Positions 1-64,000 of a stretch of DNA of 64,000 bases are shown piece after piece. The stretch lies in IMG/VR virus record IMGVR_UViG_3300022928_001147, positions 17,495 to 81,494 of that record, one strand, 5' to 3'. This stretch comes from a virus. The notes beneath the pieces were generated by a model that was not told the DNA's origin, made no database searches, and saw nothing but the letters and a program-made list of their open reading frames with translations. Each line of letters begins with the position of its first letter. Within the stretch, counting starts at the first letter, position 1. A program made the position numbers and the translations under genes.

Positions 1-204
1 GCTTTAAAAATAAACTTTGTGCCATTTATGATAGGGTTTGTTCTTGGACCAAAGTTTGAAATTGTATTTCGTAGATCACTAGTACTAAATGATGGAAATT
101 TTAGCATTTTCGTTGATCGTCCAATATCATTAGCACTATTATGCATTTGTGTAATACTGGTGTTAATTGGCATAAATAAGTATATAAGAAACTTCAGGAG
201 TTAA
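1..204 (+). CDS. tctA: TctA-family tripartite tricarboxylate transporter permease, C-terminal fragment (cut by window edge)
   Basis: The open frame enters from the left edge and ends at TAA 202-204, leaving the last 67 residues. The segment VLGPKFEIVFRRSL followed by a small loop and FVDRPIS is the usual end of TctA permeases (LGP..E...RRSL...RPIS), and the final residues form one hydrophobic membrane helix ending in basic residues. TctA is the large membrane subunit of tripartite tricarboxylate transporters, which take up carboxylates with a TctC periplasmic receptor and a small TctB subunit. TctB is not visible and could lie to the left. The DctP-like gene starts 2 nt after the stop, with its ribosome site inside this gene's end, so the two are probably co-transcribed. 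The GTG at 19 is internal, not a start. Confidence 0.75.
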   Translation, partial: ALKINFVPFMIGFVLGPKFEIVFRRSLVLNDGNFSIFVDRPISLALLCICVILVLIGINKYIRNFRS

Positions 205-206
205 CA

Positions 207-1157
207 ATGAGTAAGAAACTTACATGGGTTATAGCACATGAACCATATCACCTTTTTATTAATGCAGCACAGCAATTTTCAGAAGAAATTTTTACTGAAA
301 CTAACGGAGAATACGAAATTGAAGTATTAGGGTTATCAGATTGGGCTGAACGTCGTGGTATAGATATCAGTGTACATTTTAAAGATCGCGAACGAGTTGT
401 GCAACTTGTAAACGATGGTACAATTGACATTGCTACAACTTATATCGAAACTCTAGGTAAGATTGAAAAAGATTTATATGTACTTGGCATGCCATTCTTG
501 TTTAATGACGACGATCATGCTACTGATGTTTTAGATGGTGTAATTGGTGAATCGTTATTATCAAAGTTAAGTGCTAAAAGTAATATTCAAGGTCTTGCGT
601 TTACATACTCAGGTGGTTTTAGAATTATGCCAGGTAGCCAAGCACTTGAAACTTTTGAAGATTTCTACAATTTGCCTGTAGCATGTAGTCACAGTCCGGT
701 GAGCTTTGATACATTTAAAGCAACAGGTGCTGATCCTAGGCCAATGGCTATTGATGCAGTTAAATCTGCTATTACTAACGGTGATGTGAAGGCAGGTTCT
801 ACTACATATGCTCGTTTCTTTGCAAGTGGTTACAACGATGTTGCTGAAGTAATTAACGATACACAACATAGTTTATTTTTAACTTCAATGATCACTAACT
901 CAAAACTATGGAACGAGATGAGTTCAAAGACTAGAGCAATTTTTAAACAGGCTGCACTAAGTGCTGCTAAGTTAGAACGTGAAGAAAGTGTACGTGACAA
1001 TACACGAGTTCAAGCAGAAGCTGCTAAGTCTGGAATTCCAACAATTATTATGCCAAGCAAGGAAAAGATTAAACTTGTTAATGCTACTAAATCAATTTAT
1101 GACAAGTATTATACTTACTTTAGTAGCGGCCTTTTATCAAGTATTGAACGACATTGA
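207..1157 (+). CDS. dctP: TRAP transporter DctP-like solute-binding protein lacking a signal peptide
   Basis: The 316 residues match the DctP/TakP fold along their length: an N-terminal helix with FSEEIFTETNGEYEIEV, a V..VNDGTID strand-helix, PFLFNDDDHATDVLDG, FTYSGGFRIM, an STTYARF segment and VINDTQHSLFLTSM. DctP proteins bind carboxylic acids in the periplasm for a TRAP permease. Family members usually have a 20-30 residue signal peptide. Here the mature domain begins at residue 4 (LTWVIAHEP), and no upstream in-frame start is possible because the TctA stop and the AGGAG site (196-200) lie directly in front. The product would therefore stay in the cytoplasm unless exported in another way. 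A bidirectional terminator follows. The family call is firm; a transport role is doubtful without export. Confidence 0.8.
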   Translation: MSKKLTWVIAHEPYHLFINAAQQFSEEIFTETNGEYEIEVLGLSDWAERRGIDISVHFKDRERVVQLVNDGTIDIATTYIETLGKIEKDLYVLGMPFLFNDDDHATDVLDGVIGESLLSKLSAKSNIQGLAFTYSGGFRIMPGSQALETFEDFYNLPVACSHSPVSFDTFKATGADPRPMAIDAVKSAITNGDVKAGSTTYARFFASGYNDVAEVINDTQHSLFLTSMITNSKLWNEMSSKTRAIFKQAALSAAKLEREESVRDNTRVQAEAAKSGIPTIIMPSKEKIKLVNATKSIYDKYYTYFSSGLLSSIERH

Positions 1158-1170
1158 AAATTTAGACATT

Positions 1171-1199
1171 AAAAAAAGGCGCATTATGCGCCTTTTTTA
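1171..1199. terminator. Bidirectional rho-independent terminator between convergent dctP-like and tctC
   Basis: An A7 tract, the stem GGCGCA, a TTA loop, TGCGCC and a T6 tract make a hairpin that works on both strands. It lies 13 nt after the DctP stop and 19 nt beyond the convergent TctC stop, so it should end both transcripts. Confidence 0.9.
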
Positions 1200-1218
1200 T
1201 TGAAGTTGATATAACTTC

Positions 1219-2190
1219 TTATTTTTTAGATCCGTACATTTCCATGTATGTCTTTTCCCAAGTTTTTCTATTAGCAATGTAATAAGTTCTCTGACCTTCT
1301 GGTCCGATAAATGCATTATCTAAATTCAAGAACACTTTATCTCTTGCTTGCTTGGCAGCTTCTGTTTTTACAGCTTTAGTTATGGCAGCAACATACCAAT
1401 CAACTGCTTCTTGCGGAGTACCTGCTTTTACGCTAATACCCATATCTACTGTCATAACAAAGTTTGGTATAACGCTAGACAATGTAGGAACATCTGGTAA
1501 GAATTCTAAACGTTCTGTTCCTGTAGTAGCTAAAAAGCGAACTTTTCCTGCCTGTTGTAAAGGAATAGCTGGACTTAGTCCACTAACAAATACGTCAGCC
1601 GAACCACCAACTACGTCAGTAAGTGCTGCGGCTGGGTTTTTGTATTTTACAAATTTAATGTTTGATCCATCTGAGCCTACGCTTTGTGCAAGCAAACGTA
1701 CAATTGCTTCTGAGTTAGGATACGTAGTAGCAATAACTACCTTTTCACCTGTTGCAATTGCATTTGCAAGATCATTAATTGTTTTAAATCGGCCAGCTTC
1801 AGAAACAGTTACAGCAGTAGTGCTGTGCGCAATGCCTGAAATGTATACAAAGTCTTTGTCCCAATCCCATTTTGCAATCTCTGGAGATGAAATATCTGAC
1901 AATACAAGACTTAAACTAGCAGTCAATGTAATGTTTTGTCCATCTGCTGGTAACGACAAGAAATGATTAGTTCCTTTAACACTAGCTGCGCCTGGTTTGT
2001 AATCAATAATAAAATCTACACCAGTTTGTTCTTCTAATGTTGGAAGAATTGTTTTGAAAGTAGTATCATGTAGGCTTCCAGCAGGTGCAGTAATAGTAAC
2101 TGTTACTGGTCCATTAGGTTCCCATGCATGTGCAGATGATGCAAATGCAGCAATTGCAAAGGATGCAATCAATCCGTATAGTTTACTCAT
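1219..2190 (-). CDS. tctC: TctC/Bug-family periplasmic solute-binding protein
   Basis: This 323-residue protein has a clear signal peptide (residues 1-22: a short basic start, hydrophobic core IASFAIAAFA, and an AHA|W cleavage site), followed by a Bug-type receptor with the ligand-loop motif APAGSLHDTTF, the YKPGAAS strand, LPADGQNITL, GGSADVFVSG and VRFLATTGTERLEFLPDVPTL. TctC proteins capture carboxylates or similar solutes for TctA/TctB permeases. The length is normal for the family. AGGAG lies 7 nt before the ATG. The gene has its own sigma70-like promoter (2222-2250) and faces the TctA/DctP pair across a shared terminator, so receptor and permease are separately controlled. It could feed the phage TctA or a host permease. 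The family assignment is secure; the ligand is unknown. Confidence 0.88.
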   Translation of the reverse strand: MSKLYGLIASFAIAAFASSAHAWEPNGPVTVTITAPAGSLHDTTFKTILPTLEEQTGVDFIIDYKPGAASVKGTNHFLSLPADGQNITLTASLSLVLSDISSPEIAKWDWDKDFVYISGIAHSTTAVTVSEAGRFKTINDLANAIATGEKVVIATTYPNSEAIVRLLAQSVGSDGSNIKFVKYKNPAAALTDVVGGSADVFVSGLSPAIPLQQAGKVRFLATTGTERLEFLPDVPTLSSVIPNFVMTVDMGISVKAGTPQEAVDWYVAAITKAVKTEAAKQARDKVFLNLDNAFIGPEGQRTYYIANRKTWEKTYMEMYGSKK

Positions 2191-2221
2191 TTATTTCTCC
2201 TATAGTTGTGTGAGTATGTAT

Positions 2222-2250
2222 ATATTAACACAGTTAACAATATTTGTCAA
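2222..2250 (-). promoter_or_regulatory. Sigma70-like promoter for tctC
   Basis: On the minus strand, a perfect TTGACA (2245-2250) and TAATAT (2222-2227) are separated by 17 nt. The -35 box touches the last codons of the oxygenase gene upstream. The predicted start gives a leader of about 25 nt holding the AGGAG site. The spacer contains TTAACTGTGT, which also occurs in the promoter at 63904-63932. Confidence 0.75.
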
Positions 2251-2954
2251 CCATGTTCGTCATCGTCTAGTACCCAATTGTGACCGTCTTGTGGATTTCC
2301 TTTAATAACAGGATAATTGTCCTTTGCTAACGGAACTTCAAACGGGGCAATTCGATCAAACACTTCTTGATCTGTTAAGTACGATGTCATGCAGATATGA
2401 TATCGATCATATCCGCTGCCGTTAATAGCAGTATGTGCAATACGAGTATCAATAAAATAGTTGTCACCTGTTAACGGTGTATGCAAACTGTGATTTACAT
2501 TATGTGCAGGAAACACCCACATATTCATTGTATTTGTAATAATAGGAAGATGGAACTTATAGTCAATGTCTCGATGTATTCGAAAACAATGTTTAGGTTT
2601 AAGTTTAAATATCCTTGTACGAATATACGGCACTGGAGATTCTTCTAACAGCTCTTCAAAGATTGTATTTTGAAACATGGGAGTTGTTTTTATAAAATCT
2701 GCTTCAATGCGAGGATTGTCAGTGCGATCTTTGTGTAAGCTCGGCGTTGGGCCGCACCCGCTGTGATATACATTCACATCTGGTTTATCAAAATCATCAG
2801 GATGCGCTTGTATAGCAAACTGATCTTGAAAGCCGATAGTAAACCATCCCGCTTCTTCAATTTGCGGAATCATAGCATCCATTGCTTCCTTTAAATGTTT
2901 AGGATTTTTTCCTGTACTAAATCGCTTTACATATTTTGTTATAGGTTCTTGCAT
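2247..2954 (-). CDS. 2OG-Fe(II) oxygenase, aspartyl/asparaginyl beta-hydroxylase-like
   Basis: A 235-residue protein with the double-stranded beta-helix signature: iron ligands H-x-D in FRIHRDIDYKFHLPI, then N and W in the following strand, and the distal H in TRIAHTAINGS followed by the 2-oxoglutarate-binding R in DRYHI. This arrangement is that of aspartyl/asparaginyl beta-hydroxylases and phage relatives, which hydroxylate protein side chains or small molecules. The start chosen (2954) forms TAATG with the stop of the upstream oxygenase and sits 9 nt from AAGGA; an ATG two codons earlier is too close to that site. It is the last gene of the accessory array before tctC. The substrate is unknown; a fibre protein or glycan is a guess from context. 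Confidence 0.78.
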   Translation of the reverse strand: MQEPITKYVKRFSTGKNPKHLKEAMDAMIPQIEEAGWFTIGFQDQFAIQAHPDDFDKPDVNVYHSGCGPTPSLHKDRTDNPRIEADFIKTTPMFQNTIFEELLEESPVPYIRTRIFKLKPKHCFRIHRDIDYKFHLPIITNTMNMWVFPAHNVNHSLHTPLTGDNYFIDTRIAHTAINGSGYDRYHICMTSYLTDQEVFDRIAPFEVPLAKDNYPVIKGNPQDGHNWVLDDDEHG

Positions 2955-3517
2955 TACCATATATCCTTATTTGCACTTAGTTGAAATGCTGTTCTAACTC
3001 CTGTAACATTTTCAACGCCGTGTAGTATAAGTGTATTTAATGCTACCCACGTATTAGTAGGAAACTTTATGGTTTCAACTACGTCTAGATTACTAAAATC
3101 GTTTGCATGAACTTGACGACCTCTTACTAAATCTTTTCCATGTTCTTGGTACCATACTGTTTTAGCATCTTCGCCGCCTGGATCTAACAAGTACATTATA
3201 GCAATATCTCGTTTAATATCAGTGTGAGGTGCTAGGTACGGTCCACGGTCTCCGTCACAAAATCGAATACCACAATCAAATGCTTCAGGATGAATATTTT
3301 CATGGCACCAATTTGTAAAATCTTCATTAAGTGCTTGATAGTAATGAAACGTAAATCCTACTTGTTTTCCATCTTTAAGTACAACACGATCTTCGTATTT
3401 TTTGTGCAATCCGTGTAAGTCTACACCCCAAGATTTTTCTTGTATATGTTTGTTTGCTAGATCAAAAAATCTATCTGGTGGTGTTGGTAGGTCTTCTAAA
3501 ATTTTATAAATCCACAT
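2954..3517 (-). CDS. 2OG-Fe(II) oxygenase, prolyl-hydroxylase-like
   Basis: A 187-residue protein with the 2OG-Fe(II) pattern LAPHTDIKRDIAIMYLL (H-x-D ligands), then a distal H in LHGVENV and R in VRTAFQL. It is not closely similar to the oxygenase downstream, so these are two different enzymes rather than a duplication. The start is set at 3517 because AGAGGA lies 6 nt upstream; the frame extends 11 codons further without a site. It overlaps the preceding radical SAM gene by 14 nt and the next oxygenase by TAATG, so the three are probably translated together. Likely function: hydroxylation of a protein or sugar substrate in the modification pathway. Confidence 0.75.
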   Translation of the reverse strand: MWIYKILEDLPTPPDRFFDLANKHIQEKSWGVDLHGLHKKYEDRVVLKDGKQVGFTFHYYQALNEDFTNWCHENIHPEAFDCGIRFCDGDRGPYLAPHTDIKRDIAIMYLLDPGGEDAKTVWYQEHGKDLVRGRQVHANDFSNLDVVETIKFPTNTWVALNTLILHGVENVTGVRTAFQLSANKDIW

Positions 3518-4628
3518 TAATTTTCCTCTTGGGTATTTTGCTGTCTGCACTGCTTACACAACTATTTGTTATACAAGGCATTGGAGAATCAAATAGTTTA
3601 AACCCTGTTTCGATATTGCCAAGAGGAACATCATGACATGAATATGATCGCTTAACGCTGCCGTCCGGCTCTCGTATTATAATACCACTGTATCCAGCAT
3701 TACAACTCCAACCTTTAAAATTGTTAAAGTTGAACGCATTAAATCGTTCCGCTTGATCCATGTACCATTTTTCGCCTTTTGAGTCTTTTAACTCAACTTG
3801 CATATGCCACGGTACGCTAGCATCATTTTTTCCCATAATATCTTTAGGTACTTGAAATGTTGGCTTAGGCCTATCTGCCCACTTACGCTTACTTTCTGTG
3901 TACGCACGTTGTGGCATACCGTTATGCAAACGTTTTAAATTTTCTTCCGTGTAACCATCAACCACGCGGCTCGCAGTAGGATCTGATTGCGGCTTAAGAG
4001 TAACATTGATTCCTTGTTCGTGAAAGAACAATGCGTTTTCCCAGTCTCTTTCAAACCAGTCCGGAACCATAACCATATTAATCGTAACTTGTACATCGTG
4101 CTCCTGACAGAAGATTAACTTGTCTGCAAAGTCTTGCATCTTCTCACGTGTATTTAAATGTTCTGTATGTAGACTTGCTGTAATGCTTGCACGATGGAAT
4201 GGTTTAACTGCTTCTACGTATTCTTCAAACCAACTCATTGATCGACTACAGTTTGATGTCATATGAACACTTGTATAGTTAGTATTGTCAACATCATCAG
4301 CAAGATGTTTTAGTATGTCCAAGTATCCAGGATGGAAAGTAGGCTCTCCTCCCGACAAGGAGAAGTGGAAAGAGTTGAAGCCGTTGTCTCTGGCTTGACG
4401 TTTGATTTCATCCACTGTACGCAAGCAGAGCTCGGTAGGACGGTGGTCTTTACGATCGCTTCTCGCATATGGCCAACAGTAGGAGCAACGGTAGTTGCAG
4501 AATCTTCCAAGTAACCACGATACAGTAAAAAGATCGCGATAAAGCAGAGTACGTTGACCCACACTGACAATGTCATCAAAGGGAATCTTAGTAAAATCGT
4601 AGTTGCTCCATTTTAAATCTTCATTCAT
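3504..4628 (-). CDS. Radical SAM protein with C-terminal SPASM-like cysteines (CSYC type)
   Basis: 374 residues. CNYRCSYC (C44, C48, C51) binds the 4Fe-4S cluster that cleaves S-adenosylmethionine, SGGEPTFHP is the GGE motif, and MTSNCSRS is the TNG-like strand. The tail has Cys 309, 331, 352 and 357 in GWSCNAGY, YSCHDVP and PCITNSC, resembling a SPASM/twitch auxiliary-cluster region. Related copies are at 10564-11607 and 26158-27057. No Shine-Dalgarno is visible. A sigma70-type promoter places the predicted transcription start at or next to the ATG, so the message may be leaderless. Enzymes with SPASM regions usually modify peptides or proteins; the substrate here is unknown. Confidence 0.85.
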   Translation of the reverse strand: MNEDLKWSNYDFTKIPFDDIVSVGQRTLLYRDLFTVSWLLGRFCNYRCSYCWPYARSDRKDHRPTELCLRTVDEIKRQARDNGFNSFHFSLSGGEPTFHPGYLDILKHLADDVDNTNYTSVHMTSNCSRSMSWFEEYVEAVKPFHRASITASLHTEHLNTREKMQDFADKLIFCQEHDVQVTINMVMVPDWFERDWENALFFHEQGINVTLKPQSDPTASRVVDGYTEENLKRLHNGMPQRAYTESKRKWADRPKPTFQVPKDIMGKNDASVPWHMQVELKDSKGEKWYMDQAERFNAFNFNNFKGWSCNAGYSGIIIREPDGSVKRSYSCHDVPLGNIETGFKLFDSPMPCITNSCVSSADSKIPKRKINVDL

Positions 4629-4633
4629 AACTT

Positions 4634-4662
4634 ATAATAACATCATTATTATTAATTGTCAA
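4634..4662 (-). promoter_or_regulatory. Sigma70-like promoter immediately before a radical SAM start codon
   Basis: Minus strand TTGACA (4657-4662), a 17-nt spacer and TATTAT (4634-4639, one mismatch to TATAAT). The predicted start falls at about 4627-4628, the ATG of the gene it serves. The -35 box overlaps the end of the nitroreductase gene. Confidence 0.7.
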
Positions 4663-5324
4663 ATAATAATTCTTCGTTGTCCTATTTTGTCATAAGTGTT
4701 GCTAGTGTTAATTCCATCAGTGTGTAATGTGTGTGTGTCGTACAAGGGATATCCTATTCCTAACATTAACAGCAAATTGTATCTATTTAATTTATGTGCC
4801 TTAAGTACCTTTTTAGGAAATGCGTCTTCCCAAAAACACTTACAAAAACCAGACTTTAATCCTAAACTATTTGCAGCTATTGCTATTGCCCCTGCAGATA
4901 ATCCAACTTCTAAGGATGTTAGCACTCTATACGAACCTTTAGATAATGCGTTTCCATGATCTCTATAAAATTTAGTACTACTATCTCTATCTTCTTCTCT
5001 CATAAAAAATAAAAATAGTATATTAGAGTTAGTTTGAGGATTTTGCATTCTTCCTTGTTTTATAGCACTGCTGAGACTCTTAGATATTTGAGAAAGTTCA
5101 TCGTCACTATTCCGTGCTGCGTTAGCAAATTGTTGTATAACATCTCTATCTTTAATACATACAATATCAAAACTATTCAAGTTTTGTTTGGTAGGTGTAT
5201 TATAACCAACATCTATGAGCCAATTAATAGTTTCAAGATCTATTTCTTTAGAGAGGTCCCAATTGCGTTGACAACGCTGACTACTATTTACAGCAGATAA
5301 AAACTCATCCTGATCTAAACTCAT
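4659..5324 (-). CDS. Nitroreductase-family FMN-dependent oxidoreductase
   Basis: 221 residues with the nitroreductase layout: an N-terminal RNWDLSKEID helix, a YNTPTKQNLNSFDIV segment (the usual S/TPS..N...W.F FMN phosphate-binding region), EVGLSAGAIAIAANSLGLKSGFC for the dimer and FMN helix, and LLMLGIGYPL near the C-terminus. The family transfers hydride from NAD(P)H to nitro groups, quinones, flavins or dehydrogenated peptide rings. AGGAGA lies 8 nt before the ATG. It is the only clear flavoenzyme in the array and could supply reducing power or reduce an intermediate of the pathway. The exact substrate cannot be inferred. Confidence 0.75.
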   Translation of the reverse strand: MSLDQDEFLSAVNSSQRCQRNWDLSKEIDLETINWLIDVGYNTPTKQNLNSFDIVCIKDRDVIQQFANAARNSDDELSQISKSLSSAIKQGRMQNPQTNSNILFLFFMREEDRDSSTKFYRDHGNALSKGSYRVLTSLEVGLSAGAIAIAANSLGLKSGFCKCFWEDAFPKKVLKAHKLNRYNLLLMLGIGYPLYDTHTLHTDGINTSNTYDKIGQRRIII

Positions 5325-5334
5325 ATACTATCTC

Positions 5335-6099
5335 CTATTGTGTTTTACAATTAACCATTTTTAAATATATTTCCGCAAATGTAGCATGTGCAGATTTTCC
5401 GGGATGTAATAAGTCCCTTGCAGTTGCGTCGTTTACTACTGTTTTTTCTGTCTCTGTATCATTAAGATCTAGAACATACAATGGAATATTATTACTCTGA
5501 CATAAAAATTTAATAGCATCTAAATTTCTAAGTTTATTTATATATGCTTCTTCTCTAGTAAAGAATCCAGATATAATATCTCTATGAGAAAAAACGCTGC
5601 TATTAGCTTTAACTTGAGACCATTGTTTACAGTAATAAAGTTCTCGCCTATCACTAAGGGGAAGCAAAAGGAACACTCTTTTTATATTTGCAAAGTTAAT
5701 AAATCCTTTTAATACTCTATAACAAGTTTCGGGGCCGGCGCCTGGCACACCTAAGTTATAAAGTTTATAATCATTTAATTTTTTATTAACCAATGTCGGC
5801 CATATATCTTTATAATTAACTTCTTCGCCTAATGTATAACTACAGCCTATGTATGCATTACATTCATCACCTTTAACAAAATCTTTATTTGATCTATATC
5901 CAAAGTTATTAAGTTTGTATGTTATACTATCTTCTTGCCAGTCTTTCATCTCGTTAGGTCTAGAAAGTTTGTTTTCATTAAACAGCTCGCGCTGATTTTT
6001 AAATAAAAAGTTAACTTCTTTTTTATAAAATACAGAAGAAACTATTGTATTTTGTCTTAATAAATCGTAGTCAAATGTATGTTCGTTAGGTAATATCAT
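5335..6099 (-). CDS. SGNH/GDSL-like hydrolase
   Basis: 254 residues. Block I carries the nucleophile in YIGCSYTLGEE, block II is NLGVPGAGPE, and the C-terminal block has the Asp/His pair in ARDLLHPGKSAHATF. This is the SGNH esterase/acyltransferase pattern; known members remove or move acetyl or acyl groups on sugars, peptidoglycan or lipids. There is no signal peptide, so it should act in the cytoplasm, in keeping with a glycan-tailoring role during assembly. It overlaps the upstream radical SAM gene by ATGA. A second SGNH protein of different sequence is at 13084-13692. Confidence 0.75.
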   Translation of the reverse strand: MILPNEHTFDYDLLRQNTIVSSVFYKKEVNFLFKNQRELFNENKLSRPNEMKDWQEDSITYKLNNFGYRSNKDFVKGDECNAYIGCSYTLGEEVNYKDIWPTLVNKKLNDYKLYNLGVPGAGPETCYRVLKGFINFANIKRVFLLLPLSDRRELYYCKQWSQVKANSSVFSHRDIISGFFTREEAYINKLRNLDAIKFLCQSNNIPLYVLDLNDTETEKTVVNDATARDLLHPGKSAHATFAEIYLKMVNCKTQ

Positions 6100-7160
6100 T
6101 TTATTTCCTGCAAATGCGGTATTAGTTCTTTTAATTGTTGATTTCGCATATTATCTAATTCATAAGTGTATTTGTAGAATTTATCTAATAGCAAAGGATC
6201 AAATTTAGTTTGTATTATCTTTGACAATCTACTATTTTTCATAATTTCTAGTACATAGTCTTTGGCAGATTCTGATAATATATTTATTGCTAGAAAACTA
6301 GGTCGGACAACTAAATTTGTACTCCAGGTGCAGTTGTGTTCATTAGCAAACTCTGTTAATTTATAATACTGGTGTATGTTATAATTTTGCAAAGTAGTGT
6401 GTAATACAATTTTATTACTAATATGTTTTTTAAAAATGTTTAAATTTTCTACAAAGGTTTCCCAACTAGAGTTTCTTATGTAAGTGTATACTTCTTCAAT
6501 TCCGTCAAAACTTAGCACAAGATTAAATTCTTTAAATTTACTAACTTTATTGATCCAACGGGGTATGCGAGTGCCGTTACTTACTACTTCTATTGAAATT
6601 TTATTAGCGTTGGGTAATTCAAGTAATTGCTCTATAAAATATTCTGTGCGAGGCATTATAAAAGGCTCGCCTCCTTTTAATTCTATAAAAAATTCTTTAT
6701 TGCTAGCACGAATAAAAGATAATATTTTTTCTATATCTTCTTTTGATAATTCATGCACTGCGGTTCTTGCTGTTTGAAAATGTATACCTTTAGCTGCTAG
6801 TATCTTTGCTTCAGGTATCCAGCTGGTACTGTTTCCAGGTGTACACATTCTACAATTTAGATTGCAGTGATTACCGCAGTTAATATCTAACCTAAATTGA
6901 TTAGAAGTTATCCATTCGTCATAACTGTCTCGGCGACTAGTACCGTTAGTTTCTTCGTGTGTTTTGCATAAAGAACAATTAGAATGCCACTGTGTTTGCA
7001 TAGTAGTTATAATATCTTTATGTTGTGCTAACTCAAACACATCTTCTAGTCTTTCTAGCTCGCTCACATGAATTAGTTTGTCTGCACTTTGACAACAGAT
7101 ACGAACAAACCCTTGCGGGTCTATTTGTATATTTTGTGTAAGTGCTTTACATGATATCAT
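6096..7160 (-). CDS. Radical SAM protein with N-terminal twitch-like cysteine domain
   Basis: 354 residues. The N-terminal region has C4, the pair C22-C23 (VRICCQS) and C62/C65 (SNCSLC), the pattern of N-terminal twitch radical SAM proteins. The radical SAM core starts at CNLNCRMC (C99, C103, C106), with the conserved NSTSW soon after and KGGEPF as the GGE motif. The tail LDNMRNQQLKELIP matches a C-terminal signature shared by most paralogs here (D..R..N....hP). ATGA overlaps couple it to both neighbours. The twitch cysteines probably hold an auxiliary iron-sulfur cluster, as in peptide-modifying enzymes. The substrate is unknown. Confidence 0.85.
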   Translation of the reverse strand: MISCKALTQNIQIDPQGFVRICCQSADKLIHVSELERLEDVFELAQHKDIITTMQTQWHSNCSLCKTHEETNGTSRRDSYDEWITSNQFRLDINCGNHCNLNCRMCTPGNSTSWIPEAKILAAKGIHFQTARTAVHELSKEDIEKILSFIRASNKEFFIELKGGEPFIMPRTEYFIEQLLELPNANKISIEVVSNGTRIPRWINKVSKFKEFNLVLSFDGIEEVYTYIRNSSWETFVENLNIFKKHISNKIVLHTTLQNYNIHQYYKLTEFANEHNCTWSTNLVVRPSFLAINILSESAKDYVLEIMKNSRLSKIIQTKFDPLLLDKFYKYTYELDNMRNQQLKELIPHLQEIK

Positions 7161-8323
7161 TGTTTAAATATAGGAAATGTTGCAATTAAATTTTCATTGC
7201 GTGATTTGTCTAATGCAGTGTGATGCTGCCAAAACTTATCCCATAACTCCTTAGTGTATTCATCTTGTTTTACAAATGCTAGTATACTACTGATGCAACT
7301 GTAGTCATACTTATCTAACTTATTAACAACTTTATTTTTTAAATCTGTTGGAAGTACACTTGCACTTAGATGTTCTGGATAGCGAACAAATGTAATTTCA
7401 GTTTCAATGCCCATACTATCAAACCATTCTAATGCTTCAGGTATGTAATATACATTAGTGTTTTGTACTGTAATTTTAGCAACAATACGAATGTTAGGAT
7501 ATTTTTTAAGTTGTAATATATTGTCTTGTATTTGCTGCCATTTACTACCGCAGCGAATATAATCGTTTTGTTCCTTGTTCCCGTCAAGACTTACTGCAAG
7601 TTTTACTGCTTTAAATTTACTCCAGTAATCTAATACGTTATATTTTTTAAATTTTAACATGCTTAAATTAGTAGCATAACTTAAAAATATTTCGTCTGCT
7701 CTGTCAATTACTTTATCTAGAACCATATAATGTTTTTCGTCAAATAACGGCTCGCCACCTGCGAAATTTAATTCTAACACTTCAGTTAGATCAAGCCCTT
7801 CTATAAATGCATCTTCATAGCCTAAATAAGGTTTTTTAGTAAGACCGAGATTGACTATATGTTCTTGCCAGTCTATAGGTTGCAAGTCACTAATCTTGTC
7901 CCATTCTTTAAACCAACTGGTACTATCATGAACGCTGCACATACGGCAAGCAAAGTTGCACAAGTTGCTTAGTTTAAGTTCAAGCCATTTTACTCCTGTT
8001 GACAAACTGCCGTCTGGCGACATTATAGAAACTGCATGCTCATATTCGTCGAGCATTTTCTTACTTCGTTTGTTAAGATATTTTTGTCTTAAACTATCTA
8101 CCCCTGCATCTTCGTCTTTATAACATACTTCACAATGCTTATTTCTGATGCCGTTAACCATATCGAGCCGTACTTGTTTTATAGTATCACAATTCCAAGC
8201 CTCTGTTAATGACATAGAGTTAGTATTTCCGATTCTAGGAAGACTACGACAACACAGTTTTATACTGCCGTCAGTCTTAGTACTTTGATGTACAAACGGT
8301 GCAGGACAGATAGTTTTACTCAT
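7157..8323 (-). CDS. Radical SAM protein with N-terminal twitch-like cysteine domain
   Basis: 388 residues. The N-terminal region has C6 (ICPAPFVHQST), C24-C25 (IKLCCRS) and C64/C67 (CEVC). Radical SAM CNFACRMC is C122, C126, C129, followed by DSTSWFKEW, FAGGEPLFDEKHY and AVSLDG. The tail LDKSRNENLIATFP carries the shared C-terminal signature. It belongs to the same family as the genes at 11597, 14533, 15833, 17110, 18377 and 19506 but is clearly diverged, so the paralogs probably have different substrates or positions of attack. ATGA overlaps link it to both neighbours. Confidence 0.86.
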   Translation of the reverse strand: MSKTICPAPFVHQSTKTDGSIKLCCRSLPRIGNTNSMSLTEAWNCDTIKQVRLDMVNGIRNKHCEVCYKDEDAGVDSLRQKYLNKRSKKMLDEYEHAVSIMSPDGSLSTGVKWLELKLSNLCNFACRMCSVHDSTSWFKEWDKISDLQPIDWQEHIVNLGLTKKPYLGYEDAFIEGLDLTEVLELNFAGGEPLFDEKHYMVLDKVIDRADEIFLSYATNLSMLKFKKYNVLDYWSKFKAVKLAVSLDGNKEQNDYIRCGSKWQQIQDNILQLKKYPNIRIVAKITVQNTNVYYIPEALEWFDSMGIETEITFVRYPEHLSASVLPTDLKNKVVNKLDKYDYSCISSILAFVKQDEYTKELWDKFWQHHTALDKSRNENLIATFPIFKQ

Positions 8324-8916
8324 GTGTTCTCCATATACAATTGCTTGTTTTTAGGACGCAAAGGATCATTCTCGTTCCATCTATCACTTACTCGTAATTT
8401 AAATGTTATTCCATAAGTTTTAGCTAATGCTTGTGCTGCTTCTATTTGATGTTCATTAAAACTAAAAGGTATAAATTGCCAAACAATATCTTTGCCTAAT
8501 ATTGCACCTAATTTCATTGCTGCCATACTGCTATCAAAGTCTATATTTTTTCTATACATATGTGCAGTATTTTTCAGGCCATCTACGCCAAATACAACTT
8601 TACCATGTGTATAACTATTATAAAATTCTTTCCACCAGTCTAATTTTTTACCACTTCCATTAGTTGCCATAATAAAAAATACATTTTGTGTGTCAAAGAA
8701 TTTTATTATATCAATCAACTTTGGATGATATATCGGATCTCCTAGATTGCCGCTTAACAATACTTTTTTATAATTACCAGACTGAATAACTGTTTTGATA
8801 ACATCAACAGGTAAATCAGTTATTTGTATATTGCCTTTAAGATCTGTGCGCGGACACTTAGGACATTCTAACAAACATCTACGTGTTAATTCAAAATGCA
8901 CTTTTTCACTATACAT
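8320..8916 (-). CDS. Radical SAM core protein, half of a split rSAM/SPASM enzyme
   Basis: 198 residues holding only the catalytic half: CLLECPKC (C14, C18, C21), SGNLGDPIYHP in place of GGEP, MATNGSG and FGVDGLKNTAHMYR. The full-length relatives at 21582-22619 and 22619-23683 continue into a C-terminal SPASM region; this protein stops at LRPKNKQLYMENT, where that region would begin. The missing half is the separate gene just upstream (8909-9205). The ATG at 8916 is chosen; it overlaps the SPASM gene by ATGTATAG and has AAAGG about 10 nt upstream, while a TTG three codons earlier is less likely. The two products presumably associate. Confidence 0.78.
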   Translation of the reverse strand: MYSEKVHFELTRRCLLECPKCPRTDLKGNIQITDLPVDVIKTVIQSGNYKKVLLSGNLGDPIYHPKLIDIIKFFDTQNVFFIMATNGSGKKLDWWKEFYNSYTHGKVVFGVDGLKNTAHMYRKNIDFDSSMAAMKLGAILGKDIVWQFIPFSFNEHQIEAAQALAKTYGITFKLRVSDRWNENDPLRPKNKQLYMENT

Positions 8917-9205
8917 CTTCGACAACCTTTGTTAACGGATTCTTTAAATTATCTGCAATTGCTCCGCAATGTGTTTTACAAGTAGGTCCAGCAGATTCAG
9001 GATTAGCTATTAAATTGTCTATCCAGTTTTTTAAATGTACATTAACAATTTCATCATAGGGCGTTTTTGTTATATCAAATTTATCACATTCAAACTGTTG
9101 ATATTCGTTACGCTCAGGCCTATCACTGAGAAAACAACAAGGACGCACATGCCCTGTTGCAGTAATAAACTGATCTTTCCCTCTTGCACATTTAGGATAA
9201 ATCAT
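8909..9205 (-). CDS. Stand-alone SPASM-like domain, partner of the adjacent radical SAM core
   Basis: 98 residues with six cysteines: C6 (YPKCARG), the pair in VRPCCFL, one in FECDKF, and THC/C in PTCKTHCG. The block from YPKCARG through GHVRPCCFL aligns with the C-terminal SPASM region of the gene at 21582-22619 (IECFSRE...GNVWPCCFL), and the final CKTHCG with its RCSQTC end. This is thus the auxiliary-cluster domain of an rSAM/SPASM enzyme encoded alone and translated before its catalytic half, the reverse of the fused order. It overlaps the methyltransferase stop by ATGA. Confidence 0.7.
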   Translation of the reverse strand: MIYPKCARGKDQFITATGHVRPCCFLSDRPERNEYQQFECDKFDITKTPYDEIVNVHLKNWIDNLIANPESAGPTCKTHCGAIADNLKNPLTKVVEDV

Positions 9206-9828
9206 TGTTTCTCCAATATAAAAAACAAATTTTCAGGATATTCAGTAAGTTTGAAATTATAATTTTTAGCAAATTCTTTCACAGCAATTTCAAGTTCGGG
9301 CCAATCCTTGTTTTTATAGTCGTCGCCACATATAACTTTCGTATCTTTAAAATATTCTAAAACTTTTTTTGTGTGTTCGTAGGTGTGTTCCGAATCGAGA
9401 TATATAGCATCATATGTCGAACAATACTTTTTATAAATGTACTGGTGTGTAGACATCGACGTAACATTAGATAACAATTTATATTTAGGATGATGCTCCA
9501 TTACAAAATTCCAGACTTCTTTATGAGACATATTTTTTAACATATTAACTATGTTCGACCAGATATCCAAATTTTTGCCAAATTTGGGCATTCTATCAGA
9601 ACGAACAAAATCAGGAATTTCTGATGCATCAACATTAAAGGAATCTAACACGTCGTATGTGGTATCGTCAGGCAAAACGTCTAACCACGCCCAAGTACTC
9701 CTTCCAAAAAGCACACCAATTTCTAAAAACTTTGCATTTTTAGGTAGTAGTTTTGCAACTTCTGCGTATCGCTGATGCTGATATATACTTGTAAATCCAG
9801 GGACTTGTCTTGCTTGAATTATTTCCAT
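9202..9828 (-). CDS. Class I SAM-dependent methyltransferase-like protein (tandem copy 1)
   Basis: 208 residues. FLEIGVLFGRSTWAWLD is methyltransferase motif I (E-x-G-x-x-x-G), YDVLDSFNV is the acidic second strand, YDAIYLDSEHTYEHT is the motif of the D/H type seen in sugar O-methyltransferases and TylF-like proteins, and KVICGDDY follows. It is clearly paralogous to the gene at 9941-10573 along the full length, with the same start (MEI..AR.VPGFTS) and end (NLFFILE.Q). A role in methylating a sugar or modified side chain is inferred from the family and setting. The start overlaps the mini-gene upstream. Confidence 0.75.
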   Translation of the reverse strand: MEIIQARQVPGFTSIYQHQRYAEVAKLLPKNAKFLEIGVLFGRSTWAWLDVLPDDTTYDVLDSFNVDASEIPDFVRSDRMPKFGKNLDIWSNIVNMLKNMSHKEVWNFVMEHHPKYKLLSNVTSMSTHQYIYKKYCSTYDAIYLDSEHTYEHTKKVLEYFKDTKVICGDDYKNKDWPELEIAVKEFAKNYNFKLTEYPENLFFILEKQ

Positions 9829-9944
9829 TTAGTAGTCCTCACGTCACTATCAGCTCCGCCGCTTAAACGAATTCCTATTCCTTTATGCTGTGCAGCATCT
9901 AAAGGAATATTAATAGTAGAATTATTATAACGATACACAGTCAT
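9819..9944 (-). pseudogene. Collapsed mini-gene: PP-loop ATPase head fused to radical SAM tail
   Basis: A 41-codon frame that keeps the array's coupling: its ATG overlaps the upstream methyltransferase stop (ATGA) and its TAA overlaps the next methyltransferase start. Residues 24-34 (GIRLSGGADSD) contain the ATP-binding SGG.DS loop, comparable to VRLSGGFDSAV of the intact PP-loop gene at 13791-14546. The last eight residues, DVRTTKWK, match the end DVRATKWR of the radical SAM gene at 10564-11607, and the DNA there matches too. The simplest reading is an in-frame deletion that joined the beginning of one gene to the end of another. Nothing catalytic remains. Confidence 0.7.
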
Positions 9945-10573
9945 TGATTTTCCAATATAAAAAATAAATTTTTACGATGTTCAGTAAGTTTAAAATTATA
10001 TTTTTTAGCAAATTCTTTTACAGCTTTTTCTACGCCTGGCCAATCTGGATTACCATAATCGTCCCCACATATAACTTTAGTATTTTTAAAGTGCTCTAGA
10101 GTTTGCATTACACCGTCATAAGATTGATTAGCATCTATAAATATAGCATCGTAATTAACTCCGTATTCGTCTTGAATATACTGCTGAAGACGCATTGTCA
10201 ATACAAATTTAACTATATGAAACTTAGGATGATGTTGTAATACAAAATTCCAAACTTCTCTATGAGACATCGTTTTTAATAAATTAGCTATACCTTCCCA
10301 GCAATCTAAATGATTTCCAGGAGTTGACGGTTTTCTACCAGCATTTTTATTAAATTCTGGTATATCTTCTGGTCCAATATCAAATTTGTCCAATGCATCA
10401 TAGTGTGCATCTCCAGGCAATGCATCTAACCACGCCCAAGAGCTCCTACCAAGGGAAACTCCTATTTCTAAAAATCTAGGTTTCTCAGGTAATAAGTCAA
10501 CTACATCTTTATATAATTTGTGTTGATACATGCTAGTAAACCCAGGCACATATCGTGCTAAAGTTATCTCCAT
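9941..10573 (-). CDS. Class I SAM-dependent methyltransferase-like protein (tandem copy 2)
   Basis: 210 residues, paralog of the gene at 9202-9828: FLEIGVSLGRSSWAWLD (motif I), YDALDKFDIG, MSHREVWNFVLQHHPKF, YDAIFIDANQSYDG and KVICGDDYGNPDWPG. The start overlaps the radical SAM gene upstream by 10 nt, and the other copy has the same relation to the tail fragment in the mini-gene between them. This shows that the duplicated unit was radical SAM plus methyltransferase. The central part (residues 80-150) differs most from its twin, so substrate choice may have changed. Confidence 0.75.
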   Translation of the reverse strand: MEITLARYVPGFTSMYQHKLYKDVVDLLPEKPRFLEIGVSLGRSSWAWLDALPGDAHYDALDKFDIGPEDIPEFNKNAGRKPSTPGNHLDCWEGIANLLKTMSHREVWNFVLQHHPKFHIVKFVLTMRLQQYIQDEYGVNYDAIFIDANQSYDGVMQTLEHFKNTKVICGDDYGNPDWPGVEKAVKEFAKKYNFKLTEHRKNLFFILENQ

Positions 10574-11607
10574 TTTGTTGCCCTTACATCATGGCTACAG
10601 AAACAATGCTTGACTTTGCACACTGTGGGTTCTACAGTCCAATCAAAAGTTGTACAATTATCAGTTAAATAATTGCCAAACACTTTTCCCTGTCTACAAC
10701 TAGCATCGGCACTAACCATTCCATTAGAACCTATATAGAGAACATCTATACCTACATTACACTTCCAGCCAGTCCAAGAATTTTCACCCGATGCGGCCAT
10801 TGCTTCAGGTATAGATTTAATATAATCTGTTTCATTATATCGAAATGTAATACCACTGCCCATACTTGTAGACTGTTTGCGTATAATAGTGTTGTCTTGG
10901 CGCAACCATTCTAACTGTTCTTGAGTATAAGTCACCATCCTTAAATGACTTCCTATATCGTCACTTTTATAATTTTCTCTAATTGGTTTTTTAGCAAGTA
11001 CAGCAAACGTACCTTTTTCTTTTAGCAATTCGTATGTTTCAACAACATACTCCCATTTACTAGCAAGTGCAAGAACAAGAGCTCCTGTTTTAACACCTTT
11101 CGAATCTAATAGATTACACACTTCTAAACAATGATCTTTGTCTGCAAATTCAGGATGAAAGCTATATACGATATCAGAAAACATTCCGCCATACTGGTCC
11201 CACCAACGCACTGACCTTGCTCCGTTGGTAACTAGTCTTACATAATTGTTATCGTACTTTTTAAGTTCTGTAACAAATTTCTCAATGTCTTTCCATACTG
11301 TAACTTCACCGCCTATAAGTTCCCATACTATAGAAGTCTTGTGTTCTTTGTATACTCGATTAATTTCAGCAACAATTTCTAGTGCCTTTTCTACAGGGGG
11401 CCAAGGATTAGTAGCACCGTAGTGCTCAGGTGTACAATAGCTACATTTATAAGTGCAAGTATTTCCTAGCGCCCAATTAATACTAAGTGTATTTGACTTT
11501 CTGTTATAACTTTTAATTACATCAACAGGAAGCTCGCCAGCAGCAACTCTTGTTCTAAAATCGTCACGCTGATCTCCCCACAATGTTATTAAGTTGTTAT
11601 ATTCCAT
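10564..11607 (-). CDS. Radical SAM protein with C-terminal SPASM-like cysteines (CSYC type)
   Basis: 347 residues. CTYKCSYC (C51, C55, C58) sits in LGNTCTYKCSYCTPEHYG, IGGEVTVWKD replaces the usual GGEP, and RLVTNGARS follows. The tail has cysteines in GWKCNVGID, SADASCRQG, NCTTF and CKVKHCFC. It resembles the genes at 3504 and 26158. The ATG at 11607 is used, with AAGGG 8 nt upstream; a TTG one codon earlier also opens the frame. It overlaps the upstream gene by 11 nt and the methyltransferase by 10 nt. Likely a peptide or sugar-modifying enzyme working with the methyltransferase that always follows it. Confidence 0.85.
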   Translation of the reverse strand: MEYNNLITLWGDQRDDFRTRVAAGELPVDVIKSYNRKSNTLSINWALGNTCTYKCSYCTPEHYGATNPWPPVEKALEIVAEINRVYKEHKTSIVWELIGGEVTVWKDIEKFVTELKKYDNNYVRLVTNGARSVRWWDQYGGMFSDIVYSFHPEFADKDHCLEVCNLLDSKGVKTGALVLALASKWEYVVETYELLKEKGTFAVLAKKPIRENYKSDDIGSHLRMVTYTQEQLEWLRQDNTIIRKQSTSMGSGITFRYNETDYIKSIPEAMAASGENSWTGWKCNVGIDVLYIGSNGMVSADASCRQGKVFGNYLTDNCTTFDWTVEPTVCKVKHCFCSHDVRATKWR

Positions 11608-13006
11608 CAAAAATACCCTTCATTTCTGGAAAAGTTTCATAAAAACTATTTCCTCTATGTGCATCGTTGAGTTCTAAGAATTCTTTCATTTCAGGTAGTC
11701 GAACACTCCAGTCCTCGCTTTCCATAAATTTTAACATGCCTTCTAAACGACTGATGCCATAACTTGCTGCGAGCCAATCGTCTTTAGTAACTTTGCCTTT
11801 ATGCCATTCAGGAATACCTTTTTCCCAGTTAGCTTCCCACCATGGATAAAATTCTTCATACTTTTTGCGACATGCTGCTTTAAATTCTTTAGGCAAGACT
11901 TTAACATTAAGATGAGGTGGATGATAAACAAAGTGATAATTTACCGCACCTGCACCAAACGGCCACATGTTGATTTTCTTGAATCCTTCTTCTAACTTCC
12001 AACGAATAAAATCAGGAATGTAATAGATGTTTAATGCTTGTACTGCACATGCAATTGTAATTTCAGTGTTTGACGGCGTTTGTGTGTCTAAAATGTGAAA
12101 CACTTCTTTAGTTCGTTCCCATTTACTAGGATAGCGTATATAGTCATTCATTTCGTGTATACTGTCTACACTATAATGGAACCGCACAAGTTTAAACTCT
12201 TTCCAGAGATCAAACAAATCTTCACGCCATTCTACACCATTTGAGTTGTAGCGTAATTCAAGGTTTTTAGCATAGCCCATTTTAATAGCATGTTCAAGAA
12301 TCTCATAGTGTTCTTCAATAATAAGACTTTCGCCGCCAGCAAAATAAATTTGTTGCATGCTTGGCATCTGTTCATAGAACTGTTTCCAAAATGTAGGATT
12401 TTGTTTATGCCAATTGTAACTACTACCATTGTAGCTGCCTTTGTCCTGCCATTGCATTGTTTCTTTTAGACTTGCATTTTCTACAGCAGGAAAGATTGCT
12501 TTATAATCTTTGATCCATCCCGAGCTGTCGTGCGGGCTACACATAATACATGCTAATTGGCACTTAGTTCCGAATCGCAAATCAATATATGCAAGCTGGG
12601 GAGGAACACTTCCGTCTTCTTTAGTATCAGCAATTAATTTATCAACATCAACACGCTGACTCCAATACTTAGTTTCCCACATACGCTTTGAATTATGTCC
12701 AGCAGCTTCTTCTTTGTAGCATTTTAAACAACTAGGCGGTTTTTCTCCTGCAAGCATTTGCTTACGCACGTTTTTCATATATGTGCTGTTCCAAGCAGTT
12801 TCAAAATCGCTTACGTTTAAGTTGTTAGGTTTGCCGTCTTCTGTTTTAAGAATACCAACTTGGCCGCCGTGTTCTTTGTCATTAGTTGCACCTACACTGC
12901 TTGCATTTGCAGTACAGCATACTCGCATACTACCATCTGGTCGAGTACTAAGATGCACCCACGGCAATAAACAAAATGTGTTAGAGGGTAATTTGTGATC
13001 AGACAT
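11597..13006 (-). CDS. Radical SAM protein with N-terminal twitch-like cysteine domain (largest paralog)
   Basis: 469 residues. N-terminal C12 (FCLLPWVHLST), C30-C31 (MRVCCTA) and C93/C96 (SCLKCYKEEAAG). Core CQLACIMC (C149, C153, C156), SSGWIKDY, YFAGGESLIIEEHYE, YNSNGVEW and HYSVDS. The tail DAHRGNSFYETFPEMKGIF is the family's C-terminal signature. Note GGES instead of GGEP. A long insertion around residues 170-200 with several Trp distinguishes it from the shorter copies; the gene at 14533 has a comparable insertion. The start overlaps the mini-gene at 12999-13091 by eight nucleotides. Confidence 0.87.
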   Translation of the reverse strand: MSDHKLPSNTFCLLPWVHLSTRPDGSMRVCCTANASSVGATNDKEHGGQVGILKTEDGKPNNLNVSDFETAWNSTYMKNVRKQMLAGEKPPSCLKCYKEEAAGHNSKRMWETKYWSQRVDVDKLIADTKEDGSVPPQLAYIDLRFGTKCQLACIMCSPHDSSGWIKDYKAIFPAVENASLKETMQWQDKGSYNGSSYNWHKQNPTFWKQFYEQMPSMQQIYFAGGESLIIEEHYEILEHAIKMGYAKNLELRYNSNGVEWREDLFDLWKEFKLVRFHYSVDSIHEMNDYIRYPSKWERTKEVFHILDTQTPSNTEITIACAVQALNIYYIPDFIRWKLEEGFKKINMWPFGAGAVNYHFVYHPPHLNVKVLPKEFKAACRKKYEEFYPWWEANWEKGIPEWHKGKVTKDDWLAASYGISRLEGMLKFMESEDWSVRLPEMKEFLELNDAHRGNSFYETFPEMKGIFDGI

Positions 13007-13091
13007 ATTTTTTAAACCTTTTATTTAAATTTAGTAAGTTGGTTTTTCTAATGTTATCTACTGTATTGTAACATAATGGCGGTTTATTCAT
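12999..13091 (-). pseudogene. Collapsed mini-gene: radical SAM head fused to radical SAM tail
   Basis: A 30-codon frame whose ATG overlaps the SGNH hydrolase stop (ATGAATAA) and whose stop overlaps the next radical SAM start (ATGTCTGA). The first eight residues (MNKPPLCY) look like the N-terminus of an N-twitch radical SAM protein (compare MIQDKPLCY of the gene at 18377-19519). The remainder, TVDNIRKTNLLNLNKRFKKYV, is that family's C-terminal signature (compare LDAVRQTNLVDIDERFKDYV). Everything between, including all catalytic cysteines, is absent. Read as an in-frame internal deletion of a former radical SAM gene. The frame is open further upstream inside the hydrolase gene, but that part is not homologous. 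Confidence 0.68.
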
Positions 13092-13692
13092 TAATTCTCT
13101 CTTTGATTTCTTGATAAAGGAGTCGCCCAAACTCTTTATGACCAGCTGGTCCTGGGTGGCTATTATCCAATGCTTTCGGATGCTCTCGACGTATTTTATT
13201 AATACTTGTTCTACACAATTGAACATCATTCCAATTAAAATCGTGTTTATACATCCCAGATCCAAAAGCATGAAAATTTAATATGTTTCGTTTAGTTAAA
13301 AAATAATGAGCATAATTAAGTCTAGTGTACATGTCTACCTTCATATCATAAAAATCATGGACATTGCGGTAAAAAAATCTAGATGTTTTGTCGGTTTGCC
13401 AAGCATTAATATGTTTTATACCATCTTCAGTTATAATACAATACCTGTCAAAATGAGACCATAATACAACTACCATGTCTTCATCTTGATAATTAAAATT
13501 TTGTAGGTTGTATAAAATTTCTTTATTACTTGATCCAGATACTGCACAATTAACAAGTTCTCTGTTAAGACGATTTGCAACTTCATTCGGCCATGCAAAC
13601 TTGCTTGGCAGACTTCCATTATGGCCATTTTCCCAACAATCTTCTAAACCAGTGCCGTATGTTAAACTGCATCCAAATGTAATTAACCTCAT
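13084..13692 (-). CDS. SGNH/GDSL-like hydrolase
   Basis: 202 residues. The nucleophile block is FGCSLTYG at residues 6-13, the oxyanion block is SGSSNKEI, a third block is VVLWSHFDR, and the catalytic Asp-His block is LDNSHPGPAGHKEF near the C-terminus. All four SGNH blocks are present, so the enzyme is probably active as an esterase or acyltransferase. No signal peptide. The start at 13692 is chosen over one five codons upstream because GAAGAG lies 7 nt before it. Different in sequence from the SGNH gene at 5335-6099 apart from the blocks. Confidence 0.77.
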   Translation of the reverse strand: MRLITFGCSLTYGTGLEDCWENGHNGSLPSKFAWPNEVANRLNRELVNCAVSGSSNKEILYNLQNFNYQDEDMVVVLWSHFDRYCIITEDGIKHINAWQTDKTSRFFYRNVHDFYDMKVDMYTRLNYAHYFLTKRNILNFHAFGSGMYKHDFNWNDVQLCRTSINKIRREHPKALDNSHPGPAGHKEFGRLLYQEIKERINE

Positions 13693-13696
13693 AAAT

Positions 13697-13801
13697 TTAC
13701 TCTTCAAATAATTCTTTATATTCGGACACTATGTCAAGTATAGTTTGATTTCTATTTTTGTCTTTCGATGGTAATTTTCTATCAGCTATATTATTTTTCA
13801 T
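13697..13801 (-). pseudogene. Collapsed mini-gene: short head fused to radical SAM C-terminal signature
   Basis: A 34-codon frame; its ATG overlaps the stop of the PP-loop gene. The second half, NRNQTILDIVSEYKELFEE, aligns with the end of the radical SAM gene at 14533-15840 (LRNQNILDIVPEYKGLFNEF). The first part contains DRKLPSKD, which may derive from a start like DHKLPSNT of the gene at 11597-13006, though this head match is short and uncertain. No catalytic residues remain. Interpreted as a third in-frame collapse of an N-twitch radical SAM gene. Confidence 0.6.
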
Positions 13802-14546
13802 AGTTTTTATTTGCCCATTCTCTTTCGTAACACCACCAACATATAGGAGATGTCTTACAAGTTGTTGTAAAATTATCTGTTGCTTCTCTAAGTCCTTCGC
13901 AGCTTCTTGTAATAGATAACATATCTTGCAAAATGCCAAATCGATCTGCTAAGGAAAATACTATTCTTTTATCAAAATTTCTAAAAGGTTCTATTTCATG
14001 ACCAAACTGTTTAGTGTTATGATACACTGACCTTGAATTAGCTATTGCTCCAATTATTAGAGGTACTTGTCTATTTTTTTCAGGATTATGTTTTTCTTCG
14101 CCTATATGTACATCTGGATTTTTTGTTACTCCGTTATACGAAACAACATCAGTGTCTAAATTATAATCTTTAATAATTTTTAATAATAACTCATCCTGTG
14201 CGTTACTATAAATTTTTCCAGTATCGTTATCTAACCACCAATTGTCAACGTCGAGTCGTTGTGTAGGTTTTACATCTAAATTAGGAAATTTGTCTTTGAC
14301 ATAATCTAATATAGTGTCAACTACAGGATACGGATTTGCTTTATCCATAGCTGGATCATTATTAGGATTGTTTATCTTTCTCACAGTTAAAGGATAAATC
14401 GACGGTGATAAGTTATTTTCGTTCAACAGAAATGCAATAGTGTATAACATTACTGCACTATCAAATCCGCCACTTAGCCGTACGATTATATTAGAACAAT
14501 CAAGTTTAAAGGCCACCTTTCCATAAGCAGTTTTATAAAAATTCAT
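13791..14546 (-). CDS. PP-loop ATPase, QueC-like
   Basis: 251 residues. The PP-loop SGGFDS at residues 25-30 (VRLSGGFDSAVML) binds ATP and marks the adenylating N-type ATP pyrophosphatase superfamily. The C-terminus has four cysteines (RSCEG, TTCKTS, ICWWCYEREWA) like the zinc site of QueC, the 7-cyano-7-deazaguanine synthase. The middle does not clearly match QueC, and no other preQ0 genes are visible, so DNA or tRNA deazaguanine synthesis is not supported; amidation or thiolation of a carboxylate is a broader possibility. The start at 14546 is used because AAAGGA lies 7 nt upstream; it overlaps the upstream gene by 14 nt. Confidence 0.65.
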   Translation of the reverse strand: MNFYKTAYGKVAFKLDCSNIIVRLSGGFDSAVMLYTIAFLLNENNLSPSIYPLTVRKINNPNNDPAMDKANPYPVVDTILDYVKDKFPNLDVKPTQRLDVDNWWLDNDTGKIYSNAQDELLLKIIKDYNLDTDVVSYNGVTKNPDVHIGEEKHNPEKNRQVPLIIGAIANSRSVYHNTKQFGHEIEPFRNFDKRIVFSLADRFGILQDMLSITRSCEGLREATDNFTTTCKTSPICWWCYEREWANKNYEK

Positions 14547-15840
14547 TAAATAATCCTTTATATTCTGGAACAATATCCAAAATATTTTGGTTTCTTAAAT
14601 TGTCTAATTTAACTGTGTAATCAATAAAGTTTGACAATTTGTCGCTTTCGTCTTTCCCTTGCATGTAGTTACTTATACTATCAAGTATCTTGCAAGCACG
14701 TTTATTGGTAGCATCGTCAAAATTATCAAATGTTGTCTTACATTTTTCATAATGTGCAACTATGTCATCTTTAATATCCTGAGGCAATACTCTTACACTG
14801 CTGTACCAAGGCTTGTGACACATATGATGTGACATAATTTTAATATTCTTTCCTGCTCCTATGCGTTTGAATTCTTGTTTGACTATCCAGTTAATAAATT
14901 CTGGAATGTGATATACGTTTAAGTTTGTAACAGTACACGCTATCCAAGCATCTACATTAGGAAGAGTATCAACTATTTTTAAATTCTTTTCTATTGCACT
15001 CCATTTAGCAGGGTAACGTTGGTATTCTAATACTTTCCCCATACCGTCGATGCTTGCACCAATTTTTATTCTTTTAAACTTTTCCCATAACACTAATACC
15101 TTAGTAGGAATGTTAGTTAAATTAGTATTGTATTCTATAGTTATGCGATGAGCATTATTACTATCAATACACTTTTGTAAAAACTCATAATGGCGTTCTA
15201 TCATTAGAGGTTCGCCACCTGCCATGTAAACATGTTCAATGTTTTTTATGTTCGATTCAATATGTTCCCAGAAAGTTGTACTATAGTGCCAATCATACGC
15301 ATCTGTAACCCATCTGCCATTCTCATTTTTCTCAAGTGTAACCTTGCCATGTGTGTCATCCCATTTATTACCGTACATGTTAACCCAGTCTTTATACCAA
15401 GTATGGCTATCTTCAGGGCCGCACATTCGACAAGCTAAATTACATAAATTTCCAAAGCGTAAATCGTAATACACTAACGGATTTTTATCAATATTAATTT
15501 CTCCGTCTACTGTTGTCGAATCAATAATTGAATCAATTGATGTATTCCATATATCATTTTCGTACATCCGTCTACTTCTTAGTCCGCTCTCTTCTTCTTG
15601 TTGACAGCGTGTACAATCGGGGTGCCATTTGCCTTCAAGCATTGTCTTGCGAACGTCTTTAATCAATGCTGCATTGCGGGCTTCGTCTAAAGAATCTGAA
15701 CCTGCGTTATAAGGAACGCCATTGTCTTTCTTTAATGTACCACGGCCGGGTGTAGAGTTCATTTGACAGCAGACTCTTACTGTTCCGTTATTTTGTACTG
15801 CTTGAAAGTTCCAAGGAATAGGACAAAATGTTTTAGGCAT
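14533..15840 (-). CDS. Radical SAM protein with N-terminal twitch-like cysteine domain
   Basis: 435 residues. C6 (FCPIPWNFQ), C24-C25 (VRVCCQM), C76/C79 (DCTRCQQEEESG), then core CNLACRMC (C133, C137, C140) in DLRFGNLCNLACRMCGPEDS, HTWYKDW, MAGGEPLMIERHYEF and GASIDGMG. The tail LDNLRNQNILDIVPEYKGLF is the clearest copy of the family signature and the best match for the mini-gene at 13697-13801. It shares a central insertion and general layout with the gene at 11597. Overlaps of 8 and 14 nt connect it with its neighbours. Confidence 0.87.
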   Translation of the reverse strand: MPKTFCPIPWNFQAVQNNGTVRVCCQMNSTPGRGTLKKDNGVPYNAGSDSLDEARNAALIKDVRKTMLEGKWHPDCTRCQQEEESGLRSRRMYENDIWNTSIDSIIDSTTVDGEINIDKNPLVYYDLRFGNLCNLACRMCGPEDSHTWYKDWVNMYGNKWDDTHGKVTLEKNENGRWVTDAYDWHYSTTFWEHIESNIKNIEHVYMAGGEPLMIERHYEFLQKCIDSNNAHRITIEYNTNLTNIPTKVLVLWEKFKRIKIGASIDGMGKVLEYQRYPAKWSAIEKNLKIVDTLPNVDAWIACTVTNLNVYHIPEFINWIVKQEFKRIGAGKNIKIMSHHMCHKPWYSSVRVLPQDIKDDIVAHYEKCKTTFDNFDDATNKRACKILDSISNYMQGKDESDKLSNFIDYTVKLDNLRNQNILDIVPEYKGLFNEFL

Positions 15841-17113
15841 TCCAATATTCCTTAAATTCAGGATAGTAATCTAATACATTTGTATTGTTATACGCATCTT
15901 GAACTTGCATATTGCGAATAAAAGAGTCCCAATCTTTATCATATAGGTCTTCTGCATTCATATAATTAATTAATTTTTTTCCTATCACAGGAATTCTACG
16001 CTGATAGTAGTCTATTAAAGAATGCTTTTGCGTATATTGCAGTGCAATTGTTTCTAAATTTTCAATAAACTCATTGTACTCTTGAGTAATTTGTTCTTTA
16101 AGTGCTTTAGGCAATATTCTCGGATTTAATGATGACGGATATTGCACTAAACTTGCATGTACTCTAACATTAAGTTGCATAAAGTATTTAAATACGTCAA
16201 CAATTCTCGTCATATTTAATACACTGGTAGTACATGTTGCTTGCAAGAATACATTATCAAGTGTTTTGTTTATTTGTTTAATGTTTTCTTCAACTTTATC
16301 AATGTTTCCGTTAACTCGAATATACGGATATATGTCAGGTGTAGCATCAATACTAACTAACACTCCTACATTTTTAAATTTTTTCCATAACGGCAATACG
16401 TTATTACCTTTATGTTCTAATGTCGATAAGTTGCTGTTGTAGTTTAATACAATATTTTCTGCATAGTCTTCTAAACCTTCTAAAAATTTATAATGTTTTT
16501 CATGATATAAAGGTTCGCCGCCTGTGATTAGAATTTCTTGTAAGTGAGGTGCTAATATTTCTATTTCATCAATAATGTCAGTATTCAATTTTACAGAAGG
16601 TTTATTAGAATCCTTAACTAATTCGGCCATTTCAGGAGACCTTGCTGCTGCTTTACTCCATAATGAACTGTATACTGGGCTGCAATGCCTACACATTAGA
16701 TTGCAAGTATTATCAAACCGTATTTCAACACTTTTTAGTTGTTCAATTGAGTACGAAAAATCATCATTAATAGTACTTCTAACATAAGTTTCTAATTGCT
16801 TAGGCACTACATCATTTTTTGATTCGTTAAATACAATTTGATCATTTTCAATTTTCCAAGATTGTAGGGTTTCCTGTCTTGTACTCATTACTCCGCTCGA
16901 TTCTAAGTCCCAACAGCTTCTGCATCCTTCTGATTTAATACCCGAAAGTAATTCTTGTCTTAACTTTTTTGTTTCATCGTTATTGAAAATTTCAGTTAAT
17001 GAAGATGTTGTGCTGTTTCCAAGTGTAGTCTGGCCGCGCCAACATGCACACACTCTTCCTTCGTGTTTTAAATTTTGATGTACAAACGGCATTATACAAA
17101 ACGTATCACTCAT
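15833..17113 (-). CDS. Radical SAM protein with N-terminal twitch-like cysteine domain
   Basis: 426 residues. C6 (FCIMPFVHQNL), C22 and C24 (RVCACWRG, spaced CxC instead of the usual CC), C64/C67 (CRSCWDLESSG). Core CNLMCRHC (C137, C141, C144), SSLWSKA, ITGGEPLYHEKHYKF and VSIDATPDIYPYIR. The tail DAYNNTNVLDYYPEFKEYW fits the family signature with the arginine replaced. The changed CC pair and tail show it to be a diverged member. ATGA overlap with the upstream gene. Confidence 0.86.
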   Translation of the reverse strand: MSDTFCIMPFVHQNLKHEGRVCACWRGQTTLGNSTTSSLTEIFNNDETKKLRQELLSGIKSEGCRSCWDLESSGVMSTRQETLQSWKIENDQIVFNESKNDVVPKQLETYVRSTINDDFSYSIEQLKSVEIRFDNTCNLMCRHCSPVYSSLWSKAAARSPEMAELVKDSNKPSVKLNTDIIDEIEILAPHLQEILITGGEPLYHEKHYKFLEGLEDYAENIVLNYNSNLSTLEHKGNNVLPLWKKFKNVGVLVSIDATPDIYPYIRVNGNIDKVEENIKQINKTLDNVFLQATCTTSVLNMTRIVDVFKYFMQLNVRVHASLVQYPSSLNPRILPKALKEQITQEYNEFIENLETIALQYTQKHSLIDYYQRRIPVIGKKLINYMNAEDLYDKDWDSFIRNMQVQDAYNNTNVLDYYPEFKEYWNA

Positions 17114-18384
17114 TTAATATTTCCTTTAATTTCATTGTACTTATATCCTAAATTTTTCTCTAAGTATTGATATAACTCAGGAATTTGTTTTTCTAAACTT
17201 TGAGATCTTAATAAATCTACATCTTTGGTATATTTTATAAACACATCTGTTTCTTTATTTGAAGTACTACCATTTAAATATTGTATAATCTTGTTGTGAT
17301 GTCTCCTAATAATCTTTTGTTCGTTGATAGGTCTATTGATACTATCTATATACGATTTAAACTTTTCAACTATTAAATGTTTAGCAGGTAATATATCTAT
17401 CGCAATGTAACTTGGTGAATATACCGTGTTCATAACAACTTTTCCCGGACCATCATTAATTGTAATTAATCCTTTATTTGAACGTTGATCTATCCAATAT
17501 TCTAATAACGTGGACATATTAAAAATATTATATGCGCAAAGTGTAGGTGTTAATATAACTGCAACATTATCATGATTACATTCAAAATCTAACCAACTAT
17601 CAATGCTCGATTGTACATCTAGCCAATTTGAATTTTGTCTTACATAATCATTAACTTCACCAGTGCCGTCGATTGACATCCATATTTCTGCTTTTTTAAA
17701 TTTAGCTAATGTAGACATTAATTTTTCTTTCGGAGACCAACTTGAGTTTGTAAAGATTTCAAGAGTAATTTGTTTATGGTGCCCGCCTTCTATTATAACA
17801 TCTAAGAATTTTACAAAATCAGGGTGTAGCATAGGTTCGCCACCTGTAAATTTTATATGCACTGTGTTTTTAAAATCTTCAGGCTTCCAATTAAATCCTA
17901 TATTAAATCGTTGAGAATACAATTCTCTATCGGGATAGTGTTTTACTAATTCCTTATCATCTTCAAACCAAGATGTTGATAGTTGAGAATTGCAAGTACG
18001 GCATGCTAAATTACAATAATTACCAAATGTAACTTCAAGAAATTTTAATGAAATAGTGTCTTCGTTTACAGTAGAATCAACATTGTAATCATCATTATAT
18101 CCTGTTCGCATACTTTGATTTGTAATTAAATCTTCTTTGTAGCATTTTGCACACCCTGACAATTTTTCTCCATTTAGCATAGCCTGTCGTAATTGTTCGA
18201 ACGGCTGTGATGCTAAAATGTCGTCAACATTTTTAAAATCACTTAATTTTTTATTAGAAAAATCAATAAATTTATCTTCGCCTGTATCATGCATGAGAAA
18301 TCGGCAACACGGTTTAACTAATCCGTTTGGTTTTACTGAAAAATGCATCCACGGAAGTACACACAATGTATCCTTTTTAGACAT
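17110..18384 (-). CDS. Radical SAM protein with N-terminal twitch-like cysteine domain
   Basis: 424 residues. C8 (LCVLPWMHFSV), C26-C27 (VKPCCRF), C78/C81 (CAKCYKED). Core CNLACRTC (C124, C128, C131), LSTSWFEDDKEL, FTGGEPMLHPDF, FTNSSWSP and MSIDGTGEVNDYVR. The tail VDLLRSQSLEKQIPELYQYLE is the family signature, followed by a further 16 residues not seen in the others. Overlaps with both neighbours suggest coupled translation. Confidence 0.87.
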   Translation of the reverse strand: MSKKDTLCVLPWMHFSVKPNGLVKPCCRFLMHDTGEDKFIDFSNKKLSDFKNVDDILASQPFEQLRQAMLNGEKLSGCAKCYKEDLITNQSMRTGYNDDYNVDSTVNEDTISLKFLEVTFGNYCNLACRTCNSQLSTSWFEDDKELVKHYPDRELYSQRFNIGFNWKPEDFKNTVHIKFTGGEPMLHPDFVKFLDVIIEGGHHKQITLEIFTNSSWSPKEKLMSTLAKFKKAEIWMSIDGTGEVNDYVRQNSNWLDVQSSIDSWLDFECNHDNVAVILTPTLCAYNIFNMSTLLEYWIDQRSNKGLITINDGPGKVVMNTVYSPSYIAIDILPAKHLIVEKFKSYIDSINRPINEQKIIRRHHNKIIQYLNGSTSNKETDVFIKYTKDVDLLRSQSLEKQIPELYQYLEKNLGYKYNEIKGNIK

Positions 18385-19519
18385 AATCTTTAAACCTCTC
18401 GTCGATATCTACTAAGTTAGTTTGGCGGACAGCATCTAAACTGTTATTAAATTCTTTAAATGCATTATACGCTTCCTCACTGTAGCTAACAGAATTAAGA
18501 AGCGACATAATATCATTTACATCATAATTATTATTATTTCCCCAAGCAGTTATATCAGCTTTTGCTTGCTCAAGATGTGCAGGAAGTACTGCACTTACTT
18601 CTGAAGTATAAGATTCACTTAGATCAAACATGGTACCAAAACTGTATCCGTTATCTTGTAATTCTTTAAACCAAGCCAACAAGTCAGTTATATGAAATAT
18701 ATTATATGGCATTAATACAATGTTAAAACCGTAATGTTTTGCCATGTCCTTTTTAAATATTTCTTCAATAGTTTTCTTTGTTTTGCTCCAATTTGCATTT
18801 GTTCTAACATATTCATAAGCTGCGCCAACAGCATCAATACTAAAGACTACATGGATGTCATCAAATTGTTCCATTATCTTTCTAAATTTAGAATTAAGAT
18901 TTGTACCATTAGTAGTAAAGCGCAATGATGGCAATTCAGTATAATTTTCTAAAATTGCCTCAAGAAATTCTACAACTAACGGATCAATAGTAGGTTCTCC
19001 ACCTAATATTTTAATCTGTTTTAATTGTATAGAACTTGTAAAATTTTTAAACTCGTCAAAGTTTTTTACAATTTTCTCCGGAGCAGTAAACCATTTTTGT
19101 AAATGAGCGTGTTGTTGAAATTCAGTAGTTATTTGACTACTTGCATTAGGCACACACATTCTGCATTTTAAGTTACAATGATTGCTGGGACGGTAGTCTA
19201 AAAACATTGGGCCCTTTGTTGTATTACCAAATTCAATATCAAGCTCTACATCAACTTTGCTGAAATGTTTATCCCATATCCATGTTTCGTCTTTAAGATT
19301 TTTTTCTACCTTATTTTTACAAAACTTACACTTATCAGGCCACTGCTGTGCAAGAAGTTGTTTGCGCATATCTTGCATCTCGTCACTTACCCAGTACTCA
19401 TCAGGAGTAAGTGTTTTATACTTTTCTTTTTTAGCTACACAACAGGGTGCATACTCATTATAGCCTGTCGAATACATTCCAATAAACGGAGCGTAGCATA
19501 GTGGCTTATCTTGGATCAT
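18377..19519 (-). CDS. Radical SAM protein with N-terminal twitch-like cysteine domain
   Basis: 380 residues. C8 (KPLCYAPFIGMYS), C26-C27 (YAPCCVA), C64/C67 (DKCKFCKNK). Core CNLKCRMC (C115, C119, C122) after DYRPSNH, then NASSQI, ILGGEPTIDP, FTTNGTNL and VFSIDAVGAAYEYVR. The tail LDAVRQTNLVDIDERFKDYV is the closest match to the end of the mini-gene at 12999-13091, and its first residues resemble the beginning of the same mini-gene. It overlaps the upstream gene by 14 nt. Confidence 0.87.
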   Translation of the reverse strand: MIQDKPLCYAPFIGMYSTGYNEYAPCCVAKKEKYKTLTPDEYWVSDEMQDMRKQLLAQQWPDKCKFCKNKVEKNLKDETWIWDKHFSKVDVELDIEFGNTTKGPMFLDYRPSNHCNLKCRMCVPNASSQITTEFQQHAHLQKWFTAPEKIVKNFDEFKNFTSSIQLKQIKILGGEPTIDPLVVEFLEAILENYTELPSLRFTTNGTNLNSKFRKIMEQFDDIHVVFSIDAVGAAYEYVRTNANWSKTKKTIEEIFKKDMAKHYGFNIVLMPYNIFHITDLLAWFKELQDNGYSFGTMFDLSESYTSEVSAVLPAHLEQAKADITAWGNNNNYDVNDIMSLLNSVSYSEEAYNAFKEFNNSLDAVRQTNLVDIDERFKDYV

Positions 19520-20693
19520 ACTTGTCGAGTCCCATTTCTTGGAAACTATACTTCCAGTCTATTTTTCTTACAGCATCTAAGTCATCTAAATATTGCATTA
19601 ATGTTGTACCGTGCTCTTCCCACAAATCTTTTTCCATCATATGATTAATATAAAAAGGAAAATCTTCGCGGTCTCGCTCTTTAAAGTCATAATTATTAAT
19701 CTTGTTTAGTATAACATCTTTTATGTCTTTGGGCAAGTTCTGTGCGCTCATATGTATAGGCCATTCTACATGATTACAGAATAAAAACTTGATATTTGGA
19801 AATTCTTTTCGAATTATGTCATAAGTTTCTACAAGATAGAACATACTTACATTAGAACAAGTCCATTGTACACCTACATCGAAGTTAGGTTTTCCTTTAA
19901 TAAACTTATCTATTAATCGTAGCTGTTCAACATACACATCCCACTTAATTGGAAATCTAAAATATTCGCCTGCTCGCTCTAGTGCATCAACGCTTAAACG
20001 TAATACTACTGATTTAAACTTGCTCAACTGTTCCAATCTGTCTTCTGTAATTAATGTACCATTACTAACATATGCTAAATTTACATCTTTAGCATATTCT
20101 GTTTCAGATAAATCTTTTAAAAATTCATTATGTCGTTTATTAGCAAAACTTTCGCCGCCAAGAAAATTATAGCGTTTTGTTTGATGCCATGTATTCCGTA
20201 AATGGTTCCAAAAGCCGTGTTCTTGTTCGATCCATTTATTGTTAATTTGATAATTTTCAGTGTTAGGATACTTGTCTAATAGCGCCTTGTCTTCTTGCCA
20301 CTTGCTGCTTGCTCCTGTGCCACAGTGGATACATTTTAGATTACAAATCATACCAGTACGAACATCGATGTGAGGTGGCTCATATGGCACGCTTCCGTCA
20401 TCTGCTGTTTGATCTATAAGATGCTTATATTGATCATACCAAAATCCGTTTTCATCCATACGTTTACTAATGCCATCAAGACTTTCTACGTACTTACATC
20501 GCTTACAATTTTCAGGCCATTCGCCGTTTAAGAAATCTTTTCTAATTTCTTTAAAATATTCGCTGTTCCATTCAGTTGATATGTCACTGTCTTTAAGTTT
20601 TGTTGGAGTTTTTACGCCGCTGTAACCACATACTCGAGGTCGACCAAACGTATTAGTACTAAAATTTATCCAGGGAAGTATGCATGGTTTCAT
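19506..20693 (-). CDS. Radical SAM protein with reduced N-terminal twitch-like domain
   Basis: 395 residues. C4 (CILPWINFST), a single C22 where others have a CC pair (RVCGYSG), and C63/C66 (NCKRCKY). Core CNLKCIHC (C117, C121, C124), GASSKWQED, FLGGESFANKRHNEF, YVSNGTL and RLSVDAL. The tail LDDLDAVRKIDWKYSF is a shortened signature. No Shine-Dalgarno precedes the ATG. A TATAAATA late-promoter element ends 5 nt upstream and would place the transcript start on the ATG itself, so a leaderless message is possible. It begins the operon segment downstream of the inverted PLP-enzyme gene. Confidence 0.86.
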   Translation of the reverse strand: MKPCILPWINFSTNTFGRPRVCGYSGVKTPTKLKDSDISTEWNSEYFKEIRKDFLNGEWPENCKRCKYVESLDGISKRMDENGFWYDQYKHLIDQTADDGSVPYEPPHIDVRTGMICNLKCIHCGTGASSKWQEDKALLDKYPNTENYQINNKWIEQEHGFWNHLRNTWHQTKRYNFLGGESFANKRHNEFLKDLSETEYAKDVNLAYVSNGTLITEDRLEQLSKFKSVVLRLSVDALERAGEYFRFPIKWDVYVEQLRLIDKFIKGKPNFDVGVQWTCSNVSMFYLVETYDIIRKEFPNIKFLFCNHVEWPIHMSAQNLPKDIKDVILNKINNYDFKERDREDFPFYINHMMEKDLWEEHGTTLMQYLDDLDAVRKIDWKYSFQEMGLDKYDPR

Positions 20694-20698
20694 AATGA

Positions 20699-20706
20699 TA
20701 TTTATA
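20699..20706 (-). promoter_or_regulatory. T4-type late promoter TATAAATA
   Basis: An exact TATAAATA on the minus strand. With T4 spacing (start about 13 nt from the first T) transcription would begin at about 20693, the A of the ATG of the radical SAM gene. It lies in the short divergent gap before the plus-strand PLP-enzyme gene. Confidence 0.55.
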
Positions 20707-20732
20707 TGCGTAGTTTATATATAAGTAGTATT

Positions 20733-21587
20733 ATGAGAGACAGTGTAAACAGAGAATATACCGCAGAATGGTTGCAACATGAGCGACCGCAACCAATGTA
20801 TGATAGTGATATCAATAAATTTTATGATAATTTTTATCAAAATAATCCAGTACACACTCAAGACTTAGACAATATTTTTAAGTCTAAATTTACGCAATGG
20901 ATTAGTGATCACAAATTTAGTAAATTTGAAGGTCTAGATGCGTTTCCTAGACTAGATATTATAAATGGCTGTACACAATTCATTGACGATCTATATCAGC
21001 GATGCGGAACATTACAAATATTCGAAAACGATTACAAATATCACTGGCGATTAAATCCTAATATAGTATATACTACTATTGAGACATTAGATCCGTCTAA
21101 AGAATTGCTTATTTCAATGCCGTTTCCGTATTACGGAGACGAACACCCTGACATGCAAGCAATATTAAATGAATGCCAGCGACTGCATATTCCTGTACAC
21201 ATCGACGGTGCATGGATAAGTTGTATCCGCGACATTCATTTTAATTTTGATCATCCGGCTATTAAAACTGTAGGTATTAGTTTGAGTAAAGGTGGCATGG
21301 GCGGCAATCGTATAGGTGTAAGATATGCTAGAAACACGCCCGAAGGTGCTGTAACTATCATGAATGACTTTAATATGAACAGTCAGGCACTTGTTAGCAT
21401 GGGAATTAAGTTTATCGACGAGATAGGTCCTGAATACTTCTGGAGAAAGTATGAATTAGAGTATAAACAAATATTAGTTGACTTCAATCTAGAAGGTACA
21501 AAAGCAATACACTTAGCTAAATCTAAAGACGGAAAGCCAATTGGTGTTAGACCGTTGTTACGAGCATTAAAAACTAAAAAATTATAG
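20733..21587 (+). CDS. Short fold-type I PLP-dependent (aminotransferase-like) protein
   Basis: 284 residues, about 100 fewer than usual aspartate-aminotransferase relatives. VHIDGAWIS supplies the Asp that pairs with the PLP nitrogen (D158), and GISLSKGGMGGNRIGVRY contains the Schiff-base Lys (K186) and a following Arg. ISMPFPYYGDEHPDM resembles the segment before it. The cofactor residues are intact, but the C-terminal small domain is shortened, ending shortly after a GVRPLLRAL segment. It lies on the plus strand between minus-strand radical SAM genes, with a 6-nt tail-to-tail overlap at its end. Start uncertain: another ATG lies at 20706 and neither has a clear ribosome site; 20733 leaves room for a leader. 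Confidence 0.65.
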   Translation: MRDSVNREYTAEWLQHERPQPMYDSDINKFYDNFYQNNPVHTQDLDNIFKSKFTQWISDHKFSKFEGLDAFPRLDIINGCTQFIDDLYQRCGTLQIFENDYKYHWRLNPNIVYTTIETLDPSKELLISMPFPYYGDEHPDMQAILNECQRLHIPVHIDGAWISCIRDIHFNFDHPAIKTVGISLSKGGMGGNRIGVRYARNTPEGAVTIMNDFNMNSQALVSMGIKFIDEIGPEYFWRKYELEYKQILVDFNLEGTKAIHLAKSKDGKPIGVRPLLRALKTKKL

Positions 21588-22619
21588 TTTCTCTACGGTG
21601 TGGTTTCCTATCGAAATACTATTTTTTGTGCAAGTCTGTGAACAACGTAGTAATCTATCTTTGCATCCCGTACCGTGTATTTCTGTTTGCCAGCTATCAT
21701 ACAAATCTTCAGTATAAAATTTAGAATTTAAAATATCGCTAAATGTATAATAGTGTACATTATTCCAATTCTTACCGTAGTTACCTTCAAACCGTTGCTT
21801 AGTTTCATCTAATGTTCCTAAATGTATCCAACTCGAATTATGTAAAAAACAGCACGGCCAGACGTTGCCGTTAAATCCAATAAAGTACATTGCAGATTCT
21901 CGAGAAAAACATTCTATCTTATTACCTGCACTTTTTTGTTCGGCTTTCACTATTAGTCGTTGCCAAGTTGGTTTCCATTCTGGACGTACAAAACCGTTAT
22001 CAATTTCTATTGCACTTACTGACTGTGCCCTATCATGTCTATATTTAAATGACCTAAAATTCATTTCTGCTGCTAATTCTTTTGCTTCTTCGATTTGATG
22101 TGCATTCCAATCGAATACAATATATTGCCACGCTGCATTGCCTCCTGCTGCTATAAAAGCAGCAGCATTTTCCATAATTTTGTTCCAGTTAGATCCCCGA
22201 CGGTATAAATGGTTAGTGTCAGACAATCCGTCTATATTAAATTTTACTTTAGAATGTGGTATATCTTTAGTTAGTTTTGCAACTTCTTTCCAAAATTCAG
22301 GAGTACGCAAACTTCCATTAGTATGTACATCTGCAGGTATTTCTTTTTTTCGTAAAAATTTTAACATATCTAAGAACTGAGGATGCATAGCAGGATCATC
22401 TATTGTTCCACAAAATTCTATTATTTCTAATTCATTACATACAGGGTCTTCAATTATGTCTTTAAACTTTTCTAAAGTCAAGAATTCGTTTTTAGGAATA
22501 AGAGGATTACCTTTCATGCTGTACGTTTGTTCGTCAGTTCTTGAACAGCCTGTACAGTTTAAATTACAGTTAGAACTAATTTCAAACTGCAATACTTTTG
22601 GTTTTCTTACATAATGCAT
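21582..22619 (-). CDS. Radical SAM/SPASM protein (variant GGE motif)
   Basis: 345 residues. CNLNCTGC (C18, C22, C25) near the N-terminus, CGTIDDPAMHP in place of GGEP, HTNGSLRT and NIDGLSDTNHLYRR. The C-terminal SPASM-like region starts at IECFSRES and holds GNVWPCCFL and GCKDRLLRCSQTC. It is the fused counterpart of the split pair at 8320-8916 and 8909-9205. The start forms TAATG with the stop of the preceding relative. The substrate is unknown. Confidence 0.85.
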   Translation of the reverse strand: MHYVRKPKVLQFEISSNCNLNCTGCSRTDEQTYSMKGNPLIPKNEFLTLEKFKDIIEDPVCNELEIIEFCGTIDDPAMHPQFLDMLKFLRKKEIPADVHTNGSLRTPEFWKEVAKLTKDIPHSKVKFNIDGLSDTNHLYRRGSNWNKIMENAAAFIAAGGNAAWQYIVFDWNAHQIEEAKELAAEMNFRSFKYRHDRAQSVSAIEIDNGFVRPEWKPTWQRLIVKAEQKSAGNKIECFSRESAMYFIGFNGNVWPCCFLHNSSWIHLGTLDETKQRFEGNYGKNWNNVHYYTFSDILNSKFYTEDLYDSWQTEIHGTGCKDRLLRCSQTCTKNSISIGNHTVEKL

Positions 22620-23683
22620 TATTTAAATTGCTCCGCAAACGGATCAAACTCAGCGCCGCATTTCATAGCACAGACTTTTAGTTTGCCATCACTGCAACTT
22701 GGTTTATTCCAACTGTCTTGTATCCTATCAAACACACCTGTAGCAAATACTTGTTCAAGACCGTTACGTGCATCGAGTGCTTCTTTGTCAATAAAGTTCC
22801 AAATCTGTTCTACTTTAGGATCCTTATGCCACCATTTGTACATGCGGCCAGCAGTCCAACAACATGGCATTGCAAGTCCTTCTGCTGTGATAAACAAACT
22901 GTTGTCTTTTTTAACTTTACAAATGACAGGAGCAGCATCATAATATGCATCCATGCTGCCGTATTTGTTAATAATTACGTCTTGTTTTTTTAATGCAGCA
23001 TTTTGATATTTTTCATCAGGTTTTTTAAGTTCAGCTGTATCATTACCTTTACGATCTTTAGCTTGATGATTATCTTTAGGATCAACTTTAGATGTTACAA
23101 AGCGACCTGTTTTCTTTTTTATAAACTTTTCGCAGCCCCATTCAGTAGCAAGGGCTTCTGCTTCTTCTACTTGATGCTGATTGTGTTCAAATATTAAAAA
23201 GTCCCAACGTGCTCTACCGCCAGCATCGATAAACGCTCGCATATTGCGTTCTACGTTGTCCCAATTAACACCTTGGCGATAGATGTGATTAGTATCCCTG
23301 AGGCCGTCAACGCTGAAAATAACAGCACCCATTCTACCAAAAGTAGCAGCCAATTCTCTCCACCATGTTTCATTTTTTGCTCCTGCATTTGTATTCATCG
23401 AGAGCCACATGTTAGGATTGTGTTCTCTAAAATATTTGAATATTTCAAGCGTATCACGAGCAACAATAGGATCACCTAAGTTACCGCACATATACATAGT
23501 ATTAAGTTGTTGTATAAACTCAGGAAGAAATATCTTTTTACAATCTTCTAGTGTAAGTTCATCTAAATTAATATGTGGATTTAATCCTTCTCCGTTCATA
23601 TTACGATCGCACATAGGACAACTAGCCTGACAATTTTGTGTAACTTCTAAGTGAATTGATCTTATGTCTTCGTAGTTATACAT
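22619..23683 (-). CDS. Radical SAM/SPASM protein (variant GGE motif)
   Basis: 354 residues. CQASCPMC (C18, C22, C25), CGNLGDPIVARD in place of GGEP, MNTNAGAK and FSVDGLRDTNHIYR. A lysine-rich linker (about residues 195-235) leads to a SPASM-like region with VICKVKKDNS, LAMPCCWT, SCSDGKLKVCAMKCG. GAAGG lies 5 nt before the ATG. It is the first gene after the divergent late-promoter pair at 23714-23727 and a paralog of its downstream neighbour. Confidence 0.86.
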   Translation of the reverse strand: MYNYEDIRSIHLEVTQNCQASCPMCDRNMNGEGLNPHINLDELTLEDCKKIFLPEFIQQLNTMYMCGNLGDPIVARDTLEIFKYFREHNPNMWLSMNTNAGAKNETWWRELAATFGRMGAVIFSVDGLRDTNHIYRQGVNWDNVERNMRAFIDAGGRARWDFLIFEHNQHQVEEAEALATEWGCEKFIKKKTGRFVTSKVDPKDNHQAKDRKGNDTAELKKPDEKYQNAALKKQDVIINKYGSMDAYYDAAPVICKVKKDNSLFITAEGLAMPCCWTAGRMYKWWHKDPKVEQIWNFIDKEALDARNGLEQVFATGVFDRIQDSWNKPSCSDGKLKVCAMKCGAEFDPFAEQFK

Positions 23684-23713
23684 TCAGAACCTTCGTATTA
23701 AATAATATGCGCA

Positions 23714-23721
23714 CATAAATA
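23714..23721 (+). promoter_or_regulatory. Late-type promoter CATAAATA for the plus-strand insert
   Basis: CATAAATA on the plus strand fits the NATAAATA form of marine T4-like late promoters. It gives a leader of about 27 nt to the DUF6614-like gene. It overlaps the minus-strand TATAAATA at 23720-23727, making a near-palindromic divergent pair. Confidence 0.5.
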
Positions 23722-23727
23722 TTTATA
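23720..23727 (-). promoter_or_regulatory. Late promoter TATAAATA for the radical SAM/SPASM genes
   Basis: Exact TATAAATA on the minus strand, with a predicted start near 23714 and a 30-nt leader containing GAAGG before the ATG at 23683. Confidence 0.6.
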
Positions 23728-23753
23728 GAAAACAAGTAGGATTTCAATTCATT

Positions 23754-24074
23754 ATGAATATATACACAATTTATGCTGACATAGTCGAAGGTAGTGATCC
23801 GAAGACTTTTGTGTTGAACATGAAAACGTTTTTAGATGCATTGCCTACTCTACAAGCATACAGAATTACTAGAATGAAACTAGGGTTCCGTAGTATGGAC
23901 TTACCTGAATTTAGAATTGATATGGAATTTTTAAATATGCAGGATCTAGACGATGCAATGACACATGTAATACGCAACGACAATGACATAGAAACCCATC
24001 ATGTAGCATTTAACAGTATGGTAGATATGGAAACTATTCAACATTTTTTATATAGGGATTATCCAGATGAGTAA
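23754..24074 (+). CDS. Small protein resembling DUF6614
   Basis: 106 residues starting MNIYTIYADI, with a central helix/strand pattern (YRITRMKLGFRS, EFRIDMEFLNMQDLDDAM) and an end HHVAFNSMVDMETI..FLYRDYPD. This resembles the DUF6614 family of small alpha-beta proteins; the name is given from memory of the pattern and is not certain. The function is unknown. Its stop overlaps the next gene's start by ATGAGTAA, so the two are probably co-translated. An AGGA lies 12 nt before the ATG, a weak site. No membrane segment or signal. Confidence 0.5.
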   Translation: MNIYTIYADIVEGSDPKTFVLNMKTFLDALPTLQAYRITRMKLGFRSMDLPEFRIDMEFLNMQDLDDAMTHVIRNDNDIETHHVAFNSMVDMETIQHFLYRDYPDE

Positions 24075-25275
24075 AGTTAACAGTTGGGACGAGTTTCAAC
24101 CTTTACAAGAATTATTAGTAGGTAGCGTATACGACAGTTCATTCTTTGACGAGGTTAAAAATGTTAGAGCACGAGATGCTCTTAAAAAAATTATCGACGA
24201 CACGCAAGAAGATATTGATAACTTTATCGAAACTATGCACAGTCATAACATAAAAACTTATCAAGCAAGTCCTAAAGAATTGGGATATAAAGATAGTATT
24301 ATGGACTATGTTAACGAAGATGGAGAATTAGGGTACAAAAGAAACGTCGGTGATAGCAGTGAAGAAAAAGATGGATTTTGGAAAACTGGTGTGACACCTA
24401 GTTTAATTCCAAATCCTCCATTGCAGCCACGCGATGATGCAATCGTAATGGGCAATAAGTTAGTAGTAACAGATCCGTATACCTTTGCTACTAAAAAACT
24501 TATACCTAAATATATTGAGTGGTTTGGTGAAGAAAGTTTAGACTTGTCAATTGCAAATCAACAATATTCGTTTAAGCGCAGTGATAAAAATATGCGCAAT
24601 CTATTGTTAAGAAATAATATAGAGCCTACAGCAGAAAATATTTTAAAATACCAAAGCGAGCAAGACTGCCAATTAGGGTCCTTTTGCAGTCCAAACTTAA
24701 CAAGAATAGGCAAAACTTGTTTAGTTGATACTTGGCAGGTACCAGGAGTCATTGACGAATTTTTATCAATCGAACATCCAGAATTTAATTATAAACCTAT
24801 TTCAATTGGTGGCCATAATGATGCAGTGTTCAGTGTTATTAAACCTGGATTAGTTGTAGCAACACAGTATCTCGAACCGTACAAAGACATTTTTAAAGGC
24901 TGGGATATTATTTGGTTTGACGATCCGAGATGGGACCATGTTAAAAATTGGCTAAGACTTAAACACAAGAATCAAGGAAAATGGTGGGTGCCAGGAGAGG
25001 AAAGCAACGACGAGTTTACGCACTTCGTCGAAAGTTTCTTGCCTAATTGGACAGGCATGGTCGAAGAAACAATTTTCGATGTTAACTGTCTTGTAGTAGA
25101 CGATAAGCATGTTGTAGTAAACAGCGACAACCCTTACTTGTTAGAAAATTTACGCAAGCACAATATGGAACCTATTGTTTGTCCATTACGTCATAGATTT
25201 TTCTGGGACGGTGGATGGCACTGCTTAACCCTTGACATTAAACGTAAAGGTGGGCAAACTGACTATGGAGTCTGA
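24067..25275 (+). CDS. Amidinotransferase-like (glycine amidinotransferase family) enzyme
   Basis: 402 residues with the catalytic layout of the amidinotransferase / guanidino-modifying superfamily: LQPRDDAIVMGN near residue 120, the H-x-D pair in IGGHNDAVFS (H250, D252), and the nucleophilic Cys in WDGGWHCLTLDI (C386). Known relatives transfer an amidino group from arginine to glycine, lysine or an aminocyclitol. All active-site residues appear intact, so activity is likely; the acceptor is unknown. The gene sits in a plus-strand insert between minus-strand radical SAM genes, overlapping the small gene before it and the unknown gene after it. Confidence 0.78.
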   Translation: MSKVNSWDEFQPLQELLVGSVYDSSFFDEVKNVRARDALKKIIDDTQEDIDNFIETMHSHNIKTYQASPKELGYKDSIMDYVNEDGELGYKRNVGDSSEEKDGFWKTGVTPSLIPNPPLQPRDDAIVMGNKLVVTDPYTFATKKLIPKYIEWFGEESLDLSIANQQYSFKRSDKNMRNLLLRNNIEPTAENILKYQSEQDCQLGSFCSPNLTRIGKTCLVDTWQVPGVIDEFLSIEHPEFNYKPISIGGHNDAVFSVIKPGLVVATQYLEPYKDIFKGWDIIWFDDPRWDHVKNWLRLKHKNQGKWWVPGEESNDEFTHFVESFLPNWTGMVEETIFDVNCLVVDDKHVVVNSDNPYLLENLRKHNMEPIVCPLRHRFFWDGGWHCLTLDIKRKGGQTDYGV

Positions 25276-25750
25276 TATTTCATCATGGATTATAGATCGA
25301 CTGTCTGTTTCTCTTCCTACTTTTAATAACATGCCTGCTTGCCCATTTGCAAAGCAGGCATTATTAAGAAATCGAGTTAAAATTATTCAGCTTGATAATA
25401 AACATGATTTTGAAGCGCAGTTAGATAAATTAACAACTATGTGGCCTGAAGATATCGAAGTAGTAGTATTAGGCACGGCTCCAAATAACATTTCTTCAGA
25501 AGAATTAACAGAACTCACTGAAACAGCAAATTCTACATTTCTTAAACAAAGAGGGTATCTTGCATTAGAAGATCATCCTCAAGAATTAGAATATGTTGAA
25601 GACTTTTGTGTAAATGAAGGAAACTGGGCTCTTATATTATTGCAAGCAAGCTCTAAGATAACCGAAGCTCGAGAAGTGTTATCGAGTCGCGGATATTACA
25701 AGAATTGGGACGACGACTATTACAAGCAAGTTGTTTTAGAGAGGGCCTAA
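25265..25750 (+). CDS. Protein of unknown function following the amidinotransferase
   Basis: 161 residues from the ATG at 25265, which overlaps the amidinotransferase stop; the frame is open 11 codons further upstream, but that start would lie deep inside the other gene. An N-terminal MPACPFAKQALL segment has a single cysteine, followed by an alternating strand/helix pattern (VKIIQLD, IEVVVLGTAPN, LALEDHPQELEYVEDF, WALILLQASSKI). I do not recognise the family. The fixed position after the amidinotransferase suggests a partner in the same step. It runs tail-to-tail into the ATE-like gene with a 15-nt overlap. Confidence 0.6.
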   Translation: MESDISSWIIDRLSVSLPTFNNMPACPFAKQALLRNRVKIIQLDNKHDFEAQLDKLTTMWPEDIEVVVLGTAPNNISSEELTELTETANSTFLKQRGYLALEDHPQELEYVEDFCVNEGNWALILLQASSKITEAREVLSSRGYYKNWDDDYYKQVVLERA

Positions 25751-26161
25751 TTCTTCATACCCTTGTATCATTGTCTTATAGTGTGCAACCTCTCCTAAGT
25801 ACAAGTATTCAACTCCCTTACTCTTGTAATATGCACATTCATGTTCTATACTTTTAATACCTAAATATAAATTCGGATTATGATAGGTCCAAGCAAATTG
25901 ATAGTCTTCTACATGTTTATCATTGTATATTCCAATCATGTTAAATGCTACTAATTCATTATTATCGTAATAGGCAATAATATCATTATTAAAATATTCT
26001 TTGTCGAAAATAGGCATAACACTCTCAAAGTTTTTATATTGACAGTATTTTTTATAGATGTTATTAAGCTGAACAACATCAATTTCATCTTTGCTTAAAA
26101 GTTTTGCGTTAGGCAAAAGGCTATAAGATGTTTCTTTTAAATTTATTCTACAGTATTTCAT
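25736..26161 (-). CDS. ATE1/Bpt-like GNAT-fold acyltransferase
   Basis: 141 residues. The second half, AWTYHNPNLYLGIKSIEHE followed by AYYKSKGVEYLYLGEV and YKTMIQGYEELGPL, has the shape of the C-terminal GNAT domain of arginyl/leucyl-tRNA protein transferases (LG..SI...I..AK..G..Y.YLGY....Y K..F.P.E). The N-terminal cysteine-rich domain of ATE1/Bpt is absent. Such domains transfer an amino acid from aminoacyl-tRNA, or an acyl group, to an amine. It is coupled by ATGA to the upstream radical SAM gene, so the pair may act in sequence. Confidence 0.6.
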   Translation of the reverse strand: MKYCRINLKETSYSLLPNAKLLSKDEIDVVQLNNIYKKYCQYKNFESVMPIFDKEYFNNDIIAYYDNNELVAFNMIGIYNDKHVEDYQFAWTYHNPNLYLGIKSIEHECAYYKSKGVEYLYLGEVAHYKTMIQGYEELGPL

Positions 26162-27057
26162 TTATTTGTTTTGTAAATTTGAACATCTGTTCCACAAACA
26201 CAAGATGTTTTAGTGCAAATTTCAGGCGCAGTAGGTAATTTATAAGTCGAGTATATATTTCCATATGGTTTTACAATTTTACAAGTTGCTCCGTAAATGT
26301 TTCCATTTGGTTCAATATTTAAATTGTCTAATCCCATATTACATTTCCATCCAAAATAATTATTTGAACTGTTTATTAAATGTTCGCTTGTTGTTGTTTT
26401 TTCTCCATCGACAAGGAAATCGTATCTAATAATAGATCTAATTTTAGATCGCGAAAACTTGATTTTAGCAAACTCTAACATTTCCGTAGTATAAGTAGGC
26501 AATATGCCAGTTCCATTGTGCCAGTCAGCTATCAGTTTTATTCTAACATTTATAAGCAATTTAGATTCTAATAATCTATTATAAAACTTTTTAATTTTTT
26601 CAAATTGACTCGGTGGCATCATTAGTACACATGAAATTCTGTACCGTGTATGGAGTTCTTCAAATACTTCTATAAAATGATCTTCGCTTGCAGTTTCTGT
26701 ATGAAAACTAAATCCTAATTCGTCAATAGGAGCATTAAATTTTTTCCAATAGTTTAAAGTACGACTACCGTTAGTAGTAAAAATAATTGCAGTAGGTTGC
26801 TTACTTGAGTTTACAAGATCATCACAAAACTCATGCAGTTTAGGCCATAGTGTAGGTTCGCCGCCCATAATATCAAATATTAACGGACGATATTTTCTAA
26901 ATTCATTAGACAAGTTTAAAAGAGAAGTATAATCTTCTGTCCATCTATACTTTCCGTTGTAATGGTACTCTGTGCAATAACTACAAGAATAATTACAAAC
27001 TGTAGTGCAAGTGTAAGTAATACGCTTCCATTGAGGAATTATCTTAAGTTCATTCAT
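26158..27057 (-). CDS. Radical SAM protein with C-terminal SPASM-like cysteines (CSYC type)
   Basis: 299 residues. CNYSCSYC (C21, C25, C28) in TTVCNYSCSYCTEYHYNG, IMGGEPTLWPK, FTTNGSRT and FSFHTETASEDH. The tail has GWKCNMGLDN, GATCKIVKPYGN, EICTKTSCVCGTD. It is close in layout to the genes at 3504-4628 and 10564-11607, and is the shortest of the three. Eight-nucleotide overlap with the small gene upstream and ATGA with the acyltransferase downstream. Confidence 0.85.
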   Translation of the reverse strand: MNELKIIPQWKRITYTCTTVCNYSCSYCTEYHYNGKYRWTEDYTSLLNLSNEFRKYRPLIFDIMGGEPTLWPKLHEFCDDLVNSSKQPTAIIFTTNGSRTLNYWKKFNAPIDELGFSFHTETASEDHFIEVFEELHTRYRISCVLMMPPSQFEKIKKFYNRLLESKLLINVRIKLIADWHNGTGILPTYTTEMLEFAKIKFSRSKIRSIIRYDFLVDGEKTTTSEHLINSSNNYFGWKCNMGLDNLNIEPNGNIYGATCKIVKPYGNIYSTYKLPTAPEICTKTSCVCGTDVQIYKTNK

Positions 27058-27274
27058 CGAGTATTAACTTTATGTCTTTTCCTGGTCCAGTTTTGCTAGG
27101 CAAGTCACCGTATTGATCTACATACCAGCTAATAACAGCTTTGTACCAGTTTTGACTATTATGGTGTGCTTGTTTATTAAACTGCCAAATATTATTGTTT
27201 GTAGCTTGCATTGTACTTAGCGCTCTTGCACTTTCCTTTTGCAATTCTCGAAGTGTTAAATTACTTGTATCCAA
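27050..27274 (-). CDS. Small protein of unknown function (TTG start)
   Basis: 74 residues, mostly helical, with WQFNKQAHHNSQNWYKAVISWYV in the centre and an acidic end DIKLILDE. The only usable start is TTG at 27274, overlapping the preceding large gene by 14 nt; AGAGG lies 11 nt upstream. It has no cysteines or membrane segments and I do not recognise it. Its place between a glycosyltransferase fusion and a radical SAM gene, with overlaps on both sides, supports a real gene, possibly a carrier or adaptor, but that is a guess. Confidence 0.5.
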   Translation of the reverse strand: MDTSNLTLRELQKESARALSTMQATNNNIWQFNKQAHHNSQNWYKAVISWYVDQYGDLPSKTGPGKDIKLILDE

Positions 27275-29870
27275 TTAACATAAACCTCTTATATTTTTCA
27301 AGTTGTAATTCTCCAGAATATAACAAGTTAGTCATAGGTGCTATACTGTTAAATTCTTCAATGTCTTTAACACAGTTTACGTGTTCTTCTATTTCATAAT
27401 AATTATTACTTTGTAGTATAACTAGCTTACCAGACGGTATCATATTATACCATTCTACAAATTTTTCAATATGTTCGCAGCTTGTGTTGATAATAGTATC
27501 TGGGCTATCTTTTAATTCTTCAATACTACCATTACTTTTAACTGTATTATAGATATGTCTGCTGTAATCGATATCCATAATATCTTTAGTCTGTGCTTTA
27601 AATTTCCAGTTATCTAATACTAGCAGTTTATTAAATGTTTCTGCAATAGTCCAGACAGTAGGATCAATGTCAAAACTGCGAACAGAGTTGAATTTAATAT
27701 TGTTTTCTACAAACATTGGGATAATTGTTGCATACCAACCGGCGCAAAGATATATAAGACCTAAGTCTAAATCTAAGTCATTTAATGTATCAGTTAACCA
27801 TTTTTTACTTAACAGTTGACCTCTACTTAAACAGTCTTTATCAAAGTTAGGAACTGTTTCGTACAACGTTTTTAATGGTTTTACAAATAAACTGTTAGTA
27901 TGGTTATCTAAAACTTTCCACAATGAATTTATATCATTGTTAAGAAGTTTAAACTCAGACGACACTTCCGGTAATAATCTTGCAAGACTATATAAATTTT
28001 TCTCAAGTACTGCTTTACGTAAGTCGTCATCTGCATTTACTAATCTAAAAATGCTATGTAAATTTTCCTCAAGTACTGCTTTTCTAAGTTCTTCATTATT
28101 TGCTAATTTAAAAATACTAGACAAATCTTTATCATTATACATACGGCGTACATTTGAAATGTCACCTTCGTATAATAATTCAAATCTATCTAATAAGTCT
28201 ATTATGTCGTTGTTAGCAGTAGTTGATTCTATGGGAGTTATGTTAGTTTCGTTATCAAGTAGCTGCGATGATTGTTTAAATTGCTCTTCTAGCCATTCAA
28301 AGTCATTTATTTTTTTAAGAGCTTCAATGTCACCTTGACTTTCTCTTCCGTAAGCAGTTCCTGCTGTTGCTCCCTTAATAGCCCATTCTCCGTAAGGACG
28401 CTCTTTTCCAACTGTTTGCCACACATGTAATCTTTTTTCTGTTTCTTCATTCTTTTGTCTGTCAATTACTTTACTGCTTAATTTAGCACATTCTCTAAAT
28501 GCACTACGCCAAGTACTAAACTCGTCTGTATTAAATGCTGTGATGTTGCTTACAACTTTAATAGGTTTAAAATGACGACTAATACTTGTAGTCATATCAG
28601 GCTTACTTATATCCATGTTAATAGTTAGTGTCCTTGGAAGAAGTTTAATTCCGCCGTAGCCGTATTCTAAATCATTAATCGGATTTTTACTACGCCAAAC
28701 TTTCACATATTCTTTTTCATCTACAGGACTTACGTAATCAAAATTAAAGTCGTCTGTTATTTGTGCATCACCGTCTACAATCCAGATCATTTCTGTAGTA
28801 CATATCTTTGCAGCTTCAATATGTGCCTGATGAATTCCCTTTACTCCGTCGACACGTTTTGCTCGAGGAAATTTTTCTTTTAAGGCATTATAATTTTCCT
28901 CTGCGTTGGACTCGTTATATGTTATCATTACAATATCATATTCTTTTGTAGCTTCAATTTCGGACTTTAAAAAGTCTTGAACGACCCTGACTGGAGGAAT
29001 ATACATACTCTTAAAGAATTTACTATGACTAGGAAGATACGGATCAATTGGAATATCTATACCTAATTCGTTATTAAGCAATGTGCCTAAACGAGAAATT
29101 TCTTGCGGAAGCATTTCTTCAGTAATTTTAGAATACTTATCTTCCCACATCTTATTAAGATATTCAAAGTCACGTACATTGACAAAGTCCCAATCAGTAC
29201 AGTTAGTTAAATAACAACCTTCACGAGCACCATAAATTGCCCATAGACCGTTCTCAACATCTGTTCCAATTGTTTGCCAAATTTTAAGTCGTTCAAAATT
29301 TTTCTTATGCACACGTTTCGTAAATTCTTGTCCTGAAAGTTTTTCGCCCTCGTAAAGACTCATCTTTACACCTTCGCGAAATCCTGCTCTCCAAGCCTGC
29401 CACGGTGTTGCATTATTATACACAGAACTATATGTTTTGTTAACTTGTAAATATTGTAAATCCCAACAAAAGTCAACTTGTGATTGAGGGTTTGATGATT
29501 CTGCATTTTCATGTGTTTTCATGTTTAAAACAATGTGCTTCGGCCAACATTTAATTCCGCCGTTGCCGTATGTTAATCCATTTACAACATTATATCCGCT
29601 CCAGCTAATTACACAATTTTCTACATCAACATCGTCTCTAAAATGCAACTCTTCATTAATAAAGTTTTGGTGTACAATATTGTCACCGTCTATAGTAATA
29701 AATCGATCAGTTTCACTTAGATTTGCACAAGCCTTATGTGCAGCGTCACTACCTTCTACACCATGTACACGTTTTGCCCAGGGCACTTTAGTAAGCAAGT
29801 CAGCATAATTTTTTTCAGCGTTTGGTTCATCGTAACTCAAATATATAATATCGTAATCAATAATTTTCAT
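27261..29870 (-). CDS. Two-domain glycosyltransferase-like protein fused to a methyltransferase-like domain
   Basis: 869 residues. Two tandem copies of one domain lie at about 1-290 and 305-545: each starts with YDI.....E.NAE.NY..L....P.AKRV.GV, has a DGD motif (FITIDGDN, WIVDGDAQ), a GY.....YG.GGIK segment and a WQT.G....G.WAI.GA end. DGD suits a metal and nucleotide-sugar site, so they are probably GT-A-type glycosyltransferases. A helical linker with ELRKAVLEENL-type repeats follows (about 570-660). The C-terminus (about 690-869) resembles a Rossmann methyltransferase: LGLIYLCAGWYA, FDIDP, then INTSCEHIEKF and KLVILQSNNY. GGAG lies 6 nt before the ATG. Confidence 0.7.
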   Translation of the reverse strand: MKIIDYDIIYLSYDEPNAEKNYADLLTKVPWAKRVHGVEGSDAAHKACANLSETDRFITIDGDNIVHQNFINEELHFRDDVDVENCVISWSGYNVVNGLTYGNGGIKCWPKHIVLNMKTHENAESSNPQSQVDFCWDLQYLQVNKTYSSVYNNATPWQAWRAGFREGVKMSLYEGEKLSGQEFTKRVHKKNFERLKIWQTIGTDVENGLWAIYGAREGCYLTNCTDWDFVNVRDFEYLNKMWEDKYSKITEEMLPQEISRLGTLLNNELGIDIPIDPYLPSHSKFFKSMYIPPVRVVQDFLKSEIEATKEYDIVMITYNESNAEENYNALKEKFPRAKRVDGVKGIHQAHIEAAKICTTEMIWIVDGDAQITDDFNFDYVSPVDEKEYVKVWRSKNPINDLEYGYGGIKLLPRTLTINMDISKPDMTTSISRHFKPIKVVSNITAFNTDEFSTWRSAFRECAKLSSKVIDRQKNEETEKRLHVWQTVGKERPYGEWAIKGATAGTAYGRESQGDIEALKKINDFEWLEEQFKQSSQLLDNETNITPIESTTANNDIIDLLDRFELLYEGDISNVRRMYNDKDLSSIFKLANNEELRKAVLEENLHSIFRLVNADDDLRKAVLEKNLYSLARLLPEVSSEFKLLNNDINSLWKVLDNHTNSLFVKPLKTLYETVPNFDKDCLSRGQLLSKKWLTDTLNDLDLDLGLIYLCAGWYATIIPMFVENNIKFNSVRSFDIDPTVWTIAETFNKLLVLDNWKFKAQTKDIMDIDYSRHIYNTVKSNGSIEELKDSPDTIINTSCEHIEKFVEWYNMIPSGKLVILQSNNYYEIEEHVNCVKDIEEFNSIAPMTNLLYSGELQLEKYKRFMLIGYK

Positions 29871-29873
29871 GCA

Positions 29874-30428
29874 TTACTCCTGTACATTATGTATGTGTTT
29901 AACATGATGAGAGTTACATAAAAGGCTTACAGACATTTTACTGACTTCTTTATTATAACTTTTTAATTTAAGTTCGTTGTGTAATACAACTAATTTTAAA
30001 TCAACACTTAACGTATCTAGCAATATAAATCTATTAGTAGGATCAACTACGTAATAAGTTTTTATAGTGTTATTGCTTTGTGCAAATAAAGAACACAACT
30101 CAGAGTCCATAGTATTAGTAATTGTCCAGCTACCATTAGATAAATCTTGATTTATAATTATTGCGTTTTCAGCAGTAGATTGTTTAGCAATAATTCCTTT
30201 AGGTTGAGTTATGTCTAAAGATAAATCTAAATCTCTTGGAACAATTTGTTTTTTACCTTTTATTTTTATATTATCAATTACAATGTAATCAAAAAATTGT
30301 TTTGTTAAGTTAGAAAATTCTTCATAAGTTTTTAAATCAACTTCAAAATAATTGGGGCCGAACGAATTATCAATTATATTAGTAACCGAAAGGACGCTTC
30401 CACTATCATCGTAATACATGTAAAACAT
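29874..30428 (-). CDS. Protein of unknown function in the glycosyltransferase segment
   Basis: 184 residues beginning MFYMYYDDSGSVLSVTN. The sequence alternates strands (YIVIDNIKIKGK, SWTITNTM, KLVVLHNELKLKS) with no recognisable enzyme motif. Marine T4-like phages often carry similar beta-rich hypothetical proteins near fibre genes, but I cannot name this one. The start forms TAATG with the glycosyltransferase upstream and GGAG lies 10 nt before it, so the longer frame beginning seven codons earlier is less likely. Confidence 0.6.
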   Translation of the reverse strand: MFYMYYDDSGSVLSVTNIIDNSFGPNYFEVDLKTYEEFSNLTKQFFDYIVIDNIKIKGKKQIVPRDLDLSLDITQPKGIIAKQSTAENAIIINQDLSNGSWTITNTMDSELCSLFAQSNNTIKTYYVVDPTNRFILLDTLSVDLKLVVLHNELKLKSYNKEVSKMSVSLLCNSHHVKHIHNVQE

Positions 30429-31222
30429 TAAACACGCTCCTCTAACCATTTTAACATTTCTAAAGTTAAAAACTCATCTTCTACATAATGTAATACACCT
30501 GATTGTTTAAAACCGTTAATGTAAATATTATCTCCAAAATCAACTGATAGATCATTAGTCCATTTCGAAGGCACTGGTTCTATATTTTGTACATGCGGCT
30601 TCATGTGTGTAAATATTAAATTACTAGTATAATCAATATCTAAAATCTTTAATGCAATAGCTGCACTAACATCAACACTATTCCACGCTTGCATGCTTAA
30701 AGGAGTATACGTTTTATAAAATACTTCCCAATTATTCATTATTACTTCTAGTAAATTAAAAAATGCTGTTGTATTGCTAGACTTTTTAAATTGATACATG
30801 CCAGTATATATGTTTGGTAAATTATTATCGTCAAAAGTCTTTCGATAGTATCTACTTGTTACTGTAGTATTTCGGTATGTATTAACTGTTGTTGTAAATG
30901 CAAGTTCATTTGTAGAAAAATTAATAGGATCTAATACTAACATATCTGCATCAAATACTGTAGTATTACTATACGGAGTTAATTGAGATAACTTCCACCT
31001 GTTATCAATTTTCCAATTTTTATTTTCCGCTAAATCAACACCAGGTATAGATATAACTTGATCAAACACATTTTTATATTTTGACGATATTTTATCGTTG
31101 GTTATAATACTAATGTTTGTGTTAGGAGAATGTGAAAGAACACTAAGTGCTAATGCATACGCCTGTTCTACATAATTTGTAGTATCATTGTTTTGTGCAA
31201 GTACGCATATTCCATTACTCAT
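30428..31222 (-). CDS. Glycosyltransferase-like protein with DxD motif
   Basis: 264 residues. It starts NGICVLAQNND followed by YVEQAYALALSVL, the Rossmann-like nucleotide-sugar fold of GT8-type enzymes, with VFDADMLVLDP as the DxD metal site. The ATG at 31222 is chosen because GGAG lies 7 nt upstream. It has the same architecture as the next gene (31215-32063), so the two are diverged paralogs. It probably transfers a sugar in the cytoplasm; placement next to fibre genes suggests that fibre or appendage proteins are glycosylated. Confidence 0.65.
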   Translation of the reverse strand: MSNGICVLAQNNDTTNYVEQAYALALSVLSHSPNTNISIITNDKISSKYKNVFDQVISIPGVDLAENKNWKIDNRWKLSQLTPYSNTTVFDADMLVLDPINFSTNELAFTTTVNTYRNTTVTSRYYRKTFDDNNLPNIYTGMYQFKKSSNTTAFFNLLEVIMNNWEVFYKTYTPLSMQAWNSVDVSAAIALKILDIDYTSNLIFTHMKPHVQNIEPVPSKWTNDLSVDFGDNIYINGFKQSGVLHYVEDEFLTLEMLKWLEERV

Positions 31223-32063
31223 GTGTAAACTCCTTATCAATAAAAGAGTTTAAACTAAATTTATTCATTACATGCACTGTTGCATCAGTAAGTTTTACTG
31301 GAATGTAATCATACGACTTATGTGCTAAGAGTTTAATAACATTATTATCGACGTTTACTAATACATCTTGATCAGTTGAAACCCACATATCACTAGGTAA
31401 TTGTTTAGGCCACTCAGTGCTATTTTCAAATCCTCGCATCATATGTACTGCAATACTAAATGCAAAATCATTTCTAAATTTAGTCTCAGTTATATCATAC
31501 ACTGTTCTATAATAATTATAGTTATCTTTAATATGACTCACTAAATCAAATACTGTTTTTGCTGCGTTACTTTTTGTAAAATATAATATAGTAGCCCAGT
31601 ACATAGAAATAGATCTATTACTCACTCTATCAAAACTAGGTTCAACTCCTTGATTAATTAGATTATAATGATTAGCAATCATAAAATCTTCAGCAGTATC
31701 AAAGCATGATAATAGTTTGTTATTTGAGATTAATAAATCCGTGTCGATTACAATTGTTTTATCAAAAGCACTTAACGCATATGCACTATTGCGCGAAGAA
31801 TTTTTCCATTCTAACCGTTTACTAGAATATAGTCCATCGTTAAATGTTTTGGTTGCATTATTAGAAGGAGCAGGAACATACGTTACAATATCAATATAAT
31901 TTTTATAAAAAGGATATGCAGATTCAATGTAATCAACTGCATCTGTAATTAATTGTACTGGAAGGTTTAAATATTGTTTTACACGCTTTGCACAATATAT
32001 TGCTTGTTTTACATAATCAATATTTTTATTATTAAACGCAAAGAGTACTACGCCGTTGGTCAT
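31215..32063 (-). CDS. Glycosyltransferase-like protein with DxD motif
   Basis: 282 residues. GVVLFAFNNKNIDYVKQA at the start, a TKTFNDGLYSSKRLEW segment, and TIVIDTDLLISN as the DxD metal site. Similar in layout to the gene at 30428-31222 (NGhhhhA.NN...DYV.QA; h.D.DhLh). ATGA overlap with the small upstream gene. A GT8-like activity is inferred from the fold pattern; donor and acceptor are unknown. Confidence 0.65.
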   Translation of the reverse strand: MTNGVVLFAFNNKNIDYVKQAIYCAKRVKQYLNLPVQLITDAVDYIESAYPFYKNYIDIVTYVPAPSNNATKTFNDGLYSSKRLEWKNSSRNSAYALSAFDKTIVIDTDLLISNNKLLSCFDTAEDFMIANHYNLINQGVEPSFDRVSNRSISMYWATILYFTKSNAAKTVFDLVSHIKDNYNYYRTVYDITETKFRNDFAFSIAVHMMRGFENSTEWPKQLPSDMWVSTDQDVLVNVDNNVIKLLAHKSYDYIPVKLTDATVHVMNKFSLNSFIDKEFTHE

Positions 32064-32407
32064 AAGTCAACTAATCCTTGAACAGACTTATTCTTTCTAA
32101 TTGTTTCATAATCAGTGGCGTACTTGTGCGATGCAGATGTGTATACACTTAGTAATTCTTTTACAAATTCATCAATGTTGCTTATAACAAAAGGAATGTC
32201 ATTATCGTCTAATACTACTAGACCTTCATCTTGTATCTCTGATAACAAATGACAAAAGTTAATTAATTCTCGAGTTACTGTAAACTTATGTCCATGAGTA
32301 TAATGTACAAGATTCTCCTTATACTGTGCAAGAAAAATACGTTTTTGATTGTTTTGTGTTTCTAAAAAGTTAGAAAACTCTAATGCTTTAGCTAATCGTT
32401 GGTCCAT
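32060..32407 (-). CDS. Small conserved-looking phage protein of unknown function
   Basis: 115 residues, mostly helical, starting MDQRLAKALEFSNFLETQNNQ, with YKENLVHYTHGHKFTVTRELINF and a central LVVLDDNDIPFVI strand pair. No enzymatic motif is visible. It is the first gene after the consensus sigma70 promoter at 32429-32457, has GGAG 5 nt before the ATG, and opens the accessory operon. It could be a regulator or a fibre-assembly helper; nothing in the sequence decides. Confidence 0.6.
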   Translation of the reverse strand: MDQRLAKALEFSNFLETQNNQKRIFLAQYKENLVHYTHGHKFTVTRELINFCHLLSEIQDEGLVVLDDNDIPFVISNIDEFVKELLSVYTSASHKYATDYETIRKNKSVQGLVDL

Positions 32408-32428
32408 GGAGACTCCTCATATAGTAGT

Positions 32429-32457
32429 ATTATATACTATATTTTAGAGTCTGTCAA
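32429..32457 (-). promoter_or_regulatory. Consensus sigma70 promoter for the accessory operon
   Basis: Minus-strand TTGACA (32452-32457), a 17-nt spacer and TATAAT (32429-32434), both boxes exact. It lies between the last fibre gene (stop at 32464) and the gene at 32060-32407, with no terminator visible in between. Confidence 0.88.
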
Positions 32458-32463
32458 GTAAAA

Positions 32464-33396
32464 TTAGAAAGTGTTAGAAGCAGTATTAATAGCAACAGTA
32501 GGTGCTGCTACTTGGACGTTTGTACCAGTTGGACGAATATAGCTCATTGAACTTGTTAGTGTACCTTTGACAGTTTCGTCAACTGCTGCCCCAGCTGGAC
32601 CAGCACCGACTACAGGTTTTACATCGCCGGCATCGTCGTCTCTGTATATCATACGAATACGAACACCATTGGTAATAGATCGAGCTTCAATTTGATAGTC
32701 GTTTTCTGCGTATGGTGTAGTACCTGTTCGGGCTAAAATATATCTTGCAGTTGTATCAAGATCATAATATCCATCACTTGTGATTGTTCCGTTAGCTCCT
32801 GTTTTAGTAACGTTTACATAATCCATTGTAACAGTACCTACTGTAGACACCATTGTTTGCCAGTCTAGAGTTTTTGCTTCAGTTCCAGTGTATGCTAAAC
32901 TACTTACAAATACAAGTTTGCCGCCCGCATTAAAAAATGCCTTTACATCATTTGCAGATGCCCAAGTAAAGTTTACATCATGTATCTGAGTACCTTGCCA
33001 TCCAGATGCTTTAGTTTTACTACTTCCACTAACAGTTGTAAATTGTCCTGTTCCTAAAGTAAATCTATTGCCTGCATCTTTTATAAAATTAACTACTGTT
33101 TCAAGCGCATCATGAACACTCTTAGTTATGTTTTCGCCTACACTAACTGTAACAAGTGCGGGATCCGGAGCACTACCGACTTGGTGAGTGTATGCTTTAG
33201 TAGCATCAGTTTTAAGTGCATTCCAGGCAGTCGCAGTAATTTTATCACCTGGACTTATTGCAGGTGCAGTAATTGCCTGATTGTATCCTGCTGCGGTGGT
33301 GCCGGTTCCTGTAGGGGTTCCCATAACAAGGTTAATACCTGATCTTAACGTTGTATATTCTGCTTCAGTAATTAACTGGCCTACATTTACTGTCAT
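32464..33396 (-). CDS. Fibre or appendage structural protein
   Basis: 310 residues, Thr/Ser/Gly/Ala-rich and poor in charged helices, typical of virion fibre proteins. It starts VNVGQLITEAEYTTLRSGINLVMG, and a second related segment occurs at about residue 90 (VSVGENITKSVHDALETVVNFI), indicating an internal repeat. The central part (FNAGGKLVFVSSLAYTG, LDWQTMVSTVGTV) is beta-rich and the end is IRPTGTNVQVAAPTVAINT. A late promoter and AGAGGA precede it. Directly downstream lies the promoter of the glycosyltransferase segment, which makes this protein a possible modification target. No catalytic motif seen. Confidence 0.6.
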   Translation of the reverse strand: MTVNVGQLITEAEYTTLRSGINLVMGTPTGTGTTAAGYNQAITAPAISPGDKITATAWNALKTDATKAYTHQVGSAPDPALVTVSVGENITKSVHDALETVVNFIKDAGNRFTLGTGQFTTVSGSSKTKASGWQGTQIHDVNFTWASANDVKAFFNAGGKLVFVSSLAYTGTEAKTLDWQTMVSTVGTVTMDYVNVTKTGANGTITSDGYYDLDTTARYILARTGTTPYAENDYQIEARSITNGVRIRMIYRDDDAGDVKPVVGAGPAGAAVDETVKGTLTSSMSYIRPTGTNVQVAAPTVAINTASNTF

Positions 33397-33418
33397 GGAT
33401 ATTCCTCTTTATTGTACT

Positions 33419-33426
33419 TATTTATA
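33419..33426 (-). promoter_or_regulatory. T4-type late promoter TATAAATA
   Basis: Exact TATAAATA on the minus strand, overlapping the end of the preceding fibre gene. The predicted start at about 33413 gives a 17-nt leader with AGAGGA before the ATG at 33396. Confidence 0.75.
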
Positions 33427-34933
33427 CTTTTAAAACACACTCAACTAACTTTTCAGATTCTTCTAAGTTAGATTCTAGAGCAACACCTACTAATGATCCT
33501 CCGTTAATTGCTGTACTTGCACAACCGTTATTGTCAACATATACTGCCTGACCTTTTTTAACAGCGCCAATAACACGAACAGGTAAACGTCCTTTAAGAC
33601 CGATATACTGGCCTTCTGCGTCACTGTTCATCATAACAGCAGGATCTGTAGAAACTACACCGATAGCAATATCGCCTACGTTTGCTGCTTCAACATCATG
33701 GTCATCATGAGAGCATACTGTAACTACAGTACCGGGTACTAATTCTTCAGCAGTTGAATATTTTTCTGCTAAGTCAGCATATCGAGCACTTGTTGCTGTA
33801 CCTTGGAAAAGTACCGCATTTAAGTTTCCGCTTGCATCACGCACAGCAACGCTATTAGCTGTTCCTGTACCGATTGTGTCAACTGCTCCAACTCGTACAT
33901 TGCCGCCGACGATAAGTGCAGAAGCCTTTTCAGAAGTTCCGTATATATTAGTTGCATACACTGCACTAAATTTTTCAGTAGCACTACCTATTGCAACATT
34001 TTCTACTGTAGTTCCTGTTAATATTCCTGGCTTAACTAAACCAGGTTCTAAAGTAATAATATTTTTGTTAGTGCCGCCAGTTTGTTTTGTTCTAAAACGA
34101 ATTTCATCGCCCTGTGCATTTTGGATAACTGCTTGGTTATCGTTTTCTACATATAGTTTAAGATCTAAACCTGCGCCAATTGCAATACCTGCATCAGTTT
34201 GAAAGTTAGTAATTTCTGTAAATACGCTAGGCTGTCCTGGAGTTGCAGTAACGTATTCACTTGCAGATTTTCCGTTTAATTTGTCAGCGTTAGACGCAGT
34301 ACCATAAAAACGTGTCGAATCACTAGTAATTCCGCCCGTTGCGCTAAGAGTATTTTTAAGAGTTACACCTGATCGTATTACATCAAACCCTGATATAGCA
34401 TTTTCAGCATCATTACTGTCAATTGTAAATTCACTTGGACTAATAACAAATATTACTTCATCATTAACTGTAGCAGCAATTATGCTTCTACTAACTGCAA
34501 GAGTGTCGCGAACTGTTCTACTTTGCATTTGTGTAATGCCAGAACCTGCGTCTTGTGGACCAATTAGTACAAAATCAGATCCGTTATATGAATATAACTG
34601 TTCATTAATTGTATCCCACCAAAAGTCGCCAGTAGCAAGACCTGCCGGAGCAGTAGCACTAATTTCTGCGCCACCAGTTGTGCGCCACTTTGTACCGTCA
34701 TTAAATTTTAATTTGCTGTTTGCACTATCAAACCAAATTTGACCTGTAATTGCCCTCGGAGGCTGATTAGCTCCTGCAAAGTTTTCAAGCAAGAATACAA
34801 AATTTTCGTTTTGTATCTCACCGTAGCCTGCATAATTTTTACCAACTAGTTTAAGATCAGTTGTTTGATCTAATGTACCATCTTGTACAATTGTTAACTG
34901 GTTAGTGTTGTATTTGTTAATTGTATACGCCAT
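33422..34933 (-). CDS. Tail fibre-like protein sharing an N-terminal adaptor domain
   Basis: 503 residues. Residues 1-125 (MAYTINKYN..., LVGKNYAGYGEIQNENF, FLLENFAG, ITGQIWFDS, GDFWWDT, LYSYNGSDFVLIGPQ) are paralogous to the starts of the next two genes, so this domain probably attaches the fibres to the baseplate or to each other. The middle is beta-rich (VRVGAVDTIGTGT). The C-terminal part, from YADLAEKYSTAEELVPGTVV through VVSTDPAVMM and KGQAVYV, resembles the C-terminal domains of phage appendage proteins that often carry an intramolecular peptidase/chaperone. GGGG and a late promoter lie upstream. Confidence 0.72.
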   Translation of the reverse strand: MAYTINKYNTNQLTIVQDGTLDQTTDLKLVGKNYAGYGEIQNENFVFLLENFAGANQPPRAITGQIWFDSANSKLKFNDGTKWRTTGGAEISATAPAGLATGDFWWDTINEQLYSYNGSDFVLIGPQDAGSGITQMQSRTVRDTLAVSRSIIAATVNDEVIFVISPSEFTIDSNDAENAISGFDVIRSGVTLKNTLSATGGITSDSTRFYGTASNADKLNGKSASEYVTATPGQPSVFTEITNFQTDAGIAIGAGLDLKLYVENDNQAVIQNAQGDEIRFRTKQTGGTNKNIITLEPGLVKPGILTGTTVENVAIGSATEKFSAVYATNIYGTSEKASALIVGGNVRVGAVDTIGTGTANSVAVRDASGNLNAVLFQGTATSARYADLAEKYSTAEELVPGTVVTVCSHDDHDVEAANVGDIAIGVVSTDPAVMMNSDAEGQYIGLKGRLPVRVIGAVKKGQAVYVDNNGCASTAINGGSLVGVALESNLEESEKLVECVLKV

Positions 34934-34958
34934 AATTTAAATAACCCCTTGCTATTAG

Positions 34959-34966
34959 TATTTATC
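34959..34966 (-). promoter_or_regulatory. Late promoter GATAAATA
   Basis: GATAAATA on the minus strand just past the end of the preceding gene, 25 nt before the ATG at 34933, with AAGGGG inside the leader. Confidence 0.65.
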
Positions 34967-34971
34967 GCAAG

Positions 34972-36864
34972 TTACGGATAACTGTTCGTACTGACAAATG
35001 TCCACACCGAACCTGTAACTGTAAACTCCATTGTGTATCTTGCTGGTGTTAACACCACTGACCCTGTTGCTGGATTTGCAGCAACAATATCCTGTATAAC
35101 TGATTCATTTTGTGTGCCTGCACTATCAACTGCTATATTAGACTTTTGTAATACTCCAGTTCCATTTGTAGTTACAGTTACATTAATACCTGTAACTGTT
35201 GCGCCTGCATAACTAGTACAATGAATTTTAGCAACTGTTCCTTCTCTTGCACTGCTTGCAGGACTAATGCTTTCTAATATGTTTCGCACGTCTGCAATAG
35301 GACCATTTCCAAATCCTGCTGGATTTGGGCTAGTTAATCCTGTAATATCTAAAGTAAGCGCCACAGGTGCTGTTAATATCTCAGTATCAACATATTCTTT
35401 ATTTGTAACATCAGTAGCATCAGTCGGAGTTGCTACTCCAGCAATTTTTTGATTGTTGATTGTAATAGTGCCTGTAGAATTAATATCTAACGGCACTGTT
35501 GAAGAAATACTACCTAAACTTGCATCTCCAGAAACCGTTAACGCACCTAATGTACCAATTGAAGTCAGACCAGCGGCTGTTGCAACTGTATCACCTAGTC
35601 GTGTTTTAGAAAGTACTTGTGTATTTTCGATTCTGTATTCTTTACCAGTAGTTAAATCAACATCTTGATTAAATGTCCAATTTCCTGTTGATTGTAACCA
35701 AGATAACGTTTTATCAGTTGCACCTTTTAATGTAATGCCGCCGCCGTTTGCAGTAGTATCTGTTGGCGTATCCGTTGTTCCTAATTCTATGTTAGGATCT
35801 TCTACTGTCATTGTTGCTGTATTAACAGTAGTAGTAGTTCCTTCAATAACTAAATTGCCTTCTACTGTAAGATCACCAGTAAATTTTCCTGACCCTGTAA
35901 CATCAAGTTCAACAGTAGGAGTATCTTGATATAAACCAAATCTACGTGTGCTAGTGTCTAATGTAAATGCATCAATAAAATCACTTCCTTGAGGGACTCT
36001 AATTGAAAAATCGTAATTTAATTGTTTAAGTTCTATAGCTGTAGTAGTGCCGCTATTTACTGTTCTAAAAGCAGCATATTGCGAATCTCCGTATCCTACT
36101 ATAACACCTTCATCACCTTTAACAAATAAACCGCCTTCCATTTGCTGATCAACTGCATTATTGTCTACATCACGTTCGTTAGTTGCAACAAATGCCGAAG
36201 GCAAATACGAGTTTCCTTGACTGTCAATTAAGTTTTCTGCGTTTAATGCAGTACCTTGATACTTAAAATCAGCAATTTCAGTTGGATTAAAACCAACATT
36301 AATTTTTCTACCATACGCATATGGTAAAATAACTGATGCTGTATTAGGAGTAAATTCAAATCGACTATATATTCCTGCAAGTATTCCGCCTATATACAAT
36401 GTCAAAACAGTTCTAATTTGGTTACTAGTATCTACCATTGTAACTGCTTCTACACCGGTTTTTCCTTGTGTTGAGTTATACTGCGGACCAACTAATACTA
36501 AGTCCGAACCGTCCCAAAAGTACAATTTATTTTCAGCATTGTCAATCCATAGATCACCTGATACTAAGTTTGTAGGTTGATTACTACTTACTGTAGGAGA
36601 CCCTGCTGTTCTAAAACTCGAACCGTCATATATTTTTAATCTATTTTCGCCAGTATCGTACCATAGTTGTCCCTTTAAAGGATTACTAGGAGCACTAGTT
36701 GCTGCAAAATTTTCAATTATTTTAACAAAATTTTCGTTAAATGCTTCGCCAAACCCTTTATAATTTCGACCTACTAATGTAATATCTGTAGATACTGTAT
36801 CAATTACACCGTCTGTAAGTTCTACTAGCAACTCGCCGTTTGTTTTGTTTATTTTATAGCTCAT
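34972..36864 (-). CDS. Tail fibre-like protein sharing an N-terminal adaptor domain
   Basis: 630 residues. The N-terminal 125 residues match the neighbouring fibres (LVGRNYKGFGEAFNENFVKIIENF, KGQLWYDTGENRLKIYDG, SGDLWIDNAENKLYFWDGSDL). The centre (about 330-420) has the shaft pattern LDVTGSGKFTGDLTVEGNLV, TTTVNTATMTVEDPNIELGT and WNFTNQ-like strands found in marine phage long fibres. The C-terminus (about 520-630) is a beta-rich cap. It overlaps the upstream gene by ATGA and is probably made with it. Likely part of the receptor-binding fibre. Confidence 0.72.
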   Translation of the reverse strand: MSYKINKTNGELLVELTDGVIDTVSTDITLVGRNYKGFGEAFNENFVKIIENFAATSAPSNPLKGQLWYDTGENRLKIYDGSSFRTAGSPTVSSNQPTNLVSGDLWIDNAENKLYFWDGSDLVLVGPQYNSTQGKTGVEAVTMVDTSNQIRTVLTLYIGGILAGIYSRFEFTPNTASVILPYAYGRKINVGFNPTEIADFKYQGTALNAENLIDSQGNSYLPSAFVATNERDVDNNAVDQQMEGGLFVKGDEGVIVGYGDSQYAAFRTVNSGTTTAIELKQLNYDFSIRVPQGSDFIDAFTLDTSTRRFGLYQDTPTVELDVTGSGKFTGDLTVEGNLVIEGTTTTVNTATMTVEDPNIELGTTDTPTDTTANGGGITLKGATDKTLSWLQSTGNWTFNQDVDLTTGKEYRIENTQVLSKTRLGDTVATAAGLTSIGTLGALTVSGDASLGSISSTVPLDINSTGTITINNQKIAGVATPTDATDVTNKEYVDTEILTAPVALTLDITGLTSPNPAGFGNGPIADVRNILESISPASSAREGTVAKIHCTSYAGATVTGINVTVTTNGTGVLQKSNIAVDSAGTQNESVIQDIVAANPATGSVVLTPARYTMEFTVTGSVWTFVSTNSYP

Positions 36865-38966
36865 GCTACGACTCCTGTGTAGATAATATAATTAATAGTT
36901 TGGAATGGGTTCATAATGTCAATAGGTGCACCAACTTCACTAAAATCACTACCTGCAGGAACAAGCACATCGCCACTGTTAGGCAATCTCTGTGATAAGT
37001 CTTCTGGACCAGTCTGTAAAGTTGATCCTTGAACCCCTGTCGGTAACTCGTCTCGACCGTCTACTTCTCTGTGTGCATAGAATTGCTGACCAGTAGCCGA
37101 CTTCATATCGTGTTGGTGTTCTGGTAAGTTTTCTAAATCTATTGTAGTTGTATCAGTGCCATCAACAGCGCCTAGTACGCTTGCATTTGATCCTCTATTT
37201 CTAGTATCCGGATCATCAACCGGCGGAGTAAGGCCGCCCATTAACAAGTTACCTAGTGGGAATCTGCCTCTTAGATCAGGAAGATTAAAGTATCCAGCGC
37301 TTGGAGTAGGACCGTAATTTAAATCAATTAATACAAATAAATCGTTATATGTGCCTTGAGAAAGTTCTTGCCCGTTACAGAATTTCCATCCTGGAGGTTC
37401 TGAAAGACCAGCGTAAGGCATAATGCTGCCTATAGGTGTTAATCCTACAATGCTATTAAACAATGTTGATCTTGATATACGTTTTAAACCTTTATCTGAC
37501 CCAGTTGTTCTGTCAATTAAAAATTCATCGCTAGACAAACTATTAGGTTCAGATGTTTTTTCACTAATAACTGTATTTTTTAATCTTAAAGTAAACTCTT
37601 TTACGCCGCCGCCTGTTTGTCCGTCAAATGCTTTTTCAACAGTTTCAACATCACCTTGCATTCTAAATGTAGTTGAACTTGTTAATTTGTCAGCGCTTCC
37701 AGCTTTGCCGCTAACGTTACCACTAACTTGGCCTTCTAAGTTTCCTAAGAAAGTAGTTGCATAAATTTTACGCCATCTTAAATCACTTCTACCAATGTTT
37801 CTAGTGTTGTTAAGATCAGGTAATATCAAATCACTAGCAGTAGTATCAACAACTAAATCATTATTACCTAATGTAATACTTTTTTGTACTCTAATCGAAT
37901 CTCCGACATTAATTGACTTAGCAATGCCTGCACCACCTTTGACAACTAATGCACCATTGCTAATTGTAGTACTCTGTGTAACGTCATTTGTTGTAACAAT
38001 TCCGCTAATTTTAACATTACCTGTAACATCTAGTGCTTCATCAGGAGCTTCGTTATTAATACCAACTCTTAAACTTGAATCCACTCGCAGTACAGTATTA
38101 CTATTTCCTGCGTTTCTAACTCTAAAGTCAATATTTGAGCCTTCGATGTTATGCTGTATAACGCCTGCGCTACCTTCAACTCCGATATTAAGTTCTGCAT
38201 TAATACCATATGCAATACCGCTGTTATTTTGTACATTTAATGGAAATACAGTAGTCGATTCTACGTCACTTCTTAAGAAATTAGCGGCCGGTATTGGTAA
38301 ATTACTAACAATTAAACTTTCTGCCTTCTCAGCAGTACCATAGAATTTAACATTGTTAACGCCGTCGGCGTCAGTATCTCTATTTGCTAAGTTAATTCCA
38401 GGACGAATTTGCACGCCTGCAAATCCATTAATTGTTGCTTTAGGTGTAAATGTATCAAATGCAATAATAGCAACAATGTTAGCATTAACTTGAATTTCAA
38501 TGATTGTATATTCTGCATTATCTTGGCCAACAACAGTATTAGGTTGTGCACCAGTTGTTAATCCTTGACTAAAACTTGGACCAACAAGTATCCAGTTAGA
38601 ACCAGTAAACAAGTACAATTGCTGATTGTCGGTGTCTGCCCATAGATCACCTGCTAATGCTTGGGTAGTATCAGGCTCTGTAGTGCTCTTTTTAAGTCCG
38701 CTTGCTGATATCCAGATTGTTCCATCGTATATTAGCAATTGTTCTGTACTATTATTGTACCATAATTGACCTTCGATCGCATTTGACGGTTCTGTAGGAC
38801 TTGCGAAGTTTTCTAATAAATGTAGTAAATCTTCGGCAATTGCAGCACCGTAACCTGTACTGTTTCTGCCAGGTAATTTAATACTAGTGTCAGTGTTAAT
38901 TGTCTGATCTTCGACTACAATAGGGTCTTTTTCAGCACTATCAGTAAATTGTATTGTATATGCCAT
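36861..38966 (-). CDS. Tail fibre-like protein with tail-collar domain
   Basis: 701 residues. The N-terminal adaptor is shared with the two genes downstream (LPGRNSTGYGAAIAEDLLHLLENFAS, EGQLWYNNS, GDLWADTDNQQLYLF). A beta-rich shaft follows (ALDVTGNVKISGIVTTN). From about residue 505 comes a phage tail-collar domain: GLTPIGSIMPYAG, PPGWKFCNGQELS, YGPTPSAGYFNLPDLRGRFPLG, and an end with LPEHQHDM and MNPFQTINYIIYTG. Tail-collar domains occur in short tail fibre proteins (T4 gp12-like) and commonly hold the receptor-facing tip, so this is the best candidate in the window for the host-binding fibre. Confidence 0.8.
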   Translation of the reverse strand: MAYTIQFTDSAEKDPIVVEDQTINTDTSIKLPGRNSTGYGAAIAEDLLHLLENFASPTEPSNAIEGQLWYNNSTEQLLIYDGTIWISASGLKKSTTEPDTTQALAGDLWADTDNQQLYLFTGSNWILVGPSFSQGLTTGAQPNTVVGQDNAEYTIIEIQVNANIVAIIAFDTFTPKATINGFAGVQIRPGINLANRDTDADGVNNVKFYGTAEKAESLIVSNLPIPAANFLRSDVESTTVFPLNVQNNSGIAYGINAELNIGVEGSAGVIQHNIEGSNIDFRVRNAGNSNTVLRVDSSLRVGINNEAPDEALDVTGNVKISGIVTTNDVTQSTTISNGALVVKGGAGIAKSINVGDSIRVQKSITLGNNDLVVDTTASDLILPDLNNTRNIGRSDLRWRKIYATTFLGNLEGQVSGNVSGKAGSADKLTSSTTFRMQGDVETVEKAFDGQTGGGVKEFTLRLKNTVISEKTSEPNSLSSDEFLIDRTTGSDKGLKRISRSTLFNSIVGLTPIGSIMPYAGLSEPPGWKFCNGQELSQGTYNDLFVLIDLNYGPTPSAGYFNLPDLRGRFPLGNLLMGGLTPPVDDPDTRNRGSNASVLGAVDGTDTTTIDLENLPEHQHDMKSATGQQFYAHREVDGRDELPTGVQGSTLQTGPEDLSQRLPNSGDVLVPAGSDFSEVGAPIDIMNPFQTINYIIYTGVVA

Positions 38967-38970
38967 CTAA

Positions 38971-39585
38971 TTATGCCCCATTAAAACCAGTTAAACTCTG
39001 TACCCTAACTGTATAATCAATTTGAATCAATCTATTGAGTGACTTTTGTACAGGATGGAATACAACGTGTGTTAGTAACCTGCCGTTGCCGTCAGCACTA
39101 TATGCTTTTAACCCTAATTCGTCAAATACATAAAGGCTATCAGCATTAGTAGCAGTATCAAACGCATCTTGTCCATTAGGTTCACCGTAATCTAGCAAGC
39201 AAGTTACTAAAATATCAGTATAATTTGTGCCGCTAACGTGGCGAGTTTCAATTTTATTACGTGCAGGATCAAGATTATTTACACTTCGATCATCTACTAC
39301 TTTAGTAAATGTTTCGTTGTACAAACTAGCATTTGTACCAGTACTATTAGGTGTCAAATATGTAATAATACCAGTAGGGTCAACACTAGTGCCGCCGTTT
39401 CCAAAGCCCATTTGATAAATCCATCCTGTACCAGCATTGCCTAAACTTTCTGCAAGGCTAATACTCATATTTTCATAATGAATAGCATTGCGTTTGTCTA
39501 CAATTACTTCACCAGTTTCTGGATTGTGTATTTTAATGTGTCCTTGTAGCAGCACACCGCTTTGTTCGTTTAATTTATCTGTCAT
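38971..39585 (-). CDS. Tail appendage protein of unknown detailed function
   Basis: 204 residues from MTDKLNEQSGVLLQGHIKI. The start at 39585 is preceded by AGGA and lies 20 nt downstream of a late promoter; the open frame continues 28 codons further upstream into the giant gene but without a site. Features: HNPETGEVIVDKRNAIHYENMS, GNAGTGWIYQMGFGNGGTS, and an end LNRLIQIDYTVRVQ. This resembles small tail or fibre-attachment proteins placed between the wedge and fibre genes of marine T4-like phages; I cannot give a T4 gene number. Beta-rich, no enzyme motif. Confidence 0.6.
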   Translation of the reverse strand: MTDKLNEQSGVLLQGHIKIHNPETGEVIVDKRNAIHYENMSISLAESLGNAGTGWIYQMGFGNGGTSVDPTGIITYLTPNSTGTNASLYNETFTKVVDDRSVNNLDPARNKIETRHVSGTNYTDILVTCLLDYGEPNGQDAFDTATNADSLYVFDELGLKAYSADGNGRLLTHVVFHPVQKSLNRLIQIDYTVRVQSLTGFNGA

Positions 39586-39604
39586 AGTTCCTATCCTGCT
39601 GTTG

Positions 39605-39612
39605 TATTTATC
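39605..39612 (-). promoter_or_regulatory. Late promoter GATAAATA overlapping the giant gene's stop codon
   Basis: GATAAATA on the minus strand; its TAA is the stop codon of the 4949-residue gene. It serves the fibre genes from 39585 on. Confidence 0.7.
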
Positions 39613-42600
39613 GCGGCAGGTCAACTGTTGCTGCACGTAAGAATCTACTGATGTCAGAATCTGATTCACCTAATGGTGTTCCAGGTACATTCCATAGTAT
39701 TCCTTGACGTCTAACAACAATAACCTTAACGTTTTCGGTCGGTGTTTCTGTTAATGTTAATGTAGTACCGTCTACACTAAATTCCGCTGGCAATGTAACA
39801 TCGCCTTCTGGGCTATCTTGCGCAGTAAGAGTAGTAAAATTGTAGCTACTAATTGCGTTTTTACGCAAACGTCTGCCACCTACAAATACTTCAAACTCGT
39901 TTATACTACTTGGCTCAAAGTCTAGTGTGTAGTCTGCCGTTGTACCATTTGCTAAGAATTGTGTAGTTAATGTTTCGTCTTTGTATGGCATAGTTGCTGT
40001 AGGACCTTGGTTGTAAACATTTTCACCTGCTAAGTAAATTGCTTTAACACCAGTACCTAACGTACCTCTGCGTAATTGACTCAATACATTTCCATTTCTT
40101 ACAAAATATTCGATACGCTCGCCTGCAATAAACAATATTCCAGGAACACTACTTGTTGGACTTGGTTCAGGAAGATTAGATCCATCTGTTACTGTAATAC
40201 TTTGATCGTACCAGTTTAGATCAGCAGCAAGCATAACACCATTTCTATCGTCAAGACGCTTGTAATGTGTTCTATTAAGCATATCTTTAAACTGACTCCA
40301 TCCATACTTGTCAACTAATATAGGATCTGCAAAATGTAGCAATTCAATTACATCATTTTCTTCAATGCCTATATCAATTTTAACATAACGTTTGTTATCA
40401 GTTACATAATAATGTACACTTGGTATTAGTAATTCGCCGTTTAGTGTAACCCATACATATTGTGCATCAAGTGCAGGCTTTGATAATTCAATTAGTCCAG
40501 CAGTTAAATGATTATATCTATACCAGTCGTCTGTCCCAACTGTTAGAGATACTCTGTCTACAACATCATACTGCTGTCTATCAAAGCCTTGCGAGTCATG
40601 GTTGCTAAACTGATACACTGTTATGATATCGCCTTCGTTGTATGCGCTATCAAGATGTAATATGCCAGGTGTTGATACAAACTCGTTATTTGTATCAAAA
40701 TATCCATAACGGTATTCGCCATCATTAGTAACATACACATTTAATATGTCACCGTCTTGTTGATTAACTCTAGCCTTTAGTCTAATAGTACTACCTGTGC
40801 TGTTTGATTTTGATCCGGTAAACGTCCATTCAGTATTATAAGTTAATTCTACGTTATTTAAAAATACTTTTATTTGCCTGTTATCGATCGTTCCTGCTGG
40901 AATTTGGAATTCTTCTAACTGATATTCACGCTTAGATGCCGTTGTTACAAATCGGCGTGTATACCCTGCATTAAGGATTTTGTTGTTAACTTTCACAACA
41001 CTAAACCAAGCACTTGGTTCATTATTAAATGGTGTTTGGTTTAGTGCAAATTCTACAGTGCTGCCATCAGCAGTAAATGTATCAATTGACACTTCACTAA
41101 AGTTTTGTGTTTCGCCTTTAAAGAATGCATAACTTATTACACTACCTGCTTCTGGCGGTGTAGCTAATGATATTACAGCATTATTAGGATAATCATAAGT
41201 ATCATCACTTTGTTCAACTACATTATTTAATGCTTCACCATTTACAGTAATAAAGTACTGTAGCTCAGTATCAAATCTTACATTAGTTAAGAATTTATTA
41301 GTTGTACCGTCAGCAATAATATTATCAATATCAAGGATGTCAGTACCGCTTACTCCTAGTACTGCTAGATGTACTTTTGCGTTTAATGCAGGTGCAGTAT
41401 TGAATGTAATAGTCTTAGCAGCATAATCTACAGTATATGCATCAGCTGATATAATATTAAATCCTACTTTTACAAACAAACTATTTGCTTGCAGTGGCGT
41501 AGTGTCTAAACTAAACGTTGTAGTTACACCATCACCTGTATAATTTCTTGACGTAATCTGACTGCTACCAGCTTGCGGTCTTTCATAAACTTTAATATCA
41601 ACTGTGTCGAGCAGTTGTCCTGGTACTAATTCTTCCGGGCCTGCACTTGTAGTTTGTGTTACAAATCCGTCACCGTCGATAGTAATGTCTTCAGCTCTTA
41701 GACCAGTTGCAGTTGAATAATTTAATGCTCCGCCTGTCAATATAGTATCGTAGCTGTTAGGATCAGGCAAATATGTACCATCACTAGTTGTCTTTCTAAT
41801 GATGATAATATCACCTGCTTGGTTAGCAAGATCAAGGCCATCATTATCAAGGAACACTACTTGTGTTACACCATCGCCTGTAATACTCTGACATATTGCG
41901 TTCGGATTTGTTACAGGGTTAACTGTACCGTAGTTAATATCATCTACTCTTACACCATTTTTATAAACGTTATAAACAACTCCACTTGCTAATGGCGCTG
42001 CAAGATCAAGACTTATAGTCGAACCGTCAAGTTCGAATATTTCATCTTCAAACGATGTGTCATAGCTATCCCAAGTTTCTTCATACCATCCTTCAGAATC
42101 CCATCCTCGGCCGCCGCTAAAGTCAAAGCTCTTAACTTCTACTCCGCCATAATCAAGACCAGTCATAAGTTGATTTAAATCGTTACCAGGCATTCCTGTA
42201 GTAGGTGTATAATAATTATTAATTCTGTCTTGAGCTTGCATTAAGTTGATAGATTTTTTATATTCAACTCTTATTAGTTTATTAGCTTCTGGAGCATTAG
42301 TAAATTCAATTTGCCCGTAATAACGATCATACCCTTTGGTAGTATCAAGTACATTAGTATAAGTGTACTCGCTATTTAATGCCTCTTGATTGCTAACAAA
42401 TACCTTTACATTTGATTTTAATAAATCCATTGGCCAAACTAAATCAAACTCAAATTTATTGCCACTTGCTGTAAATGTCTCAGTATGATTCAATACTGTA
42501 TAAACATATGTTCCTGTAGTCCTGTCAAACTTAACAATAGTGTGCATTCCTCTAACAGGACTTTCGCCTATTTGAACACTGTAAGTAGCAGCTTCGCCAT

Positions 42601-45600
42601 CATCTTCAATATTGTTTAATTCTGATATCGTAGGAGCAGTGTAATAACCATTACCTGAACTTATTACATCAACTTTAGTTACTGTGCCGTTAGTTCCAAT
42701 ATGTGCTTTTAATATTGCGCCCGAGCCGCTATCACTTGACAACAACAGCACAGGAGCACTCCTATATCCGCTACCAGGATTAACTACTTCAACTTTTACA
42801 ACTTTGTATCCATTATTGTCTAACCAATTTTTATTTGGATATGTTTCAATATTAGCATTTACTCCAACTAAAACACCGTCTTGCACTTTTACAGATTGTG
42901 GAAGAATTTTTCCTTCAACTGTATCGTATGCCGGAGGTAAGTCAAAATCAGTAACTACAGTACTTGTGTTGTCAAGTCCTTGATATGCGCTTAGGTACTC
43001 TCTAATTTTAGTGCCAAACGGTTTAACTTCTTTAATGTATGATTCGTAGCTTGGAAGATTATCGTTGTTAAACGTGATATCTTCTCGTAGCATTCCAACA
43101 TTATGTTTAGCTTTAATAAAACTAGTTTTAAACGCCCAGTCAATATAAGTCTGTTCGCTAAATGCATAGCGCAGGCTTGCAAAGAATAATGCATTAAAGT
43201 CAACTAATAAATCATCAATGAACAAATCATTTTTAATAGATTCTAAAATAGTTCTAAGTTCAATAACTGGCTCACTATCGTAAATTTTTGTATCAAAACT
43301 TATAGTATCAAACCCTGTAGACGATTCAGCTGAATCATACAATGTAGATTTAAATTGAATTGTTCCGTCTTGTCTGCCTACTGTTTTATAATTTATAGTA
43401 TAATCTTCAGTATCTTGACTATCTATTTTCTCCAACAATAGCCATCCGCCTGAACCTATTGTAGATATTTTAATAACATCACCAATAGCGTCATTTAATG
43501 CAGTAAGCTCATAGCTATTATCAATTAGATAATCAATTTCAGTTAACTCGCTATATCCAGTAGCATACCAGTCTGCATAATCCCAATACAATCTTACATT
43601 ATAGCTTTGACTTTTTATTCTGTTCCATGATCTTGATTCACTAATTCTTTCGTAAATTGCCCATTTACCTTGAATCGTAGTATCACTGTTAACTAATACA
43701 GTAAATCTTCTTACAGTTAACGTAGGAGTATCATTATAATTTTCTCCAGATTGAATAACATTAACTCCATTTACTCGACCTAAATTATCAATAGTCGTTT
43801 GTAGTTCTGCTCCCGAACCCTCGCCAGTAATAGTTACAGTAGGTGGAACTCTATAACCTCTACCTGGGTCTACAATATTAACTGTTATAATTTTACCATT
43901 AACTACTACAGGCGTTAACACAGCTTGTGTTGCCTTTGCAACACCAACAAATGCTAAATCATCTATTGTATCAACTTCTGCATCCCATTGCGCAGAAACT
44001 GCTGTTGGAGCAGGGTCGGCATTAAACAATGTGGTAAAGATCTTGTCATCTACAATTAAGTTTTCCTTAAGAATAAGATTAGTTCTTTCAACAAACTGTT
44101 TTAATGCTTCGGCTCTATTAATAAACCAACTCTGTCTCGGTTTGTTAAGTGAACCGTACTTTTGCTTAGTGCTTAAACTTGGATCAGGAACAACACGATA
44201 TTGTTCGTCATATCCAATTAAACTATCGTACCATTTTCTAATAATATCTCTGTTAGGCTGACTTGTTTCTAGTCCTTCTGATATAATCTGATATTGATTA
44301 TGAACGTTTTGATTTTGATTATCAATAGTCCAGAATTGTGTACTTAACGCAACGTCAGTTCCCTTGATAAATCTTTCAACATTATACATTACAAAGCTGC
44401 TCGGACTAATTAAGCCAACAAATGTATATCCTTTAGCAACTGGATCAGCAATATAATCAGCAACATCACTGATATTAATATTTCTAAATTCTACATCTGG
44501 AATAGTTTTCTTGTTAGCGACCCAGAAATAATAAGTTGTCTTAAATGTACCTGCTATACTGTCGTACTTGCGCTTAGTACTGTAAGTACTATCTCCATAT
44601 AAACTTGTTCCGCTATAACCTTTTGCGAATCCATTTTCAGTATCAGCTTGAGCATCCCATACGCTAGGTAACACGGTTGATTCTACCCACTCGAAGACAT
44701 CGATACTATTACCTTGGAATAATTTACTCCAGTTTTGTGTGCTATAAATTACATCTCCTTGATACGGGTTGTAGAATTTAGCGTTAGTTAGATTCCACCA
44801 TACTTCGCCTACGTGTTCACTGCCCCAACTATTAGTTACATCAATAGTAGTACCAGAAACAGTAGAAGTGTCATATAATGCAGGATCGTAATATGTTTTA
44901 AATGTTAATTCTTGTTCAGCAACCCCTGCAACTTTTCCTTGAATTGGATCAATATAATCTAAGTAAGTTAATAACTGATTGTCCTTTGTATCGTATAGGA
45001 ACATCTTTTTAATTTTATCAATATCAACTGTTGGTTTAGCAACTCTATGCGTAGTCCACATTGTACTAAATTTGTTGTTAGAAAAATCTAATACTTGTCC
45101 AATTCTAGATCCATCAATTTTATTAGGTAATCCAACATATAAGTGATTATTTTTAGCAAGTATATTTCTGCCAAAGTAATTTACGTCAGCATCTGCTATT
45201 TGTACTGTTTGTGCAAGTATCATCGCTGACGATACTTTTTCGTAAACATATACAACTCCTACGTCAGCAATTATATTTTTAAAACTTGTAAAATTGCCGT
45301 CAAACACAGTTTGGTAATTGTCAAAATATGTCTTAGCATCTGAATCTGCATTTCTAGCAGAGATATGTAGTTTCTCACCGTCAAACTGTAATTTCCAGCC
45401 AAACATCTCTGCACGCTCATTTTTAGGACTATTTAATATTTGTGATAATTCAAATACTCCATTAACTTGCTTGTATATATAAACTACACCTTGATCAGCA
45501 AGGAGGTCATCATTTAACGGAGCACTAATTGCAATCACAGTTCCGTCGTCTGATATTGCTATTGCTTGACCAAATGCCGATGTTTTATCAGGTGCTTCTA

Positions 45601-48600
45601 ACTCTTGTGACTTTTCAAACTGCCCATTGTTTGATCTGTAAACTACAACTTGATTAGGTTTAGTAACATCATATAATGCATTTACAATTAATACTTCTCC
45701 AGATGTTGCAACATCAAATTGCGATGCAATTTCTTCTAAACCTGTTTGATCTAATACTACATTGCTATTTGATCCTACACGCAAACCTGTAGAATTTGGA
45801 ATGTATCCAACGTAATCAACTAAGTCTGGCGTTAATATCCAATCGTTAGAATTAAATGCTCCCGCAGCAAGATTAGTTTTTGCAATATATAAATTATTAT
45901 TTAGATATACTATATCATTTGTAAAGTAGTTAGCTCCTGTACTAAATGTACCTTTAAAAGTTTTATTCTTTGCATAATCCCAGTTGTATGTTAATCCGTT
46001 TTCTTCACCTTTCTTAATGAAGTACAATCTGCCCGGTAAGCTGGTGCTTTTAGTACCTTCGGCATGAACAAATCCTCTATACAAATCGTTGTATTTGGTA
46101 ATCTTTACACTACTACCAAGTTTAAGGTTAGATTGCTTTTCAGGAACTGTATAGCTTGCTACAGGATTGTATCTACCAGGAGCAGCTCTTGAATAAAGTG
46201 TATATAATCCTTCATTAGTAAGACTACTAGGAGTCCCAGTTGCTTCGGCAGTGATTTGGTATACTTGAGTCCATTCATTATTAGATGCACTTGGAGTATT
46301 AGCTAGTCTAGGAATACCTAATACTGTTCCAGAAGTATAGAACCAATATTCTATATCTAATAATCTTGAAGTTAAAGTTATTGCTATATCTGCGCCGGCA
46401 TCAAATACTAACAGTTTACCTATGCCTTCGCTCGGTAATCCTAAACTTACATATTGTACTTGGCCTATTGTTCTGTCGGCTTGATATGTAGGGCTAGGAT
46501 CTCCTGGAATTGCTAAGAATTCAATTTCAGTATTATCAGCATATACATCGCCGTTACTCCACGTACCAGATACATTCTTAACAAATAATGTTGCATTAAG
46601 GTTGTTTCTCTGATAATATGCGACTATAGCAGTTGCACCAGTTTTTAAATCTCTTACTGTTTGACCAACTTTAGGTTCATACGGGTTATTGCCTGCATCA
46701 AATTTTGTAAAATTGAGGTTAATATAACCGTCCCACACATCGTACACTGTTTGCAATTTATTAGTAACAGTTGTCGATAGTCCAATAGTTGTTAAGTCAC
46801 GAACAATGCCACTGTCGTATATTGGTAATTGATTAACATATAAATTAAGTGTAGATCCCGGAGTTACACTAACTGCACTAGGAGCTCTAACTACATATAA
46901 ACTACTTAAGAAATCGTCGTTTGATCCTCCAGGTCCTGGAAGTCCTCGAAAACTTAATTTTTCGATATACGCATTATAAGTATTTTGACTGCTTATTATA
47001 TTAGGCTTGTAATCTAAAGAATTAACAAATAGTCTATTAGTATCTATACCGTCTGGAATAACATCATATACTACAAGGGCTCTAGCTTGATCTACATTTT
47101 CTGTAAATATTGTAGGAGTATAAGACGGAGTATTAATAAACCAGAAGCCGCCAAGCTCAGTACCTGTATCGATACTGTCAGTAGGTCCTTGCTTAATATA
47201 TTCTCCAATAAAGTCGCCGTCGTCTCTAAACAAACTGTCATTGGTTTCAAAACTACCATTAACATTTGTTAAGTATATTATTGTTTCAGCACCACTTAAA
47301 TACACATAATCAACTGTACCGAACGCAGTTTGTGTTTGTAATATATCACCAATTTCTGGTTGATTAGTCGAAGCATTAATATATAACACTACATCAATTT
47401 TCTTTTGTATAGTGTGTGTCTGTTGTAAAAACGTTGCATCAATTTCTGCAAATGACCCGTTAAACGGCTCACGAGATTCGAGCGGCGCTAATGATTGGTT
47501 AGCATATGTTATTTGATTCCATGCTAATTTAATTTGGTCATTAATTCCACTACCTTGATATTGCTCAAAAGGTGCTCTAACCAACAAGTGATTTGTAGGA
47601 ATAGTTGTAAATGCTAATGCTCCAGTATTTGGATTAATTGCATAATTACCTACTAATAACCCTTGTATAGTGGATGTAGCATTAGACTCGATGTCTAAAT
47701 TATCTACAATATTGGCCATCGAATTAAAACTATTAAATTCAATGTTTGCAGTAGCACCTTGAATACTAACTAATGATTTCCACAACTGCTCACCTTGAGA
47801 AACAACTGATCCTTTAACATAATCATCGCCTGCGACAAATTCGCCTGCATATTTTGTTTTTACGTTAGAAGCATTAGGTGAACCAACTATTACATACGCA
47901 CCGTCTGGACTAATTGCTACTGCTGCGCCGAAGCGTTCTAAATCATCACCATATTTAAATGGTTCTATTACTTGTGTTTGCACAAAGGCTAACGAATCAG
48001 CAGCACGATTGTAAACATAAACTCTGCCGTCGCCTTCATCAGGTGAACCAACAATTAATGTAGTATTTCTATCATCAACACTTAATGCAGTACCAAACGA
48101 GATATCTAAAGAATTAGACGGTTTAGTTAATCGTAACTTCTCTATAAACGAATTTTCATTTTTAAGTACTGCCCATTTACCAACACCATTAACATCATCG
48201 ATCCATATATAATCACTAGGTGTTAGACTTTTTTGTACAATTGTATTTGCTTCCGTTATATTAGAAGCACGTACTTTCAAGAAGCGGGTAATAGATCCAA
48301 CGCACTCTGGTATTTCAGTTTGTGCTGCTGACGTTGTTACTGCAATCTTGCTACCAGTTATAGAAGCTACAGTATAAAATCCTTCTAAATCAAATTTTTC
48401 TGTAGTCGATGCTGCTGTTGAATCTTCAGCATTATACTCAACATAATTGCTAAAACTATGTAATCCAATAACATCGCCAACTGCAATATCAGTCGGAGTT
48501 TTAGTAAGTGTTAGTGTAAACTGAGTAGTTCCTTCTGATACCGATTCAACTATATAATCAGTGTCAATGTGCTTGTAAACATTCCAATCAAGATTATCAT

Positions 48601-51600
48601 TGCCGATCCAGATATAATCATTTTGTCTAATATCTGAAAACGCAAAGTCGGCAATATTACTATATGACGTAGCAATACCGCGGACATCTTGAGGATTTAC
48701 GTACCCTGCATTTTTTACATAACTTGTATCTACATATTTTTCTGGAAACGGCTTATGATCATAATTAGGAGTTTTCTGATAAACTTCGTATGGAAGAATT
48801 CTGTAAACTAGATCAGTTTCAGTACCGGTAGTGCTTGTTACAAGGTCAATAGGCTGCGGAGTAAGTCTAAACTTACTTTCATCTAATAATAATTCAAATT
48901 CTTCAAATCCGTCGCTGGCTCCATATTGACCATCTTTGATTGCCCATTCTTCGTAGAACTCTAAGCTATCTTTATCGTTACTACTTAATACGTCAAATAG
49001 TTTTGTTAGGGAGTTCTTAGTTCCCTTGTCCTGCAACATGCCTTGATAGAATTTATATTGACTTACATCGTCATTAATAATATTTTCAAGGTATTGACGC
49101 TTTTGGTAACCAATTAGATGCTGAGCCATGCGCTGTTGTTCAGTATCAAAATTATCCGAGTCTAAGTCGTAAAAATCTGCAAATTGATTTGTCTTGTATT
49201 CAAAGTTTGCATATAATCCAGCTTCTGGTTTTGCCTCTAAACGATTCCAATCAGATGCATTAAAGTTTTCTGTTCCAGATAACTTAGTTGATGCACTGTA
49301 ATAAAATTCTTTATATTTTACAATACTTCCTATTGCATAATCGGTCCAACTTTCCCAATTAGTAACTGTAGCATCGTCATATACAAAACCAGGAATGTTT
49401 AAGCTACCGTCCCATTCTTGTGTAACATAGCCAAGAACTTTAATTCTCTCTTGTCTATAACCAGGCTGTGTATCATAAATTACATCGCCGAAAACAGTTT
49501 TGTTATCAATTAATAAAACATGTTCTTTTTGTACAAGTGGAAGTTTAACAGCAAATACTCCGTCTGCTGTATTTCTTGGTCTGATAACAAACTCATTAGG
49601 AGAACGGCCTAGTGATGAAAATTCCTGCACTAACGGAGTGCCATCTGATTTTAATAACGTATATCCGTATGTGCCATCAAAGATGTTATCTACCATAGAA
49701 TATTCTGTTACAAATTTTAATTGTGTAGACGCAGGACTTAATGTAATAACACTACCTTCGCCCCAATTTTGTGTAGTCCAGAATAAAAATTCATTTACAC
49801 TATGTCGCCAGTTTAGTACAACTTTTGCATCACCTTCGTAGTAATCAAACACAAATCCTTGATCCATTAGGTATTCGCCGTAACCTAATAAGAAGTCAAC
49901 TACATCTTGAATAGTAACAAATAATTGACCATAATCTGCTTCTAGAACAATATTCTTGTTAAACTTTTTTCTTACAAATGCGTTTCTACCACCAATTAAC
50001 GGCAACGATGCAAGTTTACTGAGGTTAGTTGTATCAAATTCTGTACTGCTTGTAAAATTAGATTTTGCTCGGTAGTAAGAACCTTGATATTCAATATTTT
50101 GGCCAGCAATGTATTGTTTACCAGCAGCCCATGTTAGGTAGCTTTCGCTTATTCCGCCGATGTTGATACTAGGATCAGCTTGGGTAGAAATTGCTGCATA
50201 ATATTTAAACGATGCAATACTAGTGTCATATCCTTTAATAACATAACCGTCGCTTCTGCGTTCAATAATAACACCGCTGTACGAAACAGTTTTAATAGGA
50301 GTACTTGTGTTTAAGAAAATTTTGTAGTTTTCATCTGGAACAAATACATTGCCTTCATTTAAAGGAGTGCGACTATCTAATATTAATCTAAACTTATCTT
50401 TATCAGTAAATCCTGCTAGTTTGTATCCTAGTTGATTTTTAATAGATGTAATATTTGATTTGTACTTAGTGTACGATGCTGTTACATCAGAAGCTAGATA
50501 GTTTGCAATATAATTTATTATACCGCTAGTATAAACTTGAGTAGTATCTTCATATGTGTTAGGAAATACTATGTCAGCTAATTGGATTCTTGTACCAGTT
50601 GTAGCATAAACTAACTCATTTGAATTATTACGAACTTGATGAATTCTGTCAAAACCATTAGCAAATAACATATGAGGTTTATTAATTGCAAATGCTGTAA
50701 TTACACTAAATGGATATTGACTACTTGATCTCCATGCGGTTTCAACTGGGGCGCCGTCACCGAATACAAAACTTTCGTCTAATAATTGATTATCAAAGTA
50801 ATTAATAAATCCCGATTCAATCGGAGACATTAAATTGCCTTCGCTGTCAACTGGAATATGACGCAATAGTCCTGGACGCTTATAATTGTTGCGTATTACA
50901 TACTTCACGCCTGGCTGTCTTACAATACCTGCTTCAAGATCTTGCCATAGCAACAAGTTTTCTTTAGTATAAGGAGCAGGACCGTATTGTGTTTCCCACC
51001 ACGCAGGCATAATTGTAAAACCAAGCATTTCCCACGGATGAGTATGCGGGCGATCAGTATCATATGCTTGCTGATAAATTTGTCTCCAGAATCCTGGAAG
51101 TGTAGCACCTGTAGGACTTGTGCTACCGGCATAGTTAAATGTAAACGAATTTGATCTGTCAAAGAAATCATGCAACGTATAATCTTGATCGATAAGTTTT
51201 GACCACTGTAGGAAGTCAGCTAACATAACTCTGTCAATCTGCGTTTTAGTAACCTGTGTGTTTCTATAGTTACCGCCTATTAAGCTATGAATATCTAAGA
51301 AATTAGTATCGTAAGATACTTTAATATTATTAAATATACGTTTTTCAAGCTCAAGTATTAACTCATCACGGTAGTCATTAAATGCTGCAATTTTGCTGCC
51401 ATCGTGTCCTTGGATAATTTCTCTAGGTACTAGATACGTGTTATCTAAATACTTTGTAGGCTCGTATGCAGGGTATAATCCTAGTTTACTAGGAGTAGGA
51501 GGTACAAAACTACCGTTAGTTGTTTCATACTCGTAAATATCAACAACATCGTCAGGCTGCTTAGTTGCAGTTAATAATATGTAACCTTCGCTATTAAATG

Positions 51601-54457
51601 TATAATCTTTCCCGTGTATCATCTGAACATCGTTAAGGTATACTTGTACTGCTACTCTTGACGGTGTAGATAACGAGAATGCTTTAGATAATGGATAAAA
51701 TACTTCGTCGGCATCAATAACTACCGTTGTTAATTTTCTAGTTGCTCCAGTAGGCACCATGTCACTGAAATAGAACGGCTGTGACGAAGTTTTATCTTTA
51801 TTAATTTCTGTTAAAATTAAATCAACTTGATTTTTAATATTACCACTTAGTTCGATATCTTCTGCTAATTGCAAGAACAGACGCTTAAAAGTTGAATACT
51901 GATTCATTGCAAACTTTAAGCCTTTAACGACATTTGCATCATCATCTAACATATGATACAATGCTAAGTTCATCGGCGAACTATGTTGTACAAATCTTCG
52001 ACCATATTCTGTAACATTTCCCAAGTCGCGCAAATTACTAGGTCCTGGATATGTTCCTACAAAGTTATCTGATTGTTCTATAATTGTAGCAACATGATCA
52101 TTAACTTCGCCTAATGTAAATTCTGTAATATTTTCGTTAGACGGATTTCTTTCTAACGAGGCTGGTATTTCATAATATCCGTTATCATTTTTAACTGTTG
52201 CAGAACGTGTCTTAATAATAACTACATCATTTAATGTAAGAGAATTAGTAAATGTTACAACTGCATTATTATTAATGTCATTACTAATTATGTAATCAAC
52301 ATCTTCAAACTGTAGTTTATTGTTTAAGTAAACTCGTGTCCATAGATCAGACAATAGACCACTATTATCATAAACATCAATAGTAAACCCTGTGCTAGTA
52401 TTATCAAATACATACTGTCTAATTACCAACTGCTCGCTCGGCGTATTGACTTTCTTCCAACCTGTTAACGTAGTATATGTTTCTAAACTTGAATATTTTC
52501 TTAAGAATCCAATATCAGTATTCTTAGTAAAAGAATCATTATTAACTGTATATGTAAACGCTCCACTTAATAAGTTAAAGTCAAATACAATATCACCTAC
52601 GTTGTTAATATTTCTATAAGAGATAGGAAATCCTAATTCACTATCAACTGCTGTACCTGTTCCGGTCTTATAACTGAATACTTTGTTTCCTGTAAATGTT
52701 GAGGATTCATAAACTGTAATGTCAGAATATGAATTGCCGTCACCATCAAATATATCAAATAATGGCGGTTGATTAGCTTGTGTTTTGTCTTGTGTAAGTT
52801 TCCATTCTGTGCCAGTATAGTACAACATTTTACCTTTGTACGTTGTACCATTTAATACTAATACTACTTCGTTAGTTTGTGGAATAGAATCTGTTTCTGG
52901 AACTAGAGTAATTTGTCTATTAGTTGCCGAACCACTTGAAAAATTAATATATGTTACTTTAAAAATTCTGCCTGCTACTAACGTGTCAGTATCAGCAGTA
53001 AACATAATACGCATGCCATCAGCAAGATCAACTCCGTCGACATTGTAGCCCGGTGATCCTTCAATAGTAGAAAATACATCAGTTGTAAAATCATCAACTA
53101 CGTCAACATCTACTTTTGCAAAAGTACCAAAGTTGTTTAATTTTAAATTTGCTTCAAATTCAATAATAGGACGTTTTGCACGCTGCAACTGATCAAGTTC
53201 AACTTCTTGTCCATTTGCTGCTGCACTTGCTTCAACAACACTTTTGTGGAACCAGCGATTATAACGACTCCATAGGTTTCCGTCATTACTTGAACGGTTG
53301 ATTACAATGTAATCTTTATCTTCAGGATAACCAATTGCAACACTGTAAGGTAATCTATCAAATCCTTGTGCATCAAATTCTACATCGATATCAGCAGTGA
53401 ATGCAGTAGGAACATTTAAACTAGCTTCAGCAATTAGTTTAATTTTGTCGCCAACTCCTTCAACATAGTATGTACCTTCAGAATAAGACACAGGCTCTAC
53501 TTCGCCCGTAAATTCAATCTTCATTCCATTTGATAGTTCTACACCGTTGCTACTTTTATAAAAACGCTTGCCTAAAACTTCTTTTTCAACATCAATAAAT
53601 GTTGCTTCACTGATATCCTTAACAATAATAGTTCCGCTAGCTTCTAAATCATTTGCTGCTACATAATATAGTACGTCAGGAGTATCTGTTCCTAATTGTA
53701 ATGTACTGATTCCTTTTTCTAAACCTTGAACGCTTACTCCTTCGAGCACAAGAATACTTGAACTATCTAATTCAAATCCAGCTTCAAGAGTTTTCTTAGT
53801 TTTAATTGTAAATGGTAAATTTGGAGTGTCAATATCAAACTTATAAGTAATTCCCCTATATAGAGTAATTGTAGGATTTTGTGTTAACCCGTCTGGACTA
53901 AAGATATAAGTGTTATTATCAACGTTGTCGCCGACACGAACTGTGTATGTACTTTCAACATCAATTGTATTACCTGCAACACCAACAGTTTGCGGACCTA
54001 ATGGCAACCAGTAATATTCACGGAAATTACTAAACTTATCCCAGTCAATACTAGGATTCCATGCATAATATTCTTGCTGGTTGAATACGCTATGGTTATC
54101 GTTAGCTTTATTAAAATTGTTTAATTGATTTACAAAGTCATTATAATCTTTATAAAAAGTAACATTATCTAAGTTGTCTTTAATAACTGCTGCTGGCTCA
54201 AGCTGATAGTTAAATCTATCAGCTGATATATCGCCAATATAATTGTCAGTTGCAGTGTACGCTTTTGCAGTTTCTCTACCAACATATCCGTTAAGTTTTT
54301 CAACAACACCTGGTTGTATTAGTTGGTCAAGTGTGCTATTTAAAAACTTCTTGTTAGGAGAGGTTCTAAAGAATCTCGGAAGGAAAGATTCACTTTTGCG
54401 TTTATTATTTCCATCTGCTGGCAACGCTTGTTCATTTTGATCGTTATCGTAAGACAT
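39608..54457 (-). CDS. Giant baseplate/tail structural protein (4949 residues)
   Basis: An uninterrupted frame with no visible frameshift. Its position directly after gp6 and the start (FFRTSPNKKFLNSTLDQL, YVGRETAKAY, YYAWNPSIDWDKF) fit the very large wedge/tail proteins of marine T4-like phages. Features: repeated beta segments with a VYLNN..L..G.DY pattern near residues 750-1000 and 3970-4850 (TGDGVTTTFSLD, IADGTTNKFL, FTADGSTVEFAL, FLANGTTADYTL); FG-GAP-like propeller blades near 2115-2200 and 2960-3040 (AVAISPDGAYVIVGSPN, AIAISDDGTVIAISAP); and two G.GYR.(P/A)P.(V/L).(I/L) repeats near 3525-3570 and 3890-3945. GGAGG precedes the start 2 nt after gp6. It probably decorates the baseplate, with carbohydrate or receptor contact possible. 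Confidence 0.8.
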   Translation of the reverse strand: MSYDNDQNEQALPADGNNKRKSESFLPRFFRTSPNKKFLNSTLDQLIQPGVVEKLNGYVGRETAKAYTATDNYIGDISADRFNYQLEPAAVIKDNLDNVTFYKDYNDFVNQLNNFNKANDNHSVFNQQEYYAWNPSIDWDKFSNFREYYWLPLGPQTVGVAGNTIDVESTYTVRVGDNVDNNTYIFSPDGLTQNPTITLYRGITYKFDIDTPNLPFTIKTKKTLEAGFELDSSSILVLEGVSVQGLEKGISTLQLGTDTPDVLYYVAANDLEASGTIIVKDISEATFIDVEKEVLGKRFYKSSNGVELSNGMKIEFTGEVEPVSYSEGTYYVEGVGDKIKLIAEASLNVPTAFTADIDVEFDAQGFDRLPYSVAIGYPEDKDYIVINRSSNDGNLWSRYNRWFHKSVVEASAAANGQEVELDQLQRAKRPIIEFEANLKLNNFGTFAKVDVDVVDDFTTDVFSTIEGSPGYNVDGVDLADGMRIMFTADTDTLVAGRIFKVTYINFSSGSATNRQITLVPETDSIPQTNEVVLVLNGTTYKGKMLYYTGTEWKLTQDKTQANQPPLFDIFDGDGNSYSDITVYESSTFTGNKVFSYKTGTGTAVDSELGFPISYRNINNVGDIVFDFNLLSGAFTYTVNNDSFTKNTDIGFLRKYSSLETYTTLTGWKKVNTPSEQLVIRQYVFDNTSTGFTIDVYDNSGLLSDLWTRVYLNNKLQFEDVDYIISNDINNNAVVTFTNSLTLNDVVIIKTRSATVKNDNGYYEIPASLERNPSNENITEFTLGEVNDHVATIIEQSDNFVGTYPGPSNLRDLGNVTEYGRRFVQHSSPMNLALYHMLDDDANVVKGLKFAMNQYSTFKRLFLQLAEDIELSGNIKNQVDLILTEINKDKTSSQPFYFSDMVPTGATRKLTTVVIDADEVFYPLSKAFSLSTPSRVAVQVYLNDVQMIHGKDYTFNSEGYILLTATKQPDDVVDIYEYETTNGSFVPPTPSKLGLYPAYEPTKYLDNTYLVPREIIQGHDGSKIAAFNDYRDELILELEKRIFNNIKVSYDTNFLDIHSLIGGNYRNTQVTKTQIDRVMLADFLQWSKLIDQDYTLHDFFDRSNSFTFNYAGSTSPTGATLPGFWRQIYQQAYDTDRPHTHPWEMLGFTIMPAWWETQYGPAPYTKENLLLWQDLEAGIVRQPGVKYVIRNNYKRPGLLRHIPVDSEGNLMSPIESGFINYFDNQLLDESFVFGDGAPVETAWRSSSQYPFSVITAFAINKPHMLFANGFDRIHQVRNNSNELVYATTGTRIQLADIVFPNTYEDTTQVYTSGIINYIANYLASDVTASYTKYKSNITSIKNQLGYKLAGFTDKDKFRLILDSRTPLNEGNVFVPDENYKIFLNTSTPIKTVSYSGVIIERRSDGYVIKGYDTSIASFKYYAAISTQADPSINIGGISESYLTWAAGKQYIAGQNIEYQGSYYRAKSNFTSSTEFDTTNLSKLASLPLIGGRNAFVRKKFNKNIVLEADYGQLFVTIQDVVDFLLGYGEYLMDQGFVFDYYEGDAKVVLNWRHSVNEFLFWTTQNWGEGSVITLSPASTQLKFVTEYSMVDNIFDGTYGYTLLKSDGTPLVQEFSSLGRSPNEFVIRPRNTADGVFAVKLPLVQKEHVLLIDNKTVFGDVIYDTQPGYRQERIKVLGYVTQEWDGSLNIPGFVYDDATVTNWESWTDYAIGSIVKYKEFYYSASTKLSGTENFNASDWNRLEAKPEAGLYANFEYKTNQFADFYDLDSDNFDTEQQRMAQHLIGYQKRQYLENIINDDVSQYKFYQGMLQDKGTKNSLTKLFDVLSSNDKDSLEFYEEWAIKDGQYGASDGFEEFELLLDESKFRLTPQPIDLVTSTTGTETDLVYRILPYEVYQKTPNYDHKPFPEKYVDTSYVKNAGYVNPQDVRGIATSYSNIADFAFSDIRQNDYIWIGNDNLDWNVYKHIDTDYIVESVSEGTTQFTLTLTKTPTDIAVGDVIGLHSFSNYVEYNAEDSTAASTTEKFDLEGFYTVASITGSKIAVTTSAAQTEIPECVGSITRFLKVRASNITEANTIVQKSLTPSDYIWIDDVNGVGKWAVLKNENSFIEKLRLTKPSNSLDISFGTALSVDDRNTTLIVGSPDEGDGRVYVYNRAADSLAFVQTQVIEPFKYGDDLERFGAAVAISPDGAYVIVGSPNASNVKTKYAGEFVAGDDYVKGSVVSQGEQLWKSLVSIQGATANIEFNSFNSMANIVDNLDIESNATSTIQGLLVGNYAINPNTGALAFTTIPTNHLLVRAPFEQYQGSGINDQIKLAWNQITYANQSLAPLESREPFNGSFAEIDATFLQQTHTIQKKIDVVLYINASTNQPEIGDILQTQTAFGTVDYVYLSGAETIIYLTNVNGSFETNDSLFRDDGDFIGEYIKQGPTDSIDTGTELGGFWFINTPSYTPTIFTENVDQARALVVYDVIPDGIDTNRLFVNSLDYKPNIISSQNTYNAYIEKLSFRGLPGPGGSNDDFLSSLYVVRAPSAVSVTPGSTLNLYVNQLPIYDSGIVRDLTTIGLSTTVTNKLQTVYDVWDGYINLNFTKFDAGNNPYEPKVGQTVRDLKTGATAIVAYYQRNNLNATLFVKNVSGTWSNGDVYADNTEIEFLAIPGDPSPTYQADRTIGQVQYVSLGLPSEGIGKLLVFDAGADIAITLTSRLLDIEYWFYTSGTVLGIPRLANTPSASNNEWTQVYQITAEATGTPSSLTNEGLYTLYSRAAPGRYNPVASYTVPEKQSNLKLGSSVKITKYNDLYRGFVHAEGTKSTSLPGRLYFIKKGEENGLTYNWDYAKNKTFKGTFSTGANYFTNDIVYLNNNLYIAKTNLAAGAFNSNDWILTPDLVDYVGYIPNSTGLRVGSNSNVVLDQTGLEEIASQFDVATSGEVLIVNALYDVTKPNQVVVYRSNNGQFEKSQELEAPDKTSAFGQAIAISDDGTVIAISAPLNDDLLADQGVVYIYKQVNGVFELSQILNSPKNERAEMFGWKLQFDGEKLHISARNADSDAKTYFDNYQTVFDGNFTSFKNIIADVGVVYVYEKVSSAMILAQTVQIADADVNYFGRNILAKNNHLYVGLPNKIDGSRIGQVLDFSNNKFSTMWTTHRVAKPTVDIDKIKKMFLYDTKDNQLLTYLDYIDPIQGKVAGVAEQELTFKTYYDPALYDTSTVSGTTIDVTNSWGSEHVGEVWWNLTNAKFYNPYQGDVIYSTQNWSKLFQGNSIDVFEWVESTVLPSVWDAQADTENGFAKGYSGTSLYGDSTYSTKRKYDSIAGTFKTTYYFWVANKKTIPDVEFRNINISDVADYIADPVAKGYTFVGLISPSSFVMYNVERFIKGTDVALSTQFWTIDNQNQNVHNQYQIISEGLETSQPNRDIIRKWYDSLIGYDEQYRVVPDPSLSTKQKYGSLNKPRQSWFINRAEALKQFVERTNLILKENLIVDDKIFTTLFNADPAPTAVSAQWDAEVDTIDDLAFVGVAKATQAVLTPVVVNGKIITVNIVDPGRGYRVPPTVTITGEGSGAELQTTIDNLGRVNGVNVIQSGENYNDTPTLTVRRFTVLVNSDTTIQGKWAIYERISESRSWNRIKSQSYNVRLYWDYADWYATGYSELTEIDYLIDNSYELTALNDAIGDVIKISTIGSGGWLLLEKIDSQDTEDYTINYKTVGRQDGTIQFKSTLYDSAESSTGFDTISFDTKIYDSEPVIELRTILESIKNDLFIDDLLVDFNALFFASLRYAFSEQTYIDWAFKTSFIKAKHNVGMLREDITFNNDNLPSYESYIKEVKPFGTKIREYLSAYQGLDNTSTVVTDFDLPPAYDTVEGKILPQSVKVQDGVLVGVNANIETYPNKNWLDNNGYKVVKVEVVNPGSGYRSAPVLLLSSDSGSGAILKAHIGTNGTVTKVDVISSGNGYYTAPTISELNNIEDDGEAATYSVQIGESPVRGMHTIVKFDRTTGTYVYTVLNHTETFTASGNKFEFDLVWPMDLLKSNVKVFVSNQEALNSEYTYTNVLDTTKGYDRYYGQIEFTNAPEANKLIRVEYKKSINLMQAQDRINNYYTPTTGMPGNDLNQLMTGLDYGGVEVKSFDFSGGRGWDSEGWYEETWDSYDTSFEDEIFELDGSTISLDLAAPLASGVVYNVYKNGVRVDDINYGTVNPVTNPNAICQSITGDGVTQVVFLDNDGLDLANQAGDIIIIRKTTSDGTYLPDPNSYDTILTGGALNYSTATGLRAEDITIDGDGFVTQTTSAGPEELVPGQLLDTVDIKVYERPQAGSSQITSRNYTGDGVTTTFSLDTTPLQANSLFVKVGFNIISADAYTVDYAAKTITFNTAPALNAKVHLAVLGVSGTDILDIDNIIADGTTNKFLTNVRFDTELQYFITVNGEALNNVVEQSDDTYDYPNNAVISLATPPEAGSVISYAFFKGETQNFSEVSIDTFTADGSTVEFALNQTPFNNEPSAWFSVVKVNNKILNAGYTRRFVTTASKREYQLEEFQIPAGTIDNRQIKVFLNNVELTYNTEWTFTGSKSNSTGSTIRLKARVNQQDGDILNVYVTNDGEYRYGYFDTNNEFVSTPGILHLDSAYNEGDIITVYQFSNHDSQGFDRQQYDVVDRVSLTVGTDDWYRYNHLTAGLIELSKPALDAQYVWVTLNGELLIPSVHYYVTDNKRYVKIDIGIEENDVIELLHFADPILVDKYGWSQFKDMLNRTHYKRLDDRNGVMLAADLNWYDQSITVTDGSNLPEPSPTSSVPGILFIAGERIEYFVRNGNVLSQLRRGTLGTGVKAIYLAGENVYNQGPTATMPYKDETLTTQFLANGTTADYTLDFEPSSINEFEVFVGGRRLRKNAISSYNFTTLTAQDSPEGDVTLPAEFSVDGTTLTLTETPTENVKVIVVRRQGILWNVPGTPLGESDSDISRFLRAATVDLPR

Positions 54458-54459
54458 TA

Positions 54460-57400
54460 TTAGTTAGTCCCTCCGGTTGATAGTCCACTGCTTTGTATCC
54501 CTGTATTAACAGACGTAGCGTCTGTTACAATTGATCCAGTTGATCGAAGTCTTGTAGCAGTTATGCTATCAATTAATTCAATGTCGGCAACTGATGCGCC
54601 GCTTATAAACACTTCATCAACTTCTGATTTTATTTCAAACAAACTTCCAAAAGTACTAGAAGCTTGATTTGGAACAATTACAAATGTCACTAAGTTAGGT
54701 GATAGCTGTTGCATAACATAAGTGCTTAGTTCTGTAAAATAAAATGTTTCACCAAATTCCCAATTTTCAAGTGCAAAGAATTCATTAATTGCTGCAATTA
54801 CTCGTGTTTTAACTTCGTTGTCATTAATCACTATATCAGGGTTCTTTACAATTTTAAATTTTGCTTGTAGATCGGAAGGTGCGTTTTCTCCAAATAGTAT
54901 CTTATACTTAACTGGATGATATATAATTTCGTCACTAATTGACTTAATGTTATTAAGCAGTTGTCCGTAATTTAAATATAATTGATCGCTGCTAGGTGCA
55001 AGCGGTTTAGTAGTAACTGTACCTTCAATATATGATCTAAAATCGTTGTCGTATGATTTTGTTAATAGATAAACATCTACTATATTACTTACACTAGGAT
55101 CTATTCTAGTGCTTGCATCCGCTGCATGCACATAATGGAATTTTAGTTTGTCTCTACCAATTTTAGCACGATAGTTTTGTGAAGTAACAAGATTGCCTGT
55201 TGTTTTGTTTAATACTTGGAATAAGTCTTCAGCTATAAAATAAAATATTTGTCCATTATTATAAATTGTCGTATTGCTTAATTGATCTTTAGTCGCAATA
55301 ACTTTGATACTTCCAGTACCATCTGTAAAGGTATACAATCCTTCAGAAGTCGGAACATCTGTCGATATATAATTAAATTCTTCAACGCCGTCGAGTGTAG
55401 TAGACTTTATTTGAAATACATATTTTGTTAAATTATTAACAGTTTCGTTAACAATTTCGTCAAATAGTTCAGGGTTATCAACTACTCCGTCGTCATCATC
55501 GTCAAAGAAACTAACTTGAATCTTACTACTGTCTACATATCCTTCAGCATCTCTATATTCTTCAACAATTTCCCAATCAAAGTCAATTGTAAACGGACTA
55601 GTAGAATCAGGTTGCTTGTTAATATTGAGTACAGAGATTTTATCTTTAATAATTTTTCCAGTTCTGTTATTATAGATCTTATCTGAACTGTCAAAGTAAA
55701 ATCTAATTTCTTCTGCACTTTCAAATACATATCTACTACCTCTATAAGTAATTGTATATGTTTCTCCGTCAGTTTCAAATAATAATAACCAACTTGAATC
55801 TAATTGTTGATTTGAGGTGTCACCAGTTTTACCAATACTAAACGGGCTATCAACATTTAAGTTATTAGTAGTAACTAGGCGCCATTCTCCTAAGTTAACA
55901 TCAAATCTTAAACCAAAGCTATTATATGCAAATACTTGATCAATAACCTGTAAAGATACTGCCGATTGTAGTTCAGTTGCTAATCGAGGGATAATTTGTG
56001 ATAGGATAGATCCTTCTGGGATGTTATCATTTAATAGTACAGGTCCGGTACCATCTGCATTTGTAGCAGTTCCGTCTCCGGCAACACTAATAATCTTAGT
56101 CCATTTGTATGTAACTGCGCCTGCTACATTAGCATCGCCTATTTCTAGGGCATTGTCATTATTACTCTGAAAATAAGATCCTGCGGGTGCAATAAATTTT
56201 ACAAGTGTGCCCGGTTTTAATAATTTTAAAGTACTCGCAGTAAATGTTCCTAACTGTAATCGTGTGCCAACCGAGTTTGTAAAATACCCAGTATTTTGAT
56301 TAGTATCAATTGTTTGACTGTTCCACGCTACTCTTAAATCTGCCACTAGTGTTTTAGGAAAACTATTATAATAATAATTTCTTACTTTTTTATCACTAAG
56401 TATAGGTTCTATAATATTAGCAATAGCACCTTCAATATCTGTTTTAGTAATAAAACTAAATTTAGATTTAGGTGTTAAAAATTCTTTAGTAACAATACCG
56501 TCAATGCCAAACAAATTGGTCTTAGAGTATTTTCCAGTCGCATCAACTAAGTCTAGATAACGACTAATGCCGCTAGCTGTTCTATTAACACTTTTTACTT
56601 TGATGATTTCTTGACTGATACTCAATGGAGCAATTTGATAATCTTCAGCAGTTATCATTCTGTTTTGTGTGTAGTATGTTGCTGGTGCATTTCTTTTAAT
56701 ACTTGCACTTGATTCGCTTGTACTTGCATTGTCAACTGTATATTTTAAACGGAATACCATTGTAAGTTGTTCAGACTTACCTGTTTTGCTGTAATAAGGA
56801 ATCTTAATACTTACACCGCGCATATCTGCTGGCTCAATAATTAATCTTTGATTTTTACTTGTTCTATAATAAACTCTAAAATTACCCTGTGGCAAGTTAC
56901 CAAACGTGCCATCTGAGAATATTAAGCTAATTCTGTCATTAGCTCTTGTAAGTACACTATAGATGTTTCTAATACTCTTGCTTAAACTATTGTAAATTAC
57001 ATTGTTGCCTTCAACCGCATCAACTTTTGACCATAGTTCTTCTTCTAAACCATAGTTGTCAACTTTATAAAGCCATACATCAGAGTTATTAATATTAGTT
57101 GCATCAATTGCAACAACTTGATTAGTGCTTGGATTGTCAACAGTAAATGTACCTTGATCCATTGCACCTTGTCTAAAGTGACAAAAGTAACCAGTATTCG
57201 AGCTTGCAGGTCCGCGGCCGTCATTTCTATAAAGGAATGCAAAATTATTTCCAGGAAATGGCGCTTCTTCTTTAATTTCGCCATTGTCAATGTCAGTTGA
57301 TACAATTTCAAATCTACTAGTAGTACCACCTATTGCTTTGTTAAATCCGTATACTGGGAGGTCACTGTTTGCACTGTTTAGTCTATATTGTTCTGTCGGA

Positions 57401-57945
57401 ACTCCAGAAACAACATCTTTTTTAGCAGGACGACCAATATTAGAATTAACTGGAAGTGCTGCATTTAAAATTTTAGTAAACTGTTCTTGCCAGTTAGGAT
57501 TACTAGGATCATTCCATGTAATCGTTTGATTTTCTAAATTAAGGTTGTTTGAATCTCTAACACTTTCAGTTGTGCTAACTGAGTCAACTTTAAGCAATCC
57601 ATTAGCTGCTTGATTACGTTTAGGATTGTACGACAGCAAACGAGCAAGACGGAGAACTGATTCTCTACGTTCTGCAAGCTCTAAAAAGTTTTCTCTAGCA
57701 TTTAAGTCAGTACGGAATGCAATGTTTTGACCTAGGAAAGCAATTAGATCAATAAGTGCAAGGTATTCTGATGATTCAATATAATCGTTAAAATCTTCTG
57801 GATAGTTTTGACGAATGTAATTGATCATTGTACGACGAAGATTGTCAAAGTCGTATGATTTGAAGTCGGCGTTTCTATAACTCTGATAGATACGTTTCCA
57901 ATCTTCTGCTACTAATAAACGGTTTTGTCTGTCTGTACTTGACAT
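54460..57945 (-). CDS. 6: Baseplate wedge subunit gp6
   Basis: 1161 residues. The N-terminal region, LLVAEDWKRIYQSYRNADF, MINYIRQNYPEDFNDYIESSE, LIDLIAFLGQNIAFRTDLNARENFL and RLARLLSYNPKRNQAANG, is the strongly conserved gp6 signature of T4-like myoviruses. The later region has beta-rich insertions and a C-terminal gp6/J-like fold (VIAAINEFFALENWEFGETFYFTELSTYV). gp6 forms the ring that joins the wedges and carries the signal for tail contraction. Somewhat longer than the T4 protein. A late promoter and AGAGGAA lie upstream; the giant protein follows immediately. Confidence 0.9.
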   Translation of the reverse strand: MSSTDRQNRLLVAEDWKRIYQSYRNADFKSYDFDNLRRTMINYIRQNYPEDFNDYIESSEYLALIDLIAFLGQNIAFRTDLNARENFLELAERRESVLRLARLLSYNPKRNQAANGLLKVDSVSTTESVRDSNNLNLENQTITWNDPSNPNWQEQFTKILNAALPVNSNIGRPAKKDVVSGVPTEQYRLNSANSDLPVYGFNKAIGGTTSRFEIVSTDIDNGEIKEEAPFPGNNFAFLYRNDGRGPASSNTGYFCHFRQGAMDQGTFTVDNPSTNQVVAIDATNINNSDVWLYKVDNYGLEEELWSKVDAVEGNNVIYNSLSKSIRNIYSVLTRANDRISLIFSDGTFGNLPQGNFRVYYRTSKNQRLIIEPADMRGVSIKIPYYSKTGKSEQLTMVFRLKYTVDNASTSESSASIKRNAPATYYTQNRMITAEDYQIAPLSISQEIIKVKSVNRTASGISRYLDLVDATGKYSKTNLFGIDGIVTKEFLTPKSKFSFITKTDIEGAIANIIEPILSDKKVRNYYYNSFPKTLVADLRVAWNSQTIDTNQNTGYFTNSVGTRLQLGTFTASTLKLLKPGTLVKFIAPAGSYFQSNNDNALEIGDANVAGAVTYKWTKIISVAGDGTATNADGTGPVLLNDNIPEGSILSQIIPRLATELQSAVSLQVIDQVFAYNSFGLRFDVNLGEWRLVTTNNLNVDSPFSIGKTGDTSNQQLDSSWLLLFETDGETYTITYRGSRYVFESAEEIRFYFDSSDKIYNNRTGKIIKDKISVLNINKQPDSTSPFTIDFDWEIVEEYRDAEGYVDSSKIQVSFFDDDDDGVVDNPELFDEIVNETVNNLTKYVFQIKSTTLDGVEEFNYISTDVPTSEGLYTFTDGTGSIKVIATKDQLSNTTIYNNGQIFYFIAEDLFQVLNKTTGNLVTSQNYRAKIGRDKLKFHYVHAADASTRIDPSVSNIVDVYLLTKSYDNDFRSYIEGTVTTKPLAPSSDQLYLNYGQLLNNIKSISDEIIYHPVKYKILFGENAPSDLQAKFKIVKNPDIVINDNEVKTRVIAAINEFFALENWEFGETFYFTELSTYVMQQLSPNLVTFVIVPNQASSTFGSLFEIKSEVDEVFISGASVADIELIDSITATRLRSTGSIVTDATSVNTGIQSSGLSTGGTN

Positions 57946-57972
57946 GGATTTGCTTTCCTCTAACTTATAGTG

Positions 57973-57980
57973 TATTTATT
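57973..57980 (-). promoter_or_regulatory. Late promoter AATAAATA for gp6 and the giant protein
   Basis: AATAAATA on the minus strand between gp25 and gp6, giving a leader of about 22 nt with AGAGGAA before the ATG at 57945. Confidence 0.65.
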
Positions 57981-58004
57981 AATTTGAATAAACCACGTAT
58001 ATAA

Positions 58005-58454
58005 TTAGTTGGCTAAAAATCCGTTGTTTTGGTCAAACGTTAGTCGCATATTTTCAGCGATATTGTAGGGTAAAAATATAAGTGTTGCATCTATTTGTAT
58101 GCCGCTTTCGTACTGATCAACTGTAATACTAGTAACACTAACTCGAGGATCATAGTTAATAATAGTAGTTACATTTTCGGCGATAATCTGCTTAAGGCTT
58201 TCAGTTAATGGTTCATATAAAATGTCCCATATAATTGTTCCAAAGTTAGGATTGCTAAGAAGTTCGCCTTGACGAATGTGAAAGTGGTTAATAATATCTT
58301 GTTTTACAATTTGCAAATCATACAACTGAAACCCGATATTATCAGGATTAACTGTAGAGAATCCTTTATAAGTTTTTTCGCCTATACCGTAGTCAGGGCG
58401 AGTGTTACCTTTTACTGTAATTTCTTTATAAAGTTTTTTCTCTAATGTGCTCAT
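58005..58454 (-). CDS. 25: Baseplate wedge protein gp25
   Basis: 149 residues. It matches the GPW/gp25 family: YKGFSTVNPDN near the start, QLYDLQIVKQDIINHFHIRQGELL, then FGTIIWDILYEPLTESLK and INYDPRVSVTSI, with the (E)PR-type core in YEPL/DPRV. gp25 initiates sheath assembly on the baseplate and interacts with gp6 and gp53, whose genes are close by. It lies between the spike and gp6. AAGG precedes the start. Confidence 0.9.
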   Translation of the reverse strand: MSTLEKKLYKEITVKGNTRPDYGIGEKTYKGFSTVNPDNIGFQLYDLQIVKQDIINHFHIRQGELLSNPNFGTIIWDILYEPLTESLKQIIAENVTTIINYDPRVSVTSITVDQYESGIQIDATLIFLPYNIAENMRLTFDQNNGFLAN

Positions 58455-58466
58455 ACTGTATTTACC

Positions 58467-60002
58467 TTAAGGAAGCGGGTCGTCTCTTGACGGTGTACTT
58501 GTAACTGTTGCTGATCCACCTGTTCCTACTGAAGATCCTGGGCCTGAATATATCGGTGGCGGAACAGTAGTAGGTGCCGTTGTTGTAGGTAGTCCAGGAT
58601 CCGCAGTATCTGCACCTGTTCTCGATGGTGTACTCGTAACATTTGCTCTTGCTTCTGCTTCGCCAGCAGTGCCTTCTGAGCTTGCACCAGCTGACGGAGG
58701 AGCAGTCGCTGCTACGCATGCTTCAAATGTATCTTTTATTGCAGCAGGAGTGCTGCCGCCTGATCCTGATCCTGGAGCCGCTGGTGCTGTTGGAGTTCCG
58801 GCAGCTCCACCGCTTTGCAAATGAGGATGTGTTGCTTTTACGTTTACACCACTTACTGTAGATGCTTTTAGTGTTCCACTGACATCTAAATTTCCTGTAA
58901 CTCCAATATTATTTGCATTAGTTGTAGGAGCATTTAGGTTAATAGCACCAGCTGCGCCGATGTTGACATTGCCGCCAGCAGCTAGATTAATATCACCGCC
59001 AGATTTAAAATTAATAGACCCTGATGAATATACGTCAATTGTACCCTGAGGTGTCATTTCTATCCAACTTTGCCCGCTGCCATGTGCAATGTAAATTAAG
59101 TCTTCAGAATTATGCATCAATATTTGATGTCCTGTACGTGTTCTAAGTCTTATCAATTCATTAGCAGGAATCATAGGGTCGCCGCCATCAGCCAATGATG
59201 CATATACACTAGGAGTTGATGCAGCAGGTCCTTTTCTAAATAAACTAGGGTCACCGTCGTCCATTACAAAACTTGATCCCGTAAGTCTTGATGCTGGCAT
59301 ATCTGTTTGTGCATTTTCGCCGCCGACTTTAACTCTAGGTTTACCAGGTCTACGATCTAACGGTCCAGGAGTACTCATACCAAATACCATACTAGGTACT
59401 TCTCGTCTAGCACTCGATGTTGTAGTTCCTCTTATATGATCATTAATTAGACCTGCCCGAGTGAGTTGTGTAACTGCATCATCGTTGACTGGTTTTAAGA
59501 AAGTAGTAGGCTGATTGCCAGATCCAGGTTCATTTCTTTTATTATACTCACCTACTGGTAATACTTTAGCTTGATCTGTTTTATTATTCTTTGTACTACC
59601 GTTGCCTGGTATCATAAAGTTCATAAACTTTTCTTGTACACATCCAAACCAGAAGCCTCGACTTTTATTTCCTTCTGCAAATATAACTAAGACAGTTGAT
59701 CCAACATCTGGCGGAACTGCCCACATACCGTAACTTTTCTGTGTATAATCAAAACCTTCATTGTCACTTGTTCCGCTATACGGTGTAATTCCATAAAAAG
59801 GACTTAGATAACTTACTGTTGCCAATTCTCCAGTAGCATCAGTCGTGTTGCCTTCAGTTGTTGTTTTTAAAAGTTCAACCTCAAGAGATCCCATGTACTC
59901 AGTATCTAAATGATTGCGTACAATTGCCATAAACGGCCCAGGGCCGTCAAATGAACTCGTCTTTGGTTGTGCGTCTGGGGTTCTAGTATCTTGTCCTGCC
60001 AT
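58467..60002 (-). CDS. 5: gp5-type baseplate central spike without lysozyme domain
   Basis: 511 residues. Residues 1-125 form an OB fold (FMAIVRNHLDTEYMGSLEV, YGMWAVPPDVGSTVLVIFAEG, FWFGCVQEKFMNFM). Residues about 285-385 form a triangular beta-helix like gp5C/VgrG (TRTGHQILMHNSEDLIYIAH, IEMTPQGTIDVYSSGSINF, and GGDINLAAGGNVNIGAAG). T4 gp5 has a lysozyme domain between these parts; here the linker (about 130-280) shows no lysozyme motif. The C-terminal 110 residues are Pro/Gly/Ser/Thr-rich and contain SEGTAGEAEARANV, closely related to a segment in the next gene upstream. Likely the membrane-puncturing tip. Confidence 0.82.
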   Translation of the reverse strand: MAGQDTRTPDAQPKTSSFDGPGPFMAIVRNHLDTEYMGSLEVELLKTTTEGNTTDATGELATVSYLSPFYGITPYSGTSDNEGFDYTQKSYGMWAVPPDVGSTVLVIFAEGNKSRGFWFGCVQEKFMNFMIPGNGSTKNNKTDQAKVLPVGEYNKRNEPGSGNQPTTFLKPVNDDAVTQLTRAGLINDHIRGTTTSSARREVPSMVFGMSTPGPLDRRPGKPRVKVGGENAQTDMPASRLTGSSFVMDDGDPSLFRKGPAASTPSVYASLADGGDPMIPANELIRLRTRTGHQILMHNSEDLIYIAHGSGQSWIEMTPQGTIDVYSSGSINFKSGGDINLAAGGNVNIGAAGAINLNAPTTNANNIGVTGNLDVSGTLKASTVSGVNVKATHPHLQSGGAAGTPTAPAAPGSGSGGSTPAAIKDTFEACVAATAPPSAGASSEGTAGEAEARANVTSTPSRTGADTADPGLPTTTAPTTVPPPIYSGPGSSVGTGGSATVTSTPSRDDPLP

Positions 60003-60012
60003 TGTTTATTCC

Positions 60013-62709
60013 TTAGAACGGTCCTGATTGTTGTTGTGCAGAGGCATTAGCTGCTTGTCTTGCTCTAAGCGCTCTTAGAGGTGCATCGTCGTATGTGCTG
60101 CCAGCAGATGGACTAGGAGCACTTGCTGGTCTGCTAGGTATAAACCCAGGATCAGCAGTATTAGCGCCATTTACGTTTGCCCTTGCTGCTGCTTCGCCAG
60201 CATCACCTTCCGAATTTGCGCCAACTTGTGGATTAGCTGGGGTTGGTGCTATTTGCGTTCCTGCATTATCAGTATTAAGAATACCGGATTGTGAAGGAGC
60301 AGTAAATGCCGAGTTTTGTCGTTGTCTACGAATTGTCTGGAGTTCTTGTGTAAACTCTCCGTTACTAAACACATTTTTACAAAATAAAACTTGATACAAT
60401 CCACTAAATTCTCCTACAGGAGCAGTTCCGCCACCTGGAAAATCCATATATCCTGTAGGACCATAGTCTAACGGAGTTCTAAAGTTGATTTCTATATCAA
60501 CTTCTCCGTTTTGATAATTCATTGTACCGTCCTTAGTAATATTTAAAATTCCTGGAACTTGAAGTGCGTTATAATTTCCCATTCCGCTATCACAAATGTA
60601 ATACGGATCTCCTAATATTTTTAGATCTACTGCAATTAAGTCTACAGGACTGTTCATTAATGCTTCATTAAAACTTCGAGCAATTTGTGATTCTGGACTT
60701 AAAAATCCAATGCCACCGTCTCGTCTATTTGGACCTGCAACAGCAGATTGCGCTCTTCCTAGTTCACCCGCTTGAGTGTTTCCTGGAGATACTCCTGGAG
60801 ATACATTAGGACCAGTTGCAGTTGTTTCCTGTGTTACTGATTGTTTGCTATCAGAACCCATCTGTCCCATATCGCCATTAATACTTGTAAAAAATGCTGC
60901 ATCAAATTTGATATTGAAATCAATGACGTCTTTATTTTTTCCAGTGTATATATAATTGTATTCTTTTATTGCCTGATTTTTTAACTGCGGAATACCAGGA
61001 CTGCTTTGACTCGGGCTCTGGAATTTACTAATATGAACAAGGTACGGTATTACTCGATAAACAAATATTCTCGAAGGAATACCAGTTGTTGAAACAACTT
61101 CAGCTGTAGAATCTGCATTAAAAACTTGTGATTCGATTCTAAACCACGGAATCATTCCATTCGAGTCAGGTTTCTTTGATGCAATGCTTCTGCCAAATTC
61201 ACTTGTAATAATAATTTCTTCAATTATAGTTTGAATTTTTTTACCTGAAGAAAATGTAGCTTGCCTAATGTCGCCTGTTAAGTTTACTAAACAACAGTTA
61301 ACTTCACCTTTAGTGTCTTCGTTTTCAGCGTTGGTAGGAGTTTGCATTGGACGGGTGCCGCCGTCAGTATTAGCATTAACAATCTTAGATTGTCCTATTT
61401 CATTTATATTAATTGATCGTTCAGCATATTCTCGAATATTTTCGCCAAAACTAGATCTTTTAACTGTTATACCTGCTGCATTAGCTATTTCATTCCTATA
61501 ATCAACAGGAACAGGCCCTTCAGTGTCACCGGTTGTAGATACATAGTATCTTTTTATTTCTTCGTCTGTAAATTCTCTAGTAGTTGCAGTATCGTCAGCT
61601 TGTTCAGGTTGTCCCATCATAAACTGAGTTGATTCTTGTGCAGACGAACTAGTAGTTGGAAACATTATAACGTACTGGTTTCCTTTTTTAACTTTGCCAG
61701 CACGTTCAGCAGCTATTTCTCTATTGTTTAATACACTAGTTAAACTTTTGGCGCCAGTTTGCAACATTTCTGCAACTGTTGCTCCAGCAAAACTTAAATC
61801 AGTGTGAGTATTTTGTGTTTCATCTGTTAATGCAACTTCGTGGTATGGTATTGCTTGTACTGTATATACACTACCGCCTTCTGCTACTTCAAATTCAATA
61901 TTTACAAATTTTAAAGGAAACATTCTACGCAAATTGCTAGCATGGATATAATTATTGCCGTCATCGTATCCTTTAAATTCTACTGAAAGTAAAAACGGTG
62001 CTTCAATATAATTGGGCTGTCCTGCTCTTTTAGCTGCTACTTGTAATGATTGTAAAAATAATCCCATACTGTATGGTTCAGTTACTTTAAAACTTATACT
62101 AGTTGCATTTGTTGATCGTGAATTAGGATTACCTGCTACTATTGTTTCTATTTCTACATCATCTATAAAATATTCTACTTTGCCTGCTGATTCATATAGC
62201 GTAGCACTGCCCGGAGTTGGGCCGCCTCCGCTTCTTAATATTACTACTCCTGGATCTCTTCTTCGATAGGTTAGATCAGGGAAGTTTAATTCAAAATCAC
62301 TTAGACAGCCTAACGTAAACACATAATTGTAACTTGCAAATTGTTCTAAAGGATTTGGCTGTTTGCCGGCACCTCCAAATACACTACCAAATCCGCCGCC
62401 AAAGGCTGCTCCTAAGAACCCACCAATGCCGCCCTTAATACCGTTTACTAAAGATGATCCTATTCCGTTAGCAATATTGCCAACAATACTTTGACCAATC
62501 CCTGGGCCAGTTAAACCGTTTAAACTATTTGCTAAGTTAACTGTTGCACCTTGTAATTCTTGCATAGATCCTGTTACAGAATCTACAACACCGTCTACTG
62601 CTATATTAGCACTTTGACGGAACTGGTTTGCGGCTGAAGCTACTTCAGTTTCTACATCTCTGCCAACTGCTTTTAAACGATTTGATAAATTCTGTGGAAT
62701 TAATGCCAT
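60013..62709 (-). CDS. Baseplate hub-like structural protein
   Basis: 898 residues. An amphipathic, glycine-rich N-terminus (about 1-110, with repeated GIGG/GFGSVFGG) could be membrane-active or tape-like. It is followed by beta-rich regions (YNYVFTLGCLSDFELNFPDL, VEYFIDDVEIETIV, SISFKVTEPYSMGLFLQ). Position between the gp53 gene and the spike suggests a hub component that binds the spike, perhaps a functional counterpart of T4 gp27, but I see no clear gp27 signature. The C-terminal tail (from about 815) is low-complexity and holds SEGDAGEAAARANV, shared with the spike. AAGGAAT-type spacing downstream and AGGGAT before its ATG indicate coupled translation. Confidence 0.65.
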   Translation of the reverse strand: MALIPQNLSNRLKAVGRDVETEVASAANQFRQSANIAVDGVVDSVTGSMQELQGATVNLANSLNGLTGPGIGQSIVGNIANGIGSSLVNGIKGGIGGFLGAAFGGGFGSVFGGAGKQPNPLEQFASYNYVFTLGCLSDFELNFPDLTYRRRDPGVVILRSGGGPTPGSATLYESAGKVEYFIDDVEIETIVAGNPNSRSTNATSISFKVTEPYSMGLFLQSLQVAAKRAGQPNYIEAPFLLSVEFKGYDDGNNYIHASNLRRMFPLKFVNIEFEVAEGGSVYTVQAIPYHEVALTDETQNTHTDLSFAGATVAEMLQTGAKSLTSVLNNREIAAERAGKVKKGNQYVIMFPTTSSSAQESTQFMMGQPEQADDTATTREFTDEEIKRYYVSTTGDTEGPVPVDYRNEIANAAGITVKRSSFGENIREYAERSININEIGQSKIVNANTDGGTRPMQTPTNAENEDTKGEVNCCLVNLTGDIRQATFSSGKKIQTIIEEIIITSEFGRSIASKKPDSNGMIPWFRIESQVFNADSTAEVVSTTGIPSRIFVYRVIPYLVHISKFQSPSQSSPGIPQLKNQAIKEYNYIYTGKNKDVIDFNIKFDAAFFTSINGDMGQMGSDSKQSVTQETTATGPNVSPGVSPGNTQAGELGRAQSAVAGPNRRDGGIGFLSPESQIARSFNEALMNSPVDLIAVDLKILGDPYYICDSGMGNYNALQVPGILNITKDGTMNYQNGEVDIEINFRTPLDYGPTGYMDFPGGGTAPVGEFSGLYQVLFCKNVFSNGEFTQELQTIRRQRQNSAFTAPSQSGILNTDNAGTQIAPTPANPQVGANSEGDAGEAAARANVNGANTADPGFIPSRPASAPSPSAGSTYDDAPLRALRARQAANASAQQQSGPF

Positions 62710-62710
62710 A

Positions 62711-63013
62711 TTATATCCCTAGTGTCCTTGTAAGTGCGTCGCCTTTTGGCACATAAATTTGGATACCTGCAATTAAATCAAATATAGGATCTTTAAGTAT
62801 TTCCATATTACGTTGTGCAAAGACCCACCAAAGATCTTTGTCGCCATACAAATCAAAAGCAAGTAAATCAGGGCGATGCGTATACTGAGGCTGTATTGTA
62901 ATTAATACATCATCTGATTCTGCAGGAATTGGACGTATTTTTAATATGTCAAGATACTGTCCGTCTTGAGTAGATGTATTATACCATGGACTGGTTCCGA
63001 TATATGCTGCCAT
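62711..63013 (-). CDS. 53: Baseplate wedge protein gp53
   Basis: 100 residues with the gp53 pattern: SPWYNTSTQDGQYLDILKIRP, YTHRPDLLAFDLYGDKDLWWVFAQRNM and PIFDLIAGIQIYVPKGDAL. The DLLAFDLYGD..LWWVF..RN block is LysM-like and diagnostic of this family. gp53 binds the wedge and joins it to the hub. It is shorter than T4 gp53 (about 196), as is usual in marine relatives. Its ATG overlaps the stop of the tube-cap gene upstream. Confidence 0.88.
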   Translation of the reverse strand: MAAYIGTSPWYNTSTQDGQYLDILKIRPIPAESDDVLITIQPQYTHRPDLLAFDLYGDKDLWWVFAQRNMEILKDPIFDLIAGIQIYVPKGDALTRTLGI

Positions 63014-63876
63014 TAGATAAATCCTTGTCCGTTGCCTTTAGCATATCCGCCACTGACAAATTTGTCTAAGCTAAATTGCTGCACAGCTCGTCTACTGTAA
63101 GTTGGCATTAACTGTATAGCAACTGAACACTTTGTCGGTGCCCATGTATCTAAAGATTTTACATAAATGTAATCAACATCAGGAGTTAAATCGCAAGTAA
63201 ATTGTGTAACTACTACTGGTACATTTTTAAATACAAAGTCACCATACCCATTAAGTTGTACCACTGGAGGAGGCGAACCTTGATTGCTTGAATTTCCATA
63301 AGACATCTTAGTAACACTTCTTAAGTAATGAATTACGGCAACCCAATATACACCTTCGGCTTCGCTTTCAACAATAAAGTCTCCGCTAATTTGAATAGTG
63401 TCTGGTTGGCTGTTTTGATACACTGGAAACGGATAGTTACTATGTGTAGGTTTAACTTGTGAGTAAGATGCACTATGACTCATAACAATTGCAGGAGTGT
63501 ATGGAAAAATCATTCCACTTGTTTTACCTAATGCTGCTGCAAGAGTTGGTTCTAGACCCATGCCAGGAGGCATTGAAAGCCTGACACGCCAATCATCATT
63601 ATCGGTTCCTTTCCAACTAACATCTGCAAATCCTACTCCGCCAGGCATTCCAAATTTAGGGAGGCCGCCTCCGCGAAGCAAACTCATAAAATTCTTAGCG
63701 GTAAATACATCCTCGGCTATACCTTTTACAGCATCACCAACTTGACCTATTAAACCTTGACCAAAGTTTGCTGCGCTACCCAACAGATTGCTTACCGACT
63801 GCTGGGGCGATATTGCATTACGAGCCTGCGAAGCTGCTGATGAAAGTTGTTGTCCTATGCCGCCAAATAGTGCCAT
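63013..63876 (-). CDS. 48: Baseplate tail-tube cap, gp48-like
   Basis: 287 residues. A glycine/alanine-rich helical N-terminus (about 1-60) is followed by a tube-like beta domain with DDWRVRLSMPPGMGLEPTL, GMIFPYTPAIVMSHSASYSQVKPTHSNY, ISGDFIVESEAEGVYWVAVIHYLRSVTKM and VAIQLMPTYSRRAVQQFSL. These are typical of the gp48/gp54 tube-initiator proteins on which the tail tube polymerises. Followed by gp53, as in marine T4-like phages. AGGAGA lies 8 nt before the ATG. A variant late element (ACTAAATA at 63897-63904) lies upstream but is only a partial match. Confidence 0.8.
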   Translation of the reverse strand: MALFGGIGQQLSSAASQARNAISPQQSVSNLLGSAANFGQGLIGQVGDAVKGIAEDVFTAKNFMSLLRGGGLPKFGMPGGVGFADVSWKGTDNDDWRVRLSMPPGMGLEPTLAAALGKTSGMIFPYTPAIVMSHSASYSQVKPTHSNYPFPVYQNSQPDTIQISGDFIVESEAEGVYWVAVIHYLRSVTKMSYGNSSNQGSPPPVVQLNGYGDFVFKNVPVVVTQFTCDLTPDVDYIYVKSLDTWAPTKCSVAIQLMPTYSRRAVQQFSLDKFVSGGYAKGNGQGFI

Positions 63877-63903
63877 TATTATTGTCTCCTATATGTTATT
63901 TAG

Positions 63904-63932
63904 TTGACAAAATTAACTGTGTATATTATAAT
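63904..63932 (+). promoter_or_regulatory. Perfect consensus sigma70 promoter
   Basis: TTGACA (63904-63909), a 17-nt spacer and TATAAT (63927-63932), both exact, directed right. The predicted leader of about 17 nt holds TTGGAG before the ATG at 63956. It diverges from the late tube-cap/baseplate operon. Confidence 0.92.
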
Positions 63933-63955
63933 GTATTACAACCATTGGAGTTTTT

Positions 63956-64000
63956 ATGAGAAAAGTTAACTATTTAAATAATAAAGATATACTTAAAGAA
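63956..64000 (+). CDS. N-terminus of an unidentified early gene (cut by window edge)
   Basis: Fifteen codons, MRKVNYLNNKDILKE, follow a consensus promoter and a GGAG site 5 nt upstream. The frame runs off the right edge. The fragment is too short to identify; by its promoter it should be expressed early by host RNA polymerase. Confidence 0.7.
   Translation, partial: MRKVNYLNNKDILKE

Follow-up and report, generated by a model that had tools for sequence, protein, structure and literature searches.

Gene content and layout of the island

The window (the whole analysed stretch of viral DNA, 64,000 nucleotides) carries four tail-fibre genes on the minus strand (32464..38966; fibA at 32464, fibB at 33422, fibC at 34972 and fibD at 36861), whose order is kept in the contigs of relatives. 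PHROGs tail fibre / tail collar matches were found for fibB and fibD, with a tail-collar domain on fibD. Immediately downstream of these genes we observed 14 radical SAM (rSAM) genes, all on the minus strand. The number of ORFs of at least 150 aa with a CxxxCxxC motif was 14, where shuffled proteins averaged 0.09 and never exceeded 2, which bears out the count and strand given in a preliminary description of this DNA. The start/stop overlaps that it reported for most genes of the array were seen at 21 of the 29 junctions of successive minus-strand genes. Plus-strand genes interrupt the array at 20706-21587 and 23754-25750.

Between the fibre genes and the glycosyltransferases lies h115 (32060..32407, minus strand), a small conserved protein that keeps this position in most contigs; Pfam and PHROGs searches gave no family match for it. 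Further accessory genes, assigned by eye as 2OG-, GNAT-, diiron- and AsnB-like, are located upstream of the window (L009 10874-15357) and adjoin a second fibre-like gene.

Radical SAM genes

The 14 genes fall into the three architectures described earlier (8/3/3). Eight proteins passed the NCBIfam profile N_Twi_rSAM (NF033640; whole-protein cut-off of at least 170 bits) with 192-419 bits and nearly full-length matches, in a search of the kind that the preliminary description proposed; the model supplies the family name only, without function or substrate. The highest score, 419 bits, belongs to T3 (11597..13006, minus strand), a member of the conserved core with relatives up to 87% identical and at least 50% identical in 53 loci or contigs. 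The AlphaFold model of T3 (pLDDT 91) had the peptide-modifying rSAMs SkfB and CteB as the nearest solved folds, at low TM-score; SuiB and anSME also resemble it. The other N-twitch genes are accessory: T1 (6096) and T2 (7157) at 6096..8323, and T4-T8 (14533, 15833, 17110, 18377 and 19506) at 14533..20693, all on the minus strand and over the NF033640 cut-off, T4-T8 with 34-55% identity to their best relatives elsewhere. Two N-twitch tail fragments in the window outscored 500 shuffles. The idea that N-twitch C-terminal tails are systematic recombination scars was rejected, as the islands hold just two clear orphans.

The three minus-strand rSAMs with C-terminal cysteines, grouped by alignment, are CSYCa (3504..4628; PF04055 E 8e-16), CSYCb (10564..11610; PF04055) and CSYCc (26158..27057; PF04055 E 6e-8). 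CSYCa belongs to the core, its relatives being 89-91% identical, and at least 50% identical in 47 loci or contigs; CSYCb and CSYCc are accessory.

Three minus-strand loci are SPASM-related, as first described. In the accessory SPA (21582..22619), PF04055 and PF13186 were both over the cut-off in one chain. SPB (22619..23683; PHROGs radical SAM, E 3e-19) is a core gene with relatives up to 87% identical and at least 50% identical in 35 loci or contigs. The third (8320..9205) was taken for a one-chain rSAM/SPASM gene, a reading that we rejected: SPc (8320-8925) is the rSAM core by itself (PF04055 23.4 bits, below the cut-off of 29.5), and the cluster domain is encoded by a separate ORF, SPn (8909-9205), which carries SPASM-like cysteines (PF13186 19.9 bits, below the cut-off). 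The same split pair occurs in G002, G026, L016 and the Pelagibacter phage Mosig.

Glycosyltransferases and the multi-domain protein GT869

Two putative GT-A glycosyltransferases of the minus strand were recognised by motif: GT282 (31215..32063; IDTD, no Pfam match), which keeps its position in 23 contigs, and GT270 (30428..31240; DADM), with a conserved position. They are followed by GT869 (27261..29870, minus strand), first described as an 869-aa glycosyltransferase. A domain map made against relatives corrected this: two GT-A domains are present (aa 1-297 and 308-536), and the chain also holds helical repeats of ~22 aa and a class I methyltransferase (~650-869). The parts are separate genes in most relatives, so that three proteins are fused in one chain here. 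In the AlphaFold model (pLDDT 85), Foldseek gave chondroitin polymerase as the best match of the glycosyltransferase (GT) pair and class I methyltransferases as matches of the C-terminus. By a strict motif, the number of helical repeats ranged from 2 to 12; in many relatives a gene of its own encodes the methyltransferase, and repeats are few or absent. No annotated phage with GT869, GT282 or h115 came up in searches.

Next to GT869 lies the core gene h74 (27050..27274, minus strand), whose 74-aa product is 81-88% identical in relatives. Its conservation beside SPB goes with purifying selection (dN/dS 0.04-0.13).

Accessory genes

Accessory genes on the minus strand encode two 2OG-oxygenase-like proteins (2247..3550; weak Asp_Arg_Hydrox match for 2247, none for 2954), a nitroreductase (4659-5324; PF00881 over the cut-off), an SGNH-like protein (5335-6099; motif only, without a Pfam match), two tandem Methyltransf_24 paralogues 57% identical to each other (9202..10573; PF13578 for 9202), an SGNH hydrolase (13084-13707; PF00657 slightly below the cut-off), a PP-loop-like protein (13791-14573; NAD_synthase E 0.029) and an ATE-like aminoacyl transferase (25736..26161; PF04377 23.5 bits, below the cut-off of 25). 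Among the accessory functions named in the preliminary description, the nitroreductase and a methyltransferase were thus confirmed above Pfam cut-offs, while the 2OG, SGNH, PP-loop and ATE assignments are below the cut-offs or motif-based.

On the plus strand, an aminotransferase-like protein (20706..21587; Lys-containing motif, without a Pfam match) is 62-65% identical to proteins in L020/L119. A divergent plus-strand cassette (23754..25750) holds a DUF6614 protein (over the cut-off), an amidinotransferase (24067-25275) and a 172-aa protein, and recurs in G010/L085. The amidinotransferase, overlooked at first, matched HsvA (E 2e-9) and SxtG (E 5e-7) in its C-terminal part, as well as AGAT; with its GGWHC motif, it has both the C-terminal Cys motif and the match expected of the AGAT/SxtG family.

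Proteins without a label in the islands include DegT aminotransferases, epimerases, RmlD, GDP-mannose dehydratase, UDP-glucose dehydrogenase and carbamoyltransferase, and Asp_Arg_Hydrox relatives are frequent. The vocabulary is mostly that of sugar and oxidative tailoring. Some island products may be lipids, to judge by about a dozen desaturase-like membrane proteins. A hydropathy scan of 588 island proteins revealed no flippase, polymerase or exporter.

Conserved core and exchanged cassettes

Judged by sequence comparison, the island consists of two tiers, a conserved core and rapidly exchanged accessory cassettes, and this tiering is new here. Orthologues of T3, SPB, CSYCa and h74 are up to 87-91% identical; the remaining eleven rSAMs are mostly 31-45% identical to relatives elsewhere. 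Across relatives the core is accompanied by two GT domains, helical repeats in variable number and a methyltransferase. Divergence is correlated among T3, SPB, CSYCa and the methyltransferase (Spearman 0.75-0.83), and GT282 does not follow it. The glycosyltransferases are constant, and 225 of the 298 island families occur in a single contig. The "combinatorial pathway" of the preliminary description is better described as a conserved core with fast-swapped cassettes.

An origin of the array by local tandem duplication was rejected. The rSAM paralogues of the window are at most ~33% identical (BLAST) and each is closer to a relative elsewhere than to a paralogue, which argues that old lineages were collected.

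The core is common to phages with very different baseplate genes, and two large-genome phages have it also at a second site, distant from the baseplate genes. The same core parts are found on Bdellovibrionota chromosomes, with no fibre genes nearby in the stretches read.

Position next to the fibre genes

The island begins immediately after the fibre/GT genes in all 23 contigs read, two distant large-genome phages included; these contigs were picked for holding the island, and in four gp6 contigs that lack N_Twi hits the sequence seems to stop short of the island or close to it. The gene order (fibres, h115, GT282, GT270, GT869/GT1, rSAM) was constant in the contigs read, on one strand. The claimed adjacency of array and fibre genes therefore holds for the fibre-side island.

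The expected co-variation of array content with fibre sequence, on the other hand, was not borne out: corrected for backbone distance, it was weak and mostly non-significant (partial Mantel r 0.10-0.19, p 0.04-0.19). For example, G043 and G030 have fibres 71-85% identical to those of the window and almost entirely different islands. The first proposal that the array modifies fibre proteins or a virion-linked glycan is thus partly supported: it agrees with the fixed fibre-side position. The core also occurs in bacterial chromosome stretches that show no fibre genes and in phages with differing baseplate genes, so that a fibre protein is not the sole possible target. As a host clue, tctC gave no match at a strict cut-off in 289 genomes, a search without a positive control.

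Proposed pathway and alternatives

The overall best explanation of the fibre-side island, to which we give a probability of roughly 0.45, is a pathway of glycan assembly and tailoring. The island is probably a glycan pathway; that its acceptor is a virion protein we hold at slightly less than even odds. A virion protein would be the likeliest acceptor, given the place of the genes after those for the fibres and a scan that revealed no exporter. Glycan assembly would be the task of the core, that is, two GT-A modules and a methyltransferase (fused here via the helical-repeat spacer) with the rSAMs T3, SPB and CSYCa. The two GT modules would lengthen a cytoplasmic sugar chain, and the helical repeats would set the distance to the methyltransferase, which would cap the chain. 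The rSAMs and other enzymes may oxidise, epimerise, amidinate or methylate the sugars; swapped cassettes (rSAM, 2OG, aminotransferase, amidinotransferase, methyltransferase and NDP-sugar enzymes) would decorate the product. Virion proteins, with the fibres as first candidates, would carry the chain. What was observed is the position of the island, its genes, their domain architecture and pattern of conservation, and the exchange of genes; that a polymer forms, that the repeats act as a ruler and what each substrate is are what we infer here. There is precedent for a fibre-linked island with glycosyltransferases and rSAM cassettes (PMC7029224).

Several observations weigh on the other side. The nearest folds of T3, at low TM-score, and the desaturase-like membrane proteins speak against a glycan. 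The lack of clear fibre-island co-variation, the core on Bdellovibrionota chromosomes and its second phage site speak against a virion or fibre acceptor. Known rulers are coiled coils, unlike these repeats, and the separate methyltransferase genes of many relatives go with few repeats or none, both at odds with the ruler role. The boldest version, in which the phage would make its own length-controlled, rSAM-tailored sugar polymer attached to the virion, with a chemistry reshuffled between strains by cassette exchange and a core shared with Bdellovibrionota, is put forward as a long shot.

Alternatively, the island may remodel the host envelope, rebuilding the O-antigen or another surface glycan in infection, with host exporters, to block competing phages. 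In the pelagimyophage study, island glycosyltransferases of this kind were taken to remodel host O-antigen or surface glycans (PMC7029224), the NDP-sugar enzymes fit, and a cell-surface product is plausible for the same core on Bdellovibrionota chromosomes. We nonetheless consider this rather unlikely, as the 588 scanned proteins yielded no flippase, polymerase or exporter and the genes trail the structural operon rather than lie in the early region.

The resemblance of T3 to SkfB, CteB, SuiB and anSME would also suit a peptide natural product or peptide-derived cofactor, made by the core rSAMs on a ribosomal peptide and then glycosylated and methylated, as in mycofactocin. The candidate precursor would be h74, conserved, under purifying selection and beside SPB. 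However, the freshwater-type contigs and G002 share the core but gave no hit for h74, h74 is the only conserved small ORF that fits, and the sugar and oxidative tailoring vocabulary points elsewhere; we regard a peptide product as quite improbable.

It is very doubtful that rSAM, 2OG and ATE-like enzymes modify the fibre polypeptide directly (side-chain hydroxylation, cross-links, aminoacylation) without a glycan, one option of the preliminary description. The Asp_Arg_Hydrox family, frequent in the islands, acts on protein side chains, and the position after the fibre genes is fixed, but co-variation with the fibres is not clear and the core exists on bacterial chromosomes with no fibre genes nearby. 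Metabolic support (Fe-S/cofactor) or a small molecule that counters defence, for instance viperin-type nucleotides, is hardly credible, even though rSAM-rich T4-like phages were first discussed under Fe-S metabolism (PMC5332604): neither accounts for the glycosyltransferase linkage, and the weak viperin-profile matches (at most 40 bits against an NCBIfam cut-off of 180, with other rSAM families alike and weak PADLOC hits) were rejected as generic rSAM similarity.

Host-recognition islands of marine phages are large, common and unexplained. A constant enzymatic core told apart from exchangeable cassettes, together with an assembly protein of two GTs and a methyltransferase, turns the glycan reading into a concrete testable pathway. 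Should virions turn out to bear the product, this would add a new layer to the variation of phage surfaces and open up a large store of as yet unexplored rSAM chemistry. Related cassettes in the cultured Pelagibacter phage Mosig make the question testable now.

Comparison with known systems

In mycobacteriophages, Freeman et al. in 2023 (cited in PMC12619734) reportedly found virions with glycans on capsid and tail proteins; we know of no radical SAM enzymes reported for this virion glycosylation.

GT869 is built like the WbdA/WbdD-type polymerase-ruler-terminator O-antigen enzymes (PMC3482155, PMC11231755): GT modules in tandem and a methyltransferase, with a long helical spacer, are common to both, in one or several chains. 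The layout of tandem GTs, helical spacer and terminator is present in GT869, the terminator role being suggested by the methyltransferase fold. The spacer of WbdA/WbdD is a coiled coil, whereas that of GT869 is made of tandem 22-23-aa helical repeats, and the kinase and dedicated ABC exporter of the WbdD type were not found for the GT869 island (588 proteins scanned). Since no exporter-like membrane protein was seen, the GT869 system may be said to work like the WbdD type, not to be a member of it.

Three rSAM-like genes, among them a split core/cluster-domain pair, lie in the island of cultured Pelagibacter phage Mosig EXVC030M (MT647606), together with nitroreductases, DegT, carbamoyltransferase and a protein related to the GT869 methyltransferase; this island has cassettes in common with G026 (44-56%) and G025 (67-80%). 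It differs in having no more than three rSAM-like genes, and neither T3 nor the GT pair found a match in the 30 kb compared. The marine T4-like genome TARA_ERS488813_N000010 (PMC5332604), likened by description only, is also rSAM-rich; its 12 rSAMs were reported as Fe-S cluster proteins, without layout or pathway.

The window holds the host-recognition island, hypervariable in content, of an uncultured T4-like aquatic phage; the late baseplate/fibre genes have this island at their 3' end. The preliminary description knew of no characterised phage pathway with this gene set, which is right as to characterisation, but hypervariable host-recognition regions with rSAM cassettes in marine T4-like phages, and the 12-rSAM genome, had already been reported (PMC7029224, PMC5332604). 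The host recognition cluster of pelagimyophages is bounded by VrlC and the neck gene gp14 (PMC7029224); a 4949-aa protein, with no similarity to the compared part of Mosig VrlC, occupies the place of VrlC here. Like that cluster, the island lies near fibre genes in the structural region and is hypervariable, with glycosyltransferases and rSAM cassettes that come and go. What sets the island of the window apart is its 14 rSAMs, arranged around a conserved core that includes a GT-GT-repeat-methyltransferase protein.

Radical SAM genes of the island

We found 14 CxxxCxxC radical SAM (rSAM) cores, all on the minus strand, as the preliminary description had reported, compared to an average of 0.09 in shuffled proteins. 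The division into three classes of eight, three and three also stood: eight N-twitch proteins (T1-T8) exceeded the curated cut-off of the NCBIfam model N_Twi_rSAM, three proteins had a CSYC core with C-terminal cysteines, and three were SPASM-related. One of the supposed SPASM genes, however, is split over two ORFs, one for the rSAM core (8320-8925, minus strand) and one for the cluster-binding domain (8909-9205; C-x11-G-x4-CC ... CxxxC). Such a pair of adjacent genes recurs, in either order, in the related G002, G026 and L016 and in the cultured Pelagibacter phage EXVC030M (Mosig); it spans 8320-9205 in the window and 14968-15931 in locus L305.

Plus-strand genes break the array at two places, and one of them encodes an amidinotransferase-family protein. 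We also observed, behind unrelated genes, two short minus-strand stretches (12999-13083 and 13697-13790) resembling the conserved C-terminus of N-twitch rSAMs. Both outscored 500 shuffles and are probably leftovers of replaced genes. A cassette at 23754-27057 (CSYC rSAM, ATE-like protein, 172-aa protein, amidinotransferase, DUF6614) recurs in the distant G010/L085, with identities of 30-56% for its members other than the rSAM.

Carrier phage and position of the island

The window belongs to a virus record of 81,494 bases. Among annotated phages, the nearest relatives of its baseplate protein (54460-57945) were large T4-like phages, at ~36%. The fused glycosyltransferase-methyltransferase GT869, the putative glycosyltransferase GT282 and the small protein h115 had no match in any annotated phage of the collection, while T3 matched two Vibrio phages only, at 21%.

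From the baseplate gene onward, the layout was compared in the window, 20 related contigs (all fragments, picked in part because the island was present) and two large-genome phages (328- and 212-kb records). The reported adjacency of array and fibre genes was seen in 23 of 23: a giant protein, h232, the fibres, in most cases h115, then GT282, GT270 and GT1 (putative GT-A glycosyltransferases) precede the rSAM genes on one strand. In contigs reaching far enough, a convergent second fibre-like gene often closes the island. Four baseplate-gene contigs had no N_Twi matches; judged from their extent, they appear to end before or near the island. Its position would fit late expression.

Both large-genome phages carry a second array, with a GT2-SPB-T3 core, far from the baseplate gene. 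In the 328-kb record (G001, L036), 21 N_Twi_rSAM-model matches were scattered over many sites.

The phage also has transporter genes, which encode TRAP solute-binding DctP and TctC (207-2190) and, upstream, a TctB-like membrane protein (L009 15807-16229). The folE and QueE-like genes at L009 2085-3923, where an insertion displaces the third core cysteine of the QueE-like protein, suggest 7-deazaguanine DNA modification in the phage. At L009 10874-15357, beyond the window, there is an additional accessory stretch, in which genes identified by eye as 2OG-like, GNAT-like, heme-oxygenase-like diiron and AsnB-like come after a second fibre-like gene.

A conserved core that moves between lineages

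Four genes, T3, SPB (rSAM/SPASM), CSYCa (CSYC-type) and h74 (74 aa), had orthologues up to 87-91% identical, and were found at ≥50% identity in 28-53 loci or contigs, a count in which some contigs entered under two ids. Their dN/dS was ~0.04-0.13, a rough value as several dS exceeded 1. For the other rSAMs, relatives elsewhere were only 31-45% identical, save T4 and T8 (55%), and 225 of 298 island protein families were seen in a single contig.

Divergence of T3, SPB, CSYCa and the methyltransferase domain ran in step (rho 0.75-0.83); that of GT282 was unrelated to it (rho -0.03 to 0.06). Between the window and G002 the baseplate gene was 38% identical, yet T3 76% and CSYCa 81%; with G003, 62% and 45% were shared for the baseplate gene and T3, respectively. 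Since gene and genome relationships conflict in these comparisons, the core is mobile between phage lineages.

Bdellovibrionota are the main carriers of the N-twitch family among sequenced genomes found by scan, and 14 of 192 genomes of this phylum have parts of GT869. In the loci inspected there, T3, SPB, CSYCa and GT/methyltransferase genes are surrounded by ordinary chromosomal genes such as that of seryl-tRNA synthetase (names assigned by eye); therefore, the core also functions outside phages. Small ORFs in phage islands and one Bdellovibrionota chromosome (L021, L028, L034, L092) code for proteins with a C-terminal basic stretch and DPxIY motif.

A proposed assembly protein and the probable island product

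In GT869, two GT-A domains are connected by a series of helical repeats to a class I methyltransferase. Most relatives encode these parts as three genes, the first two of which are often separated by an N-twitch rSAM. The model's best Foldseek match was the two-GT enzyme chondroitin polymerase, and methyltransferases came next; overall TM-scores are low because the matches are to single domains. The repeat unit has 22-23 aa; by a strict motif, the window has 2 copies and fused relatives have 3, 5, 7, 8 and 12. The close relatives G011 and G020 differ (8 vs 12 repeats) at 91-94% identity of fibD, fibC and fibB and 84% of fibA.

Pfam searches of 147 otherwise unlabelled island proteins gave rSAM (9), Asp/Asn hydroxylase (7), TauD (5), B12-binding (5) and desaturase (4) families, and in ones and twos NDP-sugar enzymes, DegT, carbamoyltransferase, halogenase and others. 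At least two membrane spans were predicted in 14 of 588 island proteins, nearly all of which look like desaturases by their HRYxxH-type motifs. With enzyme substrates as we infer them, this content fits best an unusually modified glycan assembled in the cytoplasm. T3 may instead act on a peptide, as its nearest folds are peptide-modifying rSAMs, at a low TM-score.

For the modified glycan, a virion protein would be the likeliest acceptor, since the island genes come after the fibre genes. The proposed co-variation of island content with fibre sequence barely went beyond shared ancestry (partial r 0.10-0.19, p <0.05 in one of eight tests), which counts against a fibre-specific reading. The window and G043, with fibres 71-82% identical, had almost no common island families at 50% identity.

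Comparison with known systems

GT869 resembles the polymerase-ruler-terminator enzymes that build O-antigen (PMC3482155, PMC11231755), but its spacer is of another kind and no exporter was seen among the 588 island proteins. For pelagimyophages, host-recognition clusters of hypervariable content that include glycosyltransferases and radical SAM cassettes have already been described (PMC7029224), and a T4-like genome carrying 12 rSAM genes was published in 2017 (PMC5332604). As far as the searched literature shows, the division into core and accessory genes is new, and so are the GT-GT-repeat-methyltransferase protein with its variable number of repeats, the rSAM/SPASM pair in split form, the lateral transfer of the core, Bdellovibrionota included, and the tie to the cassettes of the cultured phage Mosig, which were 44-56% identical to those of G026 and 67-80% to those of G025.
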